Assembly (NCBI RefSeq): GCF_021390495.1
Contig: NZ_JAJEJP010000002.1
Span: 496,001-560,000 of the forward strand
Length of the DNA stretch: 64,000 nt
Direction of reading: 5' to 3'
Source of the DNA: Paraburkholderia sp. ZP32-5
GTDB lineage: Bacteria > Pseudomonadota > Gammaproteobacteria > Burkholderiales > Burkholderiaceae
Shown here: in pieces, positions 1-64,000 of the stretch
Layout of the letters: every line of letters starts with the position of its first letter
Numbering within the stretch: the first letter of the stretch is position 1
Notes under the pieces: model-generated
Told to the model about the DNA's origin: nothing
The model's input: the letters and a program-made list of their open reading frames with translations, nothing else
Database searches by the model: none
Position numbers and translations under genes: made by a program

Positions 1-566
1 AGCATACCGACCGCGAACCAGCCGCCGCGTAATGCCCAGTCGCTGTGACCATGGCTTGCCCATACGTGGAAGAGCACGTTGAGCAGCGCGAGCAAGCCGA
101 GCGCGAGCGGCAAAAAGACATTGTGACGATTCTTCGCCGTTAGCAGCACGCGCAACAGAACGAGCGCAACCACGGGCAGAAACGCGACGTCCACGATGGC
201 GCCGAGCGGATTCACGCCGCGCCACATCAGAAGCCGGCCCGCGAGCCAGAGCAGCCACAGCGCGGCAAGACCGGCGCCATGCGCGGGATTCACGCTGGTC
301 CACGCGCGCACGGCAGTCAGCAAAAAACCCACGACGATCGCGGCGCCAAATCCAAAGATCATTTCATGCACATGCCACAGCGTTCCCGACATGTATGACG
401 TGGAATTCAGCAGCGGCCAGCCGGCCAACGCGCCGAGCCACAGCAGCATCGCGATGCCGCCGAACAGCGCGCCGGCCAGGTAGAAAGGTCTGAATCCGAG
501 TGCCCATAGCGCAATGCGTGGGGTGTTGTTGACTCGGTCCGATTCGATGTTGATGGCCGGCTTCAT
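1..566 (-). CDS. nnrS: NnrS family membrane protein, C-terminus cut by window edge
   Basis: The reverse strand reads from an ATG at 564-566 off the left edge, giving about 188 residues without a stop. The N-terminus (MKPAINIESD) is followed by an ALGFRPFYLAG segment and a WHVHEMIFGFG stretch, which are typical of NnrS haem/copper membrane proteins linked to nitric-oxide tolerance. Several hydrophobic helices are visible, and conserved His residues lie in the HVHE motif. An intact family member has roughly 400 residues, so about half is seen. It is transcribed away from the aromatic clusters and is probably unrelated to them. The family call is fairly firm; the role in NO stress is family knowledge only. 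Confidence 0.8.
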   Translation of the reverse strand, partial: MKPAINIESDRVNNTPRIALWALGFRPFYLAGALFGGIAMLLWLGALAGWPLLNSTSYMSGTLWHVHEMIFGFGAAIVVGFLLTAVRAWTSVNPAHGAGLAALWLLWLAGRLLMWRGVNPLGAIVDVAFLPVVALVLLRVLLTAKNRHNVFLPLALGLLALLNVLFHVWASHGHSDWALRGGWFAVGM

Positions 567-617
567 GGCTGCTCCAAACGGCGACTAGGCGTTGATTCAT
601 CTTATACGTCGGCGTTT

Positions 618-635
618 TTCGTCGCATGCGACGAA
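618..635. promoter_or_regulatory. Perfect 18-bp palindrome upstream of nnrS
   Basis: TTCGTCGCATGCGACGAA is its own exact reverse complement. It lies about 50 bases upstream of the nnrS start and could be an operator or a small cruciform. It does not match the AT-rich NsrR or FNR/NnrR consensus I know, so no regulator is assigned. Confidence 0.45.
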
Positions 636-757
636 TGTTCGCGATAGGGCGCGCGGTGCAACGGGCATGTCGGTGTTCATCGGAGGGGCGTTTTGTCGGC
701 GAGCTTCACGCCGTGCGTTGGGACGTAGTGCATTCAAAACCGCGAAAAGCCGGGGAA

Positions 758-780
758 ATTTTGTAGGCAAAATTGGCCAA
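758..780. promoter_or_regulatory. Candidate GntR/FCD operator 1 (TTGTAGGCAA core)
   Basis: The core TTGTAGGCAA (761-770) fits the FadR-subfamily pattern TnGTnnnnAnnA loosely. It is embedded in a 23-base arm that repeats, inverted, at 891-915 (shared GGCCAATTTT and CTACAAAAT blocks with a 2-base gap). The two arms frame about 110 bases upstream of module 1. Nothing else that looks coding is seen between 567 and 964. Confidence 0.45.
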
Positions 781-890
781 TCGCCGGCAATGGTAAGACG
801 AGAAAATCAGGCAGCCAGCCCAGATGAATTCAATTCATCCGCTAAATAACGCGGGTAAACGATTGTCGATCTGGTCAAAACTCGTCTTGA

Positions 891-915
891 CCGGCCAATT
901 TTTTGTCTACAAAAT
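891..915. promoter_or_regulatory. Candidate GntR/FCD operator 2 (TTGTCTACAA core)
   Basis: The core TTGTCTACAA (903-912) matches TTGTnnACAA exactly and is flanked by further T and A runs. It lies about 50 bases upstream of the chosen start of the first hydrolase gene, where a repressor of that promoter would sit. Together with 758-780 it forms an inverted pair. The likely binder is one of the two GntR/FCD proteins in this window; that is inference. Confidence 0.55.
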
Positions 916-964
916 CGTCACTGAAATTGATAAAACACATCTCTTCCCCTCATCCGGTACTACG

Positions 965-1813
965 ATGAAAACGCAATTCGCCGACATCGATGGCCTGATC
1001 ACGCGGTATCTGATTGCCGGCGAAGGCCCGTTGCTGCTGCTCGTGCATCCGGTCGGTTATCCGGCCGAGATTTACGCGCGTAATCTCGATGCGCTCGCCA
1101 CGCAGCGCACGGTCGTCGCGATGGATTTGCCGGGCCAGGGCTTTTCGGCCGCGCCTTCGGCCTGGGCACCCGCGCCGCAAGTCGTGATGGCGCGCCACGC
1201 GGCAGCGCTCGCGACGCATCTCGGTCACGAACGCTTCTCGATCGTCGGCAGCTCGCTCGGCGGACTGGTCGCGGCGCTGGTTGCATTGAATGCGCCGGAG
1301 CGCGTCGAGCGGCTCGTGCTGATCGGCACCGGTTCGGTGTTCAACGAGCCGCACGGCCAGCCTGAAGTGCTGCAGCGCGTGTATGCAAACGGCTCGCGCG
1401 TGTACGCGGATCCGTCGTTCGCGACGCTGCGCGCGCGTATCGCCAACACCTGCTTTATCGCGCCCGAAGCCGACGACATCCTGCTCGCGCATATGACTGC
1501 GTACGCGTGGCCGGGCGCGGCCGATCACTATCGGCAAATCGTCGACACGCTTGCCGCGACGATCGCCGATCCCGAATGCAACGCCTATCCGCATCTCGAA
1601 CGTATGACGATGCCGACGCTGATCGTCGCCGGTGACGAAGACACGCGCACGTCGATCGACGCGCATCGGCGCGGCGGCGCGCGGATGCGCGATGCGCGCC
1701 TTCTGACCTTCGCGCGCTGCGGACATCTGCCGTTTCTCGAATGCGCGAGCGCATTCAACGAAGCCGTCGATACCTTCCTGCGCGGTGGCGAAGTAGGCGA
1801 ACGTCTTGCTTGA
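965..1813 (+). CDS. Alpha/beta hydrolase, putative meta-cleavage product (C-C bond) hydrolase, module 1
   Basis: The protein has 282 residues starting at ATG 965. An earlier in-frame ATG at 824 would place the operator inside the gene and adds residues with no fold similarity. The alpha/beta-hydrolase fold is shown by the HPVGY oxyanion region (about 28-32), the nucleophile elbow GSSLG with Ser97, the acid in GDEDT (about 223) and the histidine in CGHLPFLE. The size and the ring-cleavage genes downstream suggest hydrolysis of a ring-opened product, as in the MhpC/BphD group. A generic esterase cannot be excluded. It is the first gene of module 1, 52 bases before the oxygenase. Confidence 0.75.
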   Translation: MKTQFADIDGLITRYLIAGEGPLLLLVHPVGYPAEIYARNLDALATQRTVVAMDLPGQGFSAAPSAWAPAPQVVMARHAAALATHLGHERFSIVGSSLGGLVAALVALNAPERVERLVLIGTGSVFNEPHGQPEVLQRVYANGSRVYADPSFATLRARIANTCFIAPEADDILLAHMTAYAWPGAADHYRQIVDTLAATIADPECNAYPHLERMTMPTLIVAGDEDTRTSIDAHRRGGARMRDARLLTFARCGHLPFLECASAFNEAVDTFLRGGEVGERLA

Positions 1814-1865
1814 ATTCATGGTGACGCCTCGCGTCGCGCAACCTCGATAGCCTGTGGAGAACGAT

Positions 1866-3212
1866 ATGCAGCAAGCCGTAGTGCGACCGCCGACGCATAA
1901 CAGCGCCGACGCGGACCTTGCAATCGACGATCTGGTGCGCGACGACCGCGTGCGCGCCGATGTGTACACCGACGCGCATCTGTTCGATCTCGAGATGGAA
2001 CGCGTCTTCAATCGCGCGTGGATTTTCATGGCGCACGAGAGCCAGGTGCCGAATGCAGGCGATTTCGTGACATCGGCGATTGGGCGTCAGCCGGTGATCG
2101 TCGTGCGCGATGCGAAGGGTGCGATCAATGTGTTGTACAACCGTTGTCCGCATCGCGGGGCGATCGTGTGCCGTGAGTCGGAGGGCAATACGCACCGCTT
2201 CGCCTGCCCATATCACGGCTGGAATTTCCGCATCGATGGCGAGCTGTCCGGCATTCCATTTCGCTCCGCGTACGACGACGAATTCCTGCAAAGCGAGGAC
2301 TTATCGCTCGCGCGCGTCGCGCGGGTCGAAAACTATCGCGGCTTCGTGTTCGCGTGCGCGTCGCACGACGGTCCTTCGCTCGTCGATTACATCGGCCCGC
2401 TAAAAGACGGCATCGACAATCTGCTCGACCGCTCGCCGAGCGGCGAGGTATTCGTGTCGGCGGGCGTGCATCGCTATCGCTACAAGGGCAACTGGAAGAT
2501 GCAGCTCGAAAACGGGCTCGACGAATATCACCCGCCGTTTTCGCATGCATCGACGGTACGTCCCGGCGGTCAGCAACTGCAACGTGCGTATGCGGCGAAG
2601 ACCGGCTACAAGGTGCTGTCCGACAAGGACCCGAACGAAGCCGATGCGAAGTCGCACTACGACCACGGCGAAGTGCACGGCGCGCGCTACGGCCAGGCCT
2701 ATCTGACGATTCCCGATGCAACACGCCGCAGCGAACTCGAAGTGCCCGAATACCGGCAAGGTCTGATTGATCGGCATGGCGAACAACGCGCGCTCGAGAT
2801 CATCGAGAACAGCAATATGAGCAACGCGGTGTTCTACCCGAGCCTGATCGTGCGCGTCAGCGGCAACATGCATATCCGCGTGGTGCGGCCGATTTCCGTC
2901 GGTGAAACTGAGGTACTGGTGTGGCCGATGCAAGTGAAGGGCGTGCCGGAGCAGGTCAACAAGGGCATCGTGCGCTACGCCAATGTGCACGTATCGGTCA
3001 GCTCGTTCGTGCAAACCGATGACCTCGAAATTTTCGAGCGCGTGTACGAAGGGCTGCAAGCGCGTCAGCCGCAGTGGGTGATGCTCGCGCGCGGTGTCGG
3101 GCGCGAATGGGACGGTCCGTATCCGGACGAGAAGGTCGGCTACGCGACATGGGAAACCGGCATGCGCGCGCAGTTTCGTTACTGGAAGCAACTGATGTCG
3201 GAGAACACGTGA
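1866..3212 (+). CDS. Rieske ring-hydroxylating oxygenase, alpha subunit, module 1
   Basis: The protein has 448 residues. The ATG at 1866 is preferred over a GTG at 1854 because GGAG at 1856-1859 is correctly spaced for it. The Rieske [2Fe-2S] ligands are C94-x-H96 (CPHRG) and C114-x2-H117 (CPYHGW). The mononuclear iron site shows in the DEYHPPFSH motif: D219 bridges to the Rieske cluster, and H222 and H227 bind iron. It resembles alpha subunits of the benzoate/anthranilate/phenylpropionate dioxygenase class that pair with a small beta subunit. No ferredoxin or reductase is encoded nearby, so electrons must come from elsewhere. The substrate is unknown. The stop overlaps the next start by one base (TGATG). 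Confidence 0.9.
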   Translation: MQQAVVRPPTHNSADADLAIDDLVRDDRVRADVYTDAHLFDLEMERVFNRAWIFMAHESQVPNAGDFVTSAIGRQPVIVVRDAKGAINVLYNRCPHRGAIVCRESEGNTHRFACPYHGWNFRIDGELSGIPFRSAYDDEFLQSEDLSLARVARVENYRGFVFACASHDGPSLVDYIGPLKDGIDNLLDRSPSGEVFVSAGVHRYRYKGNWKMQLENGLDEYHPPFSHASTVRPGGQQLQRAYAAKTGYKVLSDKDPNEADAKSHYDHGEVHGARYGQAYLTIPDATRRSELEVPEYRQGLIDRHGEQRALEIIENSNMSNAVFYPSLIVRVSGNMHIRVVRPISVGETEVLVWPMQVKGVPEQVNKGIVRYANVHVSVSSFVQTDDLEIFERVYEGLQARQPQWVMLARGVGREWDGPYPDEKVGYATWETGMRAQFRYWKQLMSENT

Positions 3213-3754
3213 TGGCGACGCTGACCGAAGACGCACCGGCGATCCGCTTGCCGGTGCCCGCGAGTGCGGATGTGCAGGCGTTTCTGCTGCTCGAAGCCGA
3301 TCTGCTCGATCGCCGCGAACTCGACGCATGGCTTTCGCTGTATACGAAAGACGCCGTCTACTGGATGCCCGCCGAGCCGGGCGAACCCGATCCCGAGCAG
3401 CGCATTTCGCTGTTCTACGACGATCGCTCGATTCTCGAAGATCGCGTCTGGCGGTTGGGTCATCCGAAGATGTTTTCGCAGAATCCGCCGGCACGTCAGG
3501 TGCGCGTGTTGTCGACACCAGTGCTTGCCGATGTAGATCCATGCGCAAACAGCGATACAAACGGCAACGCCTCGCGCGTAACCGTGCGCACCAAGTTCGT
3601 GATGTTCGAACATCGTCTGCGCGAGCAGCGCACATTCGGTGGCGAATACGTGCATACGCTCGTCGATCACGGCGACGGCTGGCGCATCGCGCGCAAGCTC
3701 GTGCATCTCGTGAATTGCGACGCGGTGTTGTGGAATATCGGCGTGCCGATCTGA
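3212..3754 (+). CDS. Ring-hydroxylating oxygenase, beta subunit, module 1
   Basis: The protein has 180 residues and starts inside the TGATG overlap with the alpha gene, which implies translational coupling. The fold is the NTF2/SnoaL-like cone of small dioxygenase subunits. Recognisable segments are the N-terminal LLLEADLLDRRELDAWL, then DAVYWMP (about 46-52), ISLFYDDR and, near the C-terminus, the RIARKLVHLVNCDA strand. It has a structural role in the alpha3beta3 hexamer and no metal ligands. A short insertion (about residues 109-117, CANSDTNGN) is not present in the module 2 homologue at 11382. Confidence 0.88.
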   Translation: MATLTEDAPAIRLPVPASADVQAFLLLEADLLDRRELDAWLSLYTKDAVYWMPAEPGEPDPEQRISLFYDDRSILEDRVWRLGHPKMFSQNPPARQVRVLSTPVLADVDPCANSDTNGNASRVTVRTKFVMFEHRLREQRTFGGEYVHTLVDHGDGWRIARKLVHLVNCDAVLWNIGVPI

Positions 3755-3767
3755 ACCGGAGATATCG

Positions 3768-4718
3768 ATGACGATCCGCTTTCATCCGCGCCGGCTCGGC
3801 CACGTCAATCTGTGGGTACACGATCTGGAGCGCTCGATCCGTTTCTACGAAACCGTGTGCGGTATCGCGCTGGTCAGGCGCGAGCGCGACATCCTGATTG
3901 GCTTCCATTCGAACGGCAACACGCATCACGATATCGGTCTGATCGAGACGTCGAAGGGCTTTGATCGCATTGGCCGCGACGGCAGCGTGCAGATTCCGAA
4001 AACGCGCGGCGTTGCGGTCGGGCTCAATCATCTCGGCTGGGAAATGGAGAACGAGGCGGAACTGGTCGCCGCGTATCAACGTGCGCTAACAACAGGCGAC
4101 AGGTACCGCGCGCTCGATCATCTGATTTCGCACAGCATCTATCTGTCCGATCCCGACGGCAACGGTCACGAGTTTTACGCCGATGCGATTCCCGACTGGC
4201 GCGTCGTGTACAACCTCGATCGCGACGACGAGGTCACCGCGCATTGGGATCCGCTCGCGCAGCCCGCCGACGCCACGCCGTTCTATGTTGAGCAGGCGCC
4301 GATTTCGCGGGTCGACGGCGCGCCGCTGCATCCATCGCATCTGTGCGGCGCGACGATCGCGACATCGAATTTCGAAGCGATGTGGGCATTCTTCGCCGAA
4401 GTGGCCGGCCTCACGCCGCTCGATACGCAACGCCGCGATGGCAAACGCCGCGCGCAGTTCGCGGGCGGTGTCGGCCGCGTCGATCTGACGCTCGCCGAAG
4501 TGGCGGGCGACGCGCGTCGCGGCCTGCAGTCGTTCACGTTCGAACTCGATGAGACCGGCGATCTGATGGCGCTAGGCCGCGCGTTGAGCGCACGCACCGG
4601 CATTGCCGCGCGCGTCGATCGCGATGAGCGGCGCGAAGCGCTGACATTCGACGATCCGGACGGCTTCGCGCTGCGCTTCGTCAATCCGCTGCACGCGCGG
4701 CAACGCGCGCCGGCCTGA
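3768..4718 (+). CDS. Two-domain VOC (type I) extradiol dioxygenase, module 1
   Basis: The protein has 316 residues in two vicinal-oxygen-chelate repeats. In the N-terminal repeat the expected metal ligands are visible: H12 (LGHVNLWV), H88 (NHLGW) and E135 (GHEFYAD). In the C-terminal repeat the matching positions read Ala (LCGATIAT), Phe/Thr (FTFELDE) and Arg (FALRFVNP), so that half seems unable to bind metal. Classical catechol 2,3-dioxygenases usually use the C-terminal half. The context, after a Rieske oxygenase and with a hydrolase, supports cleavage of a catechol-type ring. The exact substrate and even the ring-cleaving activity are inferred. Confidence 0.78.
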   Translation: MTIRFHPRRLGHVNLWVHDLERSIRFYETVCGIALVRRERDILIGFHSNGNTHHDIGLIETSKGFDRIGRDGSVQIPKTRGVAVGLNHLGWEMENEAELVAAYQRALTTGDRYRALDHLISHSIYLSDPDGNGHEFYADAIPDWRVVYNLDRDDEVTAHWDPLAQPADATPFYVEQAPISRVDGAPLHPSHLCGATIATSNFEAMWAFFAEVAGLTPLDTQRRDGKRRAQFAGGVGRVDLTLAEVAGDARRGLQSFTFELDETGDLMALGRALSARTGIAARVDRDERREALTFDDPDGFALRFVNPLHARQRAPA

Positions 4719-4745
4719 TACGTTCAATCGACTACGGGGTCCGCG

Positions 4746-5843
4746 ATGAGATCAAAAACCACGATGATATGCAGCCTGTTCGCCGCATCGCTGCTGACGG
4801 TTGCGCAAGCGGCACGCGCGCAGGAGTACAAGGGGATGACGCTGCAGGTGCTCGGCGTCAATTCCGACATCAACGCGATCTATATGAAGACGGTCGGCGA
4901 GCCGTTCGAGAAACTGACGGGCGCAAAGCTCGTGATCGTCACCGGTTCGTCGACGGGCAATCTGTCGAAGGCATTGGTCGCGAAAGGCAAGACGCCGCCG
5001 TTTTCGGTGATCGCGCTGGAAAACCTGACACAGGCGCAAGCGATCTCCGCGGGCGCGATCCAGAAGCTCGACTACTCGAAGCTGCCGAACGCGAAAGACC
5101 TGGCACCAGGCGCGGTGCCGGTCGCCGGCTATGGTCCCGCGTTCGATTTCTTCCGCTTCGGCACCTGCGTGAACGTCGCGCAATACAAGGCGCACGATAT
5201 CGCGTTGCCGAAGAGTGTCGACGACTGGTTCAACCCGGCGATCGTGGGGCACAACATCCTGCCGACGCCGTCGAATTTCTGGTGGTCGACGGGGATGCAG
5301 GCGATCGCCGAACATTACGGCATACCGTTGTCGGACCCGACGCCGCTGTTCACGAAGTTGAAGACGATGAAGCCGATCGAGCTTTACACCGCTTCCGGTG
5401 ACGCACAGACGCAGTTGCAATCGGGCGCCGCGTGGCTCGCGCCCACTTCCGATGGCCGTTGTTACGCGTTGAAGCTCGCGGGTCAGCCGGTCGATTTCTT
5501 TCCGCTGAATCTGCATATCAAAGGCAAGACGTATCTGTACGCGATCGGCGTCGACACGTTCGAGATTCCATCCGGCGTGACCGGCAAACAGCTGGAACTC
5601 GCGCATATCTTCATCAACCTGAGCCTCGATCCGTCCGCGCAATTGCCGGTCACGCACCAGTTCGGCTATCCGCCCGCGAGTTTCACCGGCATCAAGCTGG
5701 CCGAAGCATTGCCGGAGGCGAAGAAAGCGAATATGTATGGCGACAGCTTTTCGTTCGACTCGCTGTATACGCCCGATGCCGCGCAATTCCTGCCGGTGAT
5801 GAACCATTGGATCGAGCTGTGGAATCAGACCTTCGCGCAATAA
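4746..5843 (+). CDS. Periplasmic substrate-binding protein, PotD-like, module 1
   Basis: The protein has 365 residues. A Sec signal peptide (MRSKTTMICS, hydrophobic core, cleavage near ARAQ-EYKG) is followed by a bilobal binding protein of the spermidine/putrescine or iron type. It is a close paralogue of the binding protein at 15015; both share the VLGVNSD, LVIVTGSS and VAGYGP blocks. No permease or ATPase is encoded in module 1, so this protein most likely feeds the transporter at 11912-14965. The ligand is probably the aromatic substrate or a related acid (inference). Confidence 0.82.
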   Translation: MRSKTTMICSLFAASLLTVAQAARAQEYKGMTLQVLGVNSDINAIYMKTVGEPFEKLTGAKLVIVTGSSTGNLSKALVAKGKTPPFSVIALENLTQAQAISAGAIQKLDYSKLPNAKDLAPGAVPVAGYGPAFDFFRFGTCVNVAQYKAHDIALPKSVDDWFNPAIVGHNILPTPSNFWWSTGMQAIAEHYGIPLSDPTPLFTKLKTMKPIELYTASGDAQTQLQSGAAWLAPTSDGRCYALKLAGQPVDFFPLNLHIKGKTYLYAIGVDTFEIPSGVTGKQLELAHIFINLSLDPSAQLPVTHQFGYPPASFTGIKLAEALPEAKKANMYGDSFSFDSLYTPDAAQFLPVMNHWIELWNQTFAQ

Positions 5844-5923
5844 AGCCGCGCGCGTGGGGGTATCATCGATCTTCCGCTTGTACCGCGCTGTATCGCGCGA
5901 CGCCGCTTTCTTATCGTTCCGAC

Positions 5924-6673
5924 ATGACCCGAAACACTGCTCCTCAATCTCACGCCGATGCCGACGAACTCGCGCTCGCGGCCGACAACGATGCCGACGC
6001 GGAAGATCTGCTGCCGTCGCTGATCTACCGGCAACTGCATCAGGACATCGTGTCGGGCGTGCTCGCGTCGGGCAAGGTGTTGCGTCAGGAGGAACTGGCG
6101 CGCCGCTTTCGCACGAGCCGCGTGCCGCTGCGCGAAGCGCTGAGCCGTCTCGAAGCGGAAGGCCTGATCGAATTGCGGCCGCGGCGCGGCTATGCGGTGG
6201 TCGAACTCGATGCGCAGGCAATCGTCGAGATCTACGAACTGCGGATGGTGATCGAGGAGCATGCGGGCGCGATCGCGGCGCGGGCACGCACGCCGGAGGA
6301 CATCGCGGAGGTCGAGCAATTGCTGATCGCGATGCGCAGGCTCGATCGTGCGTCGCCGAATTACGCGCAGGAGTGGACCGCGCTGAACTACCGCTTTCAT
6401 TTGCGGATCATCGAAGCGAGCCGGCGCAAGCGGCTGCTCAGAATCGCGCGCAATCTGCGCGATTCGGTGGAGGCGTATCTTGCGGTCGATATTTCGATGA
6501 TTGCGTCGTTCGAAGACGCCGACGAAGAGCACACCGATATCTTCGAAGCGTTTCGCGCGGGCGATGCAACGGGCCTCGCCGAACTGTGCCGCAAGCATGT
6601 CGAGGATGCGTCGCGGCGCCTGCTGAAAATGGTGCGCGCGAGAGCGATCGCCGCGCAGTCACGGGACCGCTAA
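5924..6673 (+). CDS. GntR family regulator, FCD (FadR) subfamily, module 1
   Basis: The protein has 249 residues starting at ATG 5924. The N-terminal winged helix spans about residues 26-95, with the recognition region TSRVPLREALSRLE and the wing RPRRGYAVVEL. It is followed by the all-helical FCD effector domain (YELRMVIEEHAG through HTDIFEAFRAGD and the final His motif KHVEDASRRL). It is a near-duplicate of the regulator at 16097; the HTH is almost the same, so both may read the same operators. FCD proteins usually repress and release DNA on binding an organic acid. The TTGTnnACAA sites at 903, 761 and 7909 fit this class. Confidence 0.9.
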   Translation: MTRNTAPQSHADADELALAADNDADAEDLLPSLIYRQLHQDIVSGVLASGKVLRQEELARRFRTSRVPLREALSRLEAEGLIELRPRRGYAVVELDAQAIVEIYELRMVIEEHAGAIAARARTPEDIAEVEQLLIAMRRLDRASPNYAQEWTALNYRFHLRIIEASRRKRLLRIARNLRDSVEAYLAVDISMIASFEDADEEHTDIFEAFRAGDATGLAELCRKHVEDASRRLLKMVRARAIAAQSRDR

Positions 6674-6689
6674 CGCGCGGCGGTCCGTC

Positions 6690-7670
6690 TTATTCGCGCA
6701 CCAGCGCTCGCTCGTATTCGTCGCGCTCTGCTTGTGCTTCCGCATGCGCCCACGCACGAAACGCGGCAACCGCGTCGCGGCGTGCTACATGTTCATTCGA
6801 CACGAGGTAGTACGTCGATTCGAGCGTCAGCTCGAACGGGAAAGGTTTGACGAGCTTGCCGGCTTTCAGATGTTCGCGTGCCAGCGCGGGCGTGCTGACC
6901 GTGATGCCGAGTCCATCGACGGCCGCTTCCAGCGCGAGGATCGAATGAGAAAAATGCGGACCCGGCTGCGTATCCACATTCATGATGCCTTGTGCTTCGA
7001 GCCATGCATTCCAGTACGACTGCGGTCCGTACATCAGGCCGCGATCATCGTGTAGCAACTGATGACGGCCCAGCGTTTCGAGCGTCAATTCCGGTGGCGT
7101 GTCGAGCAGTTGTGGCGCGCATAGCGCGGTAATCGACAGCGGAAATAGCGGCGTGACCGCAAAGCCCGGATAGTCGCCCGCACCGAAAGCGACGACCACG
7201 TCGAGTTCGTCGCACCACGATTGCAGCGAATCGGTTTGCACCGCGCGCGTGCCGCCGAGCGAGCGGTACGCAAATTCACGCGTGCGCGTCGACACGCGAA
7301 TATCGACGCCTGGGTACTGCATCGCAAAGCGATGCAGACGCGGCATCAGCCAGCGCATCGCGAACGACGGCGGTGCGAGCACCGTCAGCACATCGCCGCC
7401 GCTCGCGCTGCCGATCAGCTCGATCGCATCCTTCAGCTTGCCGAAGCCGTCCTGCAGACACGGCAGCGCGACTTCGCCCGCGCTCGTCAGTTCGAGTCCG
7501 CCGGGCAGGCGGCGAAACAGCTTGGTGCCGAGCGTTTCTTCGAGATTCTGAATCTGATGACTGACCGCGGTCGGCGTCACGTTCAGTTCTTGCGCGGCTC
7601 GCTTGAAACTCAGCAGACGCGCGGCGACTTCGAAAGTTTTAAGCGCAGTGAGGGGTAGCGGACGGCTCAT
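6690..7670 (-). CDS. LysR family regulator, GcvA-like
   Basis: The protein has 326 residues. The N-terminal winged HTH runs from LPLTALKTFEVAARLLSF through LNVTPTAVSHQIQNLEE to KLFRRLPGGLELT, and a substrate-binding effector domain follows. TALKTFEVAARLLSFKRAAQELNVTPTAVSHQI is the signature of the GcvA/AmpR branch. It is divergent from the module 2 hydrolase and converges with the module 1 GntR gene, leaving a 16-base gap. It probably controls module 2 or itself from the divergent region, where a 7-bp inverted repeat lies at 7758-7778. Confidence 0.88.
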   Translation of the reverse strand: MSRPLPLTALKTFEVAARLLSFKRAAQELNVTPTAVSHQIQNLEETLGTKLFRRLPGGLELTSAGEVALPCLQDGFGKLKDAIELIGSASGGDVLTVLAPPSFAMRWLMPRLHRFAMQYPGVDIRVSTRTREFAYRSLGGTRAVQTDSLQSWCDELDVVVAFGAGDYPGFAVTPLFPLSITALCAPQLLDTPPELTLETLGRHQLLHDDRGLMYGPQSYWNAWLEAQGIMNVDTQPGPHFSHSILALEAAVDGLGITVSTPALAREHLKAGKLVKPFPFELTLESTYYLVSNEHVARRDAVAAFRAWAHAEAQAERDEYERALVRE

Positions 7671-7757
7671 AGGCAGGTGAATTTTTCTTTATCAGCGGAT
7701 GAAAAATGATCGGGTGACGCGAGCTTATTGCACCAATAATCTGATGCCTAGTTGAAG

Positions 7758-7778
7758 CGATTTTGAATCCAAAAATCG
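7758..7778. promoter_or_regulatory. Inverted repeat in the LysR/module 2 divergent region
   Basis: CGATTTT (7758-7764) and AAAATCG (7772-7778) are exact inverted arms around 7 bases, and the site includes a T-N11-A spacing as expected for LysR proteins. It lies 88 bases upstream of the LysR start. Autoregulation or activation of module 2 is a guess from position. Confidence 0.4.
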
Positions 7779-7908
7779 TCAGGCGTTCAACCGGGTCGTT
7801 GCGGATAGGGTTTTCACCAAGTCCCCTGTACGCAAGCATTTGCCGCGAGGCGGTGCGATCGGCGATCTGCCGTTGACGCTGAAACAGGCATGCGAGTACC
7901 GCGAATCT

Positions 7909-7918
7909 CTGTAGACAA
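7909..7918. promoter_or_regulatory. Candidate GntR/FCD operator 3 (CTGTAGACAA)
   Basis: This is the same TGTnnACAA core as the sites before module 1, here with AG in the centre (the reverse complement of TGTCTACA at 904-911). It lies 54 bases upstream of the module 2 hydrolase start, the same relative position as in module 1 (52 bases). That supports shared control by the paired GntR proteins. Confidence 0.5.
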
Positions 7919-7972
7919 TATTCAGTGTACGCACTCGCAATCGGTCTTACACCTCATCACTCTGGAGCGTTG

Positions 7973-8815
7973 ATGCTCGACGATCTGCCATTCGAATTCG
8001 AAGGACATGCGGTGGCCGGCTATACCGGCGCCGAGGCTGGACGTCTGCCCTTATTGCTGATGCACGGCCTGGGCCCGGGCGCGTCGATCGCCAGTGCGTT
8101 CGGTTCGGTGATGCCGTTTCTGACCGAGCACTTTCATGTGTTCGCAATGGACTGGATCGGCTTCGGGCGTTCGGCGCGCAAGCAGAGCGCGCCGTATTTC
8201 GATTTCGAGTTCTGGGTCCGTCAGGCACGCGCGTTGATCGAACGGATGCCGGCCGGGCGGATCGGCGTATTCGGTCATTCGATGTCGGGCGCGGTCGCGT
8301 TGCGGCTCGCGGCGAGCGAGCCGCGCGTCGCGGCGGTGATCACGACCGGCTCGGTCGGCACGCGCTTTCCGGTCAACGCGCATTTGCAGCGGCTGTGGAC
8401 GTATCCGCGTTCGCTCGACGATCTGCGTATCAGTATGAAGAGTCTGATTCACGACACGTCCGCGATCACCGACGATCAGCTCGCCAAGCGCTGGGCGGTG
8501 CTGTCGAACGGCGACTATGGCGATTACTTCACACAGATGTTCGATCGACCGCAACCGCTGGCGGACACATGGGAAATCAGCGACGAAGATCTTGCGCGCA
8601 TCCGCGTGCCGTACACGCTCGTGCATGGCCGAAATGATCTCGCGTGTCCTGCTGAAGAAACCTCGATCCGTCTGGCCGAGCGTATCCCTCACGCCGATCT
8701 CGCGCTGATCGCGCAATGCGGTCATGCGCCGTCGGTCGAACATCCGCAAAAGATCTGCGCGTTGGTGCGCAGCGCATTCAGCACGCTGGTGCAGTTCGAT
8801 CGCGCAACGGCCTGA
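7973..8815 (+). CDS. Alpha/beta hydrolase, putative meta-cleavage product hydrolase, module 2
   Basis: The protein has 280 residues. ATG 7973 is chosen because GGAG at 7964-7967 is well placed; an in-frame ATG at 7925 has no ribosome site. The HG oxyanion segment is at 31-32 (MHGLGPG). The nucleophile elbow reads GHSMSG with Ser103, where the usual last Gly of GxSxG is Ser105. The acid lies in HGRNDLACP and the histidine in CGHAPSVEHP. It takes the same place in module 2 as the hydrolase at 965 does in module 1, but the two are only distantly similar. Confidence 0.75.
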   Translation: MLDDLPFEFEGHAVAGYTGAEAGRLPLLLMHGLGPGASIASAFGSVMPFLTEHFHVFAMDWIGFGRSARKQSAPYFDFEFWVRQARALIERMPAGRIGVFGHSMSGAVALRLAASEPRVAAVITTGSVGTRFPVNAHLQRLWTYPRSLDDLRISMKSLIHDTSAITDDQLAKRWAVLSNGDYGDYFTQMFDRPQPLADTWEISDEDLARIRVPYTLVHGRNDLACPAEETSIRLAERIPHADLALIAQCGHAPSVEHPQKICALVRSAFSTLVQFDRATA

Positions 8816-8860
8816 ACGCGCGCACCGCGTACCTAATAGGAAAAAAGCAACCACCTTTCA

Positions 8861-8951
8861 TGGGACCGGAGTAAGAGCTTTGCATGGGACCGGAGTAAGC
8901 GCTAAAGCGCCAACTCCGGATCGACAGCTAAAGCGCTAACTCCGGTCGACA
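8861..8951. repeat. Cluster of short direct and inverted repeats between hydrolase and dioxygenase
   Basis: CATGGGACCGGAGTAAG occurs twice (about 8861 and 8884). It is followed by two inverted partners of the form GCTAAAGCGC-(C/T)AACTCCGG (about 8902-8918 and 8927-8944). CCGGAGT and ACTCCGG can pair into hairpins. The unit reads like a dispersed intergenic repeat rather than a gene. It separates the hydrolase from the rest of module 2. Confidence 0.6.
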
Positions 8952-8964
8952 TAGGAGACACGTG

Positions 8965-9939
8965 ATGTCCAAACTGGTAGCCGCGATCAGCATGTCGCAC
9001 GCGCCCGGCATGCTCGGCTGGCCCGATCATCCGCCCGCCGACATGCGGCGCGACATGCAACGCGCGGTCGATGAGACAGCAGCCTATCTGGAGGCCGCAA
9101 AGCCGGATCTGATCGTCGCGATCCTCGACGATCACTTCGAGAACCTGTATCGCAACCTGATGCCGGTGTTCGCGATCGGCGTCGCCAACCAGCATGTTGG
9201 CCCGGCGAAGTACTGGCTCGAAGCGCTGCAACTCAAAAAGCAGACGGTATTCGGCGGCGCGCCGCGTGAAGCGGAAGCGCTGCTGCGCGCGATGGTCGAA
9301 CGCGGCTTCGACGTCGCGCGGATGGGCGAGATCGAATACGGCAACAACCTGATGGTGCCGATCCAGTTCATTCGTCCGGCCGGCGATATTCCGATCGTGC
9401 CGGTATTCGTCAACGTATTCAGCGCGCCGGTCGCGACCACGCGCCGCGCGTATGGGTTCGGCGTTGCACTCGGCGAGGCGATCGAGGCATTGCCCGGCGA
9501 TTTGCGCGTCGCGGTACTGGCCACCGGCGGGCTGTCGCACTGGCCGCCGTTCTGGCGCGATCGTCCGGAAGATCAGCAGGGCTTTCTGACGCGCATGAAG
9601 CGCTTTCAGACCGAAGGCCGCGCGGTGCTCGAAGACGATCCGCATCTGATGACCGACCTCGGCGCCTACGAAATCGACATGGCGCGCACGAGCACGGTGC
9701 CGCTCGTCAACGAACGCTGGGACCGCGCGATTCTCGATGCGTACGCGCGCGGCGACGTCGACTTCATCACGTCGCTGACCAATGACGAGATCGAATCGCA
9801 AGGCGGCCACGGCGGCCTCGAAATCCTCAACTGGACCGTGACGATGGGCGCGGTGCGCGGCAGGCGTGCCCGCGTGCTCGGCTATCAGCCGTGCGTCGAA
9901 TGGATCTGCGGCATGGGCTTTCTGGTGTACGACCTGTGA
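8965..9939 (+). CDS. LigB-superfamily (type II, DODA-type) extradiol dioxygenase, module 2
   Basis: The protein has 324 residues. ATG 8965 follows AGGAG (8953-8957); a GTG one codon earlier is also possible. The LigB fold is indicated by the first metal histidine in SMSHAPGM (H12), the second in LDDHFENL (about 58) and the later catalytic LSHWPPF. These enzymes cleave catechol-type, protocatechuate-type or aminophenol-type rings with non-haem Fe(II). It is unrelated in fold to the VOC enzyme that holds the same place in module 1. With the RidA and FAA-family genes downstream, a 2-aminophenol-type meta route is possible. Confidence 0.8.
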   Translation: MSKLVAAISMSHAPGMLGWPDHPPADMRRDMQRAVDETAAYLEAAKPDLIVAILDDHFENLYRNLMPVFAIGVANQHVGPAKYWLEALQLKKQTVFGGAPREAEALLRAMVERGFDVARMGEIEYGNNLMVPIQFIRPAGDIPIVPVFVNVFSAPVATTRRAYGFGVALGEAIEALPGDLRVAVLATGGLSHWPPFWRDRPEDQQGFLTRMKRFQTEGRAVLEDDPHLMTDLGAYEIDMARTSTVPLVNERWDRAILDAYARGDVDFITSLTNDEIESQGGHGGLEILNWTVTMGAVRGRRARVLGYQPCVEWICGMGFLVYDL

Positions 9940-9973
9940 TTGTTTGACGGATACGAACCACGGCGCTTGATCA

Positions 9974-10006
9974 GCGCTTAATCGATACTGAATCGCCGAT
10001 TAAGCC
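9974..10006. repeat. Inverted repeat in the dioxygenase-oxygenase spacer
   Basis: GCTTAATCG (9976-9984) and CGATTAAGC (9997-10005) are exact inverted arms around 12 bases. The block GCGCTT(G/A)A recurs three times in this 93-base spacer. It could be an mRNA hairpin that adjusts expression of the oxygenase genes relative to the upstream dioxygenase, or a regulator site. Confidence 0.45.
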
Positions 10007-10032
10007 GCGCTTAACCGAAGCAAGGACATTTG

Positions 10033-11334
10033 ATGAGCTACGACAACGATTATCTGCGCTCGCTGGTACGCGAAGATCGCGTGCACGGCAGCATCTATAC
10101 CGATCCCGAGATCTTCGAGATCGAGATGGAGAAAATCTTCAAACGCGTGTGGATGTACGTCGGCCATGAAAGCCAGGTCGCGAATCCCGGCGACTACTTC
10201 TGCACCGAACTCGCGCGGATGCCGGTCGTGATGACGCGCGGCATGAACGGTCAGATCAACGTGATCTTCAACCGTTGCAGCCATCGCGGCGCGAAGGTCG
10301 TCAACAGCGAAGCGGGCAACGCGAAAGTGCTGCTGTGCATGTATCACGGCTGGGGCTTCGGTCTCGACGGCGAATTGAAGGGCGTGCCGTTGCGCAAGGA
10401 CTTTCCTGAGCAGTGTCTGGATCGCAAGGAAGCCGGCATGGGCGTGCTGCCGCGGGTCGAGAACTATCGCGGCTTCGTGTTCGCGAGTATGAATCCAGAT
10501 GTCGCGCCGCTCGCCGACTATCTCGGTGAAGCCGCGCGCGGTATCGACGAGATCGTCGATCGCGCGCCGGACGGCGCGATCGAACTGTCGGCGGGTTGCC
10601 ATCGCTATGTGTACGACGGCAACTGGAAGCTGCAAACGGACAATCTCGCCGACATGTATCACCCGGTCGCATGCCATATGTCGACCGTCGATGAAGACGG
10701 CATGCAGTTCAAGCGCCGTCCGGGCGCGGAGGGCGGACGCGCGGCATTTCTCGGCGCCGATGGCGAGCCGGTCGCGATCAAGACCGGCGTGCGCGGTTTC
10801 GCCAACGGCCATAGCTCGGAAGCGAGCCTGTTCGGCGATACGCAGGGTGGTCCGGAGTCGCATCAGCGCGGCGGTGTGATCGACGAATACCGCAACAGCC
10901 TGATCGCGCTGCACGGTCAGGACAAGGCCGACGACATCCTGAAAAACCGCCGCCACAGCATGACGCTGTTTCCGAATCTCGACATCCTTATGGTGCAGAC
11001 GGCGGTGCGCGTGGTGATTCCGCTCGCGCACGACCGCACCGAAGTGCGCATTTACCCGGTACGTCTGAAGGGCGCGCCGGAGGAGCTGAACAAACAGATC
11101 ATCCAGTTCTGCAACATCACGCATTCGGCGGCGTCCTTTATCCAAACCGACGACCTCGAAGCATTCCGCCGTCAGCAACAAGGGCTGACGGCGCCGGGAC
11201 CGGAATGGGTGCTGGTCGCGCGCGGTCTTGGCGATGAAATCGACGAAGGCAATGGCGTGTTCTTCGGCCCGCGCGCGAGCGAAGTCGGCCAGCGCATGCG
11301 GCATTACGCGTGGCGCGATCTGATGTCCGCCTGA
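10033..11334 (+). CDS. Rieske ring-hydroxylating oxygenase, alpha subunit, module 2
   Basis: The protein has 433 residues from ATG 10033, with AAGGA at 10022-10026; the TTG one codon earlier is less likely. The Rieske ligands are C82-x-H84 (CSHRG) and C102-x2-H105 (CMYHGW). The iron site reads DMYHPVACH with D207, H210 and H215. It shares the HESQV, ENYRGFVFA and SFIQTDDLE blocks with the alpha subunits at 1866 and 51043, so all three belong to one subfamily. The substrate is unknown. The absence of a diol dehydrogenase in the module hints that the diol rearomatises by loss of CO2 or ammonia, as with anthranilate. Confidence 0.9.
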   Translation: MSYDNDYLRSLVREDRVHGSIYTDPEIFEIEMEKIFKRVWMYVGHESQVANPGDYFCTELARMPVVMTRGMNGQINVIFNRCSHRGAKVVNSEAGNAKVLLCMYHGWGFGLDGELKGVPLRKDFPEQCLDRKEAGMGVLPRVENYRGFVFASMNPDVAPLADYLGEAARGIDEIVDRAPDGAIELSAGCHRYVYDGNWKLQTDNLADMYHPVACHMSTVDEDGMQFKRRPGAEGGRAAFLGADGEPVAIKTGVRGFANGHSSEASLFGDTQGGPESHQRGGVIDEYRNSLIALHGQDKADDILKNRRHSMTLFPNLDILMVQTAVRVVIPLAHDRTEVRIYPVRLKGAPEELNKQIIQFCNITHSAASFIQTDDLEAFRRQQQGLTAPGPEWVLVARGLGDEIDEGNGVFFGPRASEVGQRMRHYAWRDLMSA

Positions 11335-11381
11335 GCGTCGAATTGAGAGCCGATTAGACCTTCGAATGCAGAGGAAATGAC

Positions 11382-11903
11382 ATGTCCACTTTGATGCAAG
11401 ATGCGCCCCCCCCGGTAATGGATCAATCCGTGACGCAGCAGTTGATCCGCTTCGTCGAACGCGAGGCGCGCCTGCTCGACGCGCGCGAATTCCGCGCGTG
11501 GCACGCGCTGTTCGCCGACGACGGCTGCTACTGGGTGCCCGCGTCGAAAACGCACACCGACCCGGCGCGCTACGTATCGCTGTTCTACGACGAGCCGGTC
11601 GCGTTGCAGACCCGCGTTCAGCGGTTGCTGCACTCGGAGATCCACAGTCAGATTCCGCCGTCGGCAACGGTGCGCGTGATCGGCAATTACTGGATCGAAC
11701 CGACCACCGAGCTGGGTGCAGAGTATCGCGTCGAGAGCAAGTTCGTGATGCTCGAAGATCGGGCCGCGACGCCTCGCCACGTGTACGGTGGCACCTACAC
11801 GCACTACCTGAAGCGCAGCGGCGACGCCTGGCGTATCCGCATGAAGCGCGTCGATCTGACTAATTGCGATCAGGCGTTTTCGACGCTTACCCAGCCATTC
11901 TGA
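11382..11903 (+). CDS. Ring-hydroxylating oxygenase, beta subunit, module 2
   Basis: The protein has 173 residues, with AGAGGA ahead of ATG 11382. It is an NTF2-like small subunit with the segments LIRFVEREARLLDAREF, GCYWVPASKTH, YVSLFYDE and the C-terminal RIRMKRVDLTNCDQ. It is the partner of the alpha subunit 47 bases upstream. A run of eight C bases (11406-11413) lies near the start; the frame is intact across it. Confidence 0.88.
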   Translation: MSTLMQDAPPPVMDQSVTQQLIRFVEREARLLDAREFRAWHALFADDGCYWVPASKTHTDPARYVSLFYDEPVALQTRVQRLLHSEIHSQIPPSATVRVIGNYWIEPTTELGAEYRVESKFVMLEDRAATPRHVYGGTYTHYLKRSGDAWRIRMKRVDLTNCDQAFSTLTQPF

Positions 11904-11911
11904 GGTCAGCC

Positions 11912-13207
11912 ATGTTCAAGCCACTGTTCCTGAAAGCCGCGGGTCGCGCGATGCATGCGGTCAGCGCGGCGAGCGTCGGCGGCGCGGCGCCCGTCGATGC
12001 GTTGCGTACGAACGGCACGCCGCGCGCAAGCCAGGCCGCGCAATCGACCACCACGTCCGGCCACGCGCTCGCGGTCCAGGATCTGGTGATCGCGTACGGC
12101 GGCAAGCCGGTCGTCAACGGCGTCAGCTTCACGATCGGACACGGCGAGTTCGTGACGCTGCTCGGGCCGTCGGGATCAGGCAAGACCAGCGTGCTGCGCG
12201 CGGTCGCGGGATACGTCGAGCCGGCCTCCGGCGATATCCGCATCGGCGCGCGCAGCATGATCGGCGTGTCGCCGCGGCTGCGCAACTGCGGCATGGTGTT
12301 TCAGAGCTACGCGCTGTTTCCGCACATGACGGTCGCGCAGAACATCGCGTATGGGCTGAAGACCCGCAATGTGACTGGCGAGCAATTGCAGGCGCGGGTG
12401 GCCGAGATCGTCGACGCGATGCATCTGGGCGGCTTCGAAGGCCGCTATCCGCACGAGATGAGCGGCGGTCAGCAGCAACGTGTCGCGCTGGCACGCGCGT
12501 TGGTGATACGGCCTGATCTGCTGCTGATGGACGAGCCGCTCGCCGCGCTCGATCTGCGTTTGCGCGAGCAGATGCAAGTGGAGATTCGCCGCATCCAGCA
12601 GCAGTTCAATATCAGCACGCTGTACATCACGCACGATCAGGGCGAAGCGTTCACGATGTCCGATCGCATCATGGTGATGAATCGCGGCGACATCGTTTCG
12701 TCGGACCGGCCGCGCCAGGTGTATCTCGCGCCGAATTGCAGCTTCACCGCGCGCTTCGTCGGCAGCAGTTCGCTGATGGAAATCCCGCTCGCGGACGCCC
12801 GCGCGCAGTCGATCACCCTGCCGGGCCATGCCGAGCCTTTCGCACTCGATCGCCCGTTGAACGACGATGTCGGTCATCTGTTCGTGTCGCTGCGGCCCGA
12901 AGTAGTGCGCGTGCAGACCGAAGCCGCGCCCGGCTGGAGCGAGGGTGTGGTCGTGTCGCGGCGCTTCGCCGGCATGAGCGTGATGGTGTCGATCCGCGCG
13001 GGCGAGCATGAACTGCTGGCGGTCGATCCGAGCGGCGAGATGATGCCCGACCAGCCGGTGTGGATTCGCTGGTCGCTCGACGACGCGCATGTGATCGCCG
13101 AGAATGCGGCCGGCTTGCCGTGCGATGGCGCGCCGCTGCGGCTCGTTGAACTTGCAAACGAAGCATCGGCCGCTGCGCAAACCACACCGGGAGCGAGCCA
13201 TGCATAG
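11912..13207 (+). CDS. ABC transporter ATP-binding protein, PotA-like
   Basis: The protein has 431 residues. ATG 11912 is chosen because GAGG at 11902-11905 overlaps the previous stop. After an unusual 50-residue Ala/Ser/Thr-rich leader come Walker A GPSGSGKT (85-92), the Q-loop FQSYALFPHM, the signature MSGGQQQR, Walker B LLLMDEP and the H-loop THDQ. A C-terminal TOBE-type regulatory domain follows. It energises the importer formed with the two permeases that follow and the binding proteins at 15015 and probably 4746. The 8-base overlap with the next gene indicates one operon. Confidence 0.9.
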   Translation: MFKPLFLKAAGRAMHAVSAASVGGAAPVDALRTNGTPRASQAAQSTTTSGHALAVQDLVIAYGGKPVVNGVSFTIGHGEFVTLLGPSGSGKTSVLRAVAGYVEPASGDIRIGARSMIGVSPRLRNCGMVFQSYALFPHMTVAQNIAYGLKTRNVTGEQLQARVAEIVDAMHLGGFEGRYPHEMSGGQQQRVALARALVIRPDLLLMDEPLAALDLRLREQMQVEIRRIQQQFNISTLYITHDQGEAFTMSDRIMVMNRGDIVSSDRPRQVYLAPNCSFTARFVGSSSLMEIPLADARAQSITLPGHAEPFALDRPLNDDVGHLFVSLRPEVVRVQTEAAPGWSEGVVVSRRFAGMSVMVSIRAGEHELLAVDPSGEMMPDQPVWIRWSLDDAHVIAENAAGLPCDGAPLRLVELANEASAAAQTTPGASHA

Positions 13208-14087
13208 CAAACGCTGGCGTTACGGCATCGCACCGCTGATCATCGCGTACCTGATCTTCTTCGTGTTTCCGCAGTTCACGTTCCTGATCGTCAGCGTATT
13301 CAAATCGACCGGGCCAGGCAGCTTCGATAGCGTCGTCACGTTTGCGAACTATCGCGCGATTGCCGGCGATGGCTACTTCACGCGCGCGATCGTCAACACG
13401 CTCGAACTGAGCGCGTTGACCGGCATCGGCAGCGTCGTGCTCGCGTTTCCGGTTGCTTATGCAATCGCGCATTCGGCACGTTATGGTCGGGCGCTATTTG
13501 CGCTCGTCGTCGGCGTGATGTTCAGCAGCGCGGTGGCGCTTGCGCTCGGCTGGCAGACGCTGCTCGGCGCGAGCGGCGCATTCAACCGCGTACTGCTCGG
13601 GCTCGGTGTGCTGTCGTCGCCGTTGCCGGTCGGCTCGAACTTCGCGGCGATCGTGGTCGGCACCGTGCACGGCGCGATTCCGGTGGCGGTGCTCGGTTTG
13701 TTGCCCGCGTGCGAAGCGATCCCGGCGCGGCAGCTCGAAGCATCGATCGGACTCGGTGCATCGCAATGGCGCACGTTCTGGTCGGTGATCGTGCCGCAGA
13801 CGTATCGCAGCGCGCTCTCCATCGCGCTGATCGTGTTCGCAACGACGACCTCGGTATTTACGACGCCCGCGCTGCTTGGCGGTGGCCGTGTCGCACTGGT
13901 GTCGCTGGCGATTCGCGACCAGTTGCTGACCGTGTTCGACTATCCGAAATCGGCCGCGCTGTCGGCGATTCTGATCGTGCTGACCCTCGCGATCACCGCG
14001 CTCGCGAAGTCGATTATCCGCACGCGGCGCGTCAAGAAGCACGCGCCGTCAGCCAGCGAATCCGCTCTCGCAGGAGCCGCGTCATGA
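13200..14087 (+). CDS. ABC transporter permease, PotB-like
   Basis: The protein has 295 residues from ATG 13200, overlapping the ATPase gene by 8 bases. About six hydrophobic helices are seen. The cytoplasmic coupling loop EASIGLGASQWRTFWSVIVPQ matches the EAA motif of importer permeases. It forms the membrane channel with the protein at 14084. The stop overlaps the next start (ATGA), so the two subunits are coupled in translation. Confidence 0.9.
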   Translation: MHSKRWRYGIAPLIIAYLIFFVFPQFTFLIVSVFKSTGPGSFDSVVTFANYRAIAGDGYFTRAIVNTLELSALTGIGSVVLAFPVAYAIAHSARYGRALFALVVGVMFSSAVALALGWQTLLGASGAFNRVLLGLGVLSSPLPVGSNFAAIVVGTVHGAIPVAVLGLLPACEAIPARQLEASIGLGASQWRTFWSVIVPQTYRSALSIALIVFATTTSVFTTPALLGGGRVALVSLAIRDQLLTVFDYPKSAALSAILIVLTLAITALAKSIIRTRRVKKHAPSASESALAGAAS

Positions 14088-14965
14088 CTACGACCACGTT
14101 GCCTCCTCACACGGCGCGCGAGCATGTGCCGTTCACGGTCAGCGCCGCGTCGCGGGCTGGCGATATCGCGTGCCGCTGGGGCTTGCGCGTACTGCTCGCG
14201 CTCACCGTGCTGTTTCTGATCGCGCCGCTGGTGTCGGTGATCGGCACCGCGTTCAACGCACCGCCACTGATCCTGTTTCCGCCGCAGCACTGGAGCCTCG
14301 AATCGTTCCGGCAGATCCCCGACATCTGGTATCAGGCGTTTTATACGAGCCTCGAAGTCGCGCTGGCCGCGGCGCTGATCGGCTCGCTGATCGCGGTGCC
14401 CGCTGCGTTTGCGTTGGTACGCGGCGCGCTGCCGGGCAAGGGCGTGTTCGAGTCGCTGTTCCGCAGCCCGCTGCTGGTGCCGCAGATCGTGCTGTCGGTC
14501 GGCATGTACCAGTACTACGCGGCGCTCGCCGCGTGGAGCGACAAGCTCGCGATCGGCGGCTTCACCGGGCTCGTGATCGCGCACACGATTCTCGTCACGC
14601 CGTACATCGTCGGCACGACGCTCGCACGCATCGCGGCGATCGATCCGGCGCTGGAGGAAGCATCGGCGGGGCTCGGCGCGTCGGCGATGCGCACGTTTCG
14701 CGGCGTCACGCTGCCGCTGGTGCGACCCGCGCTGACAGCAAGCTTTATTCTCGCGTTCGTCGTGTCGTTCGATAACGTGACGCTGTCGCTGTTTCTATCC
14801 GCCGATTCGACCAGTTCGACACTGCCCGTCACGTTGTTCTCGGCGATCGAACTGTCCGCGTCGCCGGTGATTTTCGCGGCGGCCGCACTGACGGTCGGCC
14901 TGTCGGTCGCGGTGACGTTCCTGCTCGGCCGCGTGATCGGCATACGCGCGGTCGCCACGCGCTAA
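14084..14965 (+). CDS. ABC transporter permease, PotC-like
   Basis: The protein has 293 residues. ATG 14084 lies in an ATGA overlap with the first permease. Six or so transmembrane segments are visible, with the EAA coupling loop EEASAGLGASAMRTFRGVTLPL at about residues 190-210. It is the second half of the PotBC-type channel. Polyamine-type machinery in aromatic operons often carries aromatic acids, so the ligand should not be read as a polyamine. Confidence 0.9.
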   Translation: MTTTTLPPHTAREHVPFTVSAASRAGDIACRWGLRVLLALTVLFLIAPLVSVIGTAFNAPPLILFPPQHWSLESFRQIPDIWYQAFYTSLEVALAAALIGSLIAVPAAFALVRGALPGKGVFESLFRSPLLVPQIVLSVGMYQYYAALAAWSDKLAIGGFTGLVIAHTILVTPYIVGTTLARIAAIDPALEEASAGLGASAMRTFRGVTLPLVRPALTASFILAFVVSFDNVTLSLFLSADSTSSTLPVTLFSAIELSASPVIFAAAALTVGLSVAVTFLLGRVIGIRAVATR

Positions 14966-15014
14966 TACGTTGTCTTTTGTTTTGATCCAACCATACGGGG
15001 GAGTTTTGCACACC

Positions 15015-16121
15015 ATGTCGAATCAGAAGAGTTGCATCGTGCGGGGCGCGTCGGCTGCCGCGATGCTCGCGTCGCTGATGTGCGGCGCGGCGCACGCGCA
15101 GGAATTCACGGGCATGACGCTGACCGTGCTCGGTGTGAATTCGGATCTGAACCAGATCTATATGCAGACGTACGGTGAGCAGTTCGAGAAGGAAACCGGC
15201 GCGAAGCTCGTGATCGTCACCGGCTCGTCGAACGACAATCTGTCGAAGGCGCTGGTGGCGAAGAACCGTAAGCCGACCTTCCAGGTGATCGCGCTCGAAG
15301 ACCTCGCGCTCGCGCAGGCGATCAAGGCGGGCGCGGTGCAGAAGCTCGATTACGCGCAGATGCCGCGCTCGAAGGATCTCGCCAAAGGCGCGGTGCCGGT
15401 CGCCGGCTACGGCCCGAGCTTCGACTTTTTCCGCTTCGGCACCTGCATCAACGTTGCGCAGTACAAGGCGCACAACATCAAGATTCCGACCGGCATCGAC
15501 GGCTGGTTCGATCCGGCGATCGCCGGTCACACGATCCTGCCGACACCGTCGAACTTCTGGTGGGCGACCGGCATGCAGGCGATCGCCGACAGCGAGAACA
15601 TGCCGCTCGCCGATCCGAAGCCGCTGTTCACGAAGCTGCAGGCGATGAAACCGACTTCGCTCTATACCGCATCCGGCGATGCGCAGGCGCAGTTGCAATC
15701 GGGCTCGACATGGCTCGCACCGACCTCCGATGGCCGTTGCTACGCGATGAAGATCGCCGGGCAGCCGGTGGAGTTCATTCCGCTGAATCTGAAGATCGGC
15801 GGCAAGACTTATGGCTGGGCCTTCGGCGTCGATACGTGGCAGGTGCCGTCCGGTGTCAGTGGCAAGGAACTCGCGCTCGCGCACAAGTTCATCGACGCGG
15901 CGCTGACGCCGGAAGCGCAACTGGTGATCGCGCGCAAGTTCGGCTATCCGCCGACCACCAACGCGGGCCTGAAGATGGCGATGGATCTGCCGGAAGCGAA
16001 GCGCGTGAACATGTATGGCGATCACTTCTCGTTCGACGACATGTATTCGCCGGATCCGCAGAAACTGCTGCCGTATCTGAACCAATGGGTTGCGCAATGG
16101 AACGCGATGTTCGCGAAGTAA
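15015..16121 (+). CDS. Periplasmic substrate-binding protein, PotD-like, module 2
   Basis: The protein has 368 residues from ATG 15015. A signal peptide ends near AHAQ-EFTG. GGGGGAG at 14997-15003 is 11 bases upstream; an in-frame TTG at 14970 is less likely because it would bury the signal peptide. It is very similar along its whole length to the binding protein at 4746. It lies directly after the permease genes and is the cognate binding protein of this ABC system. Strong conservation between the two copies suggests related ligands. Confidence 0.87.
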   Translation: MSNQKSCIVRGASAAAMLASLMCGAAHAQEFTGMTLTVLGVNSDLNQIYMQTYGEQFEKETGAKLVIVTGSSNDNLSKALVAKNRKPTFQVIALEDLALAQAIKAGAVQKLDYAQMPRSKDLAKGAVPVAGYGPSFDFFRFGTCINVAQYKAHNIKIPTGIDGWFDPAIAGHTILPTPSNFWWATGMQAIADSENMPLADPKPLFTKLQAMKPTSLYTASGDAQAQLQSGSTWLAPTSDGRCYAMKIAGQPVEFIPLNLKIGGKTYGWAFGVDTWQVPSGVSGKELALAHKFIDAALTPEAQLVIARKFGYPPTTNAGLKMAMDLPEAKRVNMYGDHFSFDDMYSPDPQKLLPYLNQWVAQWNAMFAK

Positions 16122-16822
16122 ATGTGTTGCCGGCGCTGTCCGGTCTCGCCGAGATCACGCCCGCGCTGCTGCCGTCGGTGATCTACCGGCAACTGCATGC
16201 GGACATCGTGTCGGGCGTGCTGGTGTCGGGGCAGCCGCTGCGCCAGGAAGAACTGGCGCGCCGCTTCAACGTGAGCCGCGTGCCGTTGCGTGAAGCGCTG
16301 ACGCGGCTCGAAGCGGTCGGGCTGATCGAGCAGCGGCCGCGGCGCGGCTATGCGGTCGCCGAACTGGATGCGAGTGCAATCGTCGATGTGTTCGAGCTTC
16401 GGATGGTGATCGAGCAGCACGCCGGCGCGGTCGCGGCACGCTCGCGCGGCGCCGAAGATATCGCGGCGGTCGGCGAGTTGCTGGAGCGCATGCGCACGCT
16501 CGATCGCGCGCGAGCGGACTACGCGCAGCAATGGACCACGCTGAACTATCAGTTTCATCAACGCATCATCTCGTCGAGCCGGCGCAAAACGCTGGTGCGC
16601 GTTGCCAGCAATCTGCGCGATTCGGTCGAGCCTTACGTGAATATCGAAGTGTCGATGACGCATTCGTTCGATGCGTCGGAAGTCGAGCATCGCGAGATTT
16701 TCGAAGCCTTCAAGGCGGGCGATGCCGACGGTCTCGCCGAATTGAGCCGCAAGCATGTCGAGAGCACGTCGCGTCGACTGTTGCAGGTTTTGCGCGAAAG
16801 CGCGCTGAAGCCGCGCCGCTGA
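16097..16822 (+). CDS. GntR family regulator, FCD subfamily, module 2
   Basis: The protein has 241 residues if ATG 16097 is used, which overlaps the binding-protein gene by 25 bases; GTG 16124 is an alternative start. The winged helix (LLPSVIYRQL to RPRRGYAVAEL) is nearly the same as in the protein at 5924, and the FCD domain follows (FELRMVIEQHAG, then HREIFEAFKAGD and KHVESTSRRL). By eye about two thirds of positions agree between the paralogues. It probably senses a module substrate or intermediate and controls the TTGTnnACAA promoters. Confidence 0.88.
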   Translation: MERDVREVNVLPALSGLAEITPALLPSVIYRQLHADIVSGVLVSGQPLRQEELARRFNVSRVPLREALTRLEAVGLIEQRPRRGYAVAELDASAIVDVFELRMVIEQHAGAVAARSRGAEDIAAVGELLERMRTLDRARADYAQQWTTLNYQFHQRIISSSRRKTLVRVASNLRDSVEPYVNIEVSMTHSFDASEVEHREIFEAFKAGDADGLAELSRKHVESTSRRLLQVLRESALKPRR

Positions 16823-16865
16823 GCGGGCGTGGATGTCCTTACTTTTCAGGGAAATAGCAATCACC

Positions 16866-17282
16866 ATGACAGCGAACCTCGAATATCTGAATCCCGAATC
16901 CGCTTGCCCCGCGCAGGGACTGTATTCGCATATGACGCGCGTGAAAGCCGGCGACATGTACTATGTGGCCGGCCAACTGGCGGTAGGCTCGGACGGCAGT
17001 GTGGTCGGCGTCGGCGATTTCGATGCGCAGTTTCGCCAGGTCTTCAAGAACCTTTCGGATGTGCTTGAAGCGGTTGGCTGCGATTTCAACGACATCGCGA
17101 AGTTCACGACCTACCTGTCGAACGCCGACGATATTCCCCACTTCATGCGTCTGCGCGCCGGATACTTTCCGACCAAATTCCGCACCAGTGATTTCGCGCC
17201 GAATACACTGCTGATCGTCAACCGGCTGGTCAAGCCCGAGTTCCTGCTCGAAGTGGAAGCGATCGTGCGGGCGCGCGACTGA
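16866..17282 (+). CDS. RidA (YjgF/YER057c/UK114) family protein, module 2
   Basis: The protein has 138 residues from ATG 16866; an in-frame ATG at 16833 is possible, and neither has a strong ribosome site. The RidA fold is seen in YYVAGQLAVGSDGSVVGVGDFDAQFRQVFKNL and in the C-terminal LLEVEAIVRA strand. The arginine that binds the substrate carboxylate in imine deaminases appears to be Asn here (APNTLLIV). Some family members deaminate 2-aminomuconate in aminophenol routes. Its place between a ring-cleavage cluster and an FAA-family gene fits that, but the Asn leaves the activity open. Confidence 0.82.
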   Translation: MTANLEYLNPESACPAQGLYSHMTRVKAGDMYYVAGQLAVGSDGSVVGVGDFDAQFRQVFKNLSDVLEAVGCDFNDIAKFTTYLSNADDIPHFMRLRAGYFPTKFRTSDFAPNTLLIVNRLVKPEFLLEVEAIVRARD

Positions 17283-17311
17283 CGATTGACGCTATTGATC
17301 AAGGACTCTCT

Positions 17312-18199
17312 ATGAAACTGGTTACCTTCCGACACCCGAAGCATTCGAACGAACCGCGCGTCGGCGCGGTGAGCGGCGATCGCGTGATCGATCTGCACGG
17401 CGCCGCGGGCGGACGCGACATGAACCGCGTGATCGACGATTTCGCGGCGCTCGCGCCCGAACTCGCCGCGGCGATCAACGCTGCGCGCGAAACCTTCGCG
17501 CTCGCCGACGTCAAACTCGCCGCGCCGATTCCACTGCCGCGCCGCAATGTGTTCTGCGTCGGCAAGAACTATCACGAGCATGCGCGCGAATTCGCCGGCA
17601 GCGGCTTCGATTCGAGCGCGGCGCAAGGCGCGGTGCCCGCGCATCCGATCATCTTTTCGAAGCCGCCGAGCGCAGTGAGTGCGCCGGGCGATGCGATCGA
17701 TACGTCGCTCGATCCGATGAATAGCGTCGACTACGAGGCGGAGCTGGCAATCGTCATCGGCAAGGCGGGACGCTGCGGCGAACACGATGATCCGCTGTCG
17801 TTCGTGTTCGGCTATACGCTGATCAACGACGTGACGTCGCGCGGTTTGCAGAAGCAGCACAGTCAATGGCTGCTCGGCAAGGGTATCGACGGCTTCTGCC
17901 CGATGGGTCCGACGCTCGTGACCGCCGATGAGATCGGCGATGTGCGCAAGCTGACAATCTCTTGCGAGGTGAACGGCGAGCGGCGTCAGCATGCGAGCGT
18001 CGCGGATCTGATCTTCGACGTGCCGACGCTGATTCGCACGATCGGCCGTTCGATCTCGTTCGTGCCCGGTGATGTGATCGCGACCGGCACGCCGGCGGGC
18101 GTCGGCATCGGCTTCACGCCGCCGAAGTATCTGAAGAAGGGCGACACCGTGCGCGTGATGCTCGACCCGATCGGCATGCTCGACAATCCGGTGGTGTGA
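17312..18199 (+). CDS. Fumarylacetoacetate hydrolase (FAH) family protein, module 2
   Basis: The protein has 295 residues, 29 bases after the RidA gene. The N-terminal lid (MKLVTFRHP) precedes the FAH core with CVGKNYHEHA, IIFSKPPSA, the metal-binding pair in DYEAELAIVIGK, INDVTSRGLQ and the C-terminal GDVIATGTPAGVGIGF. The family includes hydrolases, decarboxylases and hydratases of meta-cleavage products. Here it would process the compound released after ring opening. The specific reaction is not readable from sequence. Confidence 0.87.
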   Translation: MKLVTFRHPKHSNEPRVGAVSGDRVIDLHGAAGGRDMNRVIDDFAALAPELAAAINAARETFALADVKLAAPIPLPRRNVFCVGKNYHEHAREFAGSGFDSSAAQGAVPAHPIIFSKPPSAVSAPGDAIDTSLDPMNSVDYEAELAIVIGKAGRCGEHDDPLSFVFGYTLINDVTSRGLQKQHSQWLLGKGIDGFCPMGPTLVTADEIGDVRKLTISCEVNGERRQHASVADLIFDVPTLIRTIGRSISFVPGDVIATGTPAGVGIGFTPPKYLKKGDTVRVMLDPIGMLDNPVV

Positions 18200-18200
18200 C

Positions 18201-18359
18201 GTGGCCTACGCTCGTGTGCTGACAGGCGCGCATCTGGCCACGCTCGCGGTCGGCGTGGTCGAATGCGTGCGGGGCGAAGCGGCCATCGGCACGCTGTTGC
18301 TGTGCGTCGCGGTGCTGATGTTGATGCTGATGCGCGTGCAGGACATCACGAGCATGTAG
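18201..18359 (+). CDS. Possible small hydrophobic protein (52 residues)
   Basis: A GTG one base after the FAH-family stop opens a 52-residue frame ending in TAG at 18357. It contains one likely membrane helix (AAIGTLLLCVAVLMLMLM). No ribosome site is obvious, and I know no family. It may be a chance frame; translational coupling from the upstream gene is the only support. Confidence 0.22.
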   Translation: MAYARVLTGAHLATLAVGVVECVRGEAAIGTLLLCVAVLMLMLMRVQDITSM

Positions 18360-18460
18360 AGAGAGGCGGCCCGGTTTGTGGAACGCCGCCTTGATGCGGC
18401 GCACAAACCACGCGCAAGCCACGTGCAAACAGCGCACCAGCAACGCGCAAACCACCTTCA

Positions 18461-18529
18461 AAAGCGGCCGTCATCCCGAGCCAGCAGCCCATTACGGGCG
18501 CGCTGAACCTCGGTGATGACGGCCGCTTT
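18461..18529. terminator. Long stem-loop, likely terminator after module 2
   Basis: AAAGCGGCCGTCATC (18461-18475) pairs exactly with GATGACGGCCGCTTT (18515-18529), and inner CCGAG/CTCGG blocks extend the stem. Between 18200 and 18654 there is otherwise a low-complexity stretch rich in GCGCA/CAAACC words and the element at 18571. Confidence 0.6.
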
Positions 18530-18570
18530 GCCATTGGGAAACGCGTTTGTGTATTTATCGTCCCCATCGA

Positions 18571-18592
18571 TCAATCTGCTTAATTTCCTTGT
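18571..18592 (+). promoter_or_regulatory. Shared regulon element, site 4 (AATnnGC-N9-TTGT)
   Basis: The 22-base block fits AAT-N2-GC-N9-TTGT, as do the blocks at 25060, 28966 and 38597. It is preceded directly by CATCGAT, as at 38597, and followed by the same TTGTTTGTG run. It lies 63 bases before the start of the MDR/CoA-ligase operon. A weak -10-like CATAAC follows at 18614. Confidence 0.55.
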
Positions 18593-18654
18593 TTGTGTCT
18601 TAAAAATGTGTCGCATAACATCATTCGAACCGATCTATCAGCCCGGAGGATTGT

Positions 18655-19650
18655 GTGACGTCGATGATGAAAGTGATGGCCCTGCAGCAACACGGCGGGG
18701 TCGAGCAATTGAAGCAGGATGAGTGGCCGATGCCCGTTCCGACGGCCAATCAGGCAGTCGTGGAAGTGAAGGCCTGCGGTCTGAACTATATGGATGTCTT
18801 CGTGATGCACGGCATGCCCGACGTCAAGACGGAGATGCCGCGCATTCCCGGTGGCGATATCGCGGGCATCGTCCGCGAGGTCGGCGCCGAAGTATCGAAG
18901 GACTGGATCGGCAAGCGCGTCGTGCTGTTCCCGCGTTTTCCGCAAGGCGGCGTGCTCGGTGAAAACGGCAATGGCGGCCTGTGCGAATTCATCGCGGCCG
19001 ATCAACGGCAACTGATCGAGATTCCCGAAGGCGTCAGTTTCGACGATGCGGCGGCGCTGCCGATCGCGTACGGCACCGCGCACCGCATGCTGTTCACGCG
19101 CGGCAAGCTGCAGGCCGGCGAGAAGATCATGGTGCTCGGCGCGAGCGGTGGCGTGGGTGTCGCATGTCTGCAGTTCGGCAAGATGGCCGGCGCCGAAGTG
19201 TTCGTGTGCACGAGCACCGAAGAGAAAGCGCGCAAGCTGCGCGAGCTGGGCGCCGATCACACGATCAACTATGCGGAGAACCCGGATTTCTCGAAGGCGG
19301 TGTGGGCGGCGAGCGGCAAGAAGGGCGTCGACGTCGCGGTGAACTTTACCGGCGGCGATACGTGGATTCCGACCCAGCGCTGCATGGCAACCGGCGGACG
19401 CATCCTCACGTGCGGCTCGACGATCGGGCACATCAGCGAAATCGACGTGCGCTATCTGTGGCATCGCGAGGTCGACATCATCGGCTCGCGCGCGTATGTG
19501 CCCGACGACATCAAGGCGTGTCTCGACTTCGTCGCCAGCGGCAAGCTGCAACCGGTGATCGAATCGCAATTCCCGCTGGCGCAGGCAGGTGAAGGTATCC
19601 GCCTGCTCGAAGAACGACGCATTTTTGGAAAGGTCATTGTCAAGCCATGA
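18655..19650 (+). CDS. MDR-superfamily zinc-type alcohol dehydrogenase / quinone oxidoreductase
   Basis: The protein has 331 residues and a GTG start at 18655, supported by GGAGGA at 18645-18650; ATG 18664 is too far from it. The GroES-like domain shows NYMDVFVMHG and PGGDIAGIVREVG. The nucleotide-binding motif is GASGGVGVACLQ, and the C-terminal RIFGKVIVKP is typical of quinone oxidoreductases. The structural and catalytic zinc cysteines of true alcohol dehydrogenases are not evident. It is first in an operon with a CoA ligase (4-base overlap), so it may reduce an enoyl-CoA or quinone-like intermediate. Confidence 0.82.
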   Translation: MTSMMKVMALQQHGGVEQLKQDEWPMPVPTANQAVVEVKACGLNYMDVFVMHGMPDVKTEMPRIPGGDIAGIVREVGAEVSKDWIGKRVVLFPRFPQGGVLGENGNGGLCEFIAADQRQLIEIPEGVSFDDAAALPIAYGTAHRMLFTRGKLQAGEKIMVLGASGGVGVACLQFGKMAGAEVFVCTSTEEKARKLRELGADHTINYAENPDFSKAVWAASGKKGVDVAVNFTGGDTWIPTQRCMATGGRILTCGSTIGHISEIDVRYLWHREVDIIGSRAYVPDDIKACLDFVASGKLQPVIESQFPLAQAGEGIRLLEERRIFGKVIVKP

Positions 19651-21206
19651 GTCAGATCCTGAAGAATCTCGGCAGCATCGGCGACGAGTACCGGCACGAA
19701 GCACGGCCCGTCATCATCGACCTGTGGGACAGCGAGCATCCGCGCGAGGTCGACTATCCGACCTTCCATGCATCGTGCGATGCGGTCGCACGCGGCTTCG
19801 TCGCGCGCGGTTTCGTGAAGGGCGACCGGGTCGGCATCTACTGTTCGAACCGGCTCGAATTTCTCGAAGCGTTCTTTGGCGCGATGCGCGCCGGTGTGAT
19901 TCCGGTGCCGATGGGCATCCTGCTGCCGAAGGACACGATCGAATGGATCATCAGCGACGCTACGCTGAAGCTGGTGTTCTGCGATGCCGATCTGAGCCAC
20001 AAGCTGCCGGATTCGATTCCGCGCATCGTGGTCGACGGTGACGAGTTTGCCGCGTTCAAAGACCCGGGACCGTTCGAAGCGGTGACGGTGTCGGGTGACG
20101 ACATCGCATTCCAGCCCTACACGTCCGGCTCGACCGGGCGCCCGAAGGGCGTGGTTCTGTCGCACCGCGCGCACGTGTGGGTGGCCGAGACGATCTCGCG
20201 CGATCGCGACTTCTGCCGCGACGACCGCATGATCGTTGCCGCGCCGCTCTATCACAAGCACGCGATGAATGCGATCAAGTCGGTGCTGGTCGGCGGCTCG
20301 ACGGTCGTGCTGATGAAGAAGTTCGAGCCGCGCGCGTATCTCGAAGCGGTGAGCCACTATCAAGTGTCGGTGCTGTCCGGCGTGCCGACCATCTTCGCGA
20401 TGATTCTGCAGCAGCGCGATCTGCTCGACGGCAAAGACTTTTCGTTCGTGCGTCTGGCCACACTGGGTGGCGCGCCGGCCTCGGATGAACTGATCGACGC
20501 GGTCGCGAATCGCCTGCCGAATGCGGAGATCATCTGCATCTTCGGCATCACCGAGACGAGTGCCGCGCTGTTCGGTTCGCATCCGCGCAAGGAGCCGCGT
20601 CCGCGTCACTCGGTCGGCTTTCCGATCGCGGGTAACGAGTTCAAGCTGGTGGGCGGCCCCGATGCGGACTTCGGCGTGCTGCACGTGCGCGGTCCCGGCA
20701 TGATGAACGGCTATCACAACAATCCGGCGGAGATGGAGCGCCGCCTGAAGGACGGCTGGTTCAATACCGGTGACGTGCTGCGGCGTGACGCGGATGGCTG
20801 GTACTACTTCATCGGCCGCTCGGACGATATGTTCGTGTGTAGCGGCAACAACATCTATCCGGGCGAAGTCGAACTGATGCTCGAACGTCATCCGGATATC
20901 GAGCAGGCAGTCGTGGTGCCGGTGCCGGACGAGATCAAGCATCAGATTCCGTATGCGTACATCGTCGCGCGCAAAGGTTCGACGCTGTCGGAGAAGGACG
21001 TGAAGGACTATGCGCTGCAGAATGCGCCGCCTTATCAGTACCCGCGCCGCGTGATCTTCGTCGAGCAGTTGTTGCTCAATGGTGTCGGCAAGATCGACCG
21101 CAAGTCGATCAAGGCGCTGGCGCTCGAGTTCAGTCTCGCGGAGCGTAATTCGAGCGCGAGTGCAGGTGCGAGTGCAGGCGCCGAAGTTCGCGCGGAGGGC
21201 GCATGA
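19647..21206 (+). CDS. AMP-forming acyl-CoA ligase
   Basis: The protein has 519 residues and starts in an ATGA overlap with the dehydrogenase. It is an ANL-superfamily adenylating enzyme: phosphate-binding loop YTSGSTGRPKG (about 159-169), aromatic/acid motif IFGITETSAA, hinge region WFNTGDVLRRDADGWYYFIGR and C-terminal Lys in NGVGKIDRK. It activates a carboxylic acid to its CoA thioester. Context suggests an aromatic or ring-derived acid. The C-terminal tail is a short Ala/Ser/Gly repeat (ASAGASAGAE) that looks non-essential. Confidence 0.87.
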   Translation: MSQILKNLGSIGDEYRHEARPVIIDLWDSEHPREVDYPTFHASCDAVARGFVARGFVKGDRVGIYCSNRLEFLEAFFGAMRAGVIPVPMGILLPKDTIEWIISDATLKLVFCDADLSHKLPDSIPRIVVDGDEFAAFKDPGPFEAVTVSGDDIAFQPYTSGSTGRPKGVVLSHRAHVWVAETISRDRDFCRDDRMIVAAPLYHKHAMNAIKSVLVGGSTVVLMKKFEPRAYLEAVSHYQVSVLSGVPTIFAMILQQRDLLDGKDFSFVRLATLGGAPASDELIDAVANRLPNAEIICIFGITETSAALFGSHPRKEPRPRHSVGFPIAGNEFKLVGGPDADFGVLHVRGPGMMNGYHNNPAEMERRLKDGWFNTGDVLRRDADGWYYFIGRSDDMFVCSGNNIYPGEVELMLERHPDIEQAVVVPVPDEIKHQIPYAYIVARKGSTLSEKDVKDYALQNAPPYQYPRRVIFVEQLLLNGVGKIDRKSIKALALEFSLAERNSSASAGASAGAEVRAEGA

Positions 21207-21610
21207 CGCTCGACGAAGCTCAGCAGATCGTTTCGCGCGGACCGTATCTGCGCTGGCTCGGGCTGCAGGTGCTCGAACTGGGTCCCGACACCATCACCGC
21301 GAAGGCGAGCTGGCGCGAGGAGTGGGTCGCCAATCCGGTGCTTGGCCAGACGCATGGCGGGATTCTCGCGGCATTGATCGATTTCGCCGCCGATTTCGCG
21401 CTGCTCGGCAGCATCGGTCACCCGGTGCCGACGATCGACATGCGGGTCGACTATCACCGTCTGACGAAACAGTGCGATCTGATTGCGAAGGGACGCGTTG
21501 TCAAGCTAGGCAAACAGTTTTCAGTGTGCGAGGCTCAGCTTTACGACGATAATCAGCGTCTCGTCGCCAGCGGCCGTGGCGCCTATGTCACCGCGCCGAA
21601 GGGAGACTGA
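21203..21610 (+). CDS. Hotdog-fold thioesterase, PaaI-like
   Basis: The protein has 135 residues in an ATGA overlap with the CoA ligase. The hotdog helix is seen in GQTHGGILAALIDFAADFALL and the strand PVPTIDMRVDYHRL. PaaI-type enzymes hydrolyse aromatic acyl-CoA esters and often rescue CoA from dead-end products. Paired here with a ligase, it could act in the route or as a safety valve. Confidence 0.85.
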   Translation: MTLDEAQQIVSRGPYLRWLGLQVLELGPDTITAKASWREEWVANPVLGQTHGGILAALIDFAADFALLGSIGHPVPTIDMRVDYHRLTKQCDLIAKGRVVKLGKQFSVCEAQLYDDNQRLVASGRGAYVTAPKGD

Positions 21611-21707
21611 TGCACTGATCCGGAGGCCGTTCGTCCCTGTCGTTCCTGTTGTTCATCACGGGACGAACACCTCCTTCTCCTCTGCAATCTTGAACGAAGA
21701 GTGACCC

Positions 21708-22187
21708 ATGTCGAACAGCGGGGGCAGGCGTTTCATGATGGAGTACACGCGCGATTACTACGGCGGCGCGTTGATGGTGCTGATCGGCCTCGGTGCGGTC
21801 GCTCAGGGTATGACGTACGGCGTCGGCACATTGACGCACATGCAAAGCGGCTTCTTTCCCGTTGCGTTGGGATGTGTGCTCGCACTGCTCGGCGTCGCGA
21901 TCGCGGCCAGCGCGAAGCGGGAGGAGACGGCCGATGCCGGCGAAGACGAGCCGCCTGAATGGCGCGGCTGGATCTGCATCACGCTCGGCATTCTCGCGTT
22001 TCTCGCGCTCGGCCGCTTCGGCGGATTGTTGCCGGCCACGTTCGCACTGGTCTTTATTTCGGCTCTCGGCGACCGGGACAACAGCGTCCGCGCGGCGCTG
22101 ATTCTCGCCGTCGCAATTTGCGCGGTCAGCGTCGCGGTGTTCTGGTGGGCGCTGAAGCTTCCTTTCCCGCTACTCAGTTGGGGTTAA
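21708..22187 (+). CDS. tctB: Tripartite tricarboxylate transporter small membrane subunit TctB
   Basis: The protein has 159 residues with four predicted membrane helices: YYGGALMVLIGLGAV, FFPVALGCVLALLGVAI, ICITLGILAFLAL and LILAVAICAVSVAVFWW. That layout, and its place just before a TctA gene (3-base gap), identify TctB. The 97 bases before it hold no other gene. The binding protein TctC of this system is not adjacent but probably encoded at 29126. Confidence 0.85.
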   Translation: MSNSGGRRFMMEYTRDYYGGALMVLIGLGAVAQGMTYGVGTLTHMQSGFFPVALGCVLALLGVAIAASAKREETADAGEDEPPEWRGWICITLGILAFLALGRFGGLLPATFALVFISALGDRDNSVRAALILAVAICAVSVAVFWWALKLPFPLLSWG

Positions 22188-22190
22188 CCG

Positions 22191-23819
22191 ATGGTCGTGC
22201 AATCTCTGACTGACCTGTGGCACGGTTTCGGCGTTGCGTTCGAATGGCACAACTTCATGTGGTCGTTCTTCGGCGTCGTGATCGGCAATCTGATCGGCGT
22301 GCTGCCGGGCATGGGCCCACTGTCGGCCATTTCGCTGCTGCTGCCGCTTACGTATTCGATGCATCCGGTCGCGGCAATCCTGATGCTGGCCGGTGTGTTT
22401 TACGGCTCGCAATATGGCGGCGCGATCGGCGCGATTCTGCTGAACCTGCCTTGCCATCCGCCGCACGCGGTCACCTGTCTCGACGGCTATCCGATGACCC
22501 GCAAGGGTCGCGGAGGTGCCGCGCTCGGCATCACGATGATGTCGTCGTTCTTCGCGGCTTCGATCGGCATCATCGTGATGATCTTCCTGTCGCCGTTGCT
22601 GGTGAAGCTCGCGTTCAGCTTCGGCCCGGCCGAACTGTTCTCGATCATGCTGCTGGGGCTGCTCGCGGGCGGCACGATGTCGACCGGTTCGCCGCTCAAA
22701 GGCGTCGCGATGACCGTGCTCGGGCTGTTGATCGGCGCGGCGGGTATCGACATCAATTCCGGCACGATCCGCTTCACGTTCGGCTTTCCGGAACTGGCCG
22801 ACGGCTTCCAGCTGGTTGCGCTCGCACTGGGGCTATTCGGCGTCGCGGAGTTTCTGCGCAACGTGAACCGTATGCATGTGGTGGGTTCGGGCATGCGGGT
22901 ACGACTGCGCGACATGCGGCCGACGCGCAGCGAGATGAAGCAGTCGTTCTGGCCGATGATTCGCGGCACGGCGGTCGGCACGATCTTCGGCGCGATGCCC
23001 GGCACCGGACCGACGATCACGACCTTCATCGCCTATGCGCTGGAAAAGAAGATCTCGAAGACGCCCGCACGCTTCGGCACCGGTGCGCTCGAAGGCGTCG
23101 CGGCACCGGAGGCCGCGTCTCACTCGAAGACCCAGGTGGACTTCATCCCGACGATGAGCCTCGGCATTCCCGGCGATCCGATCATGGCGCTACTGCTCGG
23201 TGCGTTGCTGATTCACGGCGTGCAGCCGGGACCGCTGCTGATCAGCCATCACGCGGATATCTTCTGGGGACTGGTGGCGAGCTTCTGGATCGGCAACGTG
23301 CTGCTGGTGCTGCTCAACGTGCCGCTGATCCAGATCTGGGTGAAGGTGCTGCAGGTGCCGTACCGCTTCCTGTATCCGTCGGCGCTGCTGTTCATCATGG
23401 TCGGCGTGTACTCGACGAACAACAGCCTGTTCGAAGTCAGCGAGGTACTGTTCTTCGGCCTGTTCGGCGCGCTGCTGCTGGCGCTGCGGTTTCCGGTTGC
23501 GCCGATTCTGCTCGGCTATGTGCTCGGGCCGATGCTGGAGGAAAACTTCCGGCGCGCGCTGCTGCTTTCGCATGGAAAGCTGGCGGTGTTCGCACTGGAG
23601 CCGGTGAGCGCGGCATTTCTCGCGGCGAGTGCGCTGCTGGTTCTGGCGCAGGTCTATTTCGCGGTGCGTGCGCGCCGGCACCGCAAGCGTATGCCGGCGC
23701 AGTCATCGGCCGCGGCGCCCGCTGCTACGTCCAACTCCGCGCCTGGTTCAGCGCCTGATACAGCGCGCCGCGACGAAGCCGGCCCGGACGATACGAATCA
23801 CTTTCTCAATGTGCGTTGA
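22191..23819 (+). CDS. tctA: Tripartite tricarboxylate transporter large permease TctA
   Basis: The protein has 542 residues and about 12 membrane segments. Hallmarks of TctA are the N-terminal GNLIGVLPGMGPLSAISLLLPLT, YGSQYGGAIGAILLNLPCHPP, GTIFGAMPGTGPTITTFIAYALEKKISK and EAASHSKTQVDFIPTMSLGIPGDPIMALLLGALLIHG. The tail after residue about 500 is Ala/Pro-rich and cytoplasmic. It imports a carboxylate using ion gradients together with TctB and an external TctC. Confidence 0.92.
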   Translation: MVVQSLTDLWHGFGVAFEWHNFMWSFFGVVIGNLIGVLPGMGPLSAISLLLPLTYSMHPVAAILMLAGVFYGSQYGGAIGAILLNLPCHPPHAVTCLDGYPMTRKGRGGAALGITMMSSFFAASIGIIVMIFLSPLLVKLAFSFGPAELFSIMLLGLLAGGTMSTGSPLKGVAMTVLGLLIGAAGIDINSGTIRFTFGFPELADGFQLVALALGLFGVAEFLRNVNRMHVVGSGMRVRLRDMRPTRSEMKQSFWPMIRGTAVGTIFGAMPGTGPTITTFIAYALEKKISKTPARFGTGALEGVAAPEAASHSKTQVDFIPTMSLGIPGDPIMALLLGALLIHGVQPGPLLISHHADIFWGLVASFWIGNVLLVLLNVPLIQIWVKVLQVPYRFLYPSALLFIMVGVYSTNNSLFEVSEVLFFGLFGALLLALRFPVAPILLGYVLGPMLEENFRRALLLSHGKLAVFALEPVSAAFLAASALLVLAQVYFAVRARRHRKRMPAQSSAAAPAATSNSAPGSAPDTARRDEAGPDDTNHFLNVR

Positions 23820-23877
23820 CGCCGCTCGCGAGGTCACGTCACTCCACTCCGTTGGTGAAACATAAGAGGCATCGAGG

Positions 23878-24861
23878 ATGAAGAAAATACAGCTGACACT
23901 GGCCGTCGGCGACTACGAAATTACGCGGCCGCTGAAGGACGGCACGGTGCAGGCGGAGGGCATCGATCTGACGGTGCTCACGAGCATGGATTCGATTACG
24001 CGGCACTGGCGGTTTCTGCGCAACAACGAATTCGATGCCGCGGAGATCTCGGCATCGTCGTATATCGTGTCGAAAGACCGCGATCTGCCGTTCTGCGCGA
24101 TTCCCGTTTTTCCGCATCGCCGTTTCCGGCATGGCTTTATCTATATCAACAAGAATAAGGGTATTGAGAAGCCGACCGATCTGATCGGCAAGAAGATCGG
24201 CGTGAAGGCCTATCAGGTGACCGCGGTGCTGTGGCTGCGCGGCATGCTGGAACACGAATATGGCGTGCCGCACCGCTCGATCGACTGGTACTCGGATCTC
24301 GACGAGGATCTCGATTTCACGCCGCCGGAAGGCCTCAGGCTGACGCGCGTGCGCGATGACCAGTCGGTCGAGAAGATGCTGGCCGAAGGTGAGCTGGACG
24401 CACTGCTGCATCCGGACATCATCGAGCCGATCGTGAACAAGGACCCGCGCGTCGGCCGTCTGTTCGACAATCCGAAGGCCGCCGAGATCGAGTACTACGA
24501 GCGCACCGGCATCTTCCCGATCATGCACTTCGTCGGTCTGAAGCAGGAGGTGGTGGAGCGCCATCCGTGGATTCCGCGCAGTCTCGCGAAAGCCTTCGAA
24601 CAGGCGAAGGCCATCGGCATGCGCCGCATGCGCAATCCGCGCGTCGCGCCGCTTGCGTGGTATCAGGAAGCACTGGAAGAACAGGAGCGTCTGCTCGGCC
24701 CGGATCCGTGGCAGTACGGACTCACGCCGGAGAACGTGAAGAACATCAATACGCTGATGGGCTATTCGCACGAGCAGGGTCTGATTCGACGCATGATTCC
24801 GATGAATGAACTATTCGTCGATCTGTCGGAAGGGACGAAGCGCGGTACGTTCCGCACCTGA
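23878..24861 (+). CDS. 4,5-dihydroxyphthalate decarboxylase-like protein (PBP-II fold, cytosolic)
   Basis: The protein has 327 residues and starts MKKIQLTLAVGDYEITRPL with no signal peptide, so a periplasmic role for TctA is unlikely. The segments DAAEISASSYIVSK, IPVFPHRRFRHGFIYINKNKG and IGVKAYQVTAVLWLRGMLEHEYGV match the family named after phthalate 4,5-dihydroxy decarboxylase (Pht5). That family has a periplasmic-binding-protein fold. It lies 58 bases after tctA and ends the operon. Decarboxylation of an aromatic acid in the route is plausible; family members are functionally varied. Confidence 0.75.
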   Translation: MKKIQLTLAVGDYEITRPLKDGTVQAEGIDLTVLTSMDSITRHWRFLRNNEFDAAEISASSYIVSKDRDLPFCAIPVFPHRRFRHGFIYINKNKGIEKPTDLIGKKIGVKAYQVTAVLWLRGMLEHEYGVPHRSIDWYSDLDEDLDFTPPEGLRLTRVRDDQSVEKMLAEGELDALLHPDIIEPIVNKDPRVGRLFDNPKAAEIEYYERTGIFPIMHFVGLKQEVVERHPWIPRSLAKAFEQAKAIGMRRMRNPRVAPLAWYQEALEEQERLLGPDPWQYGLTPENVKNINTLMGYSHEQGLIRRMIPMNELFVDLSEGTKRGTFRT

Positions 24862-24883
24862 ACGATCGACGTCGAGCTGTAAG

Positions 24884-24925
24884 CGGTTGCCGTCGCGACG
24901 CATTCTTGCGTTGCGGCGGCAACCG
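24884..24925 (+). terminator. Stem-loop followed by TTTTC
   Basis: CGGTTGCCGTCGC (24884-24896) pairs with GCGGCGGCAACCG (24913-24925) with one mismatch, and GTTTTC follows. It lies just after the decarboxylase-like gene and is probably its terminator. The remaining bases to 25240 hold the promoter of the porins and no gene. Confidence 0.55.
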
Positions 24926-25059
24926 GTGAAATCCGTTTTCCTGCCGGCACGTGACTGACTGATTGCCGGCTTTATTCCGTGTCATTGCTTATTCGATGTT
25001 GCGTATCGGCGCGACAGGGTTTGTCATTGCCTTTTGCGTTTATCTATCGAATAAAGAGA

Positions 25060-25081
25060 ACAATAAGCCGATATAAGTTGT
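25060..25081 (+). promoter_or_regulatory. Shared regulon element, site 1
   Basis: It matches AAT-N2-GC-N9-TTGT, with near-inverted ends ACAAT and GTTGT. ATCGA lies 14 bases upstream, exactly as at site 2 (28966). It is 26 bases ahead of the -10 box TATAAT at 25108. Confidence 0.55.
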
Positions 25082-25107
25082 GTTTATTTTCCGCGAATGA
25101 GCGCACC

Positions 25108-25113
25108 TATAAT
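25108..25113 (+). promoter_or_regulatory. Likely -10 box TATAAT of the porin operon
   Basis: ACCTATAATCG here and at 29011 is the same 11-base string at the same distance from the regulon element. No good TTGACA box exists 17 bases upstream, as expected for an activator-dependent promoter. Confidence 0.5.
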
Positions 25114-25240
25114 CGGGCCGAACTTCAGTCGCATGTGCCCCCGCGTCAGTATGGCTAACTAAAAAGTCGATTCGTTCGACTGGCCCGCTCGCGCGCATAC
25201 CAATCAGATTCGCAAATGAATACGGGAAAGGAGATTACGA

Positions 25241-26434
25241 ATGAAAAAGCGCGTTGTTGCCGTCGCCGCATTGGGTTGTGCCGTCATTGCGCCAGTGCAT
25301 GCCCAGAGTTCCGTCACGCTGTATGGCGTGATCGATGAAGGGCTTCAATTCAATACGAACAACAAGAACGTGGTCGGCGGTCGCAATGTCGGCGGCCGTC
25401 TGTGGAATCTCGACTCGCTCGCGGGTCCGTCGGGCAGCCGTTGGGGGATCAAGGGCTCCGAGGATCTCGGTGGCGGACTGAAAGCGGTATTCACACTCGA
25501 GTCGGGCGTGAACATCAATAACGGCAATCTGGGCCAGGGCGGCACGTTTTTCGGCCGCCAGGCGTACGTAGGTTTGAGCAGCAGTCGCTTCGGTAGCGTG
25601 CTGCTCGGGCGGCAGTACGACAGCGTCAACGATTACATCGGCTTCATGACGTTCGGCCTCGCGTCGTATGGCAGCGGTATTTCGCACCCGGGCGACGTCG
25701 ACAACACGACGCACACTTCGCGCGCGAACAACACGATCAAATACACCTCGCCGGACTTCAGCGGGTTCACGTTCGGCGGCACGGTGTCGCTCGGCGGCGT
25801 GGCGGGCTCGATATCGCAGAGCAGCGGCTTTACCGGCGGGGCCGGCTATCGGAACGGTCCGACCACCCTCGGTGTCGTGTATCAGCTGTTCAAGAATCCG
25901 TCGAATGCCGGCGCGATCCTGAACGGCAATTCGAACGCCGTCGCTCCCGCGACGACCACCGCGTTCGCGTCGCTGAATTCAGGCTATCTGGCGGGCACCC
26001 GTCCGGCGACGTCATGGCAGGTGATCGGCGCGGCTGGTTCGTACAACTTCGGCAGCGTGACCGTCGCCGGTGCGTGGACGAATGTTCGCTACGGCAATAT
26101 CGGACGCTACAACGGTGCCACTGCATCGTTCAACGACGTCGAAGTCAACGGTATGTACCAGCTCAATCCGCAGGTGTTTTTCTCGCTTGCGTACAACTAC
26201 CTGAAGGGCAATGCGGTGAGCGGCGACATCGGCGATCAGACCTATCACCAGGTGTCCGCGATGGGCGACTACGTGCTGTCCAAACGCACCGACGTGTATG
26301 TGACCGCAACGTTCCAGGCCGCGAGCGGTACGAACTCGCTCGGCGCGCCGGCGGTCGCGAATATCTCGCAGGTCGGCGACTCCTCCAATAACCGCCAGGC
26401 GCTGTTTCGCGTCGGCTTGCGGCACCGGTTCTAA
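25241..26434 (+). CDS. Gram-negative outer-membrane porin (Burkholderia type), copy 1
   Basis: The protein has 397 residues, with GGAG before ATG 25241. The signal peptide ends at VHAQ-SSVTLYG. The 16-strand general porin family is shown by SRWGIKGSEDLGGGLKAVFTLESG, FFGRQAYVGLSS and the terminal RVGLRHRF with the C-terminal Phe needed for outer-membrane assembly. It provides diffusion of the regulon substrate into the periplasm. It is 12 bases from a second, very similar porin gene, an evident tandem duplication. Confidence 0.93.
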   Translation: MKKRVVAVAALGCAVIAPVHAQSSVTLYGVIDEGLQFNTNNKNVVGGRNVGGRLWNLDSLAGPSGSRWGIKGSEDLGGGLKAVFTLESGVNINNGNLGQGGTFFGRQAYVGLSSSRFGSVLLGRQYDSVNDYIGFMTFGLASYGSGISHPGDVDNTTHTSRANNTIKYTSPDFSGFTFGGTVSLGGVAGSISQSSGFTGGAGYRNGPTTLGVVYQLFKNPSNAGAILNGNSNAVAPATTTAFASLNSGYLAGTRPATSWQVIGAAGSYNFGSVTVAGAWTNVRYGNIGRYNGATASFNDVEVNGMYQLNPQVFFSLAYNYLKGNAVSGDIGDQTYHQVSAMGDYVLSKRTDVYVTATFQAASGTNSLGAPAVANISQVGDSSNNRQALFRVGLRHRF

Positions 26435-26446
26435 CCAGGCCCGATC

Positions 26447-27664
26447 ATGAACAGACTCGATGCAGGGGTTAAGCGCGCGCCGTTCGTGCGCGGCGCACTC
26501 GTCGTGCTCGCCGCGGTGGCTTCGCCGGCGCACGCGCAAAGCAGTCTCACGCTGTATGGCGTGCTCGACGAAGCGCTGCAGTTCAACACGAACAATACGA
26601 ACATCGTGAACGGACACAACGTCGGCGGCCGGCAATGGAGCATGAATTCGTTGTCCGGTCCGCACGGCAGTCGCTGGGGTTTCAAGGGCTCCGAGGATCT
26701 GAGCGGCGGCACGCGCGCGGTGTTCACGTTGGAGTCGGGCATCAACCTGAACAACGGGCAGTTCGCGCAGGGCGGCACCGCGTTCGGCCGCCAGGCGTTC
26801 GTCGGCCTCAGCAACCGGCAGTACGGCAGCCTGTTGCTGGGCCGTCAGTACGACAGCGTGAACGACTACGTGGCTCGCCTCGGCTTCGGTCTGTCGGGTT
26901 ATGGCGGGATCGACCATCCGGGCGATCTCGACAACATGGGGCACACGTCCCATATCAACAACACGATCAAGTACGCGTCGCCGACCATGAATGGCTTCGC
27001 GTTCGGCGGCACCTTCTCGCCGGGCGGCGTGCCGGGATCGGTGGTCGAGAACGGCGGCTTCTCGCTCGGTGCGCGGTATGCGAACGGGCCGCTCAAACTG
27101 GGTGCCGCGTATGAAGTGTTCCGCAATCCGTCGGCGGTCGGCGGCGCGCTGAACAGCAATGCGAATGCAGTCGCGCCCGATCGCACGACGATTTTCGGCA
27201 CGCTCAATAGCGGCTATCTCGCGGGCGAGGCACCGGCGACCACGTGGCAGCTTGCCGCCGTCGCGGGCACCTGGACCGCGGGCGCGGCAACCTTCGGTCT
27301 CGCGTGGACCAACGTGCGCTACGGCAATATCGGTCAGCTGCACGGCGCGACGGCGACGTTCAACGACCTCGAGACGCACGGCATTTACCGCTTCACGCCG
27401 ACGCTGTCCGGCGCGTTCGAATACAACTATCTGAAGGGCAATGCGGTGTCCGGCGATATCGGCGATCAGACTTATCACCAGGTCAGCGTGATCGGTAATT
27501 ACCAGTTGTCGAAGCGCACGAATGTCTATGCGTCCGCGACGGTCCAGCTTGCGTCAGGCATCAATTCCGTCGGCACGCCGGCGGTCGCGAATATCTCGGG
27601 CATGGGCGATTCGTCGAATGATCGGCAGGTGCTGTTGCGGCTTGGGATGCGGCATACGTTCTAA
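26447..27664 (+). CDS. Gram-negative outer-membrane porin, copy 2
   Basis: The protein has 405 residues, with signal peptide cleavage near AHAQ-SSLTLYG. It follows copy 1 closely along its whole length (LYGVLDEALQFNTNN, KGSEDLSGG, NYLKGNAVSGDIGDQTYHQVS) and ends in RLGMRHTF with a C-terminal Phe. Differences cluster in segments likely to be surface loops and in the HPGD region. The ribosome site is weak, so expression may depend on read-through from copy 1. Confidence 0.92.
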   Translation: MNRLDAGVKRAPFVRGALVVLAAVASPAHAQSSLTLYGVLDEALQFNTNNTNIVNGHNVGGRQWSMNSLSGPHGSRWGFKGSEDLSGGTRAVFTLESGINLNNGQFAQGGTAFGRQAFVGLSNRQYGSLLLGRQYDSVNDYVARLGFGLSGYGGIDHPGDLDNMGHTSHINNTIKYASPTMNGFAFGGTFSPGGVPGSVVENGGFSLGARYANGPLKLGAAYEVFRNPSAVGGALNSNANAVAPDRTTIFGTLNSGYLAGEAPATTWQLAAVAGTWTAGAATFGLAWTNVRYGNIGQLHGATATFNDLETHGIYRFTPTLSGAFEYNYLKGNAVSGDIGDQTYHQVSVIGNYQLSKRTNVYASATVQLASGINSVGTPAVANISGMGDSSNDRQVLLRLGMRHTF

Positions 27665-27669
27665 ATCGT

Positions 27670-27723
27670 CGAGCGCGGTGCGCGGCACGGCATGTGGCAC
27701 AAGCATGCCGCGCACCGCGCTCG
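27670..27723. terminator. Strong bidirectional terminator between porin and LysR genes
   Basis: CGAGCGCGGTGCGCGGCA (27670-27687) pairs perfectly with its complement at 27706-27723 around an 18-base loop. It lies between two convergent genes and can end transcription from both sides. Confidence 0.75.
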
Positions 27724-27748
27724 ATGCGCTTGACGCGGCCGCGAAAGC

Positions 27749-28699
27749 TCAAGCCGCCTTGCTCTGCTCGCCCTGAGTCGCATTCCAGCGATAGTTGTCC
27801 GGAATGGTCTCGATCAGCGCATCGACGAGCCGTTGCGTATTCGGCGAGAACGAGCGCAACTGCCGCGTGATCAGACACACCTCGCGCGTAATCACCGGGT
27901 CCGTCAGCTCACGGAACGTGAACGACTTCAGTGGTCCGGTGTGCACCGCGAGTTCGGGCAGCACCGAGATTCTGCCGCCGAGCGTCAGCATCGCGTACAG
28001 CGACGTCGTGCTCGACGCACGATCCTGCAGGCTCGCATGATGGTGATGGTCCAGCGCGGGATGCGAGTCGAGGAACGCGCCGATACCGGTATCGTTCGCG
28101 AGCGAGATCGTCTTGAAGTCCGTAATGTCGGCCCAGCGCAATGGGCGCTCGATCGCGCCGAGCGGATGATCGCCCGGAAACAGCACGCCGAAGCGGTCGC
28201 CGACGATCGGCATATACGCCAGATCGGGGAAATTGTTCAGACGGCTGGCGATGCCGAAATCCACCTCACCCGACAGCACCGCGCGCTCGACCTTGTCGGC
28301 GCTGCCGTCGCTGACCGAAATCGTGATGTTCGGATAAGCGCGTTGAAACGACGCGAGCGCGGGCGTCAACACGTGTTCGATCATCGACGGCACCGCCGCG
28401 ATACGCGCATGGCCGCGATGACTCAGCGAAATCGCCTGCAGATCGCCCACCGCGGTATCGAAATCCTGCAGCACCCGGTCCGCCACCGACTTGAAACGCG
28501 CGGCGTCCGCGGTCATCACGACCCGGCGCGTGGTTCGGTCGAACAGCTTCAGTCCGACTTCTTCCTCGAACTGCTGGATCGTCGCCGTCAGCGACGACTG
28601 GGTCTGATACAGCCGCGCGGCAGCGAGCGTGAACGAGCCGGTCTCGGCCACCGCAACGAAACAGCGAAGATGGCGCAGCGATATTTTCCGGGTTGCCAT
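27749..28699 (-). CDS. LysR family regulator, likely controller of the region 2 regulon
   Basis: The protein has 316 residues. Start 28699 is preferred over the longer frame because AGGAA precedes it. The winged HTH is LRHLRCFVAVAETGSFTLAAARLYQTQSSLTATIQQFEEE, followed by a type-2 periplasmic-binding effector domain. It is divergent from the TctC/molybdenum hydroxylase operon and convergent with the porins. The shared element at 28966 lies in its divergent promoter region. Regulating those promoters is inferred from position only. Confidence 0.88.
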   Translation of the reverse strand: MATRKISLRHLRCFVAVAETGSFTLAAARLYQTQSSLTATIQQFEEEVGLKLFDRTTRRVVMTADAARFKSVADRVLQDFDTAVGDLQAISLSHRGHARIAAVPSMIEHVLTPALASFQRAYPNITISVSDGSADKVERAVLSGEVDFGIASRLNNFPDLAYMPIVGDRFGVLFPGDHPLGAIERPLRWADITDFKTISLANDTGIGAFLDSHPALDHHHHASLQDRASSTTSLYAMLTLGGRISVLPELAVHTGPLKSFTFRELTDPVITREVCLITRQLRSFSPNTQRLVDALIETIPDNYRWNATQGEQSKAA

Positions 28700-28965
28700 A
28701 GGTTCCTGTGACCTCGTCAGAATCGGGGCGCCGCGTACCGCGTACCGGTGTTGCGGCGCACGAGTTGTGCGCCGGTTTCCCGCGACGGCGGCGGCAATTG
28801 CGCGGCGCACTGCAGCCGCGTTTGTCTCCATCACAGGAAGATATGCCTGGTTTCTTATGGCGACAAGTAATCAAAAAAAAGCGATTGTTATCTTTTACCG
28901 ATCAATCGATGGGTAGCAGCAAAAGGCGCGTCGGCCGACGTCATGTAATCCATCGAAAAAATATA

Positions 28966-28987
28966 ACAATGGGCAAAAATTAATTGT
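28966..28987 (+). promoter_or_regulatory. Shared regulon element, site 2 (best dyad)
   Basis: ACAAT-N12-ATTGT is an exact inverted repeat inside the shared pattern. From ATCGA (28952) to the -10 box TATAAT (29014) the layout is the same, base for base in spacing, as at 25046-25113. The region 28700-29125 holds no other gene. Confidence 0.6.
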
Positions 28988-29013
28988 GTTTTTTTCTCAC
29001 TCGTAGCCGAACC

Positions 29014-29019
29014 TATAAT
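29014..29019 (+). promoter_or_regulatory. Likely -10 box TATAAT of the tctC/Mo-hydroxylase operon
   Basis: It is within ACCTATAATCG, 26 bases after the regulon element. The -35 region is T-rich and poor, which fits an activated promoter. Confidence 0.5.
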
Positions 29020-29125
29020 CGTTTCAAGGCAGTTTTCTGACTCTGAATTATCGACGTAGCTTCGGCGAGCGATGCATCAATGCCGGCCGGCGCGCGAATC
29101 ATTCATCACGAAGGAGGCAATGGCG

Positions 29126-30181
29126 ATGGCGGCTGAGCGGGGCACGAACGGGAGTGGTGAAACGTGCCGGTCGACGGGCGGCAGGCCGCGGCGTTGGGCG
29201 CGTTGGTCGGGCATCGCGTTGCTTGCATGGTCGACGTTGATGCCGCTCGCACATGCGGGTTCGGACGATGCCGCGAGCTATCCCGACAAGCCGATCCGGA
29301 TCGTCGTTGCGTACGGCGTGGGCGGCGTGGCCGACAACATCGGCCGCGTGCTTGCCGCGGGGCTGACCCAGGCGCTCGGCCAGTCCGTGTATGTCGATAA
29401 TCGCGGTGGTGGCGGCGGCACGATTGGCGCGACGATCGTCGCGAAAGCGGCGCCCGACGGTTATACGCTGCTGCTGACGAGCCCGCCGATGATCGCGGTC
29501 GCGCCGTTGCTGATTCCGGATCTCTACTACAACCCGAAGAAAGACTTCGCGCCGATCGGCACCTTCGCGACCACACCGAACATTCTCGTTGCCAACACGG
29601 CGTTGCCGGTGCATAGCCTCGCGGAACTGGTGTCTTATGCGAAGGGCCCGGGCAAGGGCGACGTGAGCTTTGCATCGGGCGGCACCGGCAGCACCGGTGA
29701 TCTATCGGGGCAGATTCTGAACCGCACCGCGGGCATCGACATGACGCCGATTCCGTACCGCTCGTCGGCGCTGGGCTTTCCCGATGTGATCGCCGGACGC
29801 GTGTCGTTCATGTTCGATTCGATTCCGTCGACGCTCGGCTTTATCCGTGCGGGCCAGGTGCGGCCGATCGTCGTGATGTCGGATCAGCGCTCGCCGCTGT
29901 TGCCTAATGTGCCGACCGCGGTCGAAGAGGGCTACCCGGCCGCGACGATGCAGTTCTGGATGGGACTCGAAGGGCCCGCGGGCTTGCCGGCGGGAGTCGT
30001 CGCGAAGCTCAACGCGGCGATGCACGCGGCGATGAAGTCGCCGCTCGTGATCCGCAGTCTCGAGCATCTGGGCGCGCAACCGTTCCTCACGTCGCCGGCC
30101 GAATTCGGCGCGTTGCAGGAGCGCGATATCGCGCGATACAAGCCACTCGTGCGCGAAATCGGCTTGCACGCGGCAAATTAG
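29126..30181 (+). CDS. tctC: Tripartite tricarboxylate transporter binding protein TctC (Bug family)
   Basis: The protein has 351 residues from ATG 29126, 8 bases after AAGGAGG; ATG 29120 is too close. After a long Arg-rich N-region comes a signal-peptide core (GIALLAWSTLMPLAHA). The Bug family marks are YPDKPIRIVVAYGVGGVADNIGR, VDNRGGGGGTIGATIVAKAAPDGYTLL, GGTGSTGDLSG and the late EGPAGLPAGVVAKLN. It delivers a carboxylate to TctAB, which are encoded 5-7 kb upstream in another operon with the same regulatory element. Confidence 0.9.
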   Translation: MAAERGTNGSGETCRSTGGRPRRWARWSGIALLAWSTLMPLAHAGSDDAASYPDKPIRIVVAYGVGGVADNIGRVLAAGLTQALGQSVYVDNRGGGGGTIGATIVAKAAPDGYTLLLTSPPMIAVAPLLIPDLYYNPKKDFAPIGTFATTPNILVANTALPVHSLAELVSYAKGPGKGDVSFASGGTGSTGDLSGQILNRTAGIDMTPIPYRSSALGFPDVIAGRVSFMFDSIPSTLGFIRAGQVRPIVVMSDQRSPLLPNVPTAVEEGYPAATMQFWMGLEGPAGLPAGVVAKLNAAMHAAMKSPLVIRSLEHLGAQPFLTSPAEFGALQERDIARYKPLVREIGLHAAN

Positions 30182-30306
30182 TCACGACACACGACACACC
30201 ACGCACGACGCACCACCTGTCACCAGCCAGCGGCACGGCGCCGCGGGGTGACGCTCGGCCGTCGCGCCAACCATCGAATTCGATCGATATTTCTGGAGAC
30301 CGCTAG

Positions 30307-30837
30307 ATGACATCGGGGATGACCATCACGGTAAACGGCAAGCAGCACGAGGTTCAGGCCGACGCCGAAACACCGCTGGTTTACGTGTTGCGCAACGAGT
30401 TGGGTTTGCACGGCACCAAGTTCGGTTGCGGCGTCGCGCAGTGCGGCGTCTGTTCGGTGCTGCTCGACGGCCAGGAGATCCGCTCCTGCATCATGCCGGT
30501 CGCGATGGTGGTCGGGCATGAGATCACGACGCTCGAAGGGCTAGGTCCGTTGTGGCAGCAGAAAAAGAAAACCGCGCCTGCTGCAACGGCCAAGGAAAGC
30601 ACTAACGCCGATCTGCATCCGGTGCAGCGCGCGTGGATCGATCATCAGGTGCCGCAGTGCGGCTATTGCCAGAGCGGCATGATGATTCAGGCGGTGAGTC
30701 TGCTCGAGACGAACCCGCAGCCGAGCCGCGCGGATATCGTCGCGTCGATGCAGGGGCACATCTGCCGGTGCGGCACGCATATGCGGATCATCGCGGCCAT
30801 CGAACAGGCCGCCACGCAGATGGGCAAGGAAGGATAA
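30307..30837 (+). CDS. Molybdenum hydroxylase [2Fe-2S] small subunit, IorA-like
   Basis: The protein has 176 residues; GGAG precedes ATG 30307. The N-terminal plant-type cluster ligands lie in CGVAQCGVCSVLLDG plus the later SC. The C-terminal alpha-helical cluster uses CGYCQSGM and CRCG. This two-cluster layout is that of xanthine-dehydrogenase-family small subunits such as isoquinoline 1-oxidoreductase alpha and nicotinate dehydrogenase. An unusual Lys/Ala-rich insert (KKKTAPAATAKESTNADL) separates the domains. It passes electrons from the Mo site to the cytochrome encoded downstream. Confidence 0.9.
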   Translation: MTSGMTITVNGKQHEVQADAETPLVYVLRNELGLHGTKFGCGVAQCGVCSVLLDGQEIRSCIMPVAMVVGHEITTLEGLGPLWQQKKKTAPAATAKESTNADLHPVQRAWIDHQVPQCGYCQSGMMIQAVSLLETNPQPSRADIVASMQGHICRCGTHMRIIAAIEQAATQMGKEG

Positions 30838-30840
30838 GCG

Positions 30841-33108
30841 ATGACCATCAACGAGCTTCAGTCCTCGACGGACCATGTCGCATCGCTGAAACGGCGCGGC
30901 TTTCTGAAGGCCGGCGGCGCGCTGGTGGTGGCGTTCTGCCTGCCGTTGTCCGCCTCTTGCGCCGAATCGGGCGAGAGCTTTCCGAAAGTGCCCCCCGAAC
31001 AACTCGATTCGTGGCTGGCGATCGGCCAGGACGGTTCGGTGACCGCGTTCACCGGTCGCATCGATATGGGCACCGGCGTGCAGACCGTGTTCGCGCAGGC
31101 GGTGGCCGAGGAACTCGATGTGAACGTCAACGCGGTCACGGTGATTCTCGGCGATACCGTGCGCACGCCTGAACAGGGCAAGTCGACGGCCAGTAACAAC
31201 ATCGCGCGCAATCTGCCGCCGATGCGCCAGGCGGCCGCGGAAGCGCGCATGACGCTGCTCGGCCTCGCCGCGGAGAAATTCAACGTGCCCGCGGCGCAGC
31301 TCACTGTGAGCGACGGCGTCGTCAGCATGCCGGGCAATACTCGCAAGCTCAGCTATGGCGAGCTGATCGGCGGCGGGCGTTTCAACGTCACGCTCGGTGT
31401 CAAGGGTACGGGCAACCAGACGAAACTGATCGGCCGCGCGCCGTTGAAGAATCCGAAGCATTTCAAGGTGCTCGGCACGTCGGTGCCGCGCGTGGATATT
31501 CCGGCCAAGGTACGCGGCGAGTGGAAGTACGTGCACGACGTGGTCGTCGACGGGATGCTGCATGGCACGGTCGTGCTGCCGCCCGCGCGCGGCATGAAGC
31601 TGGTTTCCGTCGATGGCTTTCCGCAGCCGGTGCCCGGTGTCGTCAAGGTGGTCACGCGCGGCAATTTCGTCGGCATCGTCGCGCAGACCGAGCAGGCCGC
31701 GGTGCGCGCGCGCAATTCGCTGCGCGTCACGTGGACGCCCGTCACGCACGAGAACTTCGACGACGTGTACGCGGCGGTCGACCGTACGCGCATCATCCAG
31801 GAACACGTCGAAGGCAACGTCGGCGACGTCAAAACCGCGTTCGCGAACGCGGCCAATATCGTCGAGGCCACTTACCGGCTGCCGGTCAATTCGCACGGCA
31901 TGATGGGGCCGTCGTGCGCGATCGCCGATTTCCGCGACGGCGCGCTGACGATGTGGTCCGGCACGCAGTGGCCGGACGGCACGCGCCGTGACGTCGCCAA
32001 GATGCTGGGTCTGCCGGTCGACAAGGTCCGTGTGATCTGGGTGCAGGGATCGGGTTCGTATGGCCGCCTCGGTGTCGACGACGCGGCCGGCGATGCGGCA
32101 CTGCTGTCGCAGGCGGTCGGCGCGCCGGTGCGCGTGCAGTGGCAGCGCGCCGACGAAAACCAGTGGTCGCCGTTCTGTCCGGCCGCGGTGATCCAGGTGA
32201 AGGCCGGTCTCGATGCGCACGGCAATATCATCGCGTGGCAATTCGAAAACCGCACGCCAGGGCATTCGACCGCCGAGCGCGGCAATATCCTCGCGTGGCG
32301 CGCGCTCGGAACCAACCCGGGACACGACCGCCTGAGCGGCGGCGCGGACAATCCGAGCTACAACATTCCGAACCTGCACGTCGTCACGCATTACACCGAC
32401 GAGGTCGTGCGCGCGATCTACATGCGTTCGGTGGCGGGCATCCAGAACGCGTTCGCGATCGAATCCCATATGGACGATCTGGCCGCGAAGGCGGGCATCG
32501 ATCCCGTCGAATTCCGGATCAGGCATACGGCCAATGCGCGTTCGCGCCACGTGATCGAAACGGTGGCGCGCAAGGCGGGCTGGAAAGCATTGCAAAAGCC
32601 CAAGGTGGACGGCGATCTGATCGAGAGTCGCGGTATCGCGGCGTTGTGCGCCGGCGACGGCAAGCTCGAAAACCACGGCGCGTGGGGCAACCTCGCGACG
32701 ATCGTCGATATCGTGCTGAACCGGCGCACCGGCACGATCCGCGTGAAGCGCGTGTTCGTCGCCTTCGACGCGGGCCGGATCGCCAATCCGGACGGCCTGC
32801 GCGCGCAGGCGGAGGGCGGCACGCTAATGGGCATCAGCCGCGCGCTGAAGGAGCAGGTGCTGTTTCGCGGCGGCGCGGTCGCGTCGGCGGACTGGCTCAC
32901 CTATCCGGTGCTGCAGTTCAACGACGTGCCGGAGTCGCTCGAAGTCGAGCTGATCAATACCGACAATCCGCCGCTCGGTGCGGGCGAAGTGCCGAACGTC
33001 ACGCCGGCTGCGGCGATCGGCAATGCGGTATTCGCGGCAACCGGCGTGCGCATACACGAATTGCCGCTGACGCCGGAGAAGGTCAAGGCGGCGCTCGCCA
33101 CGACGTGA
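30841..33108 (+). CDS. Molybdopterin-binding hydroxylase large subunit, IorB-like, Tat signal
   Basis: The protein has 755 residues, 3 bases after the small subunit. A twin-arginine signal (KRRGFLKAGGALVVAF) indicates export of the assembled complex. Next come the Mo-binding domains with GRIDMGTGVQTVFAQAVAEEL, QWPDGTRRDVAKMLGLP, VQGSGSYGRLG and the base glutamate in PPLGAGEVPNVTP (about 715). The family hydroxylates aromatic carbon next to ring nitrogen or oxidises aldehydes using water. Without an FAD subunit, electrons leave through the c-type cytochrome that follows. Confidence 0.9.
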   Translation: MTINELQSSTDHVASLKRRGFLKAGGALVVAFCLPLSASCAESGESFPKVPPEQLDSWLAIGQDGSVTAFTGRIDMGTGVQTVFAQAVAEELDVNVNAVTVILGDTVRTPEQGKSTASNNIARNLPPMRQAAAEARMTLLGLAAEKFNVPAAQLTVSDGVVSMPGNTRKLSYGELIGGGRFNVTLGVKGTGNQTKLIGRAPLKNPKHFKVLGTSVPRVDIPAKVRGEWKYVHDVVVDGMLHGTVVLPPARGMKLVSVDGFPQPVPGVVKVVTRGNFVGIVAQTEQAAVRARNSLRVTWTPVTHENFDDVYAAVDRTRIIQEHVEGNVGDVKTAFANAANIVEATYRLPVNSHGMMGPSCAIADFRDGALTMWSGTQWPDGTRRDVAKMLGLPVDKVRVIWVQGSGSYGRLGVDDAAGDAALLSQAVGAPVRVQWQRADENQWSPFCPAAVIQVKAGLDAHGNIIAWQFENRTPGHSTAERGNILAWRALGTNPGHDRLSGGADNPSYNIPNLHVVTHYTDEVVRAIYMRSVAGIQNAFAIESHMDDLAAKAGIDPVEFRIRHTANARSRHVIETVARKAGWKALQKPKVDGDLIESRGIAALCAGDGKLENHGAWGNLATIVDIVLNRRTGTIRVKRVFVAFDAGRIANPDGLRAQAEGGTLMGISRALKEQVLFRGGAVASADWLTYPVLQFNDVPESLEVELINTDNPPLGAGEVPNVTPAAAIGNAVFAATGVRIHELPLTPEKVKAALATT

Positions 33109-33274
33109 TCGTTGCCCGCTGCTGTATGCGCGGGCACATCCGTTGGGCACATCCGCTATTGGCCGCTTCTTTATTCAAGTTATCTGCTTCACGTTACTCG
33201 CCGGGCCGCCGCGGCGTGATCGCGCGCGAGCCCCTTACGTCAGCACGAGTCAGCATGAAAATCATAAGGCACGC

Positions 33275-34597
33275 ATGAAACCGCTGAATCTGATGCACGC
33301 CATCGCTGTGGGGGCGGCGATGGCCTTTGCGATGATCTCCCCCGCGTCGGCCGCGCAGCCCGAAGCGATGTCGCGCGGCGCTTATCTCGCACGCGCCGCC
33401 GATTGTGTGGCCTGCCACACGGTTGCCGACGGCAAGCCGTTCGCGGGCGGGCTGAAGATGGGCACGCCGTTCGGCAACATCTACAGCACCAATATCACGC
33501 CCGACAAGCAGACCGGCATCGGCGGCTACACGCTGGCCGATTTCGATCGCGCGGTGCGCCACGGCGTCGCGCAGGACGGCCATCAGTTGTATCCGGCGAT
33601 GCCTTATCCGTCGTACGCGAAGATCAGCGACAGCGATCTCGCGTCGCTGTATGGCTACTTCATGCACGAGGTTGCGCCGGTGCATCAAGCGAACCGGCCG
33701 GGCGAGATCAAATGGCCGCTGAACATCCGTTGGCCGCTCGCCATCTGGAACCGGATGTTCGTCGATATGCATCCGTATGCATCGGACGCCGCGCACGATG
33801 CCGCATGGAATCGCGGCGCGTATCTGGTGCAGAGTCTCGGACACTGCGGCGCGTGCCATACGCCGCGCGGTGTCGGCTTCCAGGAGCAGAGCACCGGCGG
33901 CGGCAGCGAATTTCTCGGCGGCTCGACGCTCGACGGCTGGACGGCCAGCGATCTGCGCGGCGACCAGGCGGCGGGGCTCGGTCGCTGGAGCCATGCGGAC
34001 ATCGTCGCGTTCCTGAAGGACGGGGGCAACGCGCACGCGTCTGTGTTTGGTTCGATGATCGACGTGTACAACAACAGCTCACAGTTCCTGACCGACGACG
34101 ACCTGAGCGCGATTGCCACTTATCTGAAGTCGCTGCCGCCGTCGCATCCGGACGCGCCGGGCTGGACCTACGACGATACGACCGCGCAGGCGCTGAAGCA
34201 CGGCGATTTTTCGAGCGCGCAGGGTCTCAGCGGCAGGGCGGGCGCGCAAGTGTTTCGCACGCAATGCGCGAGTTGTCACGGCGTCGACGGCAAGGGGCTC
34301 GGCGATCGGCTGCCGTCGCTTGCCGGCAATCCGAACGTGCTGGCGGAGGATCCTTCATCGGTCGTCAATCTGATTCTGAACGGCTCGCAGCGCGTGGTTC
34401 GCCACGGCATGCCGGACTCGTACCGGATGGCGCCGTTCAGACTGCAGTTGAGCGATCAGGAAATCGCGGATGTCGCCACGTGGATTCGTCATGCGTGGGG
34501 CAATCGCGCGGGCGCGGTGACTGCCGCCGATGTCGCGAAGCTGCGCGCGTCGACCGATATGAGCAGCAATCAGGTGATCATTCTGAAGATGAGATAA
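33275..34597 (+). CDS. Periplasmic triheme cytochrome c, electron acceptor of the Mo hydroxylase
   Basis: The protein has 440 residues starting at ATG 33275, preceded by AAGG. The signal peptide ends near ASAAQ. Three haem-binding motifs are visible: CVACH, CGACH and CASCH, with the spacing of alcohol/aldehyde dehydrogenase cytochrome subunits. Met ligands are likely in KMGTPFG and in GMPDSYRMAPF. It carries electrons from the Mo hydroxylase to the respiratory chain. In nicotinate dehydrogenase an equivalent cytochrome is fused to the Mo subunit; here it is separate. Confidence 0.9.
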   Translation: MKPLNLMHAIAVGAAMAFAMISPASAAQPEAMSRGAYLARAADCVACHTVADGKPFAGGLKMGTPFGNIYSTNITPDKQTGIGGYTLADFDRAVRHGVAQDGHQLYPAMPYPSYAKISDSDLASLYGYFMHEVAPVHQANRPGEIKWPLNIRWPLAIWNRMFVDMHPYASDAAHDAAWNRGAYLVQSLGHCGACHTPRGVGFQEQSTGGGSEFLGGSTLDGWTASDLRGDQAAGLGRWSHADIVAFLKDGGNAHASVFGSMIDVYNNSSQFLTDDDLSAIATYLKSLPPSHPDAPGWTYDDTTAQALKHGDFSSAQGLSGRAGAQVFRTQCASCHGVDGKGLGDRLPSLAGNPNVLAEDPSSVVNLILNGSQRVVRHGMPDSYRMAPFRLQLSDQEIADVATWIRHAWGNRAGAVTAADVAKLRASTDMSSNQVIILKMR

Positions 34598-34687
34598 GCG
34601 TGTGGTGCCCCCCGCGTGAGAATCGCGGGGGCATGTGTGCACGACGCGAAGCAAAGCACGAAAGAAGACGCAAACAAAGCACATAGC

Positions 34688-34731
34688 AAAACGGCCGCAC
34701 CCGTCGATCCTCCCGACGCGTGCGGCCGTTT
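34688..34731. terminator. Bidirectional terminator between cytochrome and tcuB genes
   Basis: AAACGGCCGCAC (34689-34700) pairs exactly with GTGCGGCCGTTT (34720-34731), flanked by A and T runs on both sides. It lies between convergent genes. Confidence 0.75.
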
Positions 34732-34748
34732 CAATTGAACTCTGCGAA

Positions 34749-35954
34749 TCAGTCCGACTTCAGTTGAAGATTGCTCGGCTGGCGCTTCTCGATCGAGTAC
34801 TTCAGCAGCGCGGCCGAACGGAAAATCCCGTGAGCGAATTTGCCGTACGGCAGCGTCAGGAACAGCCCCATCACGATGCCGAGGTGAACGGCGAGCAGCA
34901 GGCTCATCGCCGTGCTATCGCGCATCACGAGCAACAGCAGACCAGTCGCCGCGGTGAGCAGCAGCAACGCGATAAAGCCGCGATCCATCGGACGCTGGTT
35001 CGGGTCACCCTGACGCGCGTCGCGCCGCAGATTGAGCCACAGCAAACCGGCCGGCCCGATCAGCAGCCCGAGGCCGCCGAGCGTGCCCAGCAGCACCGGC
35101 ACACTGAAGAACGGATACGGTGCGGGGTAGTCCAGCAGATAGTCGTACAGCGTGCCCACACAGGTCGCCGCGAAGCACAGCATGAAGCCGTAGAACGTCA
35201 GATGATGGAAGCGCCGGCGCGCAAGCGAGAACGAGTCGTCCTCGTTGTTGCAGCCCTTGCCGTGACCACCGCCGAGATAGCGCAGGCGCAGCGCGTCGTG
35301 CGCGGCTTCGGCCACCGCCGCGCCGCTTGCCGAGCCCGGCGTGATGCCGCGCCAGAAGCGCGTGACGCCGATGCCCAGCGCGAGGATCACATACAGAAAC
35401 ACCGCGCCGAACATCTGCGCGAGCAGGTTGTGCGGAAACACCGCATAGAAGTTGCCCGCGAGCGGTTCCCTCAACCAGCCTCCGCCGATGCCCGCCGCCA
35501 ACGCGAGGAACAACGCGAGGCCACCGGCGAGCGCCAACGCGACCGTCAGCCCGTTGTGTCGATACAGCTCGCCGAACGGTCGCGGCCACGCGAAATCGGC
35601 GTAGGTGTCGACGCGAACCTTCGCCATCGCTTGCGGCACGTTGACGCCGAATTCGTGCGGCGGCGCGTACTGGCACGCATGCAGGCAGGCCCCGCAGTTG
35701 TGGCACAGATTCGCCAGATAGTGGACGTCGGCCTTGCTGAATGCGAGGCGCCGGTTCATCGCCGGAAACACCGCGCAGAAGCCCTCGCAATAGCGGCACG
35801 CATTGCAGATCTGCATCACGCGCGCGACTTCGCTTTCGTTGTCCGTGCACTCGCCTTGCAGAATCTGCGTCTGCGAGCGGAAGGTGATCGGCTGCTCGCG
35901 TACGCCGGCGGCCGTCATTGCGGCGTCGTGGATCAGGTCGTCAAGCGGCTGCAT
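34749..35954 (-). CDS. tcuB: TcuB-like iron-sulfur membrane protein (tricarballylate/citrate utilisation)
   Basis: The protein has 401 residues from ATG 35954; longer frames upstream lie within tcuA. Two [4Fe-4S] motifs are visible: C50, C53, C56, C60 and C84, C87, C90, C94. About six membrane helices with several His residues follow (for example [29 protein letters not shown]). In Salmonella, TcuB passes electrons from the reduced FAD of TcuA to the membrane pool. The gene overlaps tcuA by 14 bases. Confidence 0.88.
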
Positions 35955-37398
35955 GGTGGGCTTCCTTGTTGTTCTGGGTATCGGGGGTGTCGGGTGTGTT
36001 CTGTGCGCGCTGACCCGGCCGCGCGGCGCGTGCCGCCTGAGCGCCGGCGATGCGTCCGAACGCGGTACCGATCGACATGCCCACACCGGCCGTATAGCCC
36101 TTGCCGAGCACGTTGCCGGCCATCATCTCGCCGGCCACGAACAGGTTGTCGCTCGGCTGGTCGTTGAAGCGCACCGCCGCGGTATCGTCGACTTTCAGGC
36201 CGAGGTAGGTGAAGGTGATGCCGGGACGCACCGCATACGCGTAGAACGGCGCGGTATCGAGCGGGCGGGCCCAGTGTGTTTTCGCGGGCTCCAACGCCTC
36301 CGTGTGGCAGTCGTCGAGCACGGTATGGTCGAACTGGCCGACGCGGCAGGCGGCGTTGTAGTCGCCGACGGTTTGCATGAACTGCGCTTCGTCGACGCCG
36401 ATCTTGCGCGCGAGTTCGGGCAGCGTATCGGCCTCGATGCCGGGAAACACCGGCGGCATGAAGCGGCCGATCGCCTTCGCGTCGATGATCGAATAGGCGA
36501 TCTGACCGGGCTGCATCGCGGTGAGGCGGCCCCAGATCGCGTAGCGCTTCGGCCAGAAGTCCTCGCCTTCGTCGTAGAAGCGCTTCGCTTCCCGATTGAC
36601 GACAATGCCGAGCGACACGCAGTCGATGCGCGTGCAGATGCCGCCATCGTAGAGCGGCGCGCGCGCATCGATCGCCACGCAATGCCCTTGCGACGGATCG
36701 CCGATGATGTCCGCGCCGTGCTCCATCATGAACTTCAGCAACGTGCCGTTGTTAAAGCGCGTGCCGCGGATCAGGATTTTCTCGCCCGGCCATTCGCCGC
36801 GTTCGTTTTGCCCCCACGCTTCGCGCAGCCATTCGCGATTCGATTCGAAACCGCCGCAGGCCAGCACGCAGCTGCGTGCTTCGATCCGCTCGCCATTGCA
36901 ATAAGCAGCGATGAAGCGGCCACCGTCGCCGAGTTCCAGCGAATCGACCGGGCTCTCATAGCGGATCTGCACGCCGAGCGCTTCGGCGCTGCGGTAATAC
37001 GCGTTCACGAGTGCCTTGCCGCCGCCCATGAAAAACGCGTTGGTGCGCGACAGATGCAGCGTGCCCGACAGCGGCGGCTGGAAATTGACGCCGTGCTTAC
37101 GCATCCAGTCGCGGCACGACGACGAATGACGAATCACGAGCCGCGCCAGATGCTCGTTCGTGATGCCGCCCGTCACCTTCAGCAGGTCTTGCCAGAATTC
37201 CTCTTCGGGGTACGCGTCGACCAGCACGTCTTGCGGCGCGTCGTGCATGCAGCGCAGGTTACGGGTGTGTTGCGAGTTGCCGCCGCGCCATTCGCGCGGC
37301 GCCGCTTCGAGCAGCAGCACGCTTGCGCCTGCCTCGCGGGCGGTCAGGGCCGCGCAGAGGGCGGCATTGCCGCCGCCGATTACGAGAACGTCGATCAT
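35941..37398 (-). CDS. tcuA: TcuA-like FAD-dependent tricarballylate dehydrogenase
   Basis: The protein has 485 residues. The Rossmann motif [28 protein letters not shown] starts at residue 4, supporting start 37398, although no good ribosome site is seen. Fumarate-reductase/succinate-dehydrogenase-type flavoprotein features include [30 protein letters not shown] and the C-terminal [10 protein letters not shown] with [22 protein letters not shown]. TcuA oxidises tricarballylate to cis-aconitate. No TcuC transporter is present; TctABC could supply the substrate. Confidence 0.87.
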
Positions 37399-37479
37399 GG
37401 GGGGAAGTGTGGTTATAGCCAGCTTCCCACTGTAGAGACGACGCCGCGCCGCGGCCATCCGGCGCGGCGCAAGGGGTCT

Positions 37480-38406
37480 TCACGATTCGTGAAGGGTCGC
37501 TCCGGGCCAGCGGCCGTCCCTGACCTGCGCGGCGGCGACCTGCGCGAGCAGCACGCGGGTCGCGAGCGCGGCGGGCGATAGTTCGTCGTCGGAGAGGCTC
37601 ACCAGCAGATTCGGCCGATGCAGGAAGCCGTCGCGGATCAGCCGCACGTCGAACGCTTCGCTGCCGAGGCGCGCAGTGGCGGCGCCCGGCTGAATGGTCG
37701 CGCCGAAGCCGTCTTGCACGAGGTCCATCAGCACGGTCAGGCCATCCACTTCGGCGACGATTTCCGGCGCCGCGTGGGTGCGCGCGAACGCGGCATCGAG
37801 CAGCGCGCGCAGGCCGTGGCTATTGCTCGGCAGCACCAGCGGCACGCCGGCGAGATCGCGCAGACGGATCTCCTTGTCCGGCGGCATGCCCGCGAAGCCG
37901 GGCTTGGCAATCAGAAACAGCCGCTCGTCGAGCAGCGGCAGCACGCTCCAGCGGCGCGCGGTGTCGGCGCGAAACATCACGGCCAGATCGAGCTGGCGCG
38001 CGTTCAGCATGTTGCCGAGATGGCCCGATAGCGTCTCCACCAGATGAACCCGCACGCCCGGGTAGCGCTCGCGCATCGCGTGCAGCAGCGGCAGCGCCAG
38101 CACCGACGCGGTGGTCGGCGCGAGTCCGACGCTGACGTGGCCGCTCAGCCGGGCTTCGTGCGCGCTGTGGATCGCATTGTCTGCATGACGCACCGCGAGC
38201 TGCGCCTGGCGCAGGAACGCGATGCCGGCATCGGTCGGAATCACGCCGGTGGCGGTGCGCGTCAGCAGCCGGGTCGCCAGTTCGCTTTCGAGGCGGCTGA
38301 TCTGCTGGCTGAGCGCCGACGTCACCATGCCGAGGTCCGCCGCCGCGCGGCCGAGTCCGCCGTGCTCGACGACCTTGATGAAATAACGCAGCTGCCGCAA
38401 TTCCAT
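37480..38406 (-). CDS. tcuR: LysR family regulator, Nac/Cbl-type, TcuR-like
   Basis: The protein has 308 residues, starting MELRQLRYFIKVVEHGGLGRAAADLGMVTSALSQQISRLESELATRLLTRT, the typical start of the Nac/Cbl/TcuR branch. It is upstream of tcuA on the same strand, with an 81-base gap, as in known tcu loci. It is also divergent from the TPP-decarboxylase operon, whose promoter carries the shared element at 38597, so it is a second candidate to control that operon. Confidence 0.87.
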   Translation of the reverse strand: MELRQLRYFIKVVEHGGLGRAAADLGMVTSALSQQISRLESELATRLLTRTATGVIPTDAGIAFLRQAQLAVRHADNAIHSAHEARLSGHVSVGLAPTTASVLALPLLHAMRERYPGVRVHLVETLSGHLGNMLNARQLDLAVMFRADTARRWSVLPLLDERLFLIAKPGFAGMPPDKEIRLRDLAGVPLVLPSNSHGLRALLDAAFARTHAAPEIVAEVDGLTVLMDLVQDGFGATIQPGAATARLGSEAFDVRLIRDGFLHRPNLLVSLSDDELSPAALATRVLLAQVAAAQVRDGRWPGATLHES

Positions 38407-38596
38407 GTATCGGGTTCCAGAGGTTGCTTCGGGATCGAGCCGGAAGTGTCGCATACGGGGCGCGCGTGGGGGCGTCCGTGGGCACGCGTGGCGCCTATCA
38501 GCGCCCATCCGCGCCCGGCGGTGAGGGTTTCCCAGCAGGTTTGCCAGCCGTTATCGCCGCCCGGACGGCGCTTCGTGAACTTATCGCGCGCATCGA

Positions 38597-38618
38597 TTAA
38601 TGGGCAAAAACTACTTGT
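38597..38618 (+). promoter_or_regulatory. Shared regulon element, site 3
   Basis: Only two bases differ from site 2 over the 20-base core (AATGGGCAAAAA then C or T TA then TTGT). CATCGAT abuts it upstream as at site 4. A weak -10-like TAGCAT follows at 38642. The remaining divergent region 38407-38707 holds no gene. Confidence 0.6.
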
Positions 38619-38707
38619 TTGTGCTGATGAAATGGCGGACTTAGCATGCGTCTATCGCATCGGCAGCCGTTGCCGTGCAATACGAGGCATCCAGAAGAGG
38701 AAACCGA

Positions 38708-39241
38708 ATGTCTGTCCAAACACCCGACCGGACCTGGGCCGAAATCGTCGTCCAGGCATTGAAAGCCAATGAAGTGCGTCTCGTCACCTACGTACCCGAC
38801 AACGTGCTCAGGCCGTTGATCGACGCTGTGCATGCCGATCCGTATTTCACGGTGGTCTGCCCAGCGCGCGAGGAGGAAGCCGTCGGCATCACCGTCGGCG
38901 CTTATATGGCCGGCATGCGCGGCATCACGCTGATGCAGACCAGCGGCTTCGCGACGCTGCCCAATGCGCTCGCGTCGCTGGTGCGTCCTTATCAGCTGCC
39001 GCTCGTGATGCTGATTTCCGAGCGCGGCACACTCGGCGACTTCCAGCTCGGCCAGGCGGTCGTGTGCCGCACGATGCGCCCGGTGCTCACGTCGCTCGGC
39101 ATCGAGCACTTCGCGATCGAACGGCTCGACGACGTCGAGTTCGTGGTCGACCGCATGATCAAGCAGGCGTTCTCCACGCTGGAGCCGGCCGCGATCATCC
39201 TTTCCCCGCTGCTCACGAAAAAGAGCAACACGTCCCACTGA
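38708..39241 (+). CDS. TPP-dependent 2-oxoacid decarboxylase, PYR (alpha) subunit, ComD-like
   Basis: The protein has 177 residues from ATG 38708, with AGAGG 7-8 bases upstream. It corresponds to the N-terminal PYR domain of thiamine-diphosphate enzymes; the activating glutamate is in CPAREEEAVGITVGAYMAG. Similar split proteins are sulfopyruvate decarboxylase (ComD) and phosphonopyruvate decarboxylase. It needs the PP subunit encoded 13 bases downstream. The substrate is probably a 2-oxo acid made from the regulon compound. Confidence 0.85.
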   Translation: MSVQTPDRTWAEIVVQALKANEVRLVTYVPDNVLRPLIDAVHADPYFTVVCPAREEEAVGITVGAYMAGMRGITLMQTSGFATLPNALASLVRPYQLPLVMLISERGTLGDFQLGQAVVCRTMRPVLTSLGIEHFAIERLDDVEFVVDRMIKQAFSTLEPAAIILSPLLTKKSNTSH

Positions 39242-39254
39242 AGGCGGATTTTCC

Positions 39255-39863
39255 ATGACCTCAACCGAAAACCACATGGTGGCGCGTAGCGACGCCCGCG
39301 TGATGAACCGCTCGGAGCTGACGCGCAGGCTCGTCGCCCGTCTGAAAGCGAACGAGGCCGTGATCGGCGGCATCGGCAACACCAACTTCGATTTGTGGGC
39401 CAGCGGCCAGCGGCCCGAGAACTTCTACATGCTCGGCAGCATGGGGCTCGCGATTCCGATCGCGCTGGGCGTCGCGATCGCGCAGCCCGAACGCCGCGTC
39501 GTCGCACTCGAAGGCGACGGCTCGTTGCTGATGCAACTGGGCACGCTCGGCACGGTTGCGACGCGCGCGCCGAAGAATCTGCTGATGGTGGTGTGGGACA
39601 ACGGCATCTATCAGATCACCGGCTCGCAGAAGACGCTGACCTCCAGCACCGTGGATCTGGTGGCGATCGCGCGCGGCGCGGGTATTCGCCAGAGCGCGTG
39701 GGCCGCCGACGAAGCGCACTTCGACGCGCTGGTCGAAAGCGGGCTGGCGTCGCAGGAACCCACCTTCATCGCGGTCCACACGGACGGCGCGAAACCCGCC
39801 GGCGTGACCGAGCGCGATCCCGCGAAGATTCGCCAGCGCTTCATGGCGGGCATCGCTGCTTGA
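39255..39863 (+). CDS. TPP-dependent 2-oxoacid decarboxylase, PP (beta) subunit, ComE-like
   Basis: The protein has 202 residues. It is the C-terminal PP domain with the TPP/Mg motif GDGSLLMQLGTLGTVATRAPKNLLMVVWDNGIYQ (GDG-S to N, about 26 residues). It pairs with the 177-residue PYR subunit to make a full decarboxylase that turns a 2-oxo acid into an aldehyde. The next gene, an aldehyde dehydrogenase, fits as the following step. Confidence 0.87.
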   Translation: MTSTENHMVARSDARVMNRSELTRRLVARLKANEAVIGGIGNTNFDLWASGQRPENFYMLGSMGLAIPIALGVAIAQPERRVVALEGDGSLLMQLGTLGTVATRAPKNLLMVVWDNGIYQITGSQKTLTSSTVDLVAIARGAGIRQSAWAADEAHFDALVESGLASQEPTFIAVHTDGAKPAGVTERDPAKIRQRFMAGIAA

Positions 39864-39894
39864 TTCATCCGATAAGGCACCCGAGGAGTATCCG

Positions 39895-41307
39895 ATGTCA
39901 CAACTGCTGATTGGCGGCAAGTGGGTCGACGGCGAGTCGTCCCAGCCGCTCACCGACAAGTATCACGGCAGGGAATATGGGCGCATGGCGGTCGCGTCGC
40001 CCGAGCAGGTGAACCGCGCGGTGGATGGCGCGCTGGCCGGCTTGCGCGAGTCAACGCTGTCGCCGTACGAGCGCTACCGGATTCTGCTGGAAGCAGCGCG
40101 CGTGATCGATAGCCGCCGCGCGCTGCTGATCGAACTGATGCGCGACGAAGCAGGCTTTACGCGCGCCGACGGCGAAAACGAAGTAAGCCGCTGTGTGCAG
40201 ACGCTCGAACTGTCCGCTGAAGAGGGCAAGCATCTGGCCGGCGAACTGGTGCCGATGCAGGCCGCCGCTGGTGTGAAGAATCGCCTCGGCTTCACGATTC
40301 GCGTGCCGCGCGGCGTGGTGTGCGCGATCACACCGTTCAACTCGCCGTTGAACACGCTCGCGCACAAGGTCGGCCCGGCGATCGCGGGCGGTAACTCGGT
40401 GGTGATCAAGCCGTCGAACGTGACGCCGCTGTCCGCGGTGGAGTTATGCAAGGCGCTGATCGACGCGGGCTTGCCCGCGAATCTGCTGGCCCTCGTGCAT
40501 GGCTCGGGCAGCGCGATCGGCCGGCAGTTGCTCGCCGATCCGCGCATCGCGTTCTATGCGTTCACCGGCAGCACCCAGGTGGGACGCGAGATCCAGCAGG
40601 CGGCCGGCTTGCGCGGCATGCAGCTCGAACTGGGCAGCATCGCCAGCACGATCGTGTGCGCGGATGCCGACATCGACATGGCGATCCCGAAGATCATCAA
40701 CGCCGGTTTCCGCAAGGCGGGCCAGGTGTGCACGTCGGTGCAGCGTCTGTTCGTCGCGCGCTCGATCGTCGATACGTTCATCCCGAAGTTCGTCGCCGCC
40801 GTGAAGGCGACGCCGTGCGGCGACCCGGCCGATCCGAAAACGGTGATCGGCCCGATGATTTCGCAGCACCACGCAGAGCGTGCCGAGTCATGGGTACGCG
40901 ACGCGGTGCAAAGCGGCGCGCGAATCCTGACCGGCGGCCGGCGTGAAGGCGCGCTGTTCGAACCGACGGTACTGCATGGCGTGCGCGACAGCATGAAGGT
41001 CGTGTGCGAGGAAATCTTCGCGCCGGTCGTGTCGATCATCGAGTTCGACCGGATCGAGGAAGCGGTCGCGGGCGCCAATGCGAGCGATTTCGGCCTCGCC
41101 GCGGGGCTCTTCACGCGTGACCTGCAAACGGCGCTGCGCACGGCCCAGCAGCTCGCGTTCGGCGGCGTGCATATCAACGAGGCATCGAGCGCGCGTATCG
41201 ATGCGATGCCCTTCGGCGGCGTGAAGGACAGCGGCTTCGGCCGCGAAGGTCCGGCCTGGGCGATTCGCGAAATGACCGAGGAGCGTCTGATCACCGTCGC
41301 TTATTGA
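39895..41307 (+). CDS. NAD(P)-dependent aldehyde dehydrogenase
   Basis: The protein has 470 residues with GAGG upstream. The NAD site is FTGSTQVGREIQQAA, the general-base glutamate is in LELGSIAST and the catalytic cysteine is in GQVCTSVQR; the C-terminal PFGGVKDSGFGREG is conserved. The usual LELGGK motif reads LELGSI here. It probably oxidises the aldehyde made by the TPP decarboxylase to an acid. NAD versus NADP preference cannot be read. Confidence 0.9.
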   Translation: MSQLLIGGKWVDGESSQPLTDKYHGREYGRMAVASPEQVNRAVDGALAGLRESTLSPYERYRILLEAARVIDSRRALLIELMRDEAGFTRADGENEVSRCVQTLELSAEEGKHLAGELVPMQAAAGVKNRLGFTIRVPRGVVCAITPFNSPLNTLAHKVGPAIAGGNSVVIKPSNVTPLSAVELCKALIDAGLPANLLALVHGSGSAIGRQLLADPRIAFYAFTGSTQVGREIQQAAGLRGMQLELGSIASTIVCADADIDMAIPKIINAGFRKAGQVCTSVQRLFVARSIVDTFIPKFVAAVKATPCGDPADPKTVIGPMISQHHAERAESWVRDAVQSGARILTGGRREGALFEPTVLHGVRDSMKVVCEEIFAPVVSIIEFDRIEEAVAGANASDFGLAAGLFTRDLQTALRTAQQLAFGGVHINEASSARIDAMPFGGVKDSGFGREGPAWAIREMTEERLITVAY

Positions 41308-41424
41308 AGCGGGTATCGATGCAGGCATTGATGCAGGTATTGATGCGGTGGGCGCGAGCTGTTGGTGATCCAACGGCGGGCCTGCTGTACGAGCCATCTG
41401 ACTGACTGAACCGGAATCAACATC

Positions 41425-43539
41425 TTGGATACATCCCTTTCGACGAACAATGTGCTGCGCATTGCCGTGGACATTGGCGGTACCTTCACCGACGGCGTGG
41501 CGACGCTCTCGCCGGCGGGGCGCATCTGGGTCGGCAAGACCCCCACCACGCCCGACGATCCAGGCGAAGCGGTATCGACCGTCGCGCTGAACCTGCTGAA
41601 GCAGGTCGCCGATTCGATGGGCGACGCGGCGCCGCAACTCGCTGAAGTCGTGCACGGCACGACGCTGATCACCAATACGCTGATCGAGCGCAAGGGCGTG
41701 AAGACGGGCCTGATCACGACGCAGGGCATGCGCGACATGCTCGATATCGGCCGCGAGTGGCGCTACGACATCTACGATCTCGACATCGTGATGCCGACCC
41801 CGCTGGTCGCGCCGGAACAGCGCGTCGAGGTCGACGAACGGCTCGATGCGCGCGGCGAAGTACTGACGCCGCTAACGGAAGCATCGCTGGACCGCATGAT
41901 CAACGCGCTCGGCTCGCTCGGCGTCGAATCGGTCGCGGTGTCGCTGCTGCATTCGTATGCGAACGAGACGCACGAAAAGCGTATCGAGGCGGCGCTGAAA
42001 AAGGCGTTGCCGAATCTGTCGGTGTCGGTATCGGCCGATCTCGCGCGTGAGATCAAGGAGTTCGAACGCACGTCGACGACCGTTGCGAATGCCTACGTGA
42101 AGCCGATCGTCGCGACGTATCTGCATGAGCTGGAGAACCGCATTGCGCGCATCCAGCCGGATATTCCGCTGCGCGTGATGGTGTCGAGCGGCGGCTTTAC
42201 GTCAGCGAAAGCCGGCGCGGAATCGCCGATCCTGCTGCTCGAATCCGGCCCGGCGGCGGGCGTGCTGTCGGCGCTGAACACCGCATACCAGAACGACATC
42301 AAGCGTGTGCTCGCGTTCGATATGGGCGGCACCACCGCGAAGGCTTGCGTGGCCGTCGACGGTGAAGCGCCGGTTGCGCATAGCTTCGAATGCGCACGCG
42401 TCGAGCGCTTCAAACGTGGATCGGGCCTGCCGATCCTGATTCCGAGTATCGAGCTGATCGAGATCGGCGCGGGCGGTGGATCGATCGCGTATTGCAACCG
42501 GCTGGGTCTGCTGAACATCGGGCCGGAGTCGTCAGGTTCGGTGCCGGGGCCGGCGTGCTATGCGCGCGGCGGCACCGATGCCACCGTCACCGATGCGGAC
42601 CTGTTGCTCGGCTATCTGAATCCGTCGAACTTCCTTGGCGGCGAAATGAAGCTCGACACCGATCTCGCCACCGCCGCGATGGAACGGCTCGCGAAGCAAC
42701 TGGGCATGGCCACGACCGATGTCGCGTGGGGCATCTACAACATGGTCAACGAGAACATGGCGAGCGCCGCGCGTATCCATATCGCCGAAAACGGCCACGA
42801 TCCGCGCGAGTTCGCGATGGTCGCGACCGGCGGCGCGGGACCGGTGCACGCGGTCGAAGTGGCCCGCAAGCTGCGCATTCCGCGCGTGCTGATCCCGATC
42901 GCGGCGGGCGCCGGTTCGTGCCTCGGCATGCTGGCCGCGCCGGCGCGTGTCGATCGCTCGTTCTCGAATCCGCAACTGCTGGCGGACACCGAGTGGACCC
43001 AAGTTGCGGCCAATCTCACGGCGCTTCGGCGCGAAGGCGAGGCCGAGCTGGAGTCGGCCGGCGCGACCGACGTCGAGTGGCGCATCGGTGCGGAAATGCG
43101 CTATTTCGGCCAGGGTGCGGACGTGTCGGTATCGATTCCGTACGAAGCGGTGACCGATGCGACCGGCGCGAAGGTGCTGCAGTCCTTCGAGCAGCAATAC
43201 GAGAAGCTGTACGGACGTCTGGTGCCGAATGCGCGGCCGCAAGTTGTCACGTGGCGTCTCACCGGCCGCGAGCGCACATCGGGCCAGCATTTCGAATGGG
43301 GCGACAACCGCGTGAAGGCGACCGACGCGCTGCGCGGCAGCCGCCCGGTTTATCTGCCGCTGCGCGGCGAATACGCGGATGTGCCGGTCTACGACCGCTA
43401 TTCGGTGCAGCCGGGGCAGACCTTGCAGGGGCCGCTGATTCTCGAAGAGCGCGAGTCGACCATCGTGGTCGCGGTGAAGTCCGACGTCACGGTGCTGGCC
43501 GACCTCACCACTTCCGTCACCATCAAGGAGTTTGAATAA
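41425..43539 (+). CDS. HyuA-type hydantoinase/oxoprolinase/acetone carboxylase subunit A
   Basis: The protein has 704 residues with a probable TTG start at 41425; no ATG precedes the conserved N-terminus. The actin-like ATPase domain shows RIAVDIGGTFTDGVATL and, further on, LAFDMGGTTAKACV and IEIGAGGGSIAY. The family uses ATP to open or carboxylate small ring or ketone substrates such as hydantoins, 5-oxoproline and acetone. It forms a complex with the HyuB protein that begins one base after its stop. In this operon it may act on a cyclic amide product (inference). Confidence 0.88.
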   Translation: MDTSLSTNNVLRIAVDIGGTFTDGVATLSPAGRIWVGKTPTTPDDPGEAVSTVALNLLKQVADSMGDAAPQLAEVVHGTTLITNTLIERKGVKTGLITTQGMRDMLDIGREWRYDIYDLDIVMPTPLVAPEQRVEVDERLDARGEVLTPLTEASLDRMINALGSLGVESVAVSLLHSYANETHEKRIEAALKKALPNLSVSVSADLAREIKEFERTSTTVANAYVKPIVATYLHELENRIARIQPDIPLRVMVSSGGFTSAKAGAESPILLLESGPAAGVLSALNTAYQNDIKRVLAFDMGGTTAKACVAVDGEAPVAHSFECARVERFKRGSGLPILIPSIELIEIGAGGGSIAYCNRLGLLNIGPESSGSVPGPACYARGGTDATVTDADLLLGYLNPSNFLGGEMKLDTDLATAAMERLAKQLGMATTDVAWGIYNMVNENMASAARIHIAENGHDPREFAMVATGGAGPVHAVEVARKLRIPRVLIPIAAGAGSCLGMLAAPARVDRSFSNPQLLADTEWTQVAANLTALRREGEAELESAGATDVEWRIGAEMRYFGQGADVSVSIPYEAVTDATGAKVLQSFEQQYEKLYGRLVPNARPQVVTWRLTGRERTSGQHFEWGDNRVKATDALRGSRPVYLPLRGEYADVPVYDRYSVQPGQTLQGPLILEERESTIVVAVKSDVTVLADLTTSVTIKEFE

Positions 43540-45117
43540 ATGACTCAGCTCTCCACGGCGCCGTCCGCGGTGCCCCAGAAGCGGGCCGCCACGTTCGATC
43601 CGATCGAACTGGAAATTTTGTGGAAGCGCCTGATTAGCGTGGTCGACGAGGCCTCCGCCGCGTTCGTGCGTACCTGCTTTTCGACACTGGTGCGCGACGG
43701 TAACGACTTTGCGATCGTGCTGACCGATTCGCAGGGCCGCTCGCTCGCACAATCGACGATGAGCCTGCCGGGCTTTATCGGCTGCCTGCCCGCTACTGTG
43801 CGCCACGTGATCGACAAATATCCGACGCCGACGATGAAAGAAGGCGACGTGTTCATCACCAACGATCCGTGGAAGGGCTCCGGCCATATTCACGATGTGA
43901 CCACCGTTACGCCGATTTTCCGCGACGGCAAGGTGGTGGCGTTCGCGGCGGTGGTGTCGCATCTGGTCGATATCGGCGGCAAGCTGCGCAGCAATAGCAG
44001 CCGCGAGATCTACGAGGAAGGCCTGCAGATTCCGATGATGAAGCTGCTCGACGCGGGCACGCCGAACGATGTGCTGATCGAGATGATCATGCAGAACGTG
44101 CGCGCGCCGGAGCAGGGCATGGGCGATATCTGGGCGCAGGTATCGGCGTGCCGCAAGATGGGCGAACGTCTGCAAGGTCTGCTCGATAGCGTCGATCTCG
44201 ATGCGCTCGGCGCCGAGGTGCGCCGTCGCTCCGAGCAGGCGATGCGCGACGCGATCTCGAAGATCCCCGACGGCGTGTATGAGTCCGTCGTGCTGCACGA
44301 TGGCTTCGAGAATCCGATCGAACTGCGCTGCAAGCTCACCGTGACCGGCGACCGCATCGACATCGACTACGCGGGCACCAGCGCGCAACTCGCACGCGCG
44401 GTCAACGTGGTGCCGATCTATACGTTCGCGTACACGGTGTATGGGATCAAGACGCTGCTGTGCCCGGATATTCCGAACAACGAAGGCAGCTTCGTGCCGA
44501 TCACGACGACCGCGCCGCTCGGCTCGCTGCTGAACCCGACCTATCCGGCTGCGTCCGGCGGGCGCAGTGCGATCGGCCATCTGCTGCCGGCTTGCGTATT
44601 CCGCGCGCTCGGCGACGTGATGCCGGACAAGGTATGGGCGGGCGGCTCGCCGAATTCATCGATGACGATGTCCGGCGAACATCGCGGCCAGCGCTTCGCG
44701 GTGGTCAATTTCGTCAACGCGGGGCAGGGCGCCAACGCGTGCCGTGACGGTTTTTCGGCGATGAGCTTCCCGGCCAACCTCGGCAATACACCAGTCGAGA
44801 TGATGGAGTCGCTGGCGCCGATCAAGGTGCTACGGCGCGAAATCCGTCGCGGCAGCGGCGGTGCGGGCCAGCATGCGGGCGGCTGCGGGATCAGTTTCGA
44901 ATATGAACTGATGCCCGATGCGTCCAACGTCAGCGCGTCGTTCCTGATGACGCAGCTCAAGTCGTCGCCGCCGGGACTCGCGGGCGGCGGCGCGGGCAAG
45001 CCGGGGCAACTGCTGATCAACGGACAGGTCGTCGATCCGACCGAGCCGCGCGTGCTGAATGCCGGCGACCGCGTGCTGATGGAAACGGCCGGTGGCGGCG
45101 CATACGGCGCGCGCTGA
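43540..45117 (+). CDS. HyuB-type hydantoinase/oxoprolinase subunit B
   Basis: The protein has 525 residues, starting at ATG 43540 directly after the HyuA stop. Family marks are FDPIELEILWKRLISVVDEA, FITNDPWKGSGHIHDVTTV, GQGANACRDGFSAMSFPANLGNTPVEMMESLAP and GGAGQHAGGCGISFEYEL. It carries the metal/hydrolase part of the HyuAB complex. It ends with the ALVETAGGGAYG-like motif METAGGGAYGAR common to the family. Confidence 0.9.
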   Translation: MTQLSTAPSAVPQKRAATFDPIELEILWKRLISVVDEASAAFVRTCFSTLVRDGNDFAIVLTDSQGRSLAQSTMSLPGFIGCLPATVRHVIDKYPTPTMKEGDVFITNDPWKGSGHIHDVTTVTPIFRDGKVVAFAAVVSHLVDIGGKLRSNSSREIYEEGLQIPMMKLLDAGTPNDVLIEMIMQNVRAPEQGMGDIWAQVSACRKMGERLQGLLDSVDLDALGAEVRRRSEQAMRDAISKIPDGVYESVVLHDGFENPIELRCKLTVTGDRIDIDYAGTSAQLARAVNVVPIYTFAYTVYGIKTLLCPDIPNNEGSFVPITTTAPLGSLLNPTYPAASGGRSAIGHLLPACVFRALGDVMPDKVWAGGSPNSSMTMSGEHRGQRFAVVNFVNAGQGANACRDGFSAMSFPANLGNTPVEMMESLAPIKVLRREIRRGSGGAGQHAGGCGISFEYELMPDASNVSASFLMTQLKSSPPGLAGGGAGKPGQLLINGQVVDPTEPRVLNAGDRVLMETAGGGAYGAR

Positions 45118-45185
45118 CTTAACGAGCGCGGCGAGCCTGGGTGGGCCGCCGCGCGCACCTGTTCCTCTCGAATCAAAGGAAATTC

Positions 45186-45536
45186 ATGACCGACATTATT
45201 CGCATCGACCAGAACGCCCGGCGCAGCCGCGCGCTGATTCATAACGGGCTGCTGTATATCTCCGGCCAGGTGCCCGATGAACGCGGCGGCGATGTTGCCG
45301 ACCAGACGCGTCAGGTACTGGCGAAGATCGATGCGCTGCTTGCCGAAGCGGGCACGTCGAAGGAGCGCCTGCTCAGCGCGCAGATCTGGCTCAAGACGAT
45401 GGACGACTTCAAGGCGATGAACGCGGTATGGGATGCGTGGGTCGTGCCGGGCCAGACGCCGACGCGCTGCTGCGGCAAGGTCGAACTGAACGATCCGCAG
45501 TGCCGGGTCGAGATCGTCGCGGTGGCGGCCTGCTGA
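45186..45536 (+). CDS. RidA family protein, region 2 operon
   Basis: The protein has 116 residues from ATG 45186 with AAGGAA upstream. RidA features: ALIHNGLLYISGQVPDERGGDVADQTRQVLAKIDALLAEAG and the C-terminal RVEIVAVAA. Unlike the copy at 16866, the arginine at the imine-deaminase position is kept (PTRCCGKVEL). It follows HyuAB and is likely to deaminate an enamine/imine intermediate, consistent with a nitrogen-containing substrate. Confidence 0.85.
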   Translation: MTDIIRIDQNARRSRALIHNGLLYISGQVPDERGGDVADQTRQVLAKIDALLAEAGTSKERLLSAQIWLKTMDDFKAMNAVWDAWVVPGQTPTRCCGKVELNDPQCRVEIVAVAAC

Positions 45537-45614
45537 TGGCCTGATCGCGCGAACTGAAAGTACGCGAAAGCTAGGTGTAAGTGCGTCGAATGGCTGCCCT
45601 GAGAGGCGGCCTTT

Positions 45615-45643
45615 CGGCTTTCCCGCAAGAAGCGGGAAAGCCG
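45615..45643. terminator. Perfect 12-bp stem-loop after ridA
   Basis: CGGCTTTCCCGC pairs exactly with GCGGGAAAGCCG around AAGAA. No T run follows, so it may be a Rho-assisted end or an RNA-stability hairpin for the region 2 operon. The rest of 45537-45831 holds no gene. Confidence 0.5.
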
Positions 45644-45831
45644 CGGCAGCGGGGGAAATGAAGCGAAAGCAGAGGCCAAAGTACAGGCCAACGTGCTCGC
45701 CACGGCGAATCCGACAAACGGCGTATTCGTCTTCAGATTTCCCCCCAAAAGCCGTAAAACAGACGTGGGAGTATTCAAGCTTTTGCGGTACGGAATCACG
45801 CGCAAATCTGGCAAAACAATACGGGGACCTC

Positions 45832-47376
45832 ATGTTTTCACGTCTTTCCATTTCGGCCCGGTTATGGGCGAGCGTTGCGGTACTGGGCCTGTTGATCGCG
45901 ATCGTGGGCCTGCTCGGACAGATCGGTATGAAGCATTCGAACGATGAGCTCGAATACGCGTATTCGAACCAGTTGCAGGCCGCAATCGACGTCGGACGCG
46001 CGAACCTCGAACTGATGGTGTCCCGGGTTGGACTGGACCGGGTGCTGCTGCATCCGGACGAGCCCAACCGGCCCGCGGCGATTACGAAGGCGCTCGGCCA
46101 TCTGGAAGTATCCGACCGCGCATGGCACGCATACCGTGCCCTCACTCACGGAGATGACGAACAGGTACTGGCCGACCGTGTCGATGCCGCGCGCACGGCG
46201 CTGGTGCAGCAAGGGCTGATGCCGATGGCCGACGCGCTCAAGCGTGGCGACCGCGACACCGCCGACACCATCGCGATGAAGACGATGTCGCCGCTGTCGC
46301 TCGCGCTGACCGACAGCACTTCCGCGCTCGACCACTGGCAGGACGCGCATGGTCAGCAGGCATTTGTCGACGCGCGGCGCTTCTACCGGGATTTGAGCAT
46401 TGCCGGCTTCGTGCTGCTTGGCGTGGGCTTCGTGGTGTGTGTCGTGTGCGCTTACGGGCTGCGCCGATCGATCTCGATCCCACTCGCGGGTGTGTTGTCG
46501 GCGCTTCAGAGCATTGCACGCGGCGACCTGACGACCGCGCTCGAGGTGCGCTCGCACGATGAAATGGGCAGCCTCGTGGAAGGGCTTCAAACGATGCAGG
46601 GCGGCCTGGAGCAGACCGTCAAGCAGGTCACGCGCAGTTCGGAGTCGATCGCCGCCGCGACCCGGCAGATTGCGGCGGGCAATAGCGATCTGTCGCAGCG
46701 TACCGAGGAGCAGGCCGCATCGCTGCAGCAAACGGCGGCGAGCATGGAAGAACTGACCGCGACGGTCCGGCAGAACGTCGACAATGCGCGCAGCGCGCAA
46801 AACCTGACCGACTCCGCGCATAGCCTCGCCGAGCGTGGCTCGCAAGTCGTCGCCGATGTAGTGCAGACGATGGGCGAGATCGACAGCAGCTCGCAGAAAA
46901 TCGCTGATATCACCGGCGTAATCGAAGGCATCGCGTTCCAGACCAATATCCTCGCGTTGAACGCGGCGGTCGAGGCTGCGCGCGCCGGTGATCAGGGGCG
47001 CGGCTTCGCGGTGGTCGCCGGTGAGGTGCGTCTGCTCGCGCAGCGTGCCGGCGCGGCGGCCAAGGAGATCAAGGCGCTGATCGACGATTCGGTCGGCCGG
47101 GTGGCGTCGGGTTCGCAGCGCGTGCAGGTCGCGGGCGGCACGATGCAGGAAATCAGCGAGTCGATCACGCGGGTCGCGACGATCATGCGCGAGATCGTGC
47201 ATGCGTCCGACGAGCAGCGCGACGGTATCGAACAGGTCGGGCTCGCGGTCGCGCAGATGGATCAGGTCTCGCAACAGAACGCGGCGCTGGTCGAGCAGGC
47301 CGCTGCTGCGGCGGCTTCGTTGAACGATCAGGCTGCCGCGCTGAGCGAGGCGGTGGCGGTGTTCCGGTTGAAGTAA
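45832..47376 (+). CDS. Methyl-accepting chemotaxis protein
   Basis: The protein has 514 residues from ATG 45832. The first membrane helix (LWASVAVLGLLIAIVGLLG) is followed by a periplasmic four-helix-bundle sensor of about 150 residues and a second membrane helix (IAGFVLLGVGFVVCVVCAYGL). HAMP and the signalling domain follow, with the highly conserved hairpin IAFQTNILALNAAVEAARAGDQGRGFAVVAGEVRLLAQR. No C-terminal CheR pentapeptide is present. It may sense a substrate of the neighbouring clusters. Confidence 0.93.
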   Translation: MFSRLSISARLWASVAVLGLLIAIVGLLGQIGMKHSNDELEYAYSNQLQAAIDVGRANLELMVSRVGLDRVLLHPDEPNRPAAITKALGHLEVSDRAWHAYRALTHGDDEQVLADRVDAARTALVQQGLMPMADALKRGDRDTADTIAMKTMSPLSLALTDSTSALDHWQDAHGQQAFVDARRFYRDLSIAGFVLLGVGFVVCVVCAYGLRRSISIPLAGVLSALQSIARGDLTTALEVRSHDEMGSLVEGLQTMQGGLEQTVKQVTRSSESIAAATRQIAAGNSDLSQRTEEQAASLQQTAASMEELTATVRQNVDNARSAQNLTDSAHSLAERGSQVVADVVQTMGEIDSSSQKIADITGVIEGIAFQTNILALNAAVEAARAGDQGRGFAVVAGEVRLLAQRAGAAAKEIKALIDDSVGRVASGSQRVQVAGGTMQEISESITRVATIMREIVHASDEQRDGIEQVGLAVAQMDQVSQQNAALVEQAAAAAASLNDQAAALSEAVAVFRLK

Positions 47377-47479
47377 TACCGCCTACCGCCTCTGCTTACG
47401 CCAATGTGATGTGATTGTGCGAAGCGCGGGGAACGCCGCGCTGATGCGTGACGAAGGGTTGCCCGACTTCGACAGGCAC

Positions 47480-48565
47480 TCAGAAGAAATGCCGCATACC
47501 CACGCGCACGATCGTCTGATTGCCGTTCGACGAGGGTCCGGCGGTATCCAGAATCCACGCCTTCGCGGTATTGCCGTCGCCGCTCGCATGCTGGTACGCC
47601 GCGCTGATATAAACGTCCGAGCGCCGCGATAACGCGTAATCGAGCAGCAGGTTCAACTGATGAGCCTGATTGTTTTCGAGTACTTCGTTGCCTTTCATGT
47701 ACTGGTAAGCCGCGGCAATCGTCGTTGCGCGCATCAGCGGATAAGAGCCGCCGACTTCAACCACATTGATCGTTGCGCCGGTAAAGGTATTGCGCGTGTT
47801 CGTATAAAGCGCGTCGGCCCAGCCCTTGAGTACCGCAATGCGCCCGCCGAAGCCGAAGTTGCGGATACCGTCATTGCCGTTATTGATCTGCGCGTACTTG
47901 ACCATCGTATAGGCGGCATTGAGCGAGAACGTGCTTTGCGAATAGTCCGCGCCGAAGCTGTATGAATTGCCATTGTTGAAGACGCCGGCCTGGTTGCTGA
48001 AGCCGTACATACCGCCGAACGTGAAGCCGTTGAAGTCCGGTGCCTGATAACGCACCGAATTCGCCACGCGCTGCGCGCCCGCGGTCCGATCGAAGTCGAA
48101 ATCGCCGCTCGGCACGAGCGGCTTGCCGAGCGCATCGAATGGACCTTGCCGCAAATTGGTCAGCGAAACGAAGGCGATTTCCGGCCCGAGCCGCCTTTCC
48201 GAGAGCGACGTGAACATATAGTCGTACTGGTTGCCGGCGGTCAGCGTACCCCAACGCTCGCTTTGCAGACCCACCCAGGCCTGACGTCCGAACAGATCGC
48301 CAATCAGTCCACCGGTCGCCATTTCAATTTGACCTTCGAGCTGGAAGATCGCTTTCAGACCGCCGCCGAGATCTTCGGTGCCGCGAAATCCAAAGAGGTT
48401 CGGCGACAGCACGCCGGTGTCCATCACGACGTTACGATGACCGCCCTGATTCGATAGCGCGGTCACGCCGACATCGAGCAGGCCGTAAAGCGTCACCGAG
48501 CTTTGCGCATGAGTGAGCGGCGCATGGCACGCGACGCACAATGCGCTCAGAACAAGCTTCTTCAT
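47480..48565 (-). CDS. Gram-negative outer-membrane porin, copy 3
   Basis: The protein has 361 residues; GGAG precedes ATG 48565. Signal cleavage falls near THAQ-SSVTLYG. FRGTEDLGGGLKAIFQLEGQIEM and the final VRVGMRHFF with terminal Phe identify the general porin family. It is more distant from the tandem pair at 25241. Convergent with the chemoreceptor gene; a small GC hairpin (47423-47442) lies between them. Divergent from the AraC gene, so both may share the 290-base region 48566-48857, which holds no gene. Confidence 0.92.
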   Translation of the reverse strand: MKKLVLSALCVACHAPLTHAQSSVTLYGLLDVGVTALSNQGGHRNVVMDTGVLSPNLFGFRGTEDLGGGLKAIFQLEGQIEMATGGLIGDLFGRQAWVGLQSERWGTLTAGNQYDYMFTSLSERRLGPEIAFVSLTNLRQGPFDALGKPLVPSGDFDFDRTAGAQRVANSVRYQAPDFNGFTFGGMYGFSNQAGVFNNGNSYSFGADYSQSTFSLNAAYTMVKYAQINNGNDGIRNFGFGGRIAVLKGWADALYTNTRNTFTGATINVVEVGGSYPLMRATTIAAAYQYMKGNEVLENNQAHQLNLLLDYALSRRSDVYISAAYQHASGDGNTAKAWILDTAGPSSNGNQTIVRVGMRHFF

Positions 48566-48857
48566 TCAATATCTCCAGGTCTGTGTGGGGCACCGTTCGC
48601 GACGGCGCATTTGTAATGAGAGGGAATTGCTTCAGGGCAGGCGGATTCTTCGGGTGCCGAAAATACCGATCTATCCACTACGCGCAGGAACGGACGAAAA
48701 CCTGGCCAGTTCTGGCAAACGTCGGCAGTCGGGCAGAGGGCCGAGTTTTTGACGGCCATCGCAAAAGGGGTAAAGTGGCGCTTCATCTCTGGCAGATGCG
48801 CGAAGACCTCTATTCGCGCACGCCCCGCCCCGCAACAGCCCGACGAGTGCCCATGCG

Positions 48858-49835
48858 ATGACGCCGTCCCCCTTACAGATCGAGCCGAGCGCCCTTCACA
48901 GGTACCGTTATTTCGAGTCGGCGGATATCGACGACGCGCGCCAGCGCATCGCAACGGTGCTGCAGCCGCATCGGCTGACACCCGGCTCGACGTGGCCGGG
49001 ACACCTCGCGCACATGAACTACGTGCGGCTCGAAAATCTCGCGTTCGGCTCGCTTGGGTATGGCGGCGCGATGGGGGTCGAAGCGGGCGAGCTCGAGGAT
49101 TACTACCTCGTCATTCTCAGTTTGAGCGGCTATGCGGACGTGTCGGTGGGCGGCCGGCGGACCATCATCGGCCAGTCGCAAGGTGTCGTGATCGGGCCGG
49201 CAACCAGTTTCGGCGGCACGTTTTCGGGGGACTGCGAGCAGTTCATCGTTCGCGTGGACAAGCAGGCGATCCTCAATCATTCGGGCTTCGAGCATCTGCA
49301 GATGGAGCCTATCGTCGACCTTTCCCGGCCGGAACTGGCGCCATGGCTCGCGCAATTGCAGGTGCTGACGTCGTCGCCGGAGACCGTTGCGTTGGCGCAG
49401 CGTGACAGGCGTGTCGCGGTCGAGATCGAGCGGTTACTGGTGATGCTGCTGCTCGCCGGGCAGCCGCACCATAGCCAGCAGCGCACGGCTTCCGCGGTGC
49501 TGCTGCCGCGCACCGTGCGGCGCGCCGAGGCATTCATCGTCGAGCATGCATGCGAACCGCTGACGCTCGCCGATATCGCGAACGCCGCAGGGGTGCCGGT
49601 CCGCACGCTGCTGCATAGCTTCCGGCGCTTTCGCAATGTCAGTCCGATGCAACTGGTGCGCGAGGCGCGCATCGACCGGTCCCGCGAAATGCTGCTGAGC
49701 GCAAGCGAAAACGCTCGCGTGGTCGATATCGCGCTGCGTTGCGGTTTCGTCAATCTCGGCCGCTTTGCGAGTGCGTATCGCGAGAAATTCGGCGAAGCGC
49801 CATCCGACACGCTACGTGCCGCGCGTCAGGGCTAA
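48858..49835 (+). CDS. AraC/XylS family regulator
   Basis: The protein has 325 residues. The N-terminal AraC-binding-like domain (AraC_binding_2 type, about 20-200, with YYLVILSLSGYADVS) is followed by two HTH motifs near the C-terminus (LTLADIANAAGVPVRTLLHSFRRF and VVDIALRCGFVNLGRFASAYREKFGEAPSDTLR). Regulators of this type activate benzoate, anthranilate and related oxygenase operons. It lies 225 bases upstream of the reductase/oxygenase operon in the same direction and is its likely activator. Confidence 0.9.
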   Translation: MTPSPLQIEPSALHRYRYFESADIDDARQRIATVLQPHRLTPGSTWPGHLAHMNYVRLENLAFGSLGYGGAMGVEAGELEDYYLVILSLSGYADVSVGGRRTIIGQSQGVVIGPATSFGGTFSGDCEQFIVRVDKQAILNHSGFEHLQMEPIVDLSRPELAPWLAQLQVLTSSPETVALAQRDRRVAVEIERLLVMLLLAGQPHHSQQRTASAVLLPRTVRRAEAFIVEHACEPLTLADIANAAGVPVRTLLHSFRRFRNVSPMQLVREARIDRSREMLLSASENARVVDIALRCGFVNLGRFASAYREKFGEAPSDTLRAARQG

Positions 49836-49857
49836 TGCTTGTTGCGAAGATGTAATC

Positions 49858-49885
49858 GGATTCCGGCCGCTGACGGCCGGAATTC
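49858..49885 (+). terminator. Terminator-like hairpin after the AraC gene
   Basis: ATTCCGGCCG (49860-49869) pairs exactly with CGGCCGGAAT (49874-49883) around CTGA, followed by TTCTTC. The rest of the spacer to 50060 is a pyrimidine-rich stretch (TTTCCTTTCTCTTTCC near 49925) with no gene and should hold the promoter of the oxygenase operon. Confidence 0.6.
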
Positions 49886-50060
49886 TTCGTCACGCCCGAC
49901 CGGGCGGCTCGTTTCCTTTCCATTTCCTTTCTCTTTCCCTGTCCGCGTGCGCACAGAAAGCTGCGTGTTCCGGATAGCGGCTGCGTTCAACGGCTATAGG
50001 CCAAAAAAACGGCGTCTTACAGTCGATCCGACTGATCCAACTCGCCAAGGAATTTCACGG

Positions 50061-51020
50061 ATGACAACGCTGCGCATGCGCGTCGAGCAGATCGACGCGT
50101 TGACGCCGACGATACGGCGTTTGCTGCTGATCGCGGCGGACCGCCAACCGCTGCCGGCCTTCAGCGCCGGCGCGCATATCGGGCTGCAGGTGCCGATCGA
50201 AGGACGCACCCAGCGGCGCGCTTACTCGCTCGTCAACGCGCCCGCCGACACCGGCCACTACGAAATCGCGGTCCAGCTCGAAGCCGCCAGCAGCGGCGGC
50301 TCGCGCTGGGTGCATCAACTCGGCACCGGCGCCGAACTCGACGTGACGCCGCCGCGCAACGACTTTGCACTCGACCCGGCCGCGCGCAGTGCATTGCTGA
50401 TCGCGGGCGGCATCGGCATCACGCCGATCCTCGCGATGGCGCGCGCGCTGAATGCCGCCGGCACGCAGTACGAACTCCACTACGCGGCGCGCGAGGCCGC
50501 GATGATGGCCTATCGCGACGAAGTCGCCGCGCTGCCCGGCGCGACCTGTTGGCTCGACGGCGGCGACCCGCGCCAGGGCATTCCGCTCGCCGCGACGATC
50601 GGTGCGCCGCAACCGGACCGGCATCTTTACGTATGCGGACCGCGGCCGCTGATCGACGCGGTGCTGTCGCACGCGAAAGCACTTGGTTGGCCCGATGCGC
50701 AAGTGCATAGCGAACTGTTTGCCGCGAACCAGCAGGGCGCGGACGACAACACCGATACGGCGTTCGACGTGCTGCTGAAGACAAGCGGACTCACGCTCAG
50801 CGTGCCGGCCGGCAAAACCATTCTCGACGTGATGATCGACGCAGGACTCGATCCGATGTTCGATTGCCGGCGCGGCGACTGCGGTGTCTGCACGACACGG
50901 GTGCTCGACGGCACGCCGGATCATCGCGATATCTGCCTTTCGAGCGCGGACCACGCGCGCGGCGATTTCTGCCCGTGCGTGTCGCGCGCCGCGTCGCCGC
51001 GGCTCGTGCTCGACCTCTAA
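50061..51020 (+). CDS. Phthalate-dioxygenase-reductase-type oxygenase reductase
   Basis: The protein has 319 residues from ATG 50061, with AAGGAA 8 bases upstream. Flavin-binding RAYSLVNAPAD, NAD-binding LLIAGGIGITPILAMARAL and CGPRPLIDAV precede a C-terminal plant-type [2Fe-2S] domain (CRRGDCGVCTTRVLDG and a later CLSS). This order (FMN, NAD, ferredoxin) is that of phthalate dioxygenase and vanillate demethylase reductases. It is the only oxygenase reductase in the window and serves the oxygenase next to it; it might also support modules 1 and 2. Confidence 0.9.
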   Translation: MTTLRMRVEQIDALTPTIRRLLLIAADRQPLPAFSAGAHIGLQVPIEGRTQRRAYSLVNAPADTGHYEIAVQLEAASSGGSRWVHQLGTGAELDVTPPRNDFALDPAARSALLIAGGIGITPILAMARALNAAGTQYELHYAAREAAMMAYRDEVAALPGATCWLDGGDPRQGIPLAATIGAPQPDRHLYVCGPRPLIDAVLSHAKALGWPDAQVHSELFAANQQGADDNTDTAFDVLLKTSGLTLSVPAGKTILDVMIDAGLDPMFDCRRGDCGVCTTRVLDGTPDHRDICLSSADHARGDFCPCVSRAASPRLVLDL

Positions 51021-51042
51021 CCTTTCTTCTGCAAACACACCG

Positions 51043-52368
51043 ATGAGCATTTCGAACGAGACCATCGCGAGTCTGGTGCGCGCGGACAGCGTGCACAAAC
51101 GTGTCTATACCGACCCGGAAATTTTCGGGCTGGAAATGAAACGTATCTATGGGCAGGCCTGGATTTACGTCGGCCATGAAAGCCAGGTGAAGCATCCCGG
51201 CGACTATCACACGACCCGGATCGGCGATCAGGACGTCGTGATGGTGCGTGCGAGCGACGGCCAGATTCATGTCGTCTATAACCGTTGTCCGCACAAGGGC
51301 TCGAAGGTCGTGCCGGATGGCGACGGCAACACCGGCAAGTTCTTTCGCTGCCCGTATCACGCATGGACCTTCAGGCTCGACGGCACGCATCTGTCGGCGC
51401 CGCTGAAGAACGGTTTGCAGGACACCTGCTTCGATCCGAAGCATCCGGACTTTTCGATGCGCAAGCTCGCGCGTGTCGGCGTCTATCGCGGCTTTGTGTT
51501 TGCGAATCAGTCGGAACATGGTCCGGATTTGCGGGACTTTCTGAACGGCGTCGCGTCGTCGATCGACAACCTGTGCGATCGCTCACCGACCGGCGAAGTC
51601 GAAGTGACGGGCGGCGTTTTCCGCGTGTTGCAGCGCTCGAACTGGAAGGTGTTCTACGAGAACCTGCATGACACGATGCATGCGCCGGTCACGCATGAAT
51701 CGTCGGTCGTGTCGGCGCGTTCGCAGGCCGAGGCGTCCGGTTCATTGCCGTTCGAGTTGCTGATCATGGAAGGCAATGGCGAGCCCTACGAGTTCTGGGA
51801 AAAACTCGAATTGCGCGCTTATGAAAATGGCCACGGCTATATGGAAGGCATTTTCGATCCGGCCGCCGCGCAACGCGATCCGGTGTCGAGCGCGCACTTC
51901 GATGTGCTGGCGAACGCATACGGCGAACAACGCGCGCGCGAAATTCTCGGTATGAACCGGCACAACACCGTGATTTACGGCAGCGGCTCGCCGCATACGG
52001 TGTTCCAGCAATTTCGCGTGATCCGGCCGCTGGCGGTCGATCGCACGCTGGTCGAGATTCAGTTGTTCCGGCTCAAGGGCGCGCCCGACAGCGTATTCGA
52101 ACGCGCGCTGACTTACGCCAACGTGATCAATTCGCCTTCGTCGAATGTGATGCCCGACGACGTCGAAGTCTATGCACGCTGCCAGCAGGGCAATCAGACC
52201 GATGGCGGCGACTGGGTCAGCATGCATCGCTATGCCGGCACCGATCGCGTTGTCGAGGACGGCATGGTGTCGATCAACGGGACCAGCGAGTTGCCGATGC
52301 GCAACCAGTTCGTCGCATGGAAACGCTTCATGCTCAATGAAACCGGCACGCAACAAGGAGCGGCCTGA
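51043..52368 (+). CDS. Rieske ring-hydroxylating oxygenase, alpha subunit, region 3
   Basis: The protein has 441 residues from ATG 51043, 22 bases after the reductase. The Rieske ligands are C82-x-H84 (CPHKG) and C103-x2-H106 (CPYHAW). The iron site reads ENLHDTMHAPVTH with D210, H213 and H218. It is of the same subfamily as the alpha subunits at 1866 and 10033. A two-part layout with a PDR-type reductase and a beta subunit resembles class IB systems such as benzoate or anthranilate dioxygenase. The stop overlaps the beta start (TGATG). Confidence 0.9.
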   Translation: MSISNETIASLVRADSVHKRVYTDPEIFGLEMKRIYGQAWIYVGHESQVKHPGDYHTTRIGDQDVVMVRASDGQIHVVYNRCPHKGSKVVPDGDGNTGKFFRCPYHAWTFRLDGTHLSAPLKNGLQDTCFDPKHPDFSMRKLARVGVYRGFVFANQSEHGPDLRDFLNGVASSIDNLCDRSPTGEVEVTGGVFRVLQRSNWKVFYENLHDTMHAPVTHESSVVSARSQAEASGSLPFELLIMEGNGEPYEFWEKLELRAYENGHGYMEGIFDPAAAQRDPVSSAHFDVLANAYGEQRAREILGMNRHNTVIYGSGSPHTVFQQFRVIRPLAVDRTLVEIQLFRLKGAPDSVFERALTYANVINSPSSNVMPDDVEVYARCQQGNQTDGGDWVSMHRYAGTDRVVEDGMVSINGTSELPMRNQFVAWKRFMLNETGTQQGAA

Positions 52369-52901
52369 TGCTGTTCAATCCCACATTCGAACTGTCGACC
52401 ACGACCGTCAATCCGATTCGCGCGAACGACGCGTTGCGCGTCGACATCGAACAGTTTCTGTATCGCGAGGCACGTCTGCTCGACACGCGGCAGTTCGACG
52501 GCTGGCTCGATCTATGGACACCGGACGGCATGTACTGGATGCCGCACGAACCCGATCAAAGCAGTCCGCGCGACCACATTTCGCTGTTCTGGGAGGACGC
52601 GACGCTGCGGGAAGTGCGCGTGCGGCGCATCACGAATCCGCGCAACTGGTCGCAGCAACCGCCCACCCGCACCGCGCGCGTGGTCGGTAACGTGATAATC
52701 GACGGCACCGATGGCGATGGCCGTCTGATCGTGCATTCCACGTTCACGCTGACCGAATGGCGCAACGGCCAGCGCCAGCTTGCCGGGCTGACCACGCACA
52801 AACTGGAGAAGCAGCAAGACGACGGCTGGAAGATCTATCTGAAGCGTGTCGATCTCGTCAACGCGGCCGATGTGTTTGCGAACCTCGAGGTGTTCGTCTG
52901 A
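52368..52901 (+). CDS. Ring-hydroxylating oxygenase, beta subunit, region 3
   Basis: The protein has 177 residues and is coupled to alpha by a TGATG overlap. NTF2-like fold: VDIEQFLYREARLLDTRQFDGWLDL, DGMYWMPHEPDQ, HISLFWED and KIYLKRVDLVNAADVF. Its stop in turn overlaps the next start by TGATG, so the downstream isochorismatase-like protein is made in step with the oxygenase. Confidence 0.88.
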   Translation: MLFNPTFELSTTTVNPIRANDALRVDIEQFLYREARLLDTRQFDGWLDLWTPDGMYWMPHEPDQSSPRDHISLFWEDATLREVRVRRITNPRNWSQQPPTRTARVVGNVIIDGTDGDGRLIVHSTFTLTEWRNGQRQLAGLTTHKLEKQQDDGWKIYLKRVDLVNAADVFANLEVFV

Positions 52902-53521
52902 TGCCGGCCGCCCGTCTGCATGCGACGGCCGTGCTCGCGCTGCATTACCAGAACGATGTGTTGCATCCGGATGGCTGCATTCGCGTGGGTTTGTCCGCCA
53001 ACGATCCCGCGCGCGAACGCGTGATCGCGGCGGCCGGTGAGCTGATCGCGGGCGCGCGGCGCGCCGACGTGCCGCTGATTCATATCCGCATCGCGTTTCG
53101 TGCCGATTACGCCGATCTCGTGCAGAACTGTGCGGTGTTTCGCAAGACCGCCGAACTCGGCGCGGTGAAAGACGGCACGTGGGGCGCCGCGTTCTACGCG
53201 GGGCTGGAGCCGGATGAAACGCGCGAGCATGAATTCGTGATCCGTCATCGGCGCACTAGCGGCTTTATCGGCACACCACTTGAACTGATGCTCGGCAAGC
53301 TCGGCGTCCGGCATCTGATCATCGCGGGCGTCGCGACTCACTCGACCGTCGAGATGACCGCGCGGCATGCGGCCGATCTCGGTTACGAAGTCACGGTCGC
53401 CGCCGATGCGTGCGCGGCGGCTTCTGCCGCCGTTCACGAAGCCTCGCTCGACAGCATGCGGCTGATCGCCGAAATCGGCACGGTGGCTAGTGCGCTGGCC
53501 GCGTTGGAGCACACACGATGA
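52901..53521 (+). CDS. Isochorismatase-fold protein lacking the usual catalytic triad
   Basis: The protein has 206 residues. The cysteine-hydrolase fold is clear from ALHYQNDVLHPDG, FIGTPLELMLGKLGVRHLIIAGVATHSTVEMTARHAADLGYEV and the VAT cis-peptide. The residues normally Asp, Lys and Cys appear as His15 (LHYQND in place of IDMQND), His116 (VIRHRRT) and Thr149 (GVATHSTV in place of GVATDVCV). So classical amidase chemistry is unlikely. It lies between an oxygenase and a dehydrogenase gene with one- and four-base overlaps, which argues for a role in the route. Confidence 0.78.
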   Translation: MPAARLHATAVLALHYQNDVLHPDGCIRVGLSANDPARERVIAAAGELIAGARRADVPLIHIRIAFRADYADLVQNCAVFRKTAELGAVKDGTWGAAFYAGLEPDETREHEFVIRHRRTSGFIGTPLELMLGKLGVRHLIIAGVATHSTVEMTARHAADLGYEVTVAADACAAASAAVHEASLDSMRLIAEIGTVASALAALEHTR

Positions 53522-54336
53522 ACCATCCCGATTGCACTTCTTCATCACCGGGCCGGCTTGCCGGCAAGGTGGCGATCGTCAGCGGCAGCACGCAAAGTCT
53601 GGGCGCGGACATCGCACGCGGACTCGTGGCGGCCGGCGCTCGCGTGATGACGCTCGGCCTCGGCGCCGAGGCCGGCGAGTCGATTGCGCGCGAACTAGGC
53701 GAAGCCGGTGCTTTCATCGAGACCGATATCACCGACGACGCGCAGATCGATCGCGCAATCGCCGCGACGTTGCGACGCTTCGGCCGGCTCGATCTGCTCA
53801 TCAACAACGCGTGCATTTACGCGGACGACGGGCTCGCTTCGACACGCGAGCAATGGGCCCGGCTGCTCGACGTCAATCTCGTCTCGGCCGCGATCTTCGC
53901 GCAGAAGGCCGCGCCGCTGTTGCCGCGCGGCGGGGTGATCGTCAACCTCGGCAGCACCGGCGGCAAGTTTGGCGCGGCGGGGCGTGCGCTTTATCCGGCA
54001 TCGAAGGCGGCGCTGCAGCAGTTCACGCGCAATCTCGCCGTCGCGCTCGCGCCCGACGGGATTCGCGCGGTGACGGTGTCGCCCGCGTGGACCTGGTCGC
54101 CGTCGCTCGAACAGCTTGCCAGCGGCTCGATCGATATCGCCGATCGTGTCGGCGCCGCGGTTCATCCGCTCGGACGCGTCGGGCGCGGCCATGAGATTGC
54201 GCAGGTGGTCGCGTTTCTGTGTTCGGTCGAAGCATCGTGGATTACCGGCGTCGATATACCGGTGGACGGTGGCTTCTCGATTCTCGGACCGGACCAGGGC
54301 GTGTCGCCTCGCGAGTGGTTCAACCGGCTCGGTTGA
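53518..54336 (+). CDS. Short-chain dehydrogenase/reductase, possible cis-diol dehydrogenase
   Basis: The protein has 272 residues and starts in an ATGA overlap. The cofactor motif is SGSTQSLGADIA (the usual TGxxxGxG reads SGSTQSLG), followed by LINNACIY, the catalytic Ser in NLGSTGG and the Tyr/Lys pair in YPASKAA. C-terminal ITGVDIPVDGGFS is typical of classical SDRs. By context it could oxidise the cis-dihydrodiol formed by the oxygenase, a step missing in modules 1 and 2. Confidence 0.85.
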   Translation: MNHPDCTSSSPGRLAGKVAIVSGSTQSLGADIARGLVAAGARVMTLGLGAEAGESIARELGEAGAFIETDITDDAQIDRAIAATLRRFGRLDLLINNACIYADDGLASTREQWARLLDVNLVSAAIFAQKAAPLLPRGGVIVNLGSTGGKFGAAGRALYPASKAALQQFTRNLAVALAPDGIRAVTVSPAWTWSPSLEQLASGSIDIADRVGAAVHPLGRVGRGHEIAQVVAFLCSVEASWITGVDIPVDGGFSILGPDQGVSPREWFNRLG

Positions 54337-54395
54337 CACGCGTCGACCTCGTTACGTTTTTATTCAGACTCGATCTCACCCACGAAGGGAATCTT

Positions 54396-55622
54396 ATGTC
54401 GAACAGAATCAGCATCAACTCGGGCGATAGCCGGTTCGATGCGTGGCTCGCGTTGCCCGAAAGCGGCAGCGGCCCCGTCGTCGTGCTGCTGCAGGAAATC
54501 TTCGGCGTGAATGCCGAGATGCGTGAAGTCGCGGCGCTCTATGCGAGCGAAGGCTATGTGGTACTCGTGCCCGATCTGTTTCATCAGTTCGAGCCGAATA
54601 TCGAACTCGGTTATAGCGACGCCGATCACGCGAAGGCGTACGACTACTATCAACGTTTCGATGTCGCGCGCGGGGTCGCCGATATTCGTGCGACCGTCGA
54701 CTACGCACGCCATATGCCGGAGTCGACCGGCAAGGTCGGGGTGCTCGGCTTCTGCCTGGGCGGCAAGCTCGCTTATCTCGCCGCGGCCGAGTGCGGGGTG
54801 GACTGCGCGGTCGCCTACTATGGCGTCGGCATTCAGGACGCTTTGGATCTCGCCAGCAAAATCACCTGTCCGATTGCGCTGCACTTCGGCGAAACCGATC
54901 CGCTCAATCCGCCGCAAGCAGTCGATGCAATCAAGGCCGCGTTGGGCGACGTGCCGAACGTCAAGCTTCATGTTTATCCGCAAGCCGGCCATGCGTTCAA
55001 CCGTAGCGGCCCGACCTTCGTCAGAACGGCGGCGATGCCCGCGCATACGCGCAGCCTCGACGTGTTCCGCAAAACGATCGGCCCGGACTACGACCTGAGC
55101 GCGCTCGCCGATCATCACTTCTTCCTCGAATTCGGTGCGCGCGACCCCGAAGCGACGATGCAAACGATGGTGCCGCAGCCCTACGTCAATCACGTGCCGA
55201 CGATGACGGGCGGTACCGGCTATACCGAGTTGAAGCGTTTCTACGCGAATCATTTCATCCACGCCAATCCCGCCGATATGACGATGGTGCCGATTTCGCG
55301 CGTCGTCGGCGTCGATCGGATGGTCGATGAATTCGTGCTGTGCTTTACGCACGATCGTGAAATCGACTGGCTGCTGCCCGGTGTCGCGCCGACCGGCAAG
55401 TGCGTCGAAATTCCGATGCTGGTGGTGGTCGCGTTCCGTGGTCCGAAGCTTTATAACGAGCACATTTACTGGGATCAGGCGAGCGTGCTCGTGCAGATCG
55501 GTCTGCTCGATCCGGCGGGTTTGCCGGTGGCCGGCGTCGATGCGACCAGAAAGCTGCTGGATGAAACCTTGCCTTCGAACACGCTGATGGCGCGCTGGAA
55601 AGAGAGCGCATTGGCGAGCTGA
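54396..55622 (+). CDS. Dienelactone hydrolase fused to an NTF2/SnoaL-like domain
   Basis: The protein has 408 residues from ATG 54396, with GAAGGGA upstream. Residues 1 to about 225 form a dienelactone hydrolase: E34 in QEIFG, the nucleophile C120 in GFCLGG, the acid in FGETDPLNPP and the His in AGHAFNRSG. Residues from about 240 on form a SnoaL/NTF2-like domain (MVPQPYVNHVPTMTGG, KRFYANHFI, WDQASVLVQIGLLD). It would hydrolyse a lactone from ortho-cleavage. The second domain may isomerise or bind the product. A 60-base gap separates it from the SDR. Confidence 0.85.
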   Translation: MSNRISINSGDSRFDAWLALPESGSGPVVVLLQEIFGVNAEMREVAALYASEGYVVLVPDLFHQFEPNIELGYSDADHAKAYDYYQRFDVARGVADIRATVDYARHMPESTGKVGVLGFCLGGKLAYLAAAECGVDCAVAYYGVGIQDALDLASKITCPIALHFGETDPLNPPQAVDAIKAALGDVPNVKLHVYPQAGHAFNRSGPTFVRTAAMPAHTRSLDVFRKTIGPDYDLSALADHHFFLEFGARDPEATMQTMVPQPYVNHVPTMTGGTGYTELKRFYANHFIHANPADMTMVPISRVVGVDRMVDEFVLCFTHDREIDWLLPGVAPTGKCVEIPMLVVVAFRGPKLYNEHIYWDQASVLVQIGLLDPAGLPVAGVDATRKLLDETLPSNTLMARWKESALAS

Positions 55623-55731
55623 GCGTGTGTGGCTCCGAGCTAAGTCATTCGGGCGGCGACGGCCATCAAGGCCGCCGCGTCGACACCGCGACACCTATAA
55701 GCGAACACCTGTAAGAGTGAGTGCATAAAAC

Positions 55732-56556
55732 ATGAACGCATCATCGAGTACGGCGGACATTCATTATGGCGAATACGACGCCGATGGTATCCGCGTCGAA
55801 CATTTCACCGCGGCATCGAAGCCGGACGCAGCGCGGCAAACGCCGTTGATCTGCGTGCATGGCGGCTGCCACGCTTCGTGGTGCTGGCAGGAGCATGCGG
55901 CCGTCTATGCGGCCGCCGGCTATGACGTGCACGTGCTCAACTGGCGCGGCCGCAACGGTTCGACGGCGCTGGCCGATGCGGATCTCGCGCGTATGTCGAT
56001 TGCCGATGTCGCCGAGGATATCGGCCGGGTTGCACGTCGCTTCGATGTGCGTCCCGTTATCGTCGCGCATTCGATGGGCGGCCTCGCGGCGCAACTCTAT
56101 GCGTCGGCGCATGACGTCAGCGCGCTTGCGCTGCTGACGCCGGTGGTGCCGTCGAATGTCGGCGCGCAGCAGATACCGCTGCCGATCGAAGACATGGATT
56201 CGCAGTGGGGACCGCCGCCCGCCGAAGTCGCACGGCAGCTGTTTTTTCAGGGCCTGGACGATGCGCAAGCGGCGCATTTTCAAAGCCTGCTCGTGCCGGA
56301 ATCGCCACGCCGCGTTTATGAAGCGACACGCTGGACGCTAGCGGTGGACGCGGCGAAACTGACCATGCCGATCCTGATCGTGTCGGGCGCGCTCGACGGA
56401 CTGACACCGCCGGAAACCGGCGCGGCACTCGCAAAGCTGTATGGCGCGACCTATCGGCTCGAACCGGAGCACGGCCACAATGTGCTGCTTGGCAGCGGAG
56501 CAACGCGTATTGCTGGCGATGTCGTCGCGTGGATCGGCGATCAGCTCAGCCGTTGA
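55732..56556 (+). CDS. Alpha/beta hydrolase, region 3
   Basis: The protein has 274 residues. CVHGGCHASWCWQEHAAVYAAAGYDVHVLNWRGRN gives the oxyanion region, AHSMGG the nucleophile Ser114, VSGALDGLTPPE the acid and EPEHGHNVLL the histidine. HGGCHASWCW resembles plant methylesterase-like and salicylate-ester hydrolases, so an ester substrate is possible. Last gene of the forward cluster; the spacer 55623-55731 has an imperfect hairpin (CGGCGACGGCC-ATCAA-GGCCGCCGCG). Confidence 0.8.
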   Translation: MNASSSTADIHYGEYDADGIRVEHFTAASKPDAARQTPLICVHGGCHASWCWQEHAAVYAAAGYDVHVLNWRGRNGSTALADADLARMSIADVAEDIGRVARRFDVRPVIVAHSMGGLAAQLYASAHDVSALALLTPVVPSNVGAQQIPLPIEDMDSQWGPPPAEVARQLFFQGLDDAQAAHFQSLLVPESPRRVYEATRWTLAVDAAKLTMPILIVSGALDGLTPPETGAALAKLYGATYRLEPEHGHNVLLGSGATRIAGDVVAWIGDQLSR

Positions 56557-56648
56557 TTCGGCCTTGGCGCGTATGTTACTCACGCATGCGCTGTTGCAAC
56601 GCTAGAACGAGTCCGCGTCGCAATAGCGGGAGAAACTAGAGACACCGA

Positions 56649-56680
56649 ACGGTGGCCCCGGCAATGCCGCAAGCCACCGT
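56649..56680. terminator. Hairpin between convergent genes
   Basis: ACGGTGGC (56649-56656) pairs with GCCACCGT (56673-56680), with inner CGGCA/TGCCG pairing. It separates the hydrolase (+) and the amidohydrolase (-). Confidence 0.5.
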
Positions 56681-56698
56681 ACCGCCAACTTTATCGAC

Positions 56699-57526
56699 TT
56701 ACTCCTTCGGCCACCCCAGCACACGAGCCAACCCGGCGCCCATCACCTCGTTCAGTTCATCCGTCGTCAGGAAGTCGCTTTGCTCGGTAAACATCGTGAC
56801 GCTTTGACGATACGACGAGTTCTCCGGCAGGCGCGTCATATCTGAACCCCAGAAGCAGCGCGTGACGCCGAATGCATCGATCACGCGGCGAATCGGATCG
56901 CGCAGATTCAGATATGGGTAGGGCTCGGTTGAGTACGCGGGCATCGTCGACACCTTCACCGATACATTCGGATGACGTGCCAGCGCGATCAGCCGATCGG
57001 CCGCGGGACCGGTGGCCGCATCGATCGTCGCGCGCGCAAAGCCGAGGTGATCGATGATGAAATTCAGGCCCGGATAACGCTCGGCGAGTTTGCCGATTTC
57101 CGGCAGACGCTCGGGCGCATGAACCATCGCCGGAATGCCGTGACGCTCGGCTTCGGGCCAGAACCAGTCCATCGATCCGTCAGTCAGATGCGGCCGGTTG
57201 CCGTCGCGATGAAACGTAAGCCGCACGCCGAGCATGCCCGGTTCCGACTTCCAGTTTTCCAGCAGCGGTTTGCCTTCGCTTTCGTTCAGCGGCACGCGTC
57301 CCATCACCGCGAAGCGATCGGGATGCGCGCGCAGCGCCTCGATCACGTAGTCGTTATTCGCGCCGTTGAACGAACGCGGCACGAGGATCGCCTTGTCGAC
57401 GCCGGCTTCGTCCATCGCGGTGATAAGGCTCTGATACCTGAATGCCGCCGGCTCGAACGGATTGGCCGCGGCGAATGCGGCGGGTACTGCGCTCCAGATA
57501 TGTACTTGTGAATCGATAATACGCAT
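56699..57526 (-). CDS. Amidohydrolase family protein (Amidohydro_2)
   Basis: The protein has 275 residues; AGGAGAGG precedes ATG 57526. The TIM-barrel motif MRIIDSQVHIW at the N-terminus gives the HxW version of the first metal motif (QVHIW has one His only). Later ligands are in MVHAPE, IDHLGFARAT and the Asp in CFWGSDMTRLP. Related enzymes hydrolyse lactones such as 2-pyrone-4,6-dicarboxylate or decarboxylate aromatic acids. The FAH-family gene is 18 bases upstream, so they likely act in sequence. Confidence 0.83.
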   Translation of the reverse strand: MRIIDSQVHIWSAVPAAFAAANPFEPAAFRYQSLITAMDEAGVDKAILVPRSFNGANNDYVIEALRAHPDRFAVMGRVPLNESEGKPLLENWKSEPGMLGVRLTFHRDGNRPHLTDGSMDWFWPEAERHGIPAMVHAPERLPEIGKLAERYPGLNFIIDHLGFARATIDAATGPAADRLIALARHPNVSVKVSTMPAYSTEPYPYLNLRDPIRRVIDAFGVTRCFWGSDMTRLPENSSYRQSVTMFTEQSDFLTTDELNEVMGAGLARVLGWPKE

Positions 57527-57544
57527 GACCTGCCTCTCCTGGTT

Positions 57545-58330
57545 TTATCCCACCACTACCTTGTTGCGCAGCACGCCAAGGCCCGAAATCGCGATCTCGA
57601 TCTCGTCGCCATCGACCAGATTTCTCGGCAGCTCGTCGGTGCCGAGCCAGACGACGTCGCCTGGGTGCAGCGTGTTGTAACGCGAAATCGCGCTGATCAC
57701 TTCGCCGGGGCTGAACAGCATGTTGCCGGTCGCGAATTCGTGGATCTGCTCGCCGTTCAGACGCACGGTCGTCGTCATGTCGGCGAGACTCAGGCCGGTG
57801 GTGATCCACGGCCCCATCGGTTTGAACGTATCGGCATTCTTGCCGCGCAGATTGGTCGGGTCGTTTTTCTGCCAGCTACGCTCGGTTATGTCGTTGCCGA
57901 TCGTCCAGCCGAAGATGCACTGTTCCGCTTCGGCCGGCGTCACGTTCTTCGCGCGCTTGCCGATCACCGCGACGAGTTCGCCTTCGTACTGAAAGTCCGG
58001 TCCCGCGTCGCGCGGCTTCACGATGTTATGGCCGCTCGCGACGAGCGCACTGTTCGCGCGATAGCCGACGCGCGGCTCGTCATAGAACTTCGGTGTGCCG
58101 CTTTTGAACTCCGCGCGCGCGAGCACGTGATTGCGATAGTTCGAACCGATCGCGTAGAAGGTTCCCGGTATCACCGGCACCAGCAGCTCGACGTCCCGCC
58201 AGAACGTTTTCTTCGTGCCGACACGGTATTCACCAAACGGCGAGCCTTCCACCTCGACGATGAAATCGCCTTCGCGCAGGCCAAAGCTTTCCTTTTTGCC
58301 GTCGGAAAAACGGCACCAGATTTGCGTCAA
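57545..58330 (-). CDS. Fumarylacetoacetate hydrolase family protein, region 4
   Basis: The protein has 261 residues from TTG 58330, chosen because GAGGAG lies 6 bases upstream; an ATG at 58348 would put that ribosome site inside the gene and has none of its own. FAH-core motifs: FYAIGSNYRNHVLA, FQYEGELVAVIGKRAK (metal-binding EGE), GWTIGNDITERSWQ and the C-terminal HPGDVVWLGTDE. The last motif differs from the usual TGTPAG. It may hydrolyse or decarboxylate a 2-oxo-type intermediate. Its relation to the copy at 17312 is distant. Confidence 0.85.
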   Translation of the reverse strand: MTQIWCRFSDGKKESFGLREGDFIVEVEGSPFGEYRVGTKKTFWRDVELLVPVIPGTFYAIGSNYRNHVLARAEFKSGTPKFYDEPRVGYRANSALVASGHNIVKPRDAGPDFQYEGELVAVIGKRAKNVTPAEAEQCIFGWTIGNDITERSWQKNDPTNLRGKNADTFKPMGPWITTGLSLADMTTTVRLNGEQIHEFATGNMLFSPGEVISAISRYNTLHPGDVVWLGTDELPRNLVDGDEIEIAISGLGVLRNKVVVG

Positions 58331-58403
58331 TTGAATCTCCTCAAACATTCAGGTCGCCGCATGAAGATCACCGCATGCGGGGCACGGCATTCAGATGTTC
58401 GCT

Positions 58404-59330
58404 TCAGGTACCGATATCGTGTGACACCGGCGGGCGCCACTTCAGCAAGCGTTTTTCGAGGCTCGTCAGCAGCGCGTCGGCGGTGAGCGCGATCGCGGCG
58501 AGCACGATCATCGCGGCGAACACACCGTCCGCGTGAAAGAGCCCTTGCTCGGTGACGACCAGCAAACCGAGTCCTTCGCGCGCGCCGAGAAATTCGCCGA
58601 CCACCGCGCCCACCAGCGCGAAACCGAAGCTCACGTGCAGGCTGGCGAGAATCCAGCTCATCGCGGACGGCACGATCACCGATGTAGTGACTTGCCAGCT
58701 GCTCGCGCCGAGAATCTGGGTCTTTTCGATCAAGGCCTTGTCGGCTTCGCGCGCGCCCTGGAACGCGTTGGTGAACACGACGAAGAACACCATTACCACC
58801 GCGAGCGCGACTTTCGAACCGATGCCGATGCCGAACGCGATGACGAAAATGCTGCCGAGCACGATGCGCGGAATCGAATTCGCGACCTTGATATAGATGC
58901 TGAAGACGTCGGCGAGATAGCGGTTGCGTCCGAGCACGATGCCGCACACGATGCCGAGCACCGAGCCGATCAGAAAGCCGAACACGGTCTCGCGCAACGT
59001 GACCCACACCTGCAGCAGCAACGAGCCTTGTGAGGTGCCGTTGCTGAACCAGTCGACGAGACGCGCGAAGATCGCCGACGGCATCGAGAAGAAGAACGGA
59101 TCGATCCAGCCCGCGCGCGCCGCGGCCTCCCAGCCGCCGGTGAACACGATAAAGATCAGAACCCGCACCAGCAGGATGCTGTTGCTGCGTTGGCGGCGCT
59201 TGCGGGCGGCGCGGCGGCGGGCGTCATCGAGGCGCTGTGCCGCGGTCGCTGCCGTTGCGGGGCTGGCCGCCGGATGTACGGTGGCGGAACGGGTCGCCGG
59301 ATTGCCGATAGTCATCGAATCGGTCTCCAT
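58404..59330 (-). CDS. ABC transporter permease, SsuC/TauC-like
   Basis: The protein has 308 residues from ATG 59330, which shares one base with the stop of the ATPase gene (TGATG). After an Arg/Ala-rich N-terminal tail come about six membrane helices. The coupling loop KTQILGASSWQVTTSVIVPSAMSWI matches importer permeases of the sulfonate/taurine/nitrate type. Such systems also carry aromatic carboxylates and pyrimidine precursors. Confidence 0.88.
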   Translation of the reverse strand: METDSMTIGNPATRSATVHPAASPATAATAAQRLDDARRRAARKRRQRSNSILLVRVLIFIVFTGGWEAAARAGWIDPFFFSMPSAIFARLVDWFSNGTSQGSLLLQVWVTLRETVFGFLIGSVLGIVCGIVLGRNRYLADVFSIYIKVANSIPRIVLGSIFVIAFGIGIGSKVALAVVMVFFVVFTNAFQGAREADKALIEKTQILGASSWQVTTSVIVPSAMSWILASLHVSFGFALVGAVVGEFLGAREGLGLLVVTEQGLFHADGVFAAMIVLAAIALTADALLTSLEKRLLKWRPPVSHDIGT

Positions 59331-60214
59331 CACGAATTGGGGGTGAGAGCGGCGTGAGGATCGGCGCTCACGGTGGAGCCGTCCATGCCGGCCTGCGCTT
59401 CGTCCTTCAGATCGGCCCAGATGGTTCGGCACATTTCCATGAAGCGCGCGTCGTAGCGGATGTCGCCCATCACGCGCGGCCGCGGCAGATCGATCCGGTA
59501 CGACGATTTCACGGTGGCCGGCCGCGCGGTCAGCACGACGACGCGGTCCGCGAGCGCGACGGCCTCTTCGAGATCGTGCGTGACGAACACGACGGACGCA
59601 CCGAGGCTCGACCACAGATTCAGCAGCTCGTCCTGCATGAAGGTGCGCGTTTGCACGTCGAGCGAACTGAACGGCTCATCCATCAGCAGGATCTTCGGCT
59701 GCGAGATGAATGTCTGCGCGAGCGCGACGCGCTTTCTCATGCCGCCCGACAACTGATGCGGATAGTGATTGGCAAAGCGCTTGAGTCCGACTTTCGCGAT
59801 CCAGTCGAGCGCGGCTTCGTTTGCTTCTTTCTTGCTCACGCCGCGATAACGCAGTCCCGCGCTGACGTTGCCGAGTACGCTGCGCCATGGGAATAGCGCA
59901 TCGACCTGGAACACGAAGCCGACGTCGGGATCGATACCGTCGACGGGACGTCCGAGCACCTTCACGCGGCCCGCGTCGGGCCGGGCGAGACCGGTGATCA
60001 GGTTCAGCGTGGTGGATTTGCCGCAGCCAGTCGGCCCGACGATGGCGACGAATTCGCCCGGCGCGACGCTCAGATTGAAGTTGCTTAGCGTCTGCACCAG
60101 CGTGCCGTCGGGGATCTGGAACGAGCGGTCCACGCCGCTCATTTCGATGGCGGCCGGTTGTGCCGCCGGCCGTGCGAGCGACAGCGGCGCGCCGGCGGTT
60201 TCCTCACGTGTCAT
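59330..60214 (-). CDS. ABC transporter ATP-binding protein, SsuB/TauB-like
   Basis: The protein has 294 residues from ATG 60214, 8 bases after AGGAG; an ATG at 60229 overlaps the previous stop by ATGA and is a close alternative. Walker A GPTGCGKS, Q-loop VFQVDALFPWRSV, signature LSGGMRKR, Walker B ILLMDEP and H-loop VTHDLEEA are complete. It powers the importer with the permease at 58404 and binding protein at 60226. Confidence 0.9.
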   Translation of the reverse strand: MTREETAGAPLSLARPAAQPAAIEMSGVDRSFQIPDGTLVQTLSNFNLSVAPGEFVAIVGPTGCGKSTTLNLITGLARPDAGRVKVLGRPVDGIDPDVGFVFQVDALFPWRSVLGNVSAGLRYRGVSKKEANEAALDWIAKVGLKRFANHYPHQLSGGMRKRVALAQTFISQPKILLMDEPFSSLDVQTRTFMQDELLNLWSSLGASVVFVTHDLEEAVALADRVVVLTARPATVKSSYRIDLPRPRVMGDIRYDARFMEMCRTIWADLKDEAQAGMDGSTVSADPHAALTPNS

Positions 60215-60225
60215 GACGGCGCTCC

Positions 60226-61287
60226 TCATTGCGATGCCTTTGCTGTCGTTGCTGTCGTTGCTGTTGTTGCAGCGGCGGCGGCGACCAGATCGTTGGTGTA
60301 CGTTTTGTTCAGGTCGATTTTTGCCGCGCTGACGCCGGCGCCGAAGTGCGTCAATACATCGAGCACCGTTTTCGGGCCGTCGGCGGGCATTTTTCCATCG
60401 GGGGTAAACGAGGCCTTGCTTCTTGCGAGCGCTTCGACGTATAGCGCCTTGTTGCCGTTGTAGTAGCTGACCGGCATCTTGTCGGCGATCTGTTCGGCGC
60501 TATGCGTCGCGATGAAGCGCAGCGAGCGCGCGAACACGTTGGCCAGCTTCTGCGCGGTGTCCTTGTGTTGCTGCAGCCAGTCGGCGCGCACGTACACGCA
60601 CGAGCCCGGATAGTCGCCGCCGAGTGCCGCGCGCGCTGTTTCGGGCGTACGCAGATCGGCGAGAATCTTTGCGTCGTTGTGATCGAGCAGCACCGACACG
60701 GTCGGCTCCTGCGTCATGCCCGCATCGATGCGGCCGTGGCGCATCGAATCGACGAAGGTATTGCCGGCACCGGCCGACAGATAGTGCACGTCGCTGGGCT
60801 TGAGGCCGGCGTGCGCGACGAGGTCCTGAGTCAGAAAATGGGTCAGCGTGCCGAAGCCGGTCACACCGACCACCTTGCCCTTGAGGTCCGCAACCGTTTT
60901 CACGTTGGCGGCCTGAGCAGCCGATACGAGCAGCACTTCCTGCGGGCTCGCGGAAAGCTGGACGATCGACGTCACGTATTTGCCCTGCGCCTGCAGATGG
61001 ATCGATTGCTCATAGGCGCCCACCGCAGCCTGTGCGGAATTGGAGATCAGTCCGGTATCGGTCACCGATCCCGACGCCACCGAGACCAGTTCGGCGTCGA
61101 TCCCTTCGTCCTTGAAGTAGCCAAGCTGCTGCGCCAATTGAACCGGCAGATAGAGAATTTTCTCGACACCGCCGACCAGAATCGTCAGTTTTTCGGCCGC
61201 CTGTGCCGGCGTGCAAAGCGCCGCGCTGCACGCGATCGCGCCGACGAGTGCGCTCAGGCGTTTCCGCCAGGGTTGTGTACCTCTCAT
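60226..61287 (-). CDS. ABC transporter substrate-binding protein, SsuA/TauA/NMT1-like
   Basis: The protein has 353 residues; AGGAGG precedes ATG 61287. The signal peptide ends near AQAAEKL. NMT1-type features: GVEKILYLPVQLAQQLGYFKDEGIDAELV, VVGVTGFGTLTHF, and GDYPGSCVYVRADWL. The C-terminus is a short Ala/Thr repeat coded by a GTTGCTGTC-like microsatellite at 60240-60275, probably dispensable. Ligand unknown; the cassette context suggests an aromatic or cyclic acid. The spacer 61288-61478 holds no gene. Confidence 0.87.
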   Translation of the reverse strand: MRGTQPWRKRLSALVGAIACSAALCTPAQAAEKLTILVGGVEKILYLPVQLAQQLGYFKDEGIDAELVSVASGSVTDTGLISNSAQAAVGAYEQSIHLQAQGKYVTSIVQLSASPQEVLLVSAAQAANVKTVADLKGKVVGVTGFGTLTHFLTQDLVAHAGLKPSDVHYLSAGAGNTFVDSMRHGRIDAGMTQEPTVSVLLDHNDAKILADLRTPETARAALGGDYPGSCVYVRADWLQQHKDTAQKLANVFARSLRFIATHSAEQIADKMPVSYYNGNKALYVEALARSKASFTPDGKMPADGPKTVLDVLTHFGAGVSAAKIDLNKTYTNDLVAAAAATTATTATTAKASQ

Positions 61288-61478
61288 GCAAGCCTCCTGT
61301 GCGGCAGAGCGAGCGCAGGCCTGTCGTGATGCGCCATGCGCTGTCTGCCAGTTTCGAATTGCGTCGTCTGATTCTTATGATTTATCAACGAGTATCGCCC
61401 GCTGTGCGCGTGCGCGACCAATACGGTTTGCTGGTCAGGCGATGCTTTCTGCTGATACCCCTGCGAGTTTTTGTCTGA

Positions 61479-62525
61479 CTAAAAGTCGTGGTTGATACCG
61501 ATCGACATGCCGAACTGATTCGAATGCCCGGACGGGTTCAGCTTCAGGTTGCTCACATAGCCGCCGCTGTAGTGCGTGTTGTCGACGTCCGCGTAGAGAA
61601 ACGTGGTCTTCGACAGCAGATACGTGACGCCGGTGATCGCGACATCCTTCTTGCCGTCGATGCCGGCGGTCGTGTTCCTGTCGTCGTAGTACGCGGCGAT
61701 CAGTTCGATGAACGGATTGATCTGATAGCGCAGGCCGCCCCACGTATAACGGTCGACGGTATTGCCGTGCGCCGACGATGTGGCGGTCGAATCGCGCGCG
61801 TAGCCGGCCATCGCCGCGACGGGGCCGAGCTTGTAGGCCGCGCCGAACGTGTAGTGGTTTTCACCGAAGAACGGCGGTGTGCCGGCCACCGCCGACACCG
61901 ATTTGTGCGTGTAGGCGCTGCCGAAACTGAGGCCGCCGATCGCATAGCTGAAGCCGACCGCGCGCACCGCGCCGTCCGCAATGCTGCCGGCGACGCCGCC
62001 TACGCCATAGGCCGCGCGCAGCTTCAGCTTGTCGAACGTGCCGTTGTAGCGGATCACGTTGTCGTCGCGGCCGTTGCCGGCGACGCCGGCCGATGCCGCT
62101 CCGGCGAGCGTGATGCTCAGGTACTGCAGCCGGAACGGTTCGTAGCCCGCGAGCGTGTCGTGCGCGACGGTGTACATGTGGCCGAGATCGACCGAGCCGA
62201 ACGGTCCGCCGATACCGACCTTGTCGGTGCGGTTGAAGATCTTGTTCGCGGTGTTGTCGAGCGCGCCGGTGCCGACGTTGAAGCCGCCTTCGAGGTTGAA
62301 GTGCGCGTTGTAGCCGCCGCCGAGGTCTTCGACACCCTTGAAGCCGAAACGATTCGACTGGTAGGTGCCGGAACCGAGCGACAGTTTCCGTCCGCCGGCG
62401 GGCGTCGTATTGCCGACGTCGCGAAGGCCCGAATCGATCGAGCCGTATAGCGTCACGCTGCTCTGAGCATGAACGGCGGCCGATAGCGGCGCGAGCGCAA
62501 GGGTTGCGAGAAGCAGTTTTTTCAA
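61479..62525 (-). CDS. Gram-negative outer-membrane porin, copy 4
   Basis: The protein has 348 residues with a TTG start at 62525 supported by GGAG 6 bases upstream; the coded N-terminus is MKKLLLATLALAPLSA after initiation. Signal cleavage is at VHAQ-SSVTLYG. SNRFGFKGVEDLGGGYNAHFNLEGGF and the terminal MSIGINHDF with C-terminal Phe mark the porin family. It is upstream of the ABC importer on the same strand and likely serves the same uptake route. The region 62526-62872 holds its promoter and no gene that I can support. Confidence 0.92.
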   Translation of the reverse strand: MKKLLLATLALAPLSAAVHAQSSVTLYGSIDSGLRDVGNTTPAGGRKLSLGSGTYQSNRFGFKGVEDLGGGYNAHFNLEGGFNVGTGALDNTANKIFNRTDKVGIGGPFGSVDLGHMYTVAHDTLAGYEPFRLQYLSITLAGAASAGVAGNGRDDNVIRYNGTFDKLKLRAAYGVGGVAGSIADGAVRAVGFSYAIGGLSFGSAYTHKSVSAVAGTPPFFGENHYTFGAAYKLGPVAAMAGYARDSTATSSAHGNTVDRYTWGGLRYQINPFIELIAAYYDDRNTTAGIDGKKDVAITGVTYLLSKTTFLYADVDNTHYSGGYVSNLKLNPSGHSNQFGMSIGINHDF

Positions 62526-62872
62526 GGTTGTCTCCGACTGGTTTTTTGTACTTTGGGCAATTCGCGTCTGCTGGCATCGCGGACGGAATGGCTCTGACCT
62601 ACTGGGTTGTCAGGCACCTGAGAAACTTCGGGATCCGTGACAACGGCACGAAGGTTCGCCGAAATTAACAACCGTGACTAATACCGATAGGAGACAAGTC
62701 GATGCGTTTTGCTGATAGGGTGAAGAGAGGGCGCAGGGGGTGCCCGGTCCCTTGCCGCGCTGGGGCGCAGTGGAGTGGCGTTTTCGAATTAGGTCAGGGA
62801 CGACCCTGGTGAGAGCGTTGCGGGCGGCGCGTGGACGCGGCTGCGCGAGAGGGGAGGCTCAGGCGGGATGGG

Positions 62873-64000
62873 TCATTCCGCCGAAACCGTACGCAGTGCG
62901 TCGAGTAACGCCAGCATGCCCGGCGACGGTTCGCTGTTGCGCAGCCGCGCAATCCCGATGGTGCGGCGCGTGAGCTTCGCATCCACCGGCACGATCGCCA
63001 GAAGGCCCTGCTGCAATTCATTGCGGAACTGCCGGTGAGACACCAGTGCGAGCCGGTCGCTCGACAGCAGCACCGCGCGCACGATCGTCGGACTATTGGT
63101 TTCGAGCTGCATGATCGGCGGTTCGCTCGATTCGGCGCGAAACGCCCGCTCGAATTGCTCGCGCAGCGGTGTTTCCGCGAGCGGCACGACCCATTCATGC
63201 TGGCGCAGGCTGGCGAGGCTTCGGATCTTTTTCTGCCGCAGCAACGGATGCTGCGCGCGCACCATTACGCTCGGCACGTCGTCGAATAGCGGCTCGTGGA
63301 TCGAGTACGGCTCGCGCTCCTGCGGACGCAGCGCGCCGATGATCATGTGAATGTCGGCGCAACGCAGGCCGACGCTGAGCGTTTCATAAGCGCCGTCGAC
63401 GATCCGGATTCTGAGCCCCGGATGCTTGCGCAAGGTCTGTTCGACCGCGAGCGGCACGATCAGTCCGCTCGACACCGCGGCGCCAACCACGACGACACCG
63501 CCCAGTTCGCCTTGCAGCGACGTGAGTTCTTCGTCCGCGATGCGGATTTCGCCGAGCGCAAGCTTTACGTGCATCAACAGCAGGTTGCCGGGCTCGGTCA
63601 GTTGCGTGCCGCGCGCCGAGCGGCTAAAGAGCGGTACGCCGGCAAGATGTTCGAGCAGATGCAGATTGCGATTGAGGGCCGGCTGCGTCACGCCGACGAT
63701 CGCGGCCGCGGCTTTCTCGCTGCCGCTGCGTGCGACGGCCAGCAGCGCCGCGAGCATTGCCTCGGTGATGGTTTGCGACAGGCGTTCGGCGGCCTGCGCA
63801 TGATGGCGCTTCGATGCGGAGTCCCCGAGGATATTGCTACCGGCGATGTGCAGCTCGTCGAACGCGCGGCTTACACGCCGGTATGCACAGTCACCCGATG
63901 CGGTCAGACGCATGCCCTTGGTGGTGCGCTCGAACAACGCGGCACCGATCGATGCCTCCAGTTGCCGCACCGCGCGGGTCACCGCGGGCTGCGACAGATG
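62873..64000 (-). CDS. LysR family regulator with two winged-helix segments, N-terminus beyond window
   Basis: The frame is open through the right edge, so about 375 residues are seen and the start is missing. At the edge it reads HLSQPAVTRAVRQLEASIGAALFERTTKGMRLTASG, the end of a LysR HTH. After a linker of about 40 residues comes a second HTH, LAALLAVARSGSEKAAAAIVGVTQPALNRNLHLLEHLAGVPLFSRSARGTQLTEPG. The effector domain follows (GVVVVGAAVSSGLIVPLAVEQTLRKHPGLRIRIVDGAYETL). Normal LysR proteins are about 300 residues with one HTH. It lies upstream of the porin/ABC cassette, a likely target. Confidence 0.85.
   Translation of the reverse strand, partial: HLSQPAVTRAVRQLEASIGAALFERTTKGMRLTASGDCAYRRVSRAFDELHIAGSNILGDSASKRHHAQAAERLSQTITEAMLAALLAVARSGSEKAAAAIVGVTQPALNRNLHLLEHLAGVPLFSRSARGTQLTEPGNLLLMHVKLALGEIRIADEELTSLQGELGGVVVVGAAVSSGLIVPLAVEQTLRKHPGLRIRIVDGAYETLSVGLRCADIHMIIGALRPQEREPYSIHEPLFDDVPSVMVRAQHPLLRQKKIRSLASLRQHEWVVPLAETPLREQFERAFRAESSEPPIMQLETNSPTIVRAVLLSSDRLALVSHRQFRNELQQGLLAIVPVDAKLTRRTIGIARLRNSEPSPGMLALLDALRTVSAE

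Follow-up and report, generated by a model that had tools for sequence, protein, structure and literature searches.

A 43-bp operator-like element stands before each of four operons in the 64,000-nucleotide stretch of Paraburkholderia sp. ZP32-5 DNA analysed here (the window), and very probably a single LysR-type regulator, LysR1, uses it as its operator and would govern all four of them. The four sites are real and not a product of chance, and, judging from its sequence, the same switch probably also lies at the promoter of lysR1 itself and at one distant promoter. Since one LysR-type regulator most likely binds this shared switch, the genes for uptake and breakdown are probably turned on together. 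What had been a guess made by eye thus becomes a regulon that can be tested, with its regulator named and its operators placed exactly. The features of the window are given below; E-values refer to a model (R1) that was trained solely on eight equivalent sites from P. heleia and P. xenovorans and run on the 9.09-Mb genome.

18554–18596, plus strand: operator of operon 1 (site 1), T-N11-A box plus TTGTTTGT half; R1 E=4.7e-4, whole genome
18616–18621, plus strand: predicted -10 TAACAT of operon 1, columns 63–68
18667–24861, plus strand: operon 1 (limits deduced from gene order; Pfam)
25043–25085, plus strand: operator of operon 2 (site 2); R1 E=6.5e-4
25108–25113, plus strand: predicted -10 TATAAT of operon 2, columns 66–71
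25241–27664, plus strand: operon 2, two Gram-negative porins (Pfam)
27749–28699, minus strand: LysR1, proposed regulator (PF00126, PF03466; similar operator near most homologs)
28838–28843, minus strand: predicted -10 TATCTT of lysR1, columns 63–68
28863–28905, minus strand: operator-like site facing lysR1; PSSM score 36.1; R1 E=0.086, genome
28949–28991, plus strand: operator of operon 3 (site 3), strongest match; R1 E=6.2e-8
29014–29019, plus strand: predicted -10 TATAAT of operon 3, columns 66–71
29120–34597, plus strand: operon 3, TctC, 2Fe-2S subunit, Mo hydroxylase large subunit, cytochrome c (Pfam)
35941–37458, minus strand: TcuA-type tricarballylate dehydrogenase (NF006130, 778.9 bits, cut-off 369), not assigned to the regulon
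37480–38406, minus strand: LysR2 (LysR domains)
38580–38622, plus strand: operator of operon 4 (site 4); R1 E=4.2e-5
38642–38647, plus strand: predicted -10 TAGCAT of operon 4, columns 63–68
38708–45536, plus strand: operon 4 (limits deduced; Pfam)

Based on Pfam, operon 1 encodes a quinone oxidoreductase-like ADH, an AMP-dependent CoA ligase, a 4HBT thioesterase, TctB, TctA, and, as its last gene product, an NMT1/phosphonate-binding-like protein whose match lies below the curated cut-offs; its gene order is identical at two further loci (L058 and L060). Operon 4 harbors genes for a split TPP decarboxylase (two subunits), an aldehyde dehydrogenase, HyuA, and HyuB, followed by a last frame that we take to be RidA-like. 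The LysR1 gene and the TctC gene of operon 3 diverge around the two operators at 28863–28905 and 28949–28991.

Operator sequence and promoter geometry

The original prediction had defined the shared element as a 22-mer, AAT-N2-GC-N9-TTGT. This pattern was indeed found at each of the positions named (cores at 18573, 25062, 28968, and 38599), with 10 of the 22 positions identical across the four sites, and the window contained five matches versus 0.41 expected (maximum among 100 shuffles, two). The fifth match (43228), located inside the HyuA gene and without a preceding ATCGA, was dropped. Sharing by four promoters was borne out, but not the definition as a 22-mer: the LysR-type operator is 43 bp long, and the 22-mer takes in just its downstream part. 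Nor are the nine fixed bases rare: 36 matches in the 9.09-Mb genome versus 18 for the reversed control make the pattern too weak as a genome-wide probe.

The observation as a whole is partly confirmed; two details of the prediction had to be corrected. The exact inverted ends (ACAAT and ATTGT) are a property of site 3 (28966) and not of site 2, and the upstream ATCGA pairs sites 1 with 4 and 2 with 3, instead of 1 with 2 and 3 with 4. It abuts sites 1 and 4 (5 start-to-start) and stands 9 bases upstream of sites 2 and 3 (14 start-to-start), and an ATCG starts 14 bases ahead of all four sites (18557, 25046, 28952, and 38583). In sites 1 and 4, the nearer ATCGA serves as the second arm of an ATCG-N7-CGAT dyad, and neither P. 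heleia nor P. xenovorans retains this ATCGA at operon 1 or operon 4. The notion of two ATCGA spacings one helical turn apart is therefore an artefact and was abandoned. One operator-like site before the LysR gene (28863–28905, minus strand) had been overlooked.

The 43-bp operator displays a T-N11-A box with T at column 5 and A at column 17, followed downstream by a conserved YAAT...TTGT stretch that reaches to about -35. Both box positions were present in all 42 compiled sites, of which 17 come from the three Paraburkholderia, though the model by which the sites were selected favours T-N11-A; the compilation leaves out locus L051 (no site) and keeps L044 and L050 despite their weak sites. A -10-like TAnnnT, which played no part in the operator model, was located at columns 63–68 in 33 of the 42 sites and at columns 66–71 in six more, occurred in at most one site at any other offset from 50 to 85, and was missing in three compiled sites of the g3 group of homologs. 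Counted from the predicted start, the T-N11-A centre would thus lie at about -64 (columns 63–68) or -67 (columns 66–71).

Genome-wide scan and conservation

At E≤10, R1 gave six matches in the genome of the window, where 150 of 274 first-look candidates were scored. The four sites ranked first; the remaining two matches precede lysR1 (27749; E=0.086) and a gene 246 kb from site 1 (E=0.005), adding two promoters to those originally noted. One regulon spanning the four operons, as had been proposed, is supported by this result, since a model from foreign species ranks the four sites first and finds only two further matches, both tied to the cluster. Also as expected, P. heleia and P. xenovorans have the sites before the corresponding operons, including counterparts of the site 1 operator in both.

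Leave-one-operon-out matrices, each built from the six P. heleia and P. xenovorans sites that remain for three operons when the fourth is withheld, ranked the withheld site of our genome fourth, fourth, first, and fifth (operons 1 to 4) among the roughly 127,900 positions of the 64-kb window; five operators, identical each time, filled the top five ranks and were clearly separated from the sixth. Scanning the window by PSSM, the site facing lysR1 scored 36.1 and the next other match 8.6; a counterpart occupies the corresponding position in P. xenovorans (38.1), and a weak one (12.1) does so in P. heleia. Ungapped comparison of the three species revealed 26–35 identical bases of 43 in the operators, versus 4–15 of 90 upstream and 1–8 of 40 in columns 111–150.

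Among 144 genomes of the genus (44 candidates scored per genome), LysR1 was detected at E≤1e-90 in three, which carry four, five, and six sites at E≤0.1, respectively; the full set is confined to these three members, and their orthologous sites share ancestry. A site match was found in three of the 141 genomes lacking LysR1, two of these at decayed cluster remnants. Genome G072, with a decayed cluster and no LysR1 match at E≤1e-90, kept site 4.

LysR1 as the proposed regulator

Two LysR genes had been named as candidates; the likely regulator is LysR1 (27749), and not LysR2 (37480). LysR1 revealed both characteristic domains (PF00126, 4.9e-21; PF03466, 7.3e-32). Homologs with about 48–62% identity were identified in freshwater Burkholderiaceae MAGs, in Bordetella, and in a sister genus; a similar operator adjoins most of them, and the helix region around QSxLTATIQQ is nearly identical within the group. 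A similar site (19.7–26.4), together with operon 1 and operon 4 genes, comes after the LysR1 homolog at all four freshwater MAG loci; these loci are AT-rich, and other positions there score 13.0–15.9. The MAG sites show ATT instead of ATC in columns 4–6 and keep T-N11-A.

For the g3 homologs, a score of at least 4.8 was reached within 250 bp upstream of the LysR gene in 13 of 15 cases versus 2 of 171 control windows, which are mostly coding and therefore differ from the gaps in base composition. Shuffling each gap gave no score at least equal in 100 trials for 13 of the 15, one for L052, and 21 for L051. No convincing site was found for two of the 15 (L044, -3.5; L051, -17.9). In a sample of 398 family genomes, with at most five candidates scored per genome, LysR1 was detected at E≤1e-75 in its own genome, in G045, and in ten g3 genomes; in a sample of 399 order genomes scored likewise, its own genome alone had a match at E≤1e-90.

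LysR2 and other explanations

That LysR2, which is divergent from operon 4, is the regulator instead, or that both LysR proteins share the operator, seems very unlikely to us. LysR2 directly adjoins site 4, carries LysR domains, and is full length in P. xenovorans. Its middle is missing in P. heleia, however, where it was matched only over residues 1–82 and 259–302 although all four operators are present and site 4 is intact, and the four MAG loci, two of which are truncated at contig ends, have a similar operator and no LysR2 match at E≤1e-10 with more than 35% identity. LysR2 is thus not intact wherever the operators are kept, and this reading was rejected. With only 20% identity to LysR1, a recognition helix unlike that of the LysR1 group, the missing middle in P. 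heleia, and a tricarballylate dehydrogenase gene as its neighbour, it would be an unlikely regulator of this regulon. LysR2, which we take to be TcuR-like, is probably the regulator of the tcuA-type gene; the window scan revealed no operator-like site scoring at least 8 that faces this gene. The long frame next to it had no Pfam match and may be a TcuB-like partner.

Slightly less probable still is promoter duplication, by which the sites would be copies of one ancestral promoter with no present role. Sites 2 and 3 are alike beyond the operator, and both porins belong to one family, but identity between species falls outside the operator and the -10 at operons 2 and 3, with a milder drop at operon 4 (12 of 17 and 15 of 35 in nearby downstream stretches), and similar operators with the same -10 spacing precede other genes in other genera. 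Chance look-alikes from AT-rich intergenic DNA in a GC-rich genome can practically be dismissed: the promoters are AT-richer than the window and the nine-base pattern alone is frequent, yet the full model at E≤10 gave no unrelated promoter among the 150 candidates scored in the genome of the window, and the genus scan, g3 upstream scores, -10 offsets, and leave-one-operon-out ranks all counted against this reading.

Proposed mechanism and known systems

Sites, conservation, rarity, association with LysR1 and its homologs, and -10 geometry were computed, and the mechanism proposed for the LysR1 regulon is of an ordinary kind. LysR1 would bind the T-N11-A recognition site of each operator, the YAAT...TTGT stretch being read as the activation half, and together with an inducer would activate operons 1–4 and probably also lysR1 and the distant gene. 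The gene products would take up and degrade an organic acid or an ester of it. As pathway we considered, by assumption, an N-heterocycle acid route, e.g., from isonicotinate to tricarballylate; the literature searched for it contained no mention of "citrazinate".

The standard LysR-type operator comprises an RBS with T-N11-A near -65 plus an ABS (PMC8407307). The operators described here resemble it in the box, the predicted spacing, the reach to the -35 region, and a regulator divergent from a target operon, but lysR1 seems to own a separate, activator-spaced operator and not a shared, overlapping, repressing site. A close parallel is the ThnR regulon of tetralin degradation, in which a LysR-type activator acts on several catabolic-operon promoters through a conventional T-N11-A primary site (centre at -64) with a loosely similar second conserved region behind it, activates its own transcription, has close divergent promoters, and needs the co-activator ThnY (PMC4834489). 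All these features apart from ThnY have counterparts predicted here from sequence; the differences are other genes, the co-activator of the ThnR system (LysR1 is not known to have one), and one candidate LysR1 member about 246 kb away. Positive control of its own gene is also described for the LysR-type BexR of Pseudomonas aeruginosa, where it underlies bistable expression (PMC2796861); for LysR1, the promoter geometry suggests the same kind of autoregulation.

A wider reading, to which we give somewhat less than even weight, is that one rigid layout (T-N11-A, YAAT, TTTGT, and a fixed-column -10) is read by LysR1 and its relatives across several Burkholderiales genera. Besides catabolic operons and TctC genes, the targets in Paraburkholderia would include lysR1 itself, in activator geometry. 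Full induction would then amount to a positive-feedback switch, possibly all-or-none, that also reaches an unlinked gene for a secreted protein of no known family. The recognition pattern itself is that of a LysR subgroup whose genes often adjoin TctC genes, and could help to assign targets to its uncharacterised members.

The distant gene

The match 246 kb from site 1 precedes a gene for a secreted-looking protein with no match in Pfam, NCBIfam, PDB sequences, or plasmids, and a protein without family match is thereby tied to the pathway. In P. heleia, the ortholog of this gene adjoins the cluster and has its own, weaker site (E=0.496), in which ATA replaces ATC. In G072, the gene is located directly behind HyuB-RidA, the last genes of operon 4.

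Gene organization and operators of the cluster

Annotation of the window revealed four operons, their limits taken from the order of genes, and gene content suggests a cluster for organic acid uptake (porins, TctABC) and CoA-dependent breakdown. The kind of system, a LysR-type regulon, is already known; no publication on this cluster was found in the literature searched (open-licence papers only). The original prediction had placed a 22-bp element (AAT-N2-GC-N9-TTGT) before each operon, and all four elements were present, with 10 of 22 positions identical; its exact inverted repeat and its ATCGA spacings had been assigned to the wrong sites. ATCG starts 14 bases 5' of every one of the 22-mers, and in the widened 43-bp operator T column 5 and A column 17 form a T-N11-A box, which at sites 1 and 4 is a full ATCG-N7-CGAT dyad. 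When the eight P. heleia and P. xenovorans LB400 counterparts are aligned, columns 4-5-6 (ATC), A17, 20-22 (AAT), T33, and 36-39 (TTGT) are among those that never vary.

Operators, genes (Pfam unless stated), and matches to R1, an operator model built from sites of other species
18554-18596, 43 bp: operator of operon 1 (ADH, CoA ligase, 4HBT thioesterase, TctB, TctA, NMT1/phosphonate-binding-like protein, the last below cut-off); E=4.7e-4
25043-25085, 43 bp: operator of operon 2 (two porins); E=6.5e-4
28949-28991, 43 bp: operator of operon 3 (TctC, 2Fe-2S subunit, Mo hydroxylase, cytochrome c; LysR1 gene divergent); E=6.2e-8
38580-38622, 43 bp: operator of operon 4 (split TPP decarboxylase, aldehyde dehydrogenase, HyuA, HyuB, then a presumably RidA-like gene, assigned apart from Pfam); E=4.2e-5
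28863-28905, minus strand: fifth operator-like site, directed at lysR1; upstream region of lysR1, E=0.086
C2:268654-268696: distant site on contig C2, whose bases 496001-560000 are the window; E=0.005
C2:268829-270163: distant gene, 445-aa secreted-looking protein (8830-10164 of locus L078)

Between operons 3 and 4 (35941-38406) a TcuA-type tricarballylate dehydrogenase gene (minus strand, divergent from operon 4; 778.9 bits, cut-off 369) is embedded together with its own adjoining LysR gene (LysR2). P. heleia has one porin gene, its gene order being otherwise as in the window, and P. xenovorans has two.

Specificity within the genome

The nine-base pattern of the 22-mer matched five times in the window (0.41 expected) and 36 times in the 9.09-Mb genome (4 contigs), compared to 18 times for the reversed control, so that it proves little on its own. 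A genome-wide scan with R1, trained only on the eight P. heleia and P. xenovorans sites (E<=10; 150 of 274 first-look candidates scored), resulted in six matches, the best four being sites 1-4. R1 does not match LysR promoters in general, given that at least 150 LysR HTH matches are present in the genome (150 of 405 candidates scored). Matrices built with one operon left out always placed the omitted operon's own site in the window's top five, above a clear gap; this test is independent of orthology, each matrix being trained on sites of the three remaining operons.

Probable regulator of the operators

LysR1 (27749..28699, minus strand) is favoured over LysR2 (37480..38406, minus strand) as the putative regulator, based on comparison of homologous loci and of the helix region, which is conserved within the LysR1 group and different in LysR2 (20% identity to LysR1). 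Four loci from freshwater MAGs carry a LysR1 homolog (60-62%) followed by ADH-CoA ligase-4HBT-TPP-AldDH genes, with HyuAB also present in two (L034, L036) and the remaining two ending earlier. All four revealed a similar operator between the LysR1 homolog and ADH, with ATT in place of ATC and scores of 19.7-26.4; the DNA of these loci is AT-rich, and positions elsewhere in it score up to 13.0-15.9. Bordetella hinzii and pseudohinzii have two sites each, next to the LysR1 homolog (48%) and in front of the adjacent TctC gene. For 15 homologs of the sister genus (48-52%), the best score in the upstream 250 bp was at least 4.8 in 13, compared to 2 of 171 control windows; the controls are mostly coding DNA, and one of the two is in fact an operator-like site preceding a HyuA-like gene. 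Per-gap shuffles of these 15 gaps were never as good (0/100) in 13, with 1/100 for L052 and 21/100 for L051. At sister-genus locus L056 (2445-2487), an operator-like site also lies before a HyuA-like gene on the opposite side of the LysR homolog. In P. heleia, where the four operators are present, matches to LysR2 (L058, 19381-19698) cover its two ends and the middle is missing.

Among 144 genus genomes, LysR1 (E<=1e-90) was found in three and R1 matches (E<=0.1) in six, namely the same three plus G026, G072, and G077. The match precedes a decayed ADH remnant in G026; in G072, whose cluster is decayed and which gave no LysR1 match at E<=1e-90, it precedes the TPP decarboxylase gene; in G077 (E=0.079), no cluster gene lies within the 3-kb locus. 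An operator outlasting its regulator in G072 counts slightly against LysR1, though parts of the cluster are broken or missing there. Both remnants (L082 of G072, L084 of G026) still have one operator each.

Promoter geometry

TAnnnT, whose columns lie outside every model used, was found at columns 63-68 in 33 of 42 compiled sites, at 66-71 in six, and at any other offset from 50 to 85 in at most one, in a compilation where sister-species sites are not independent and selection favours the T-N11-A columns. These six are the operon 2 and operon 3 sites from the three Paraburkholderia; the sites without TAnnnT are three of the sister genus (L043, L044, L050). Both window promoters concerned (25043-25113, 28949-29019) have a perfect TATAAT, three bases further downstream than in the rest of the set, as do their counterparts in the other two Paraburkholderia. 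LysR1 would probably bind the ATCG box as a tetramer, in common with most LTTRs, and inducer-bound LysR1 would probably engage the downstream half up to -35, with polymerase recruited to the -10. Assuming a start about 7 bases past the predicted -10, the T-N11-A centre would lie at -64 or -67; PMC8407307 and PMC4834489 locate the LTTR box near -65.

Additional promoters

Upstream of lysR1, a -10-like TATCTT lies at columns 63-68 (TATCCT in P. heleia, TATCGT in P. xenovorans). This same spacing suggests that lysR1 may activate its own transcription, as opposed to self-repression, the usual LTTR autoregulation. Self-activation has been demonstrated for ThnR (PMC4834489) and BexR (PMC2796861); for LysR1 it is deduced from site spacing.

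The distant site lies about 130 bp 5' of the start of the 445-aa protein gene, whose product has an N-terminal start like a secreted protein and a GFSTGG stretch, and gave no match in Pfam, NCBIfam, or PDB sequences. At E<=1e-60 this protein was found in 3 of 144 genus genomes (own, P. heleia, G072); P. xenovorans has neither the protein at this threshold nor such a site by R1. In P. heleia, the ortholog (91%) sits after the cluster's MCP gene with its own, weaker site (PSSM 28.5, R1 E=0.496), and in G072 it is directly 3' of HyuB-RidA. The position of the gene relative to the cluster differs in each of its three genomes.
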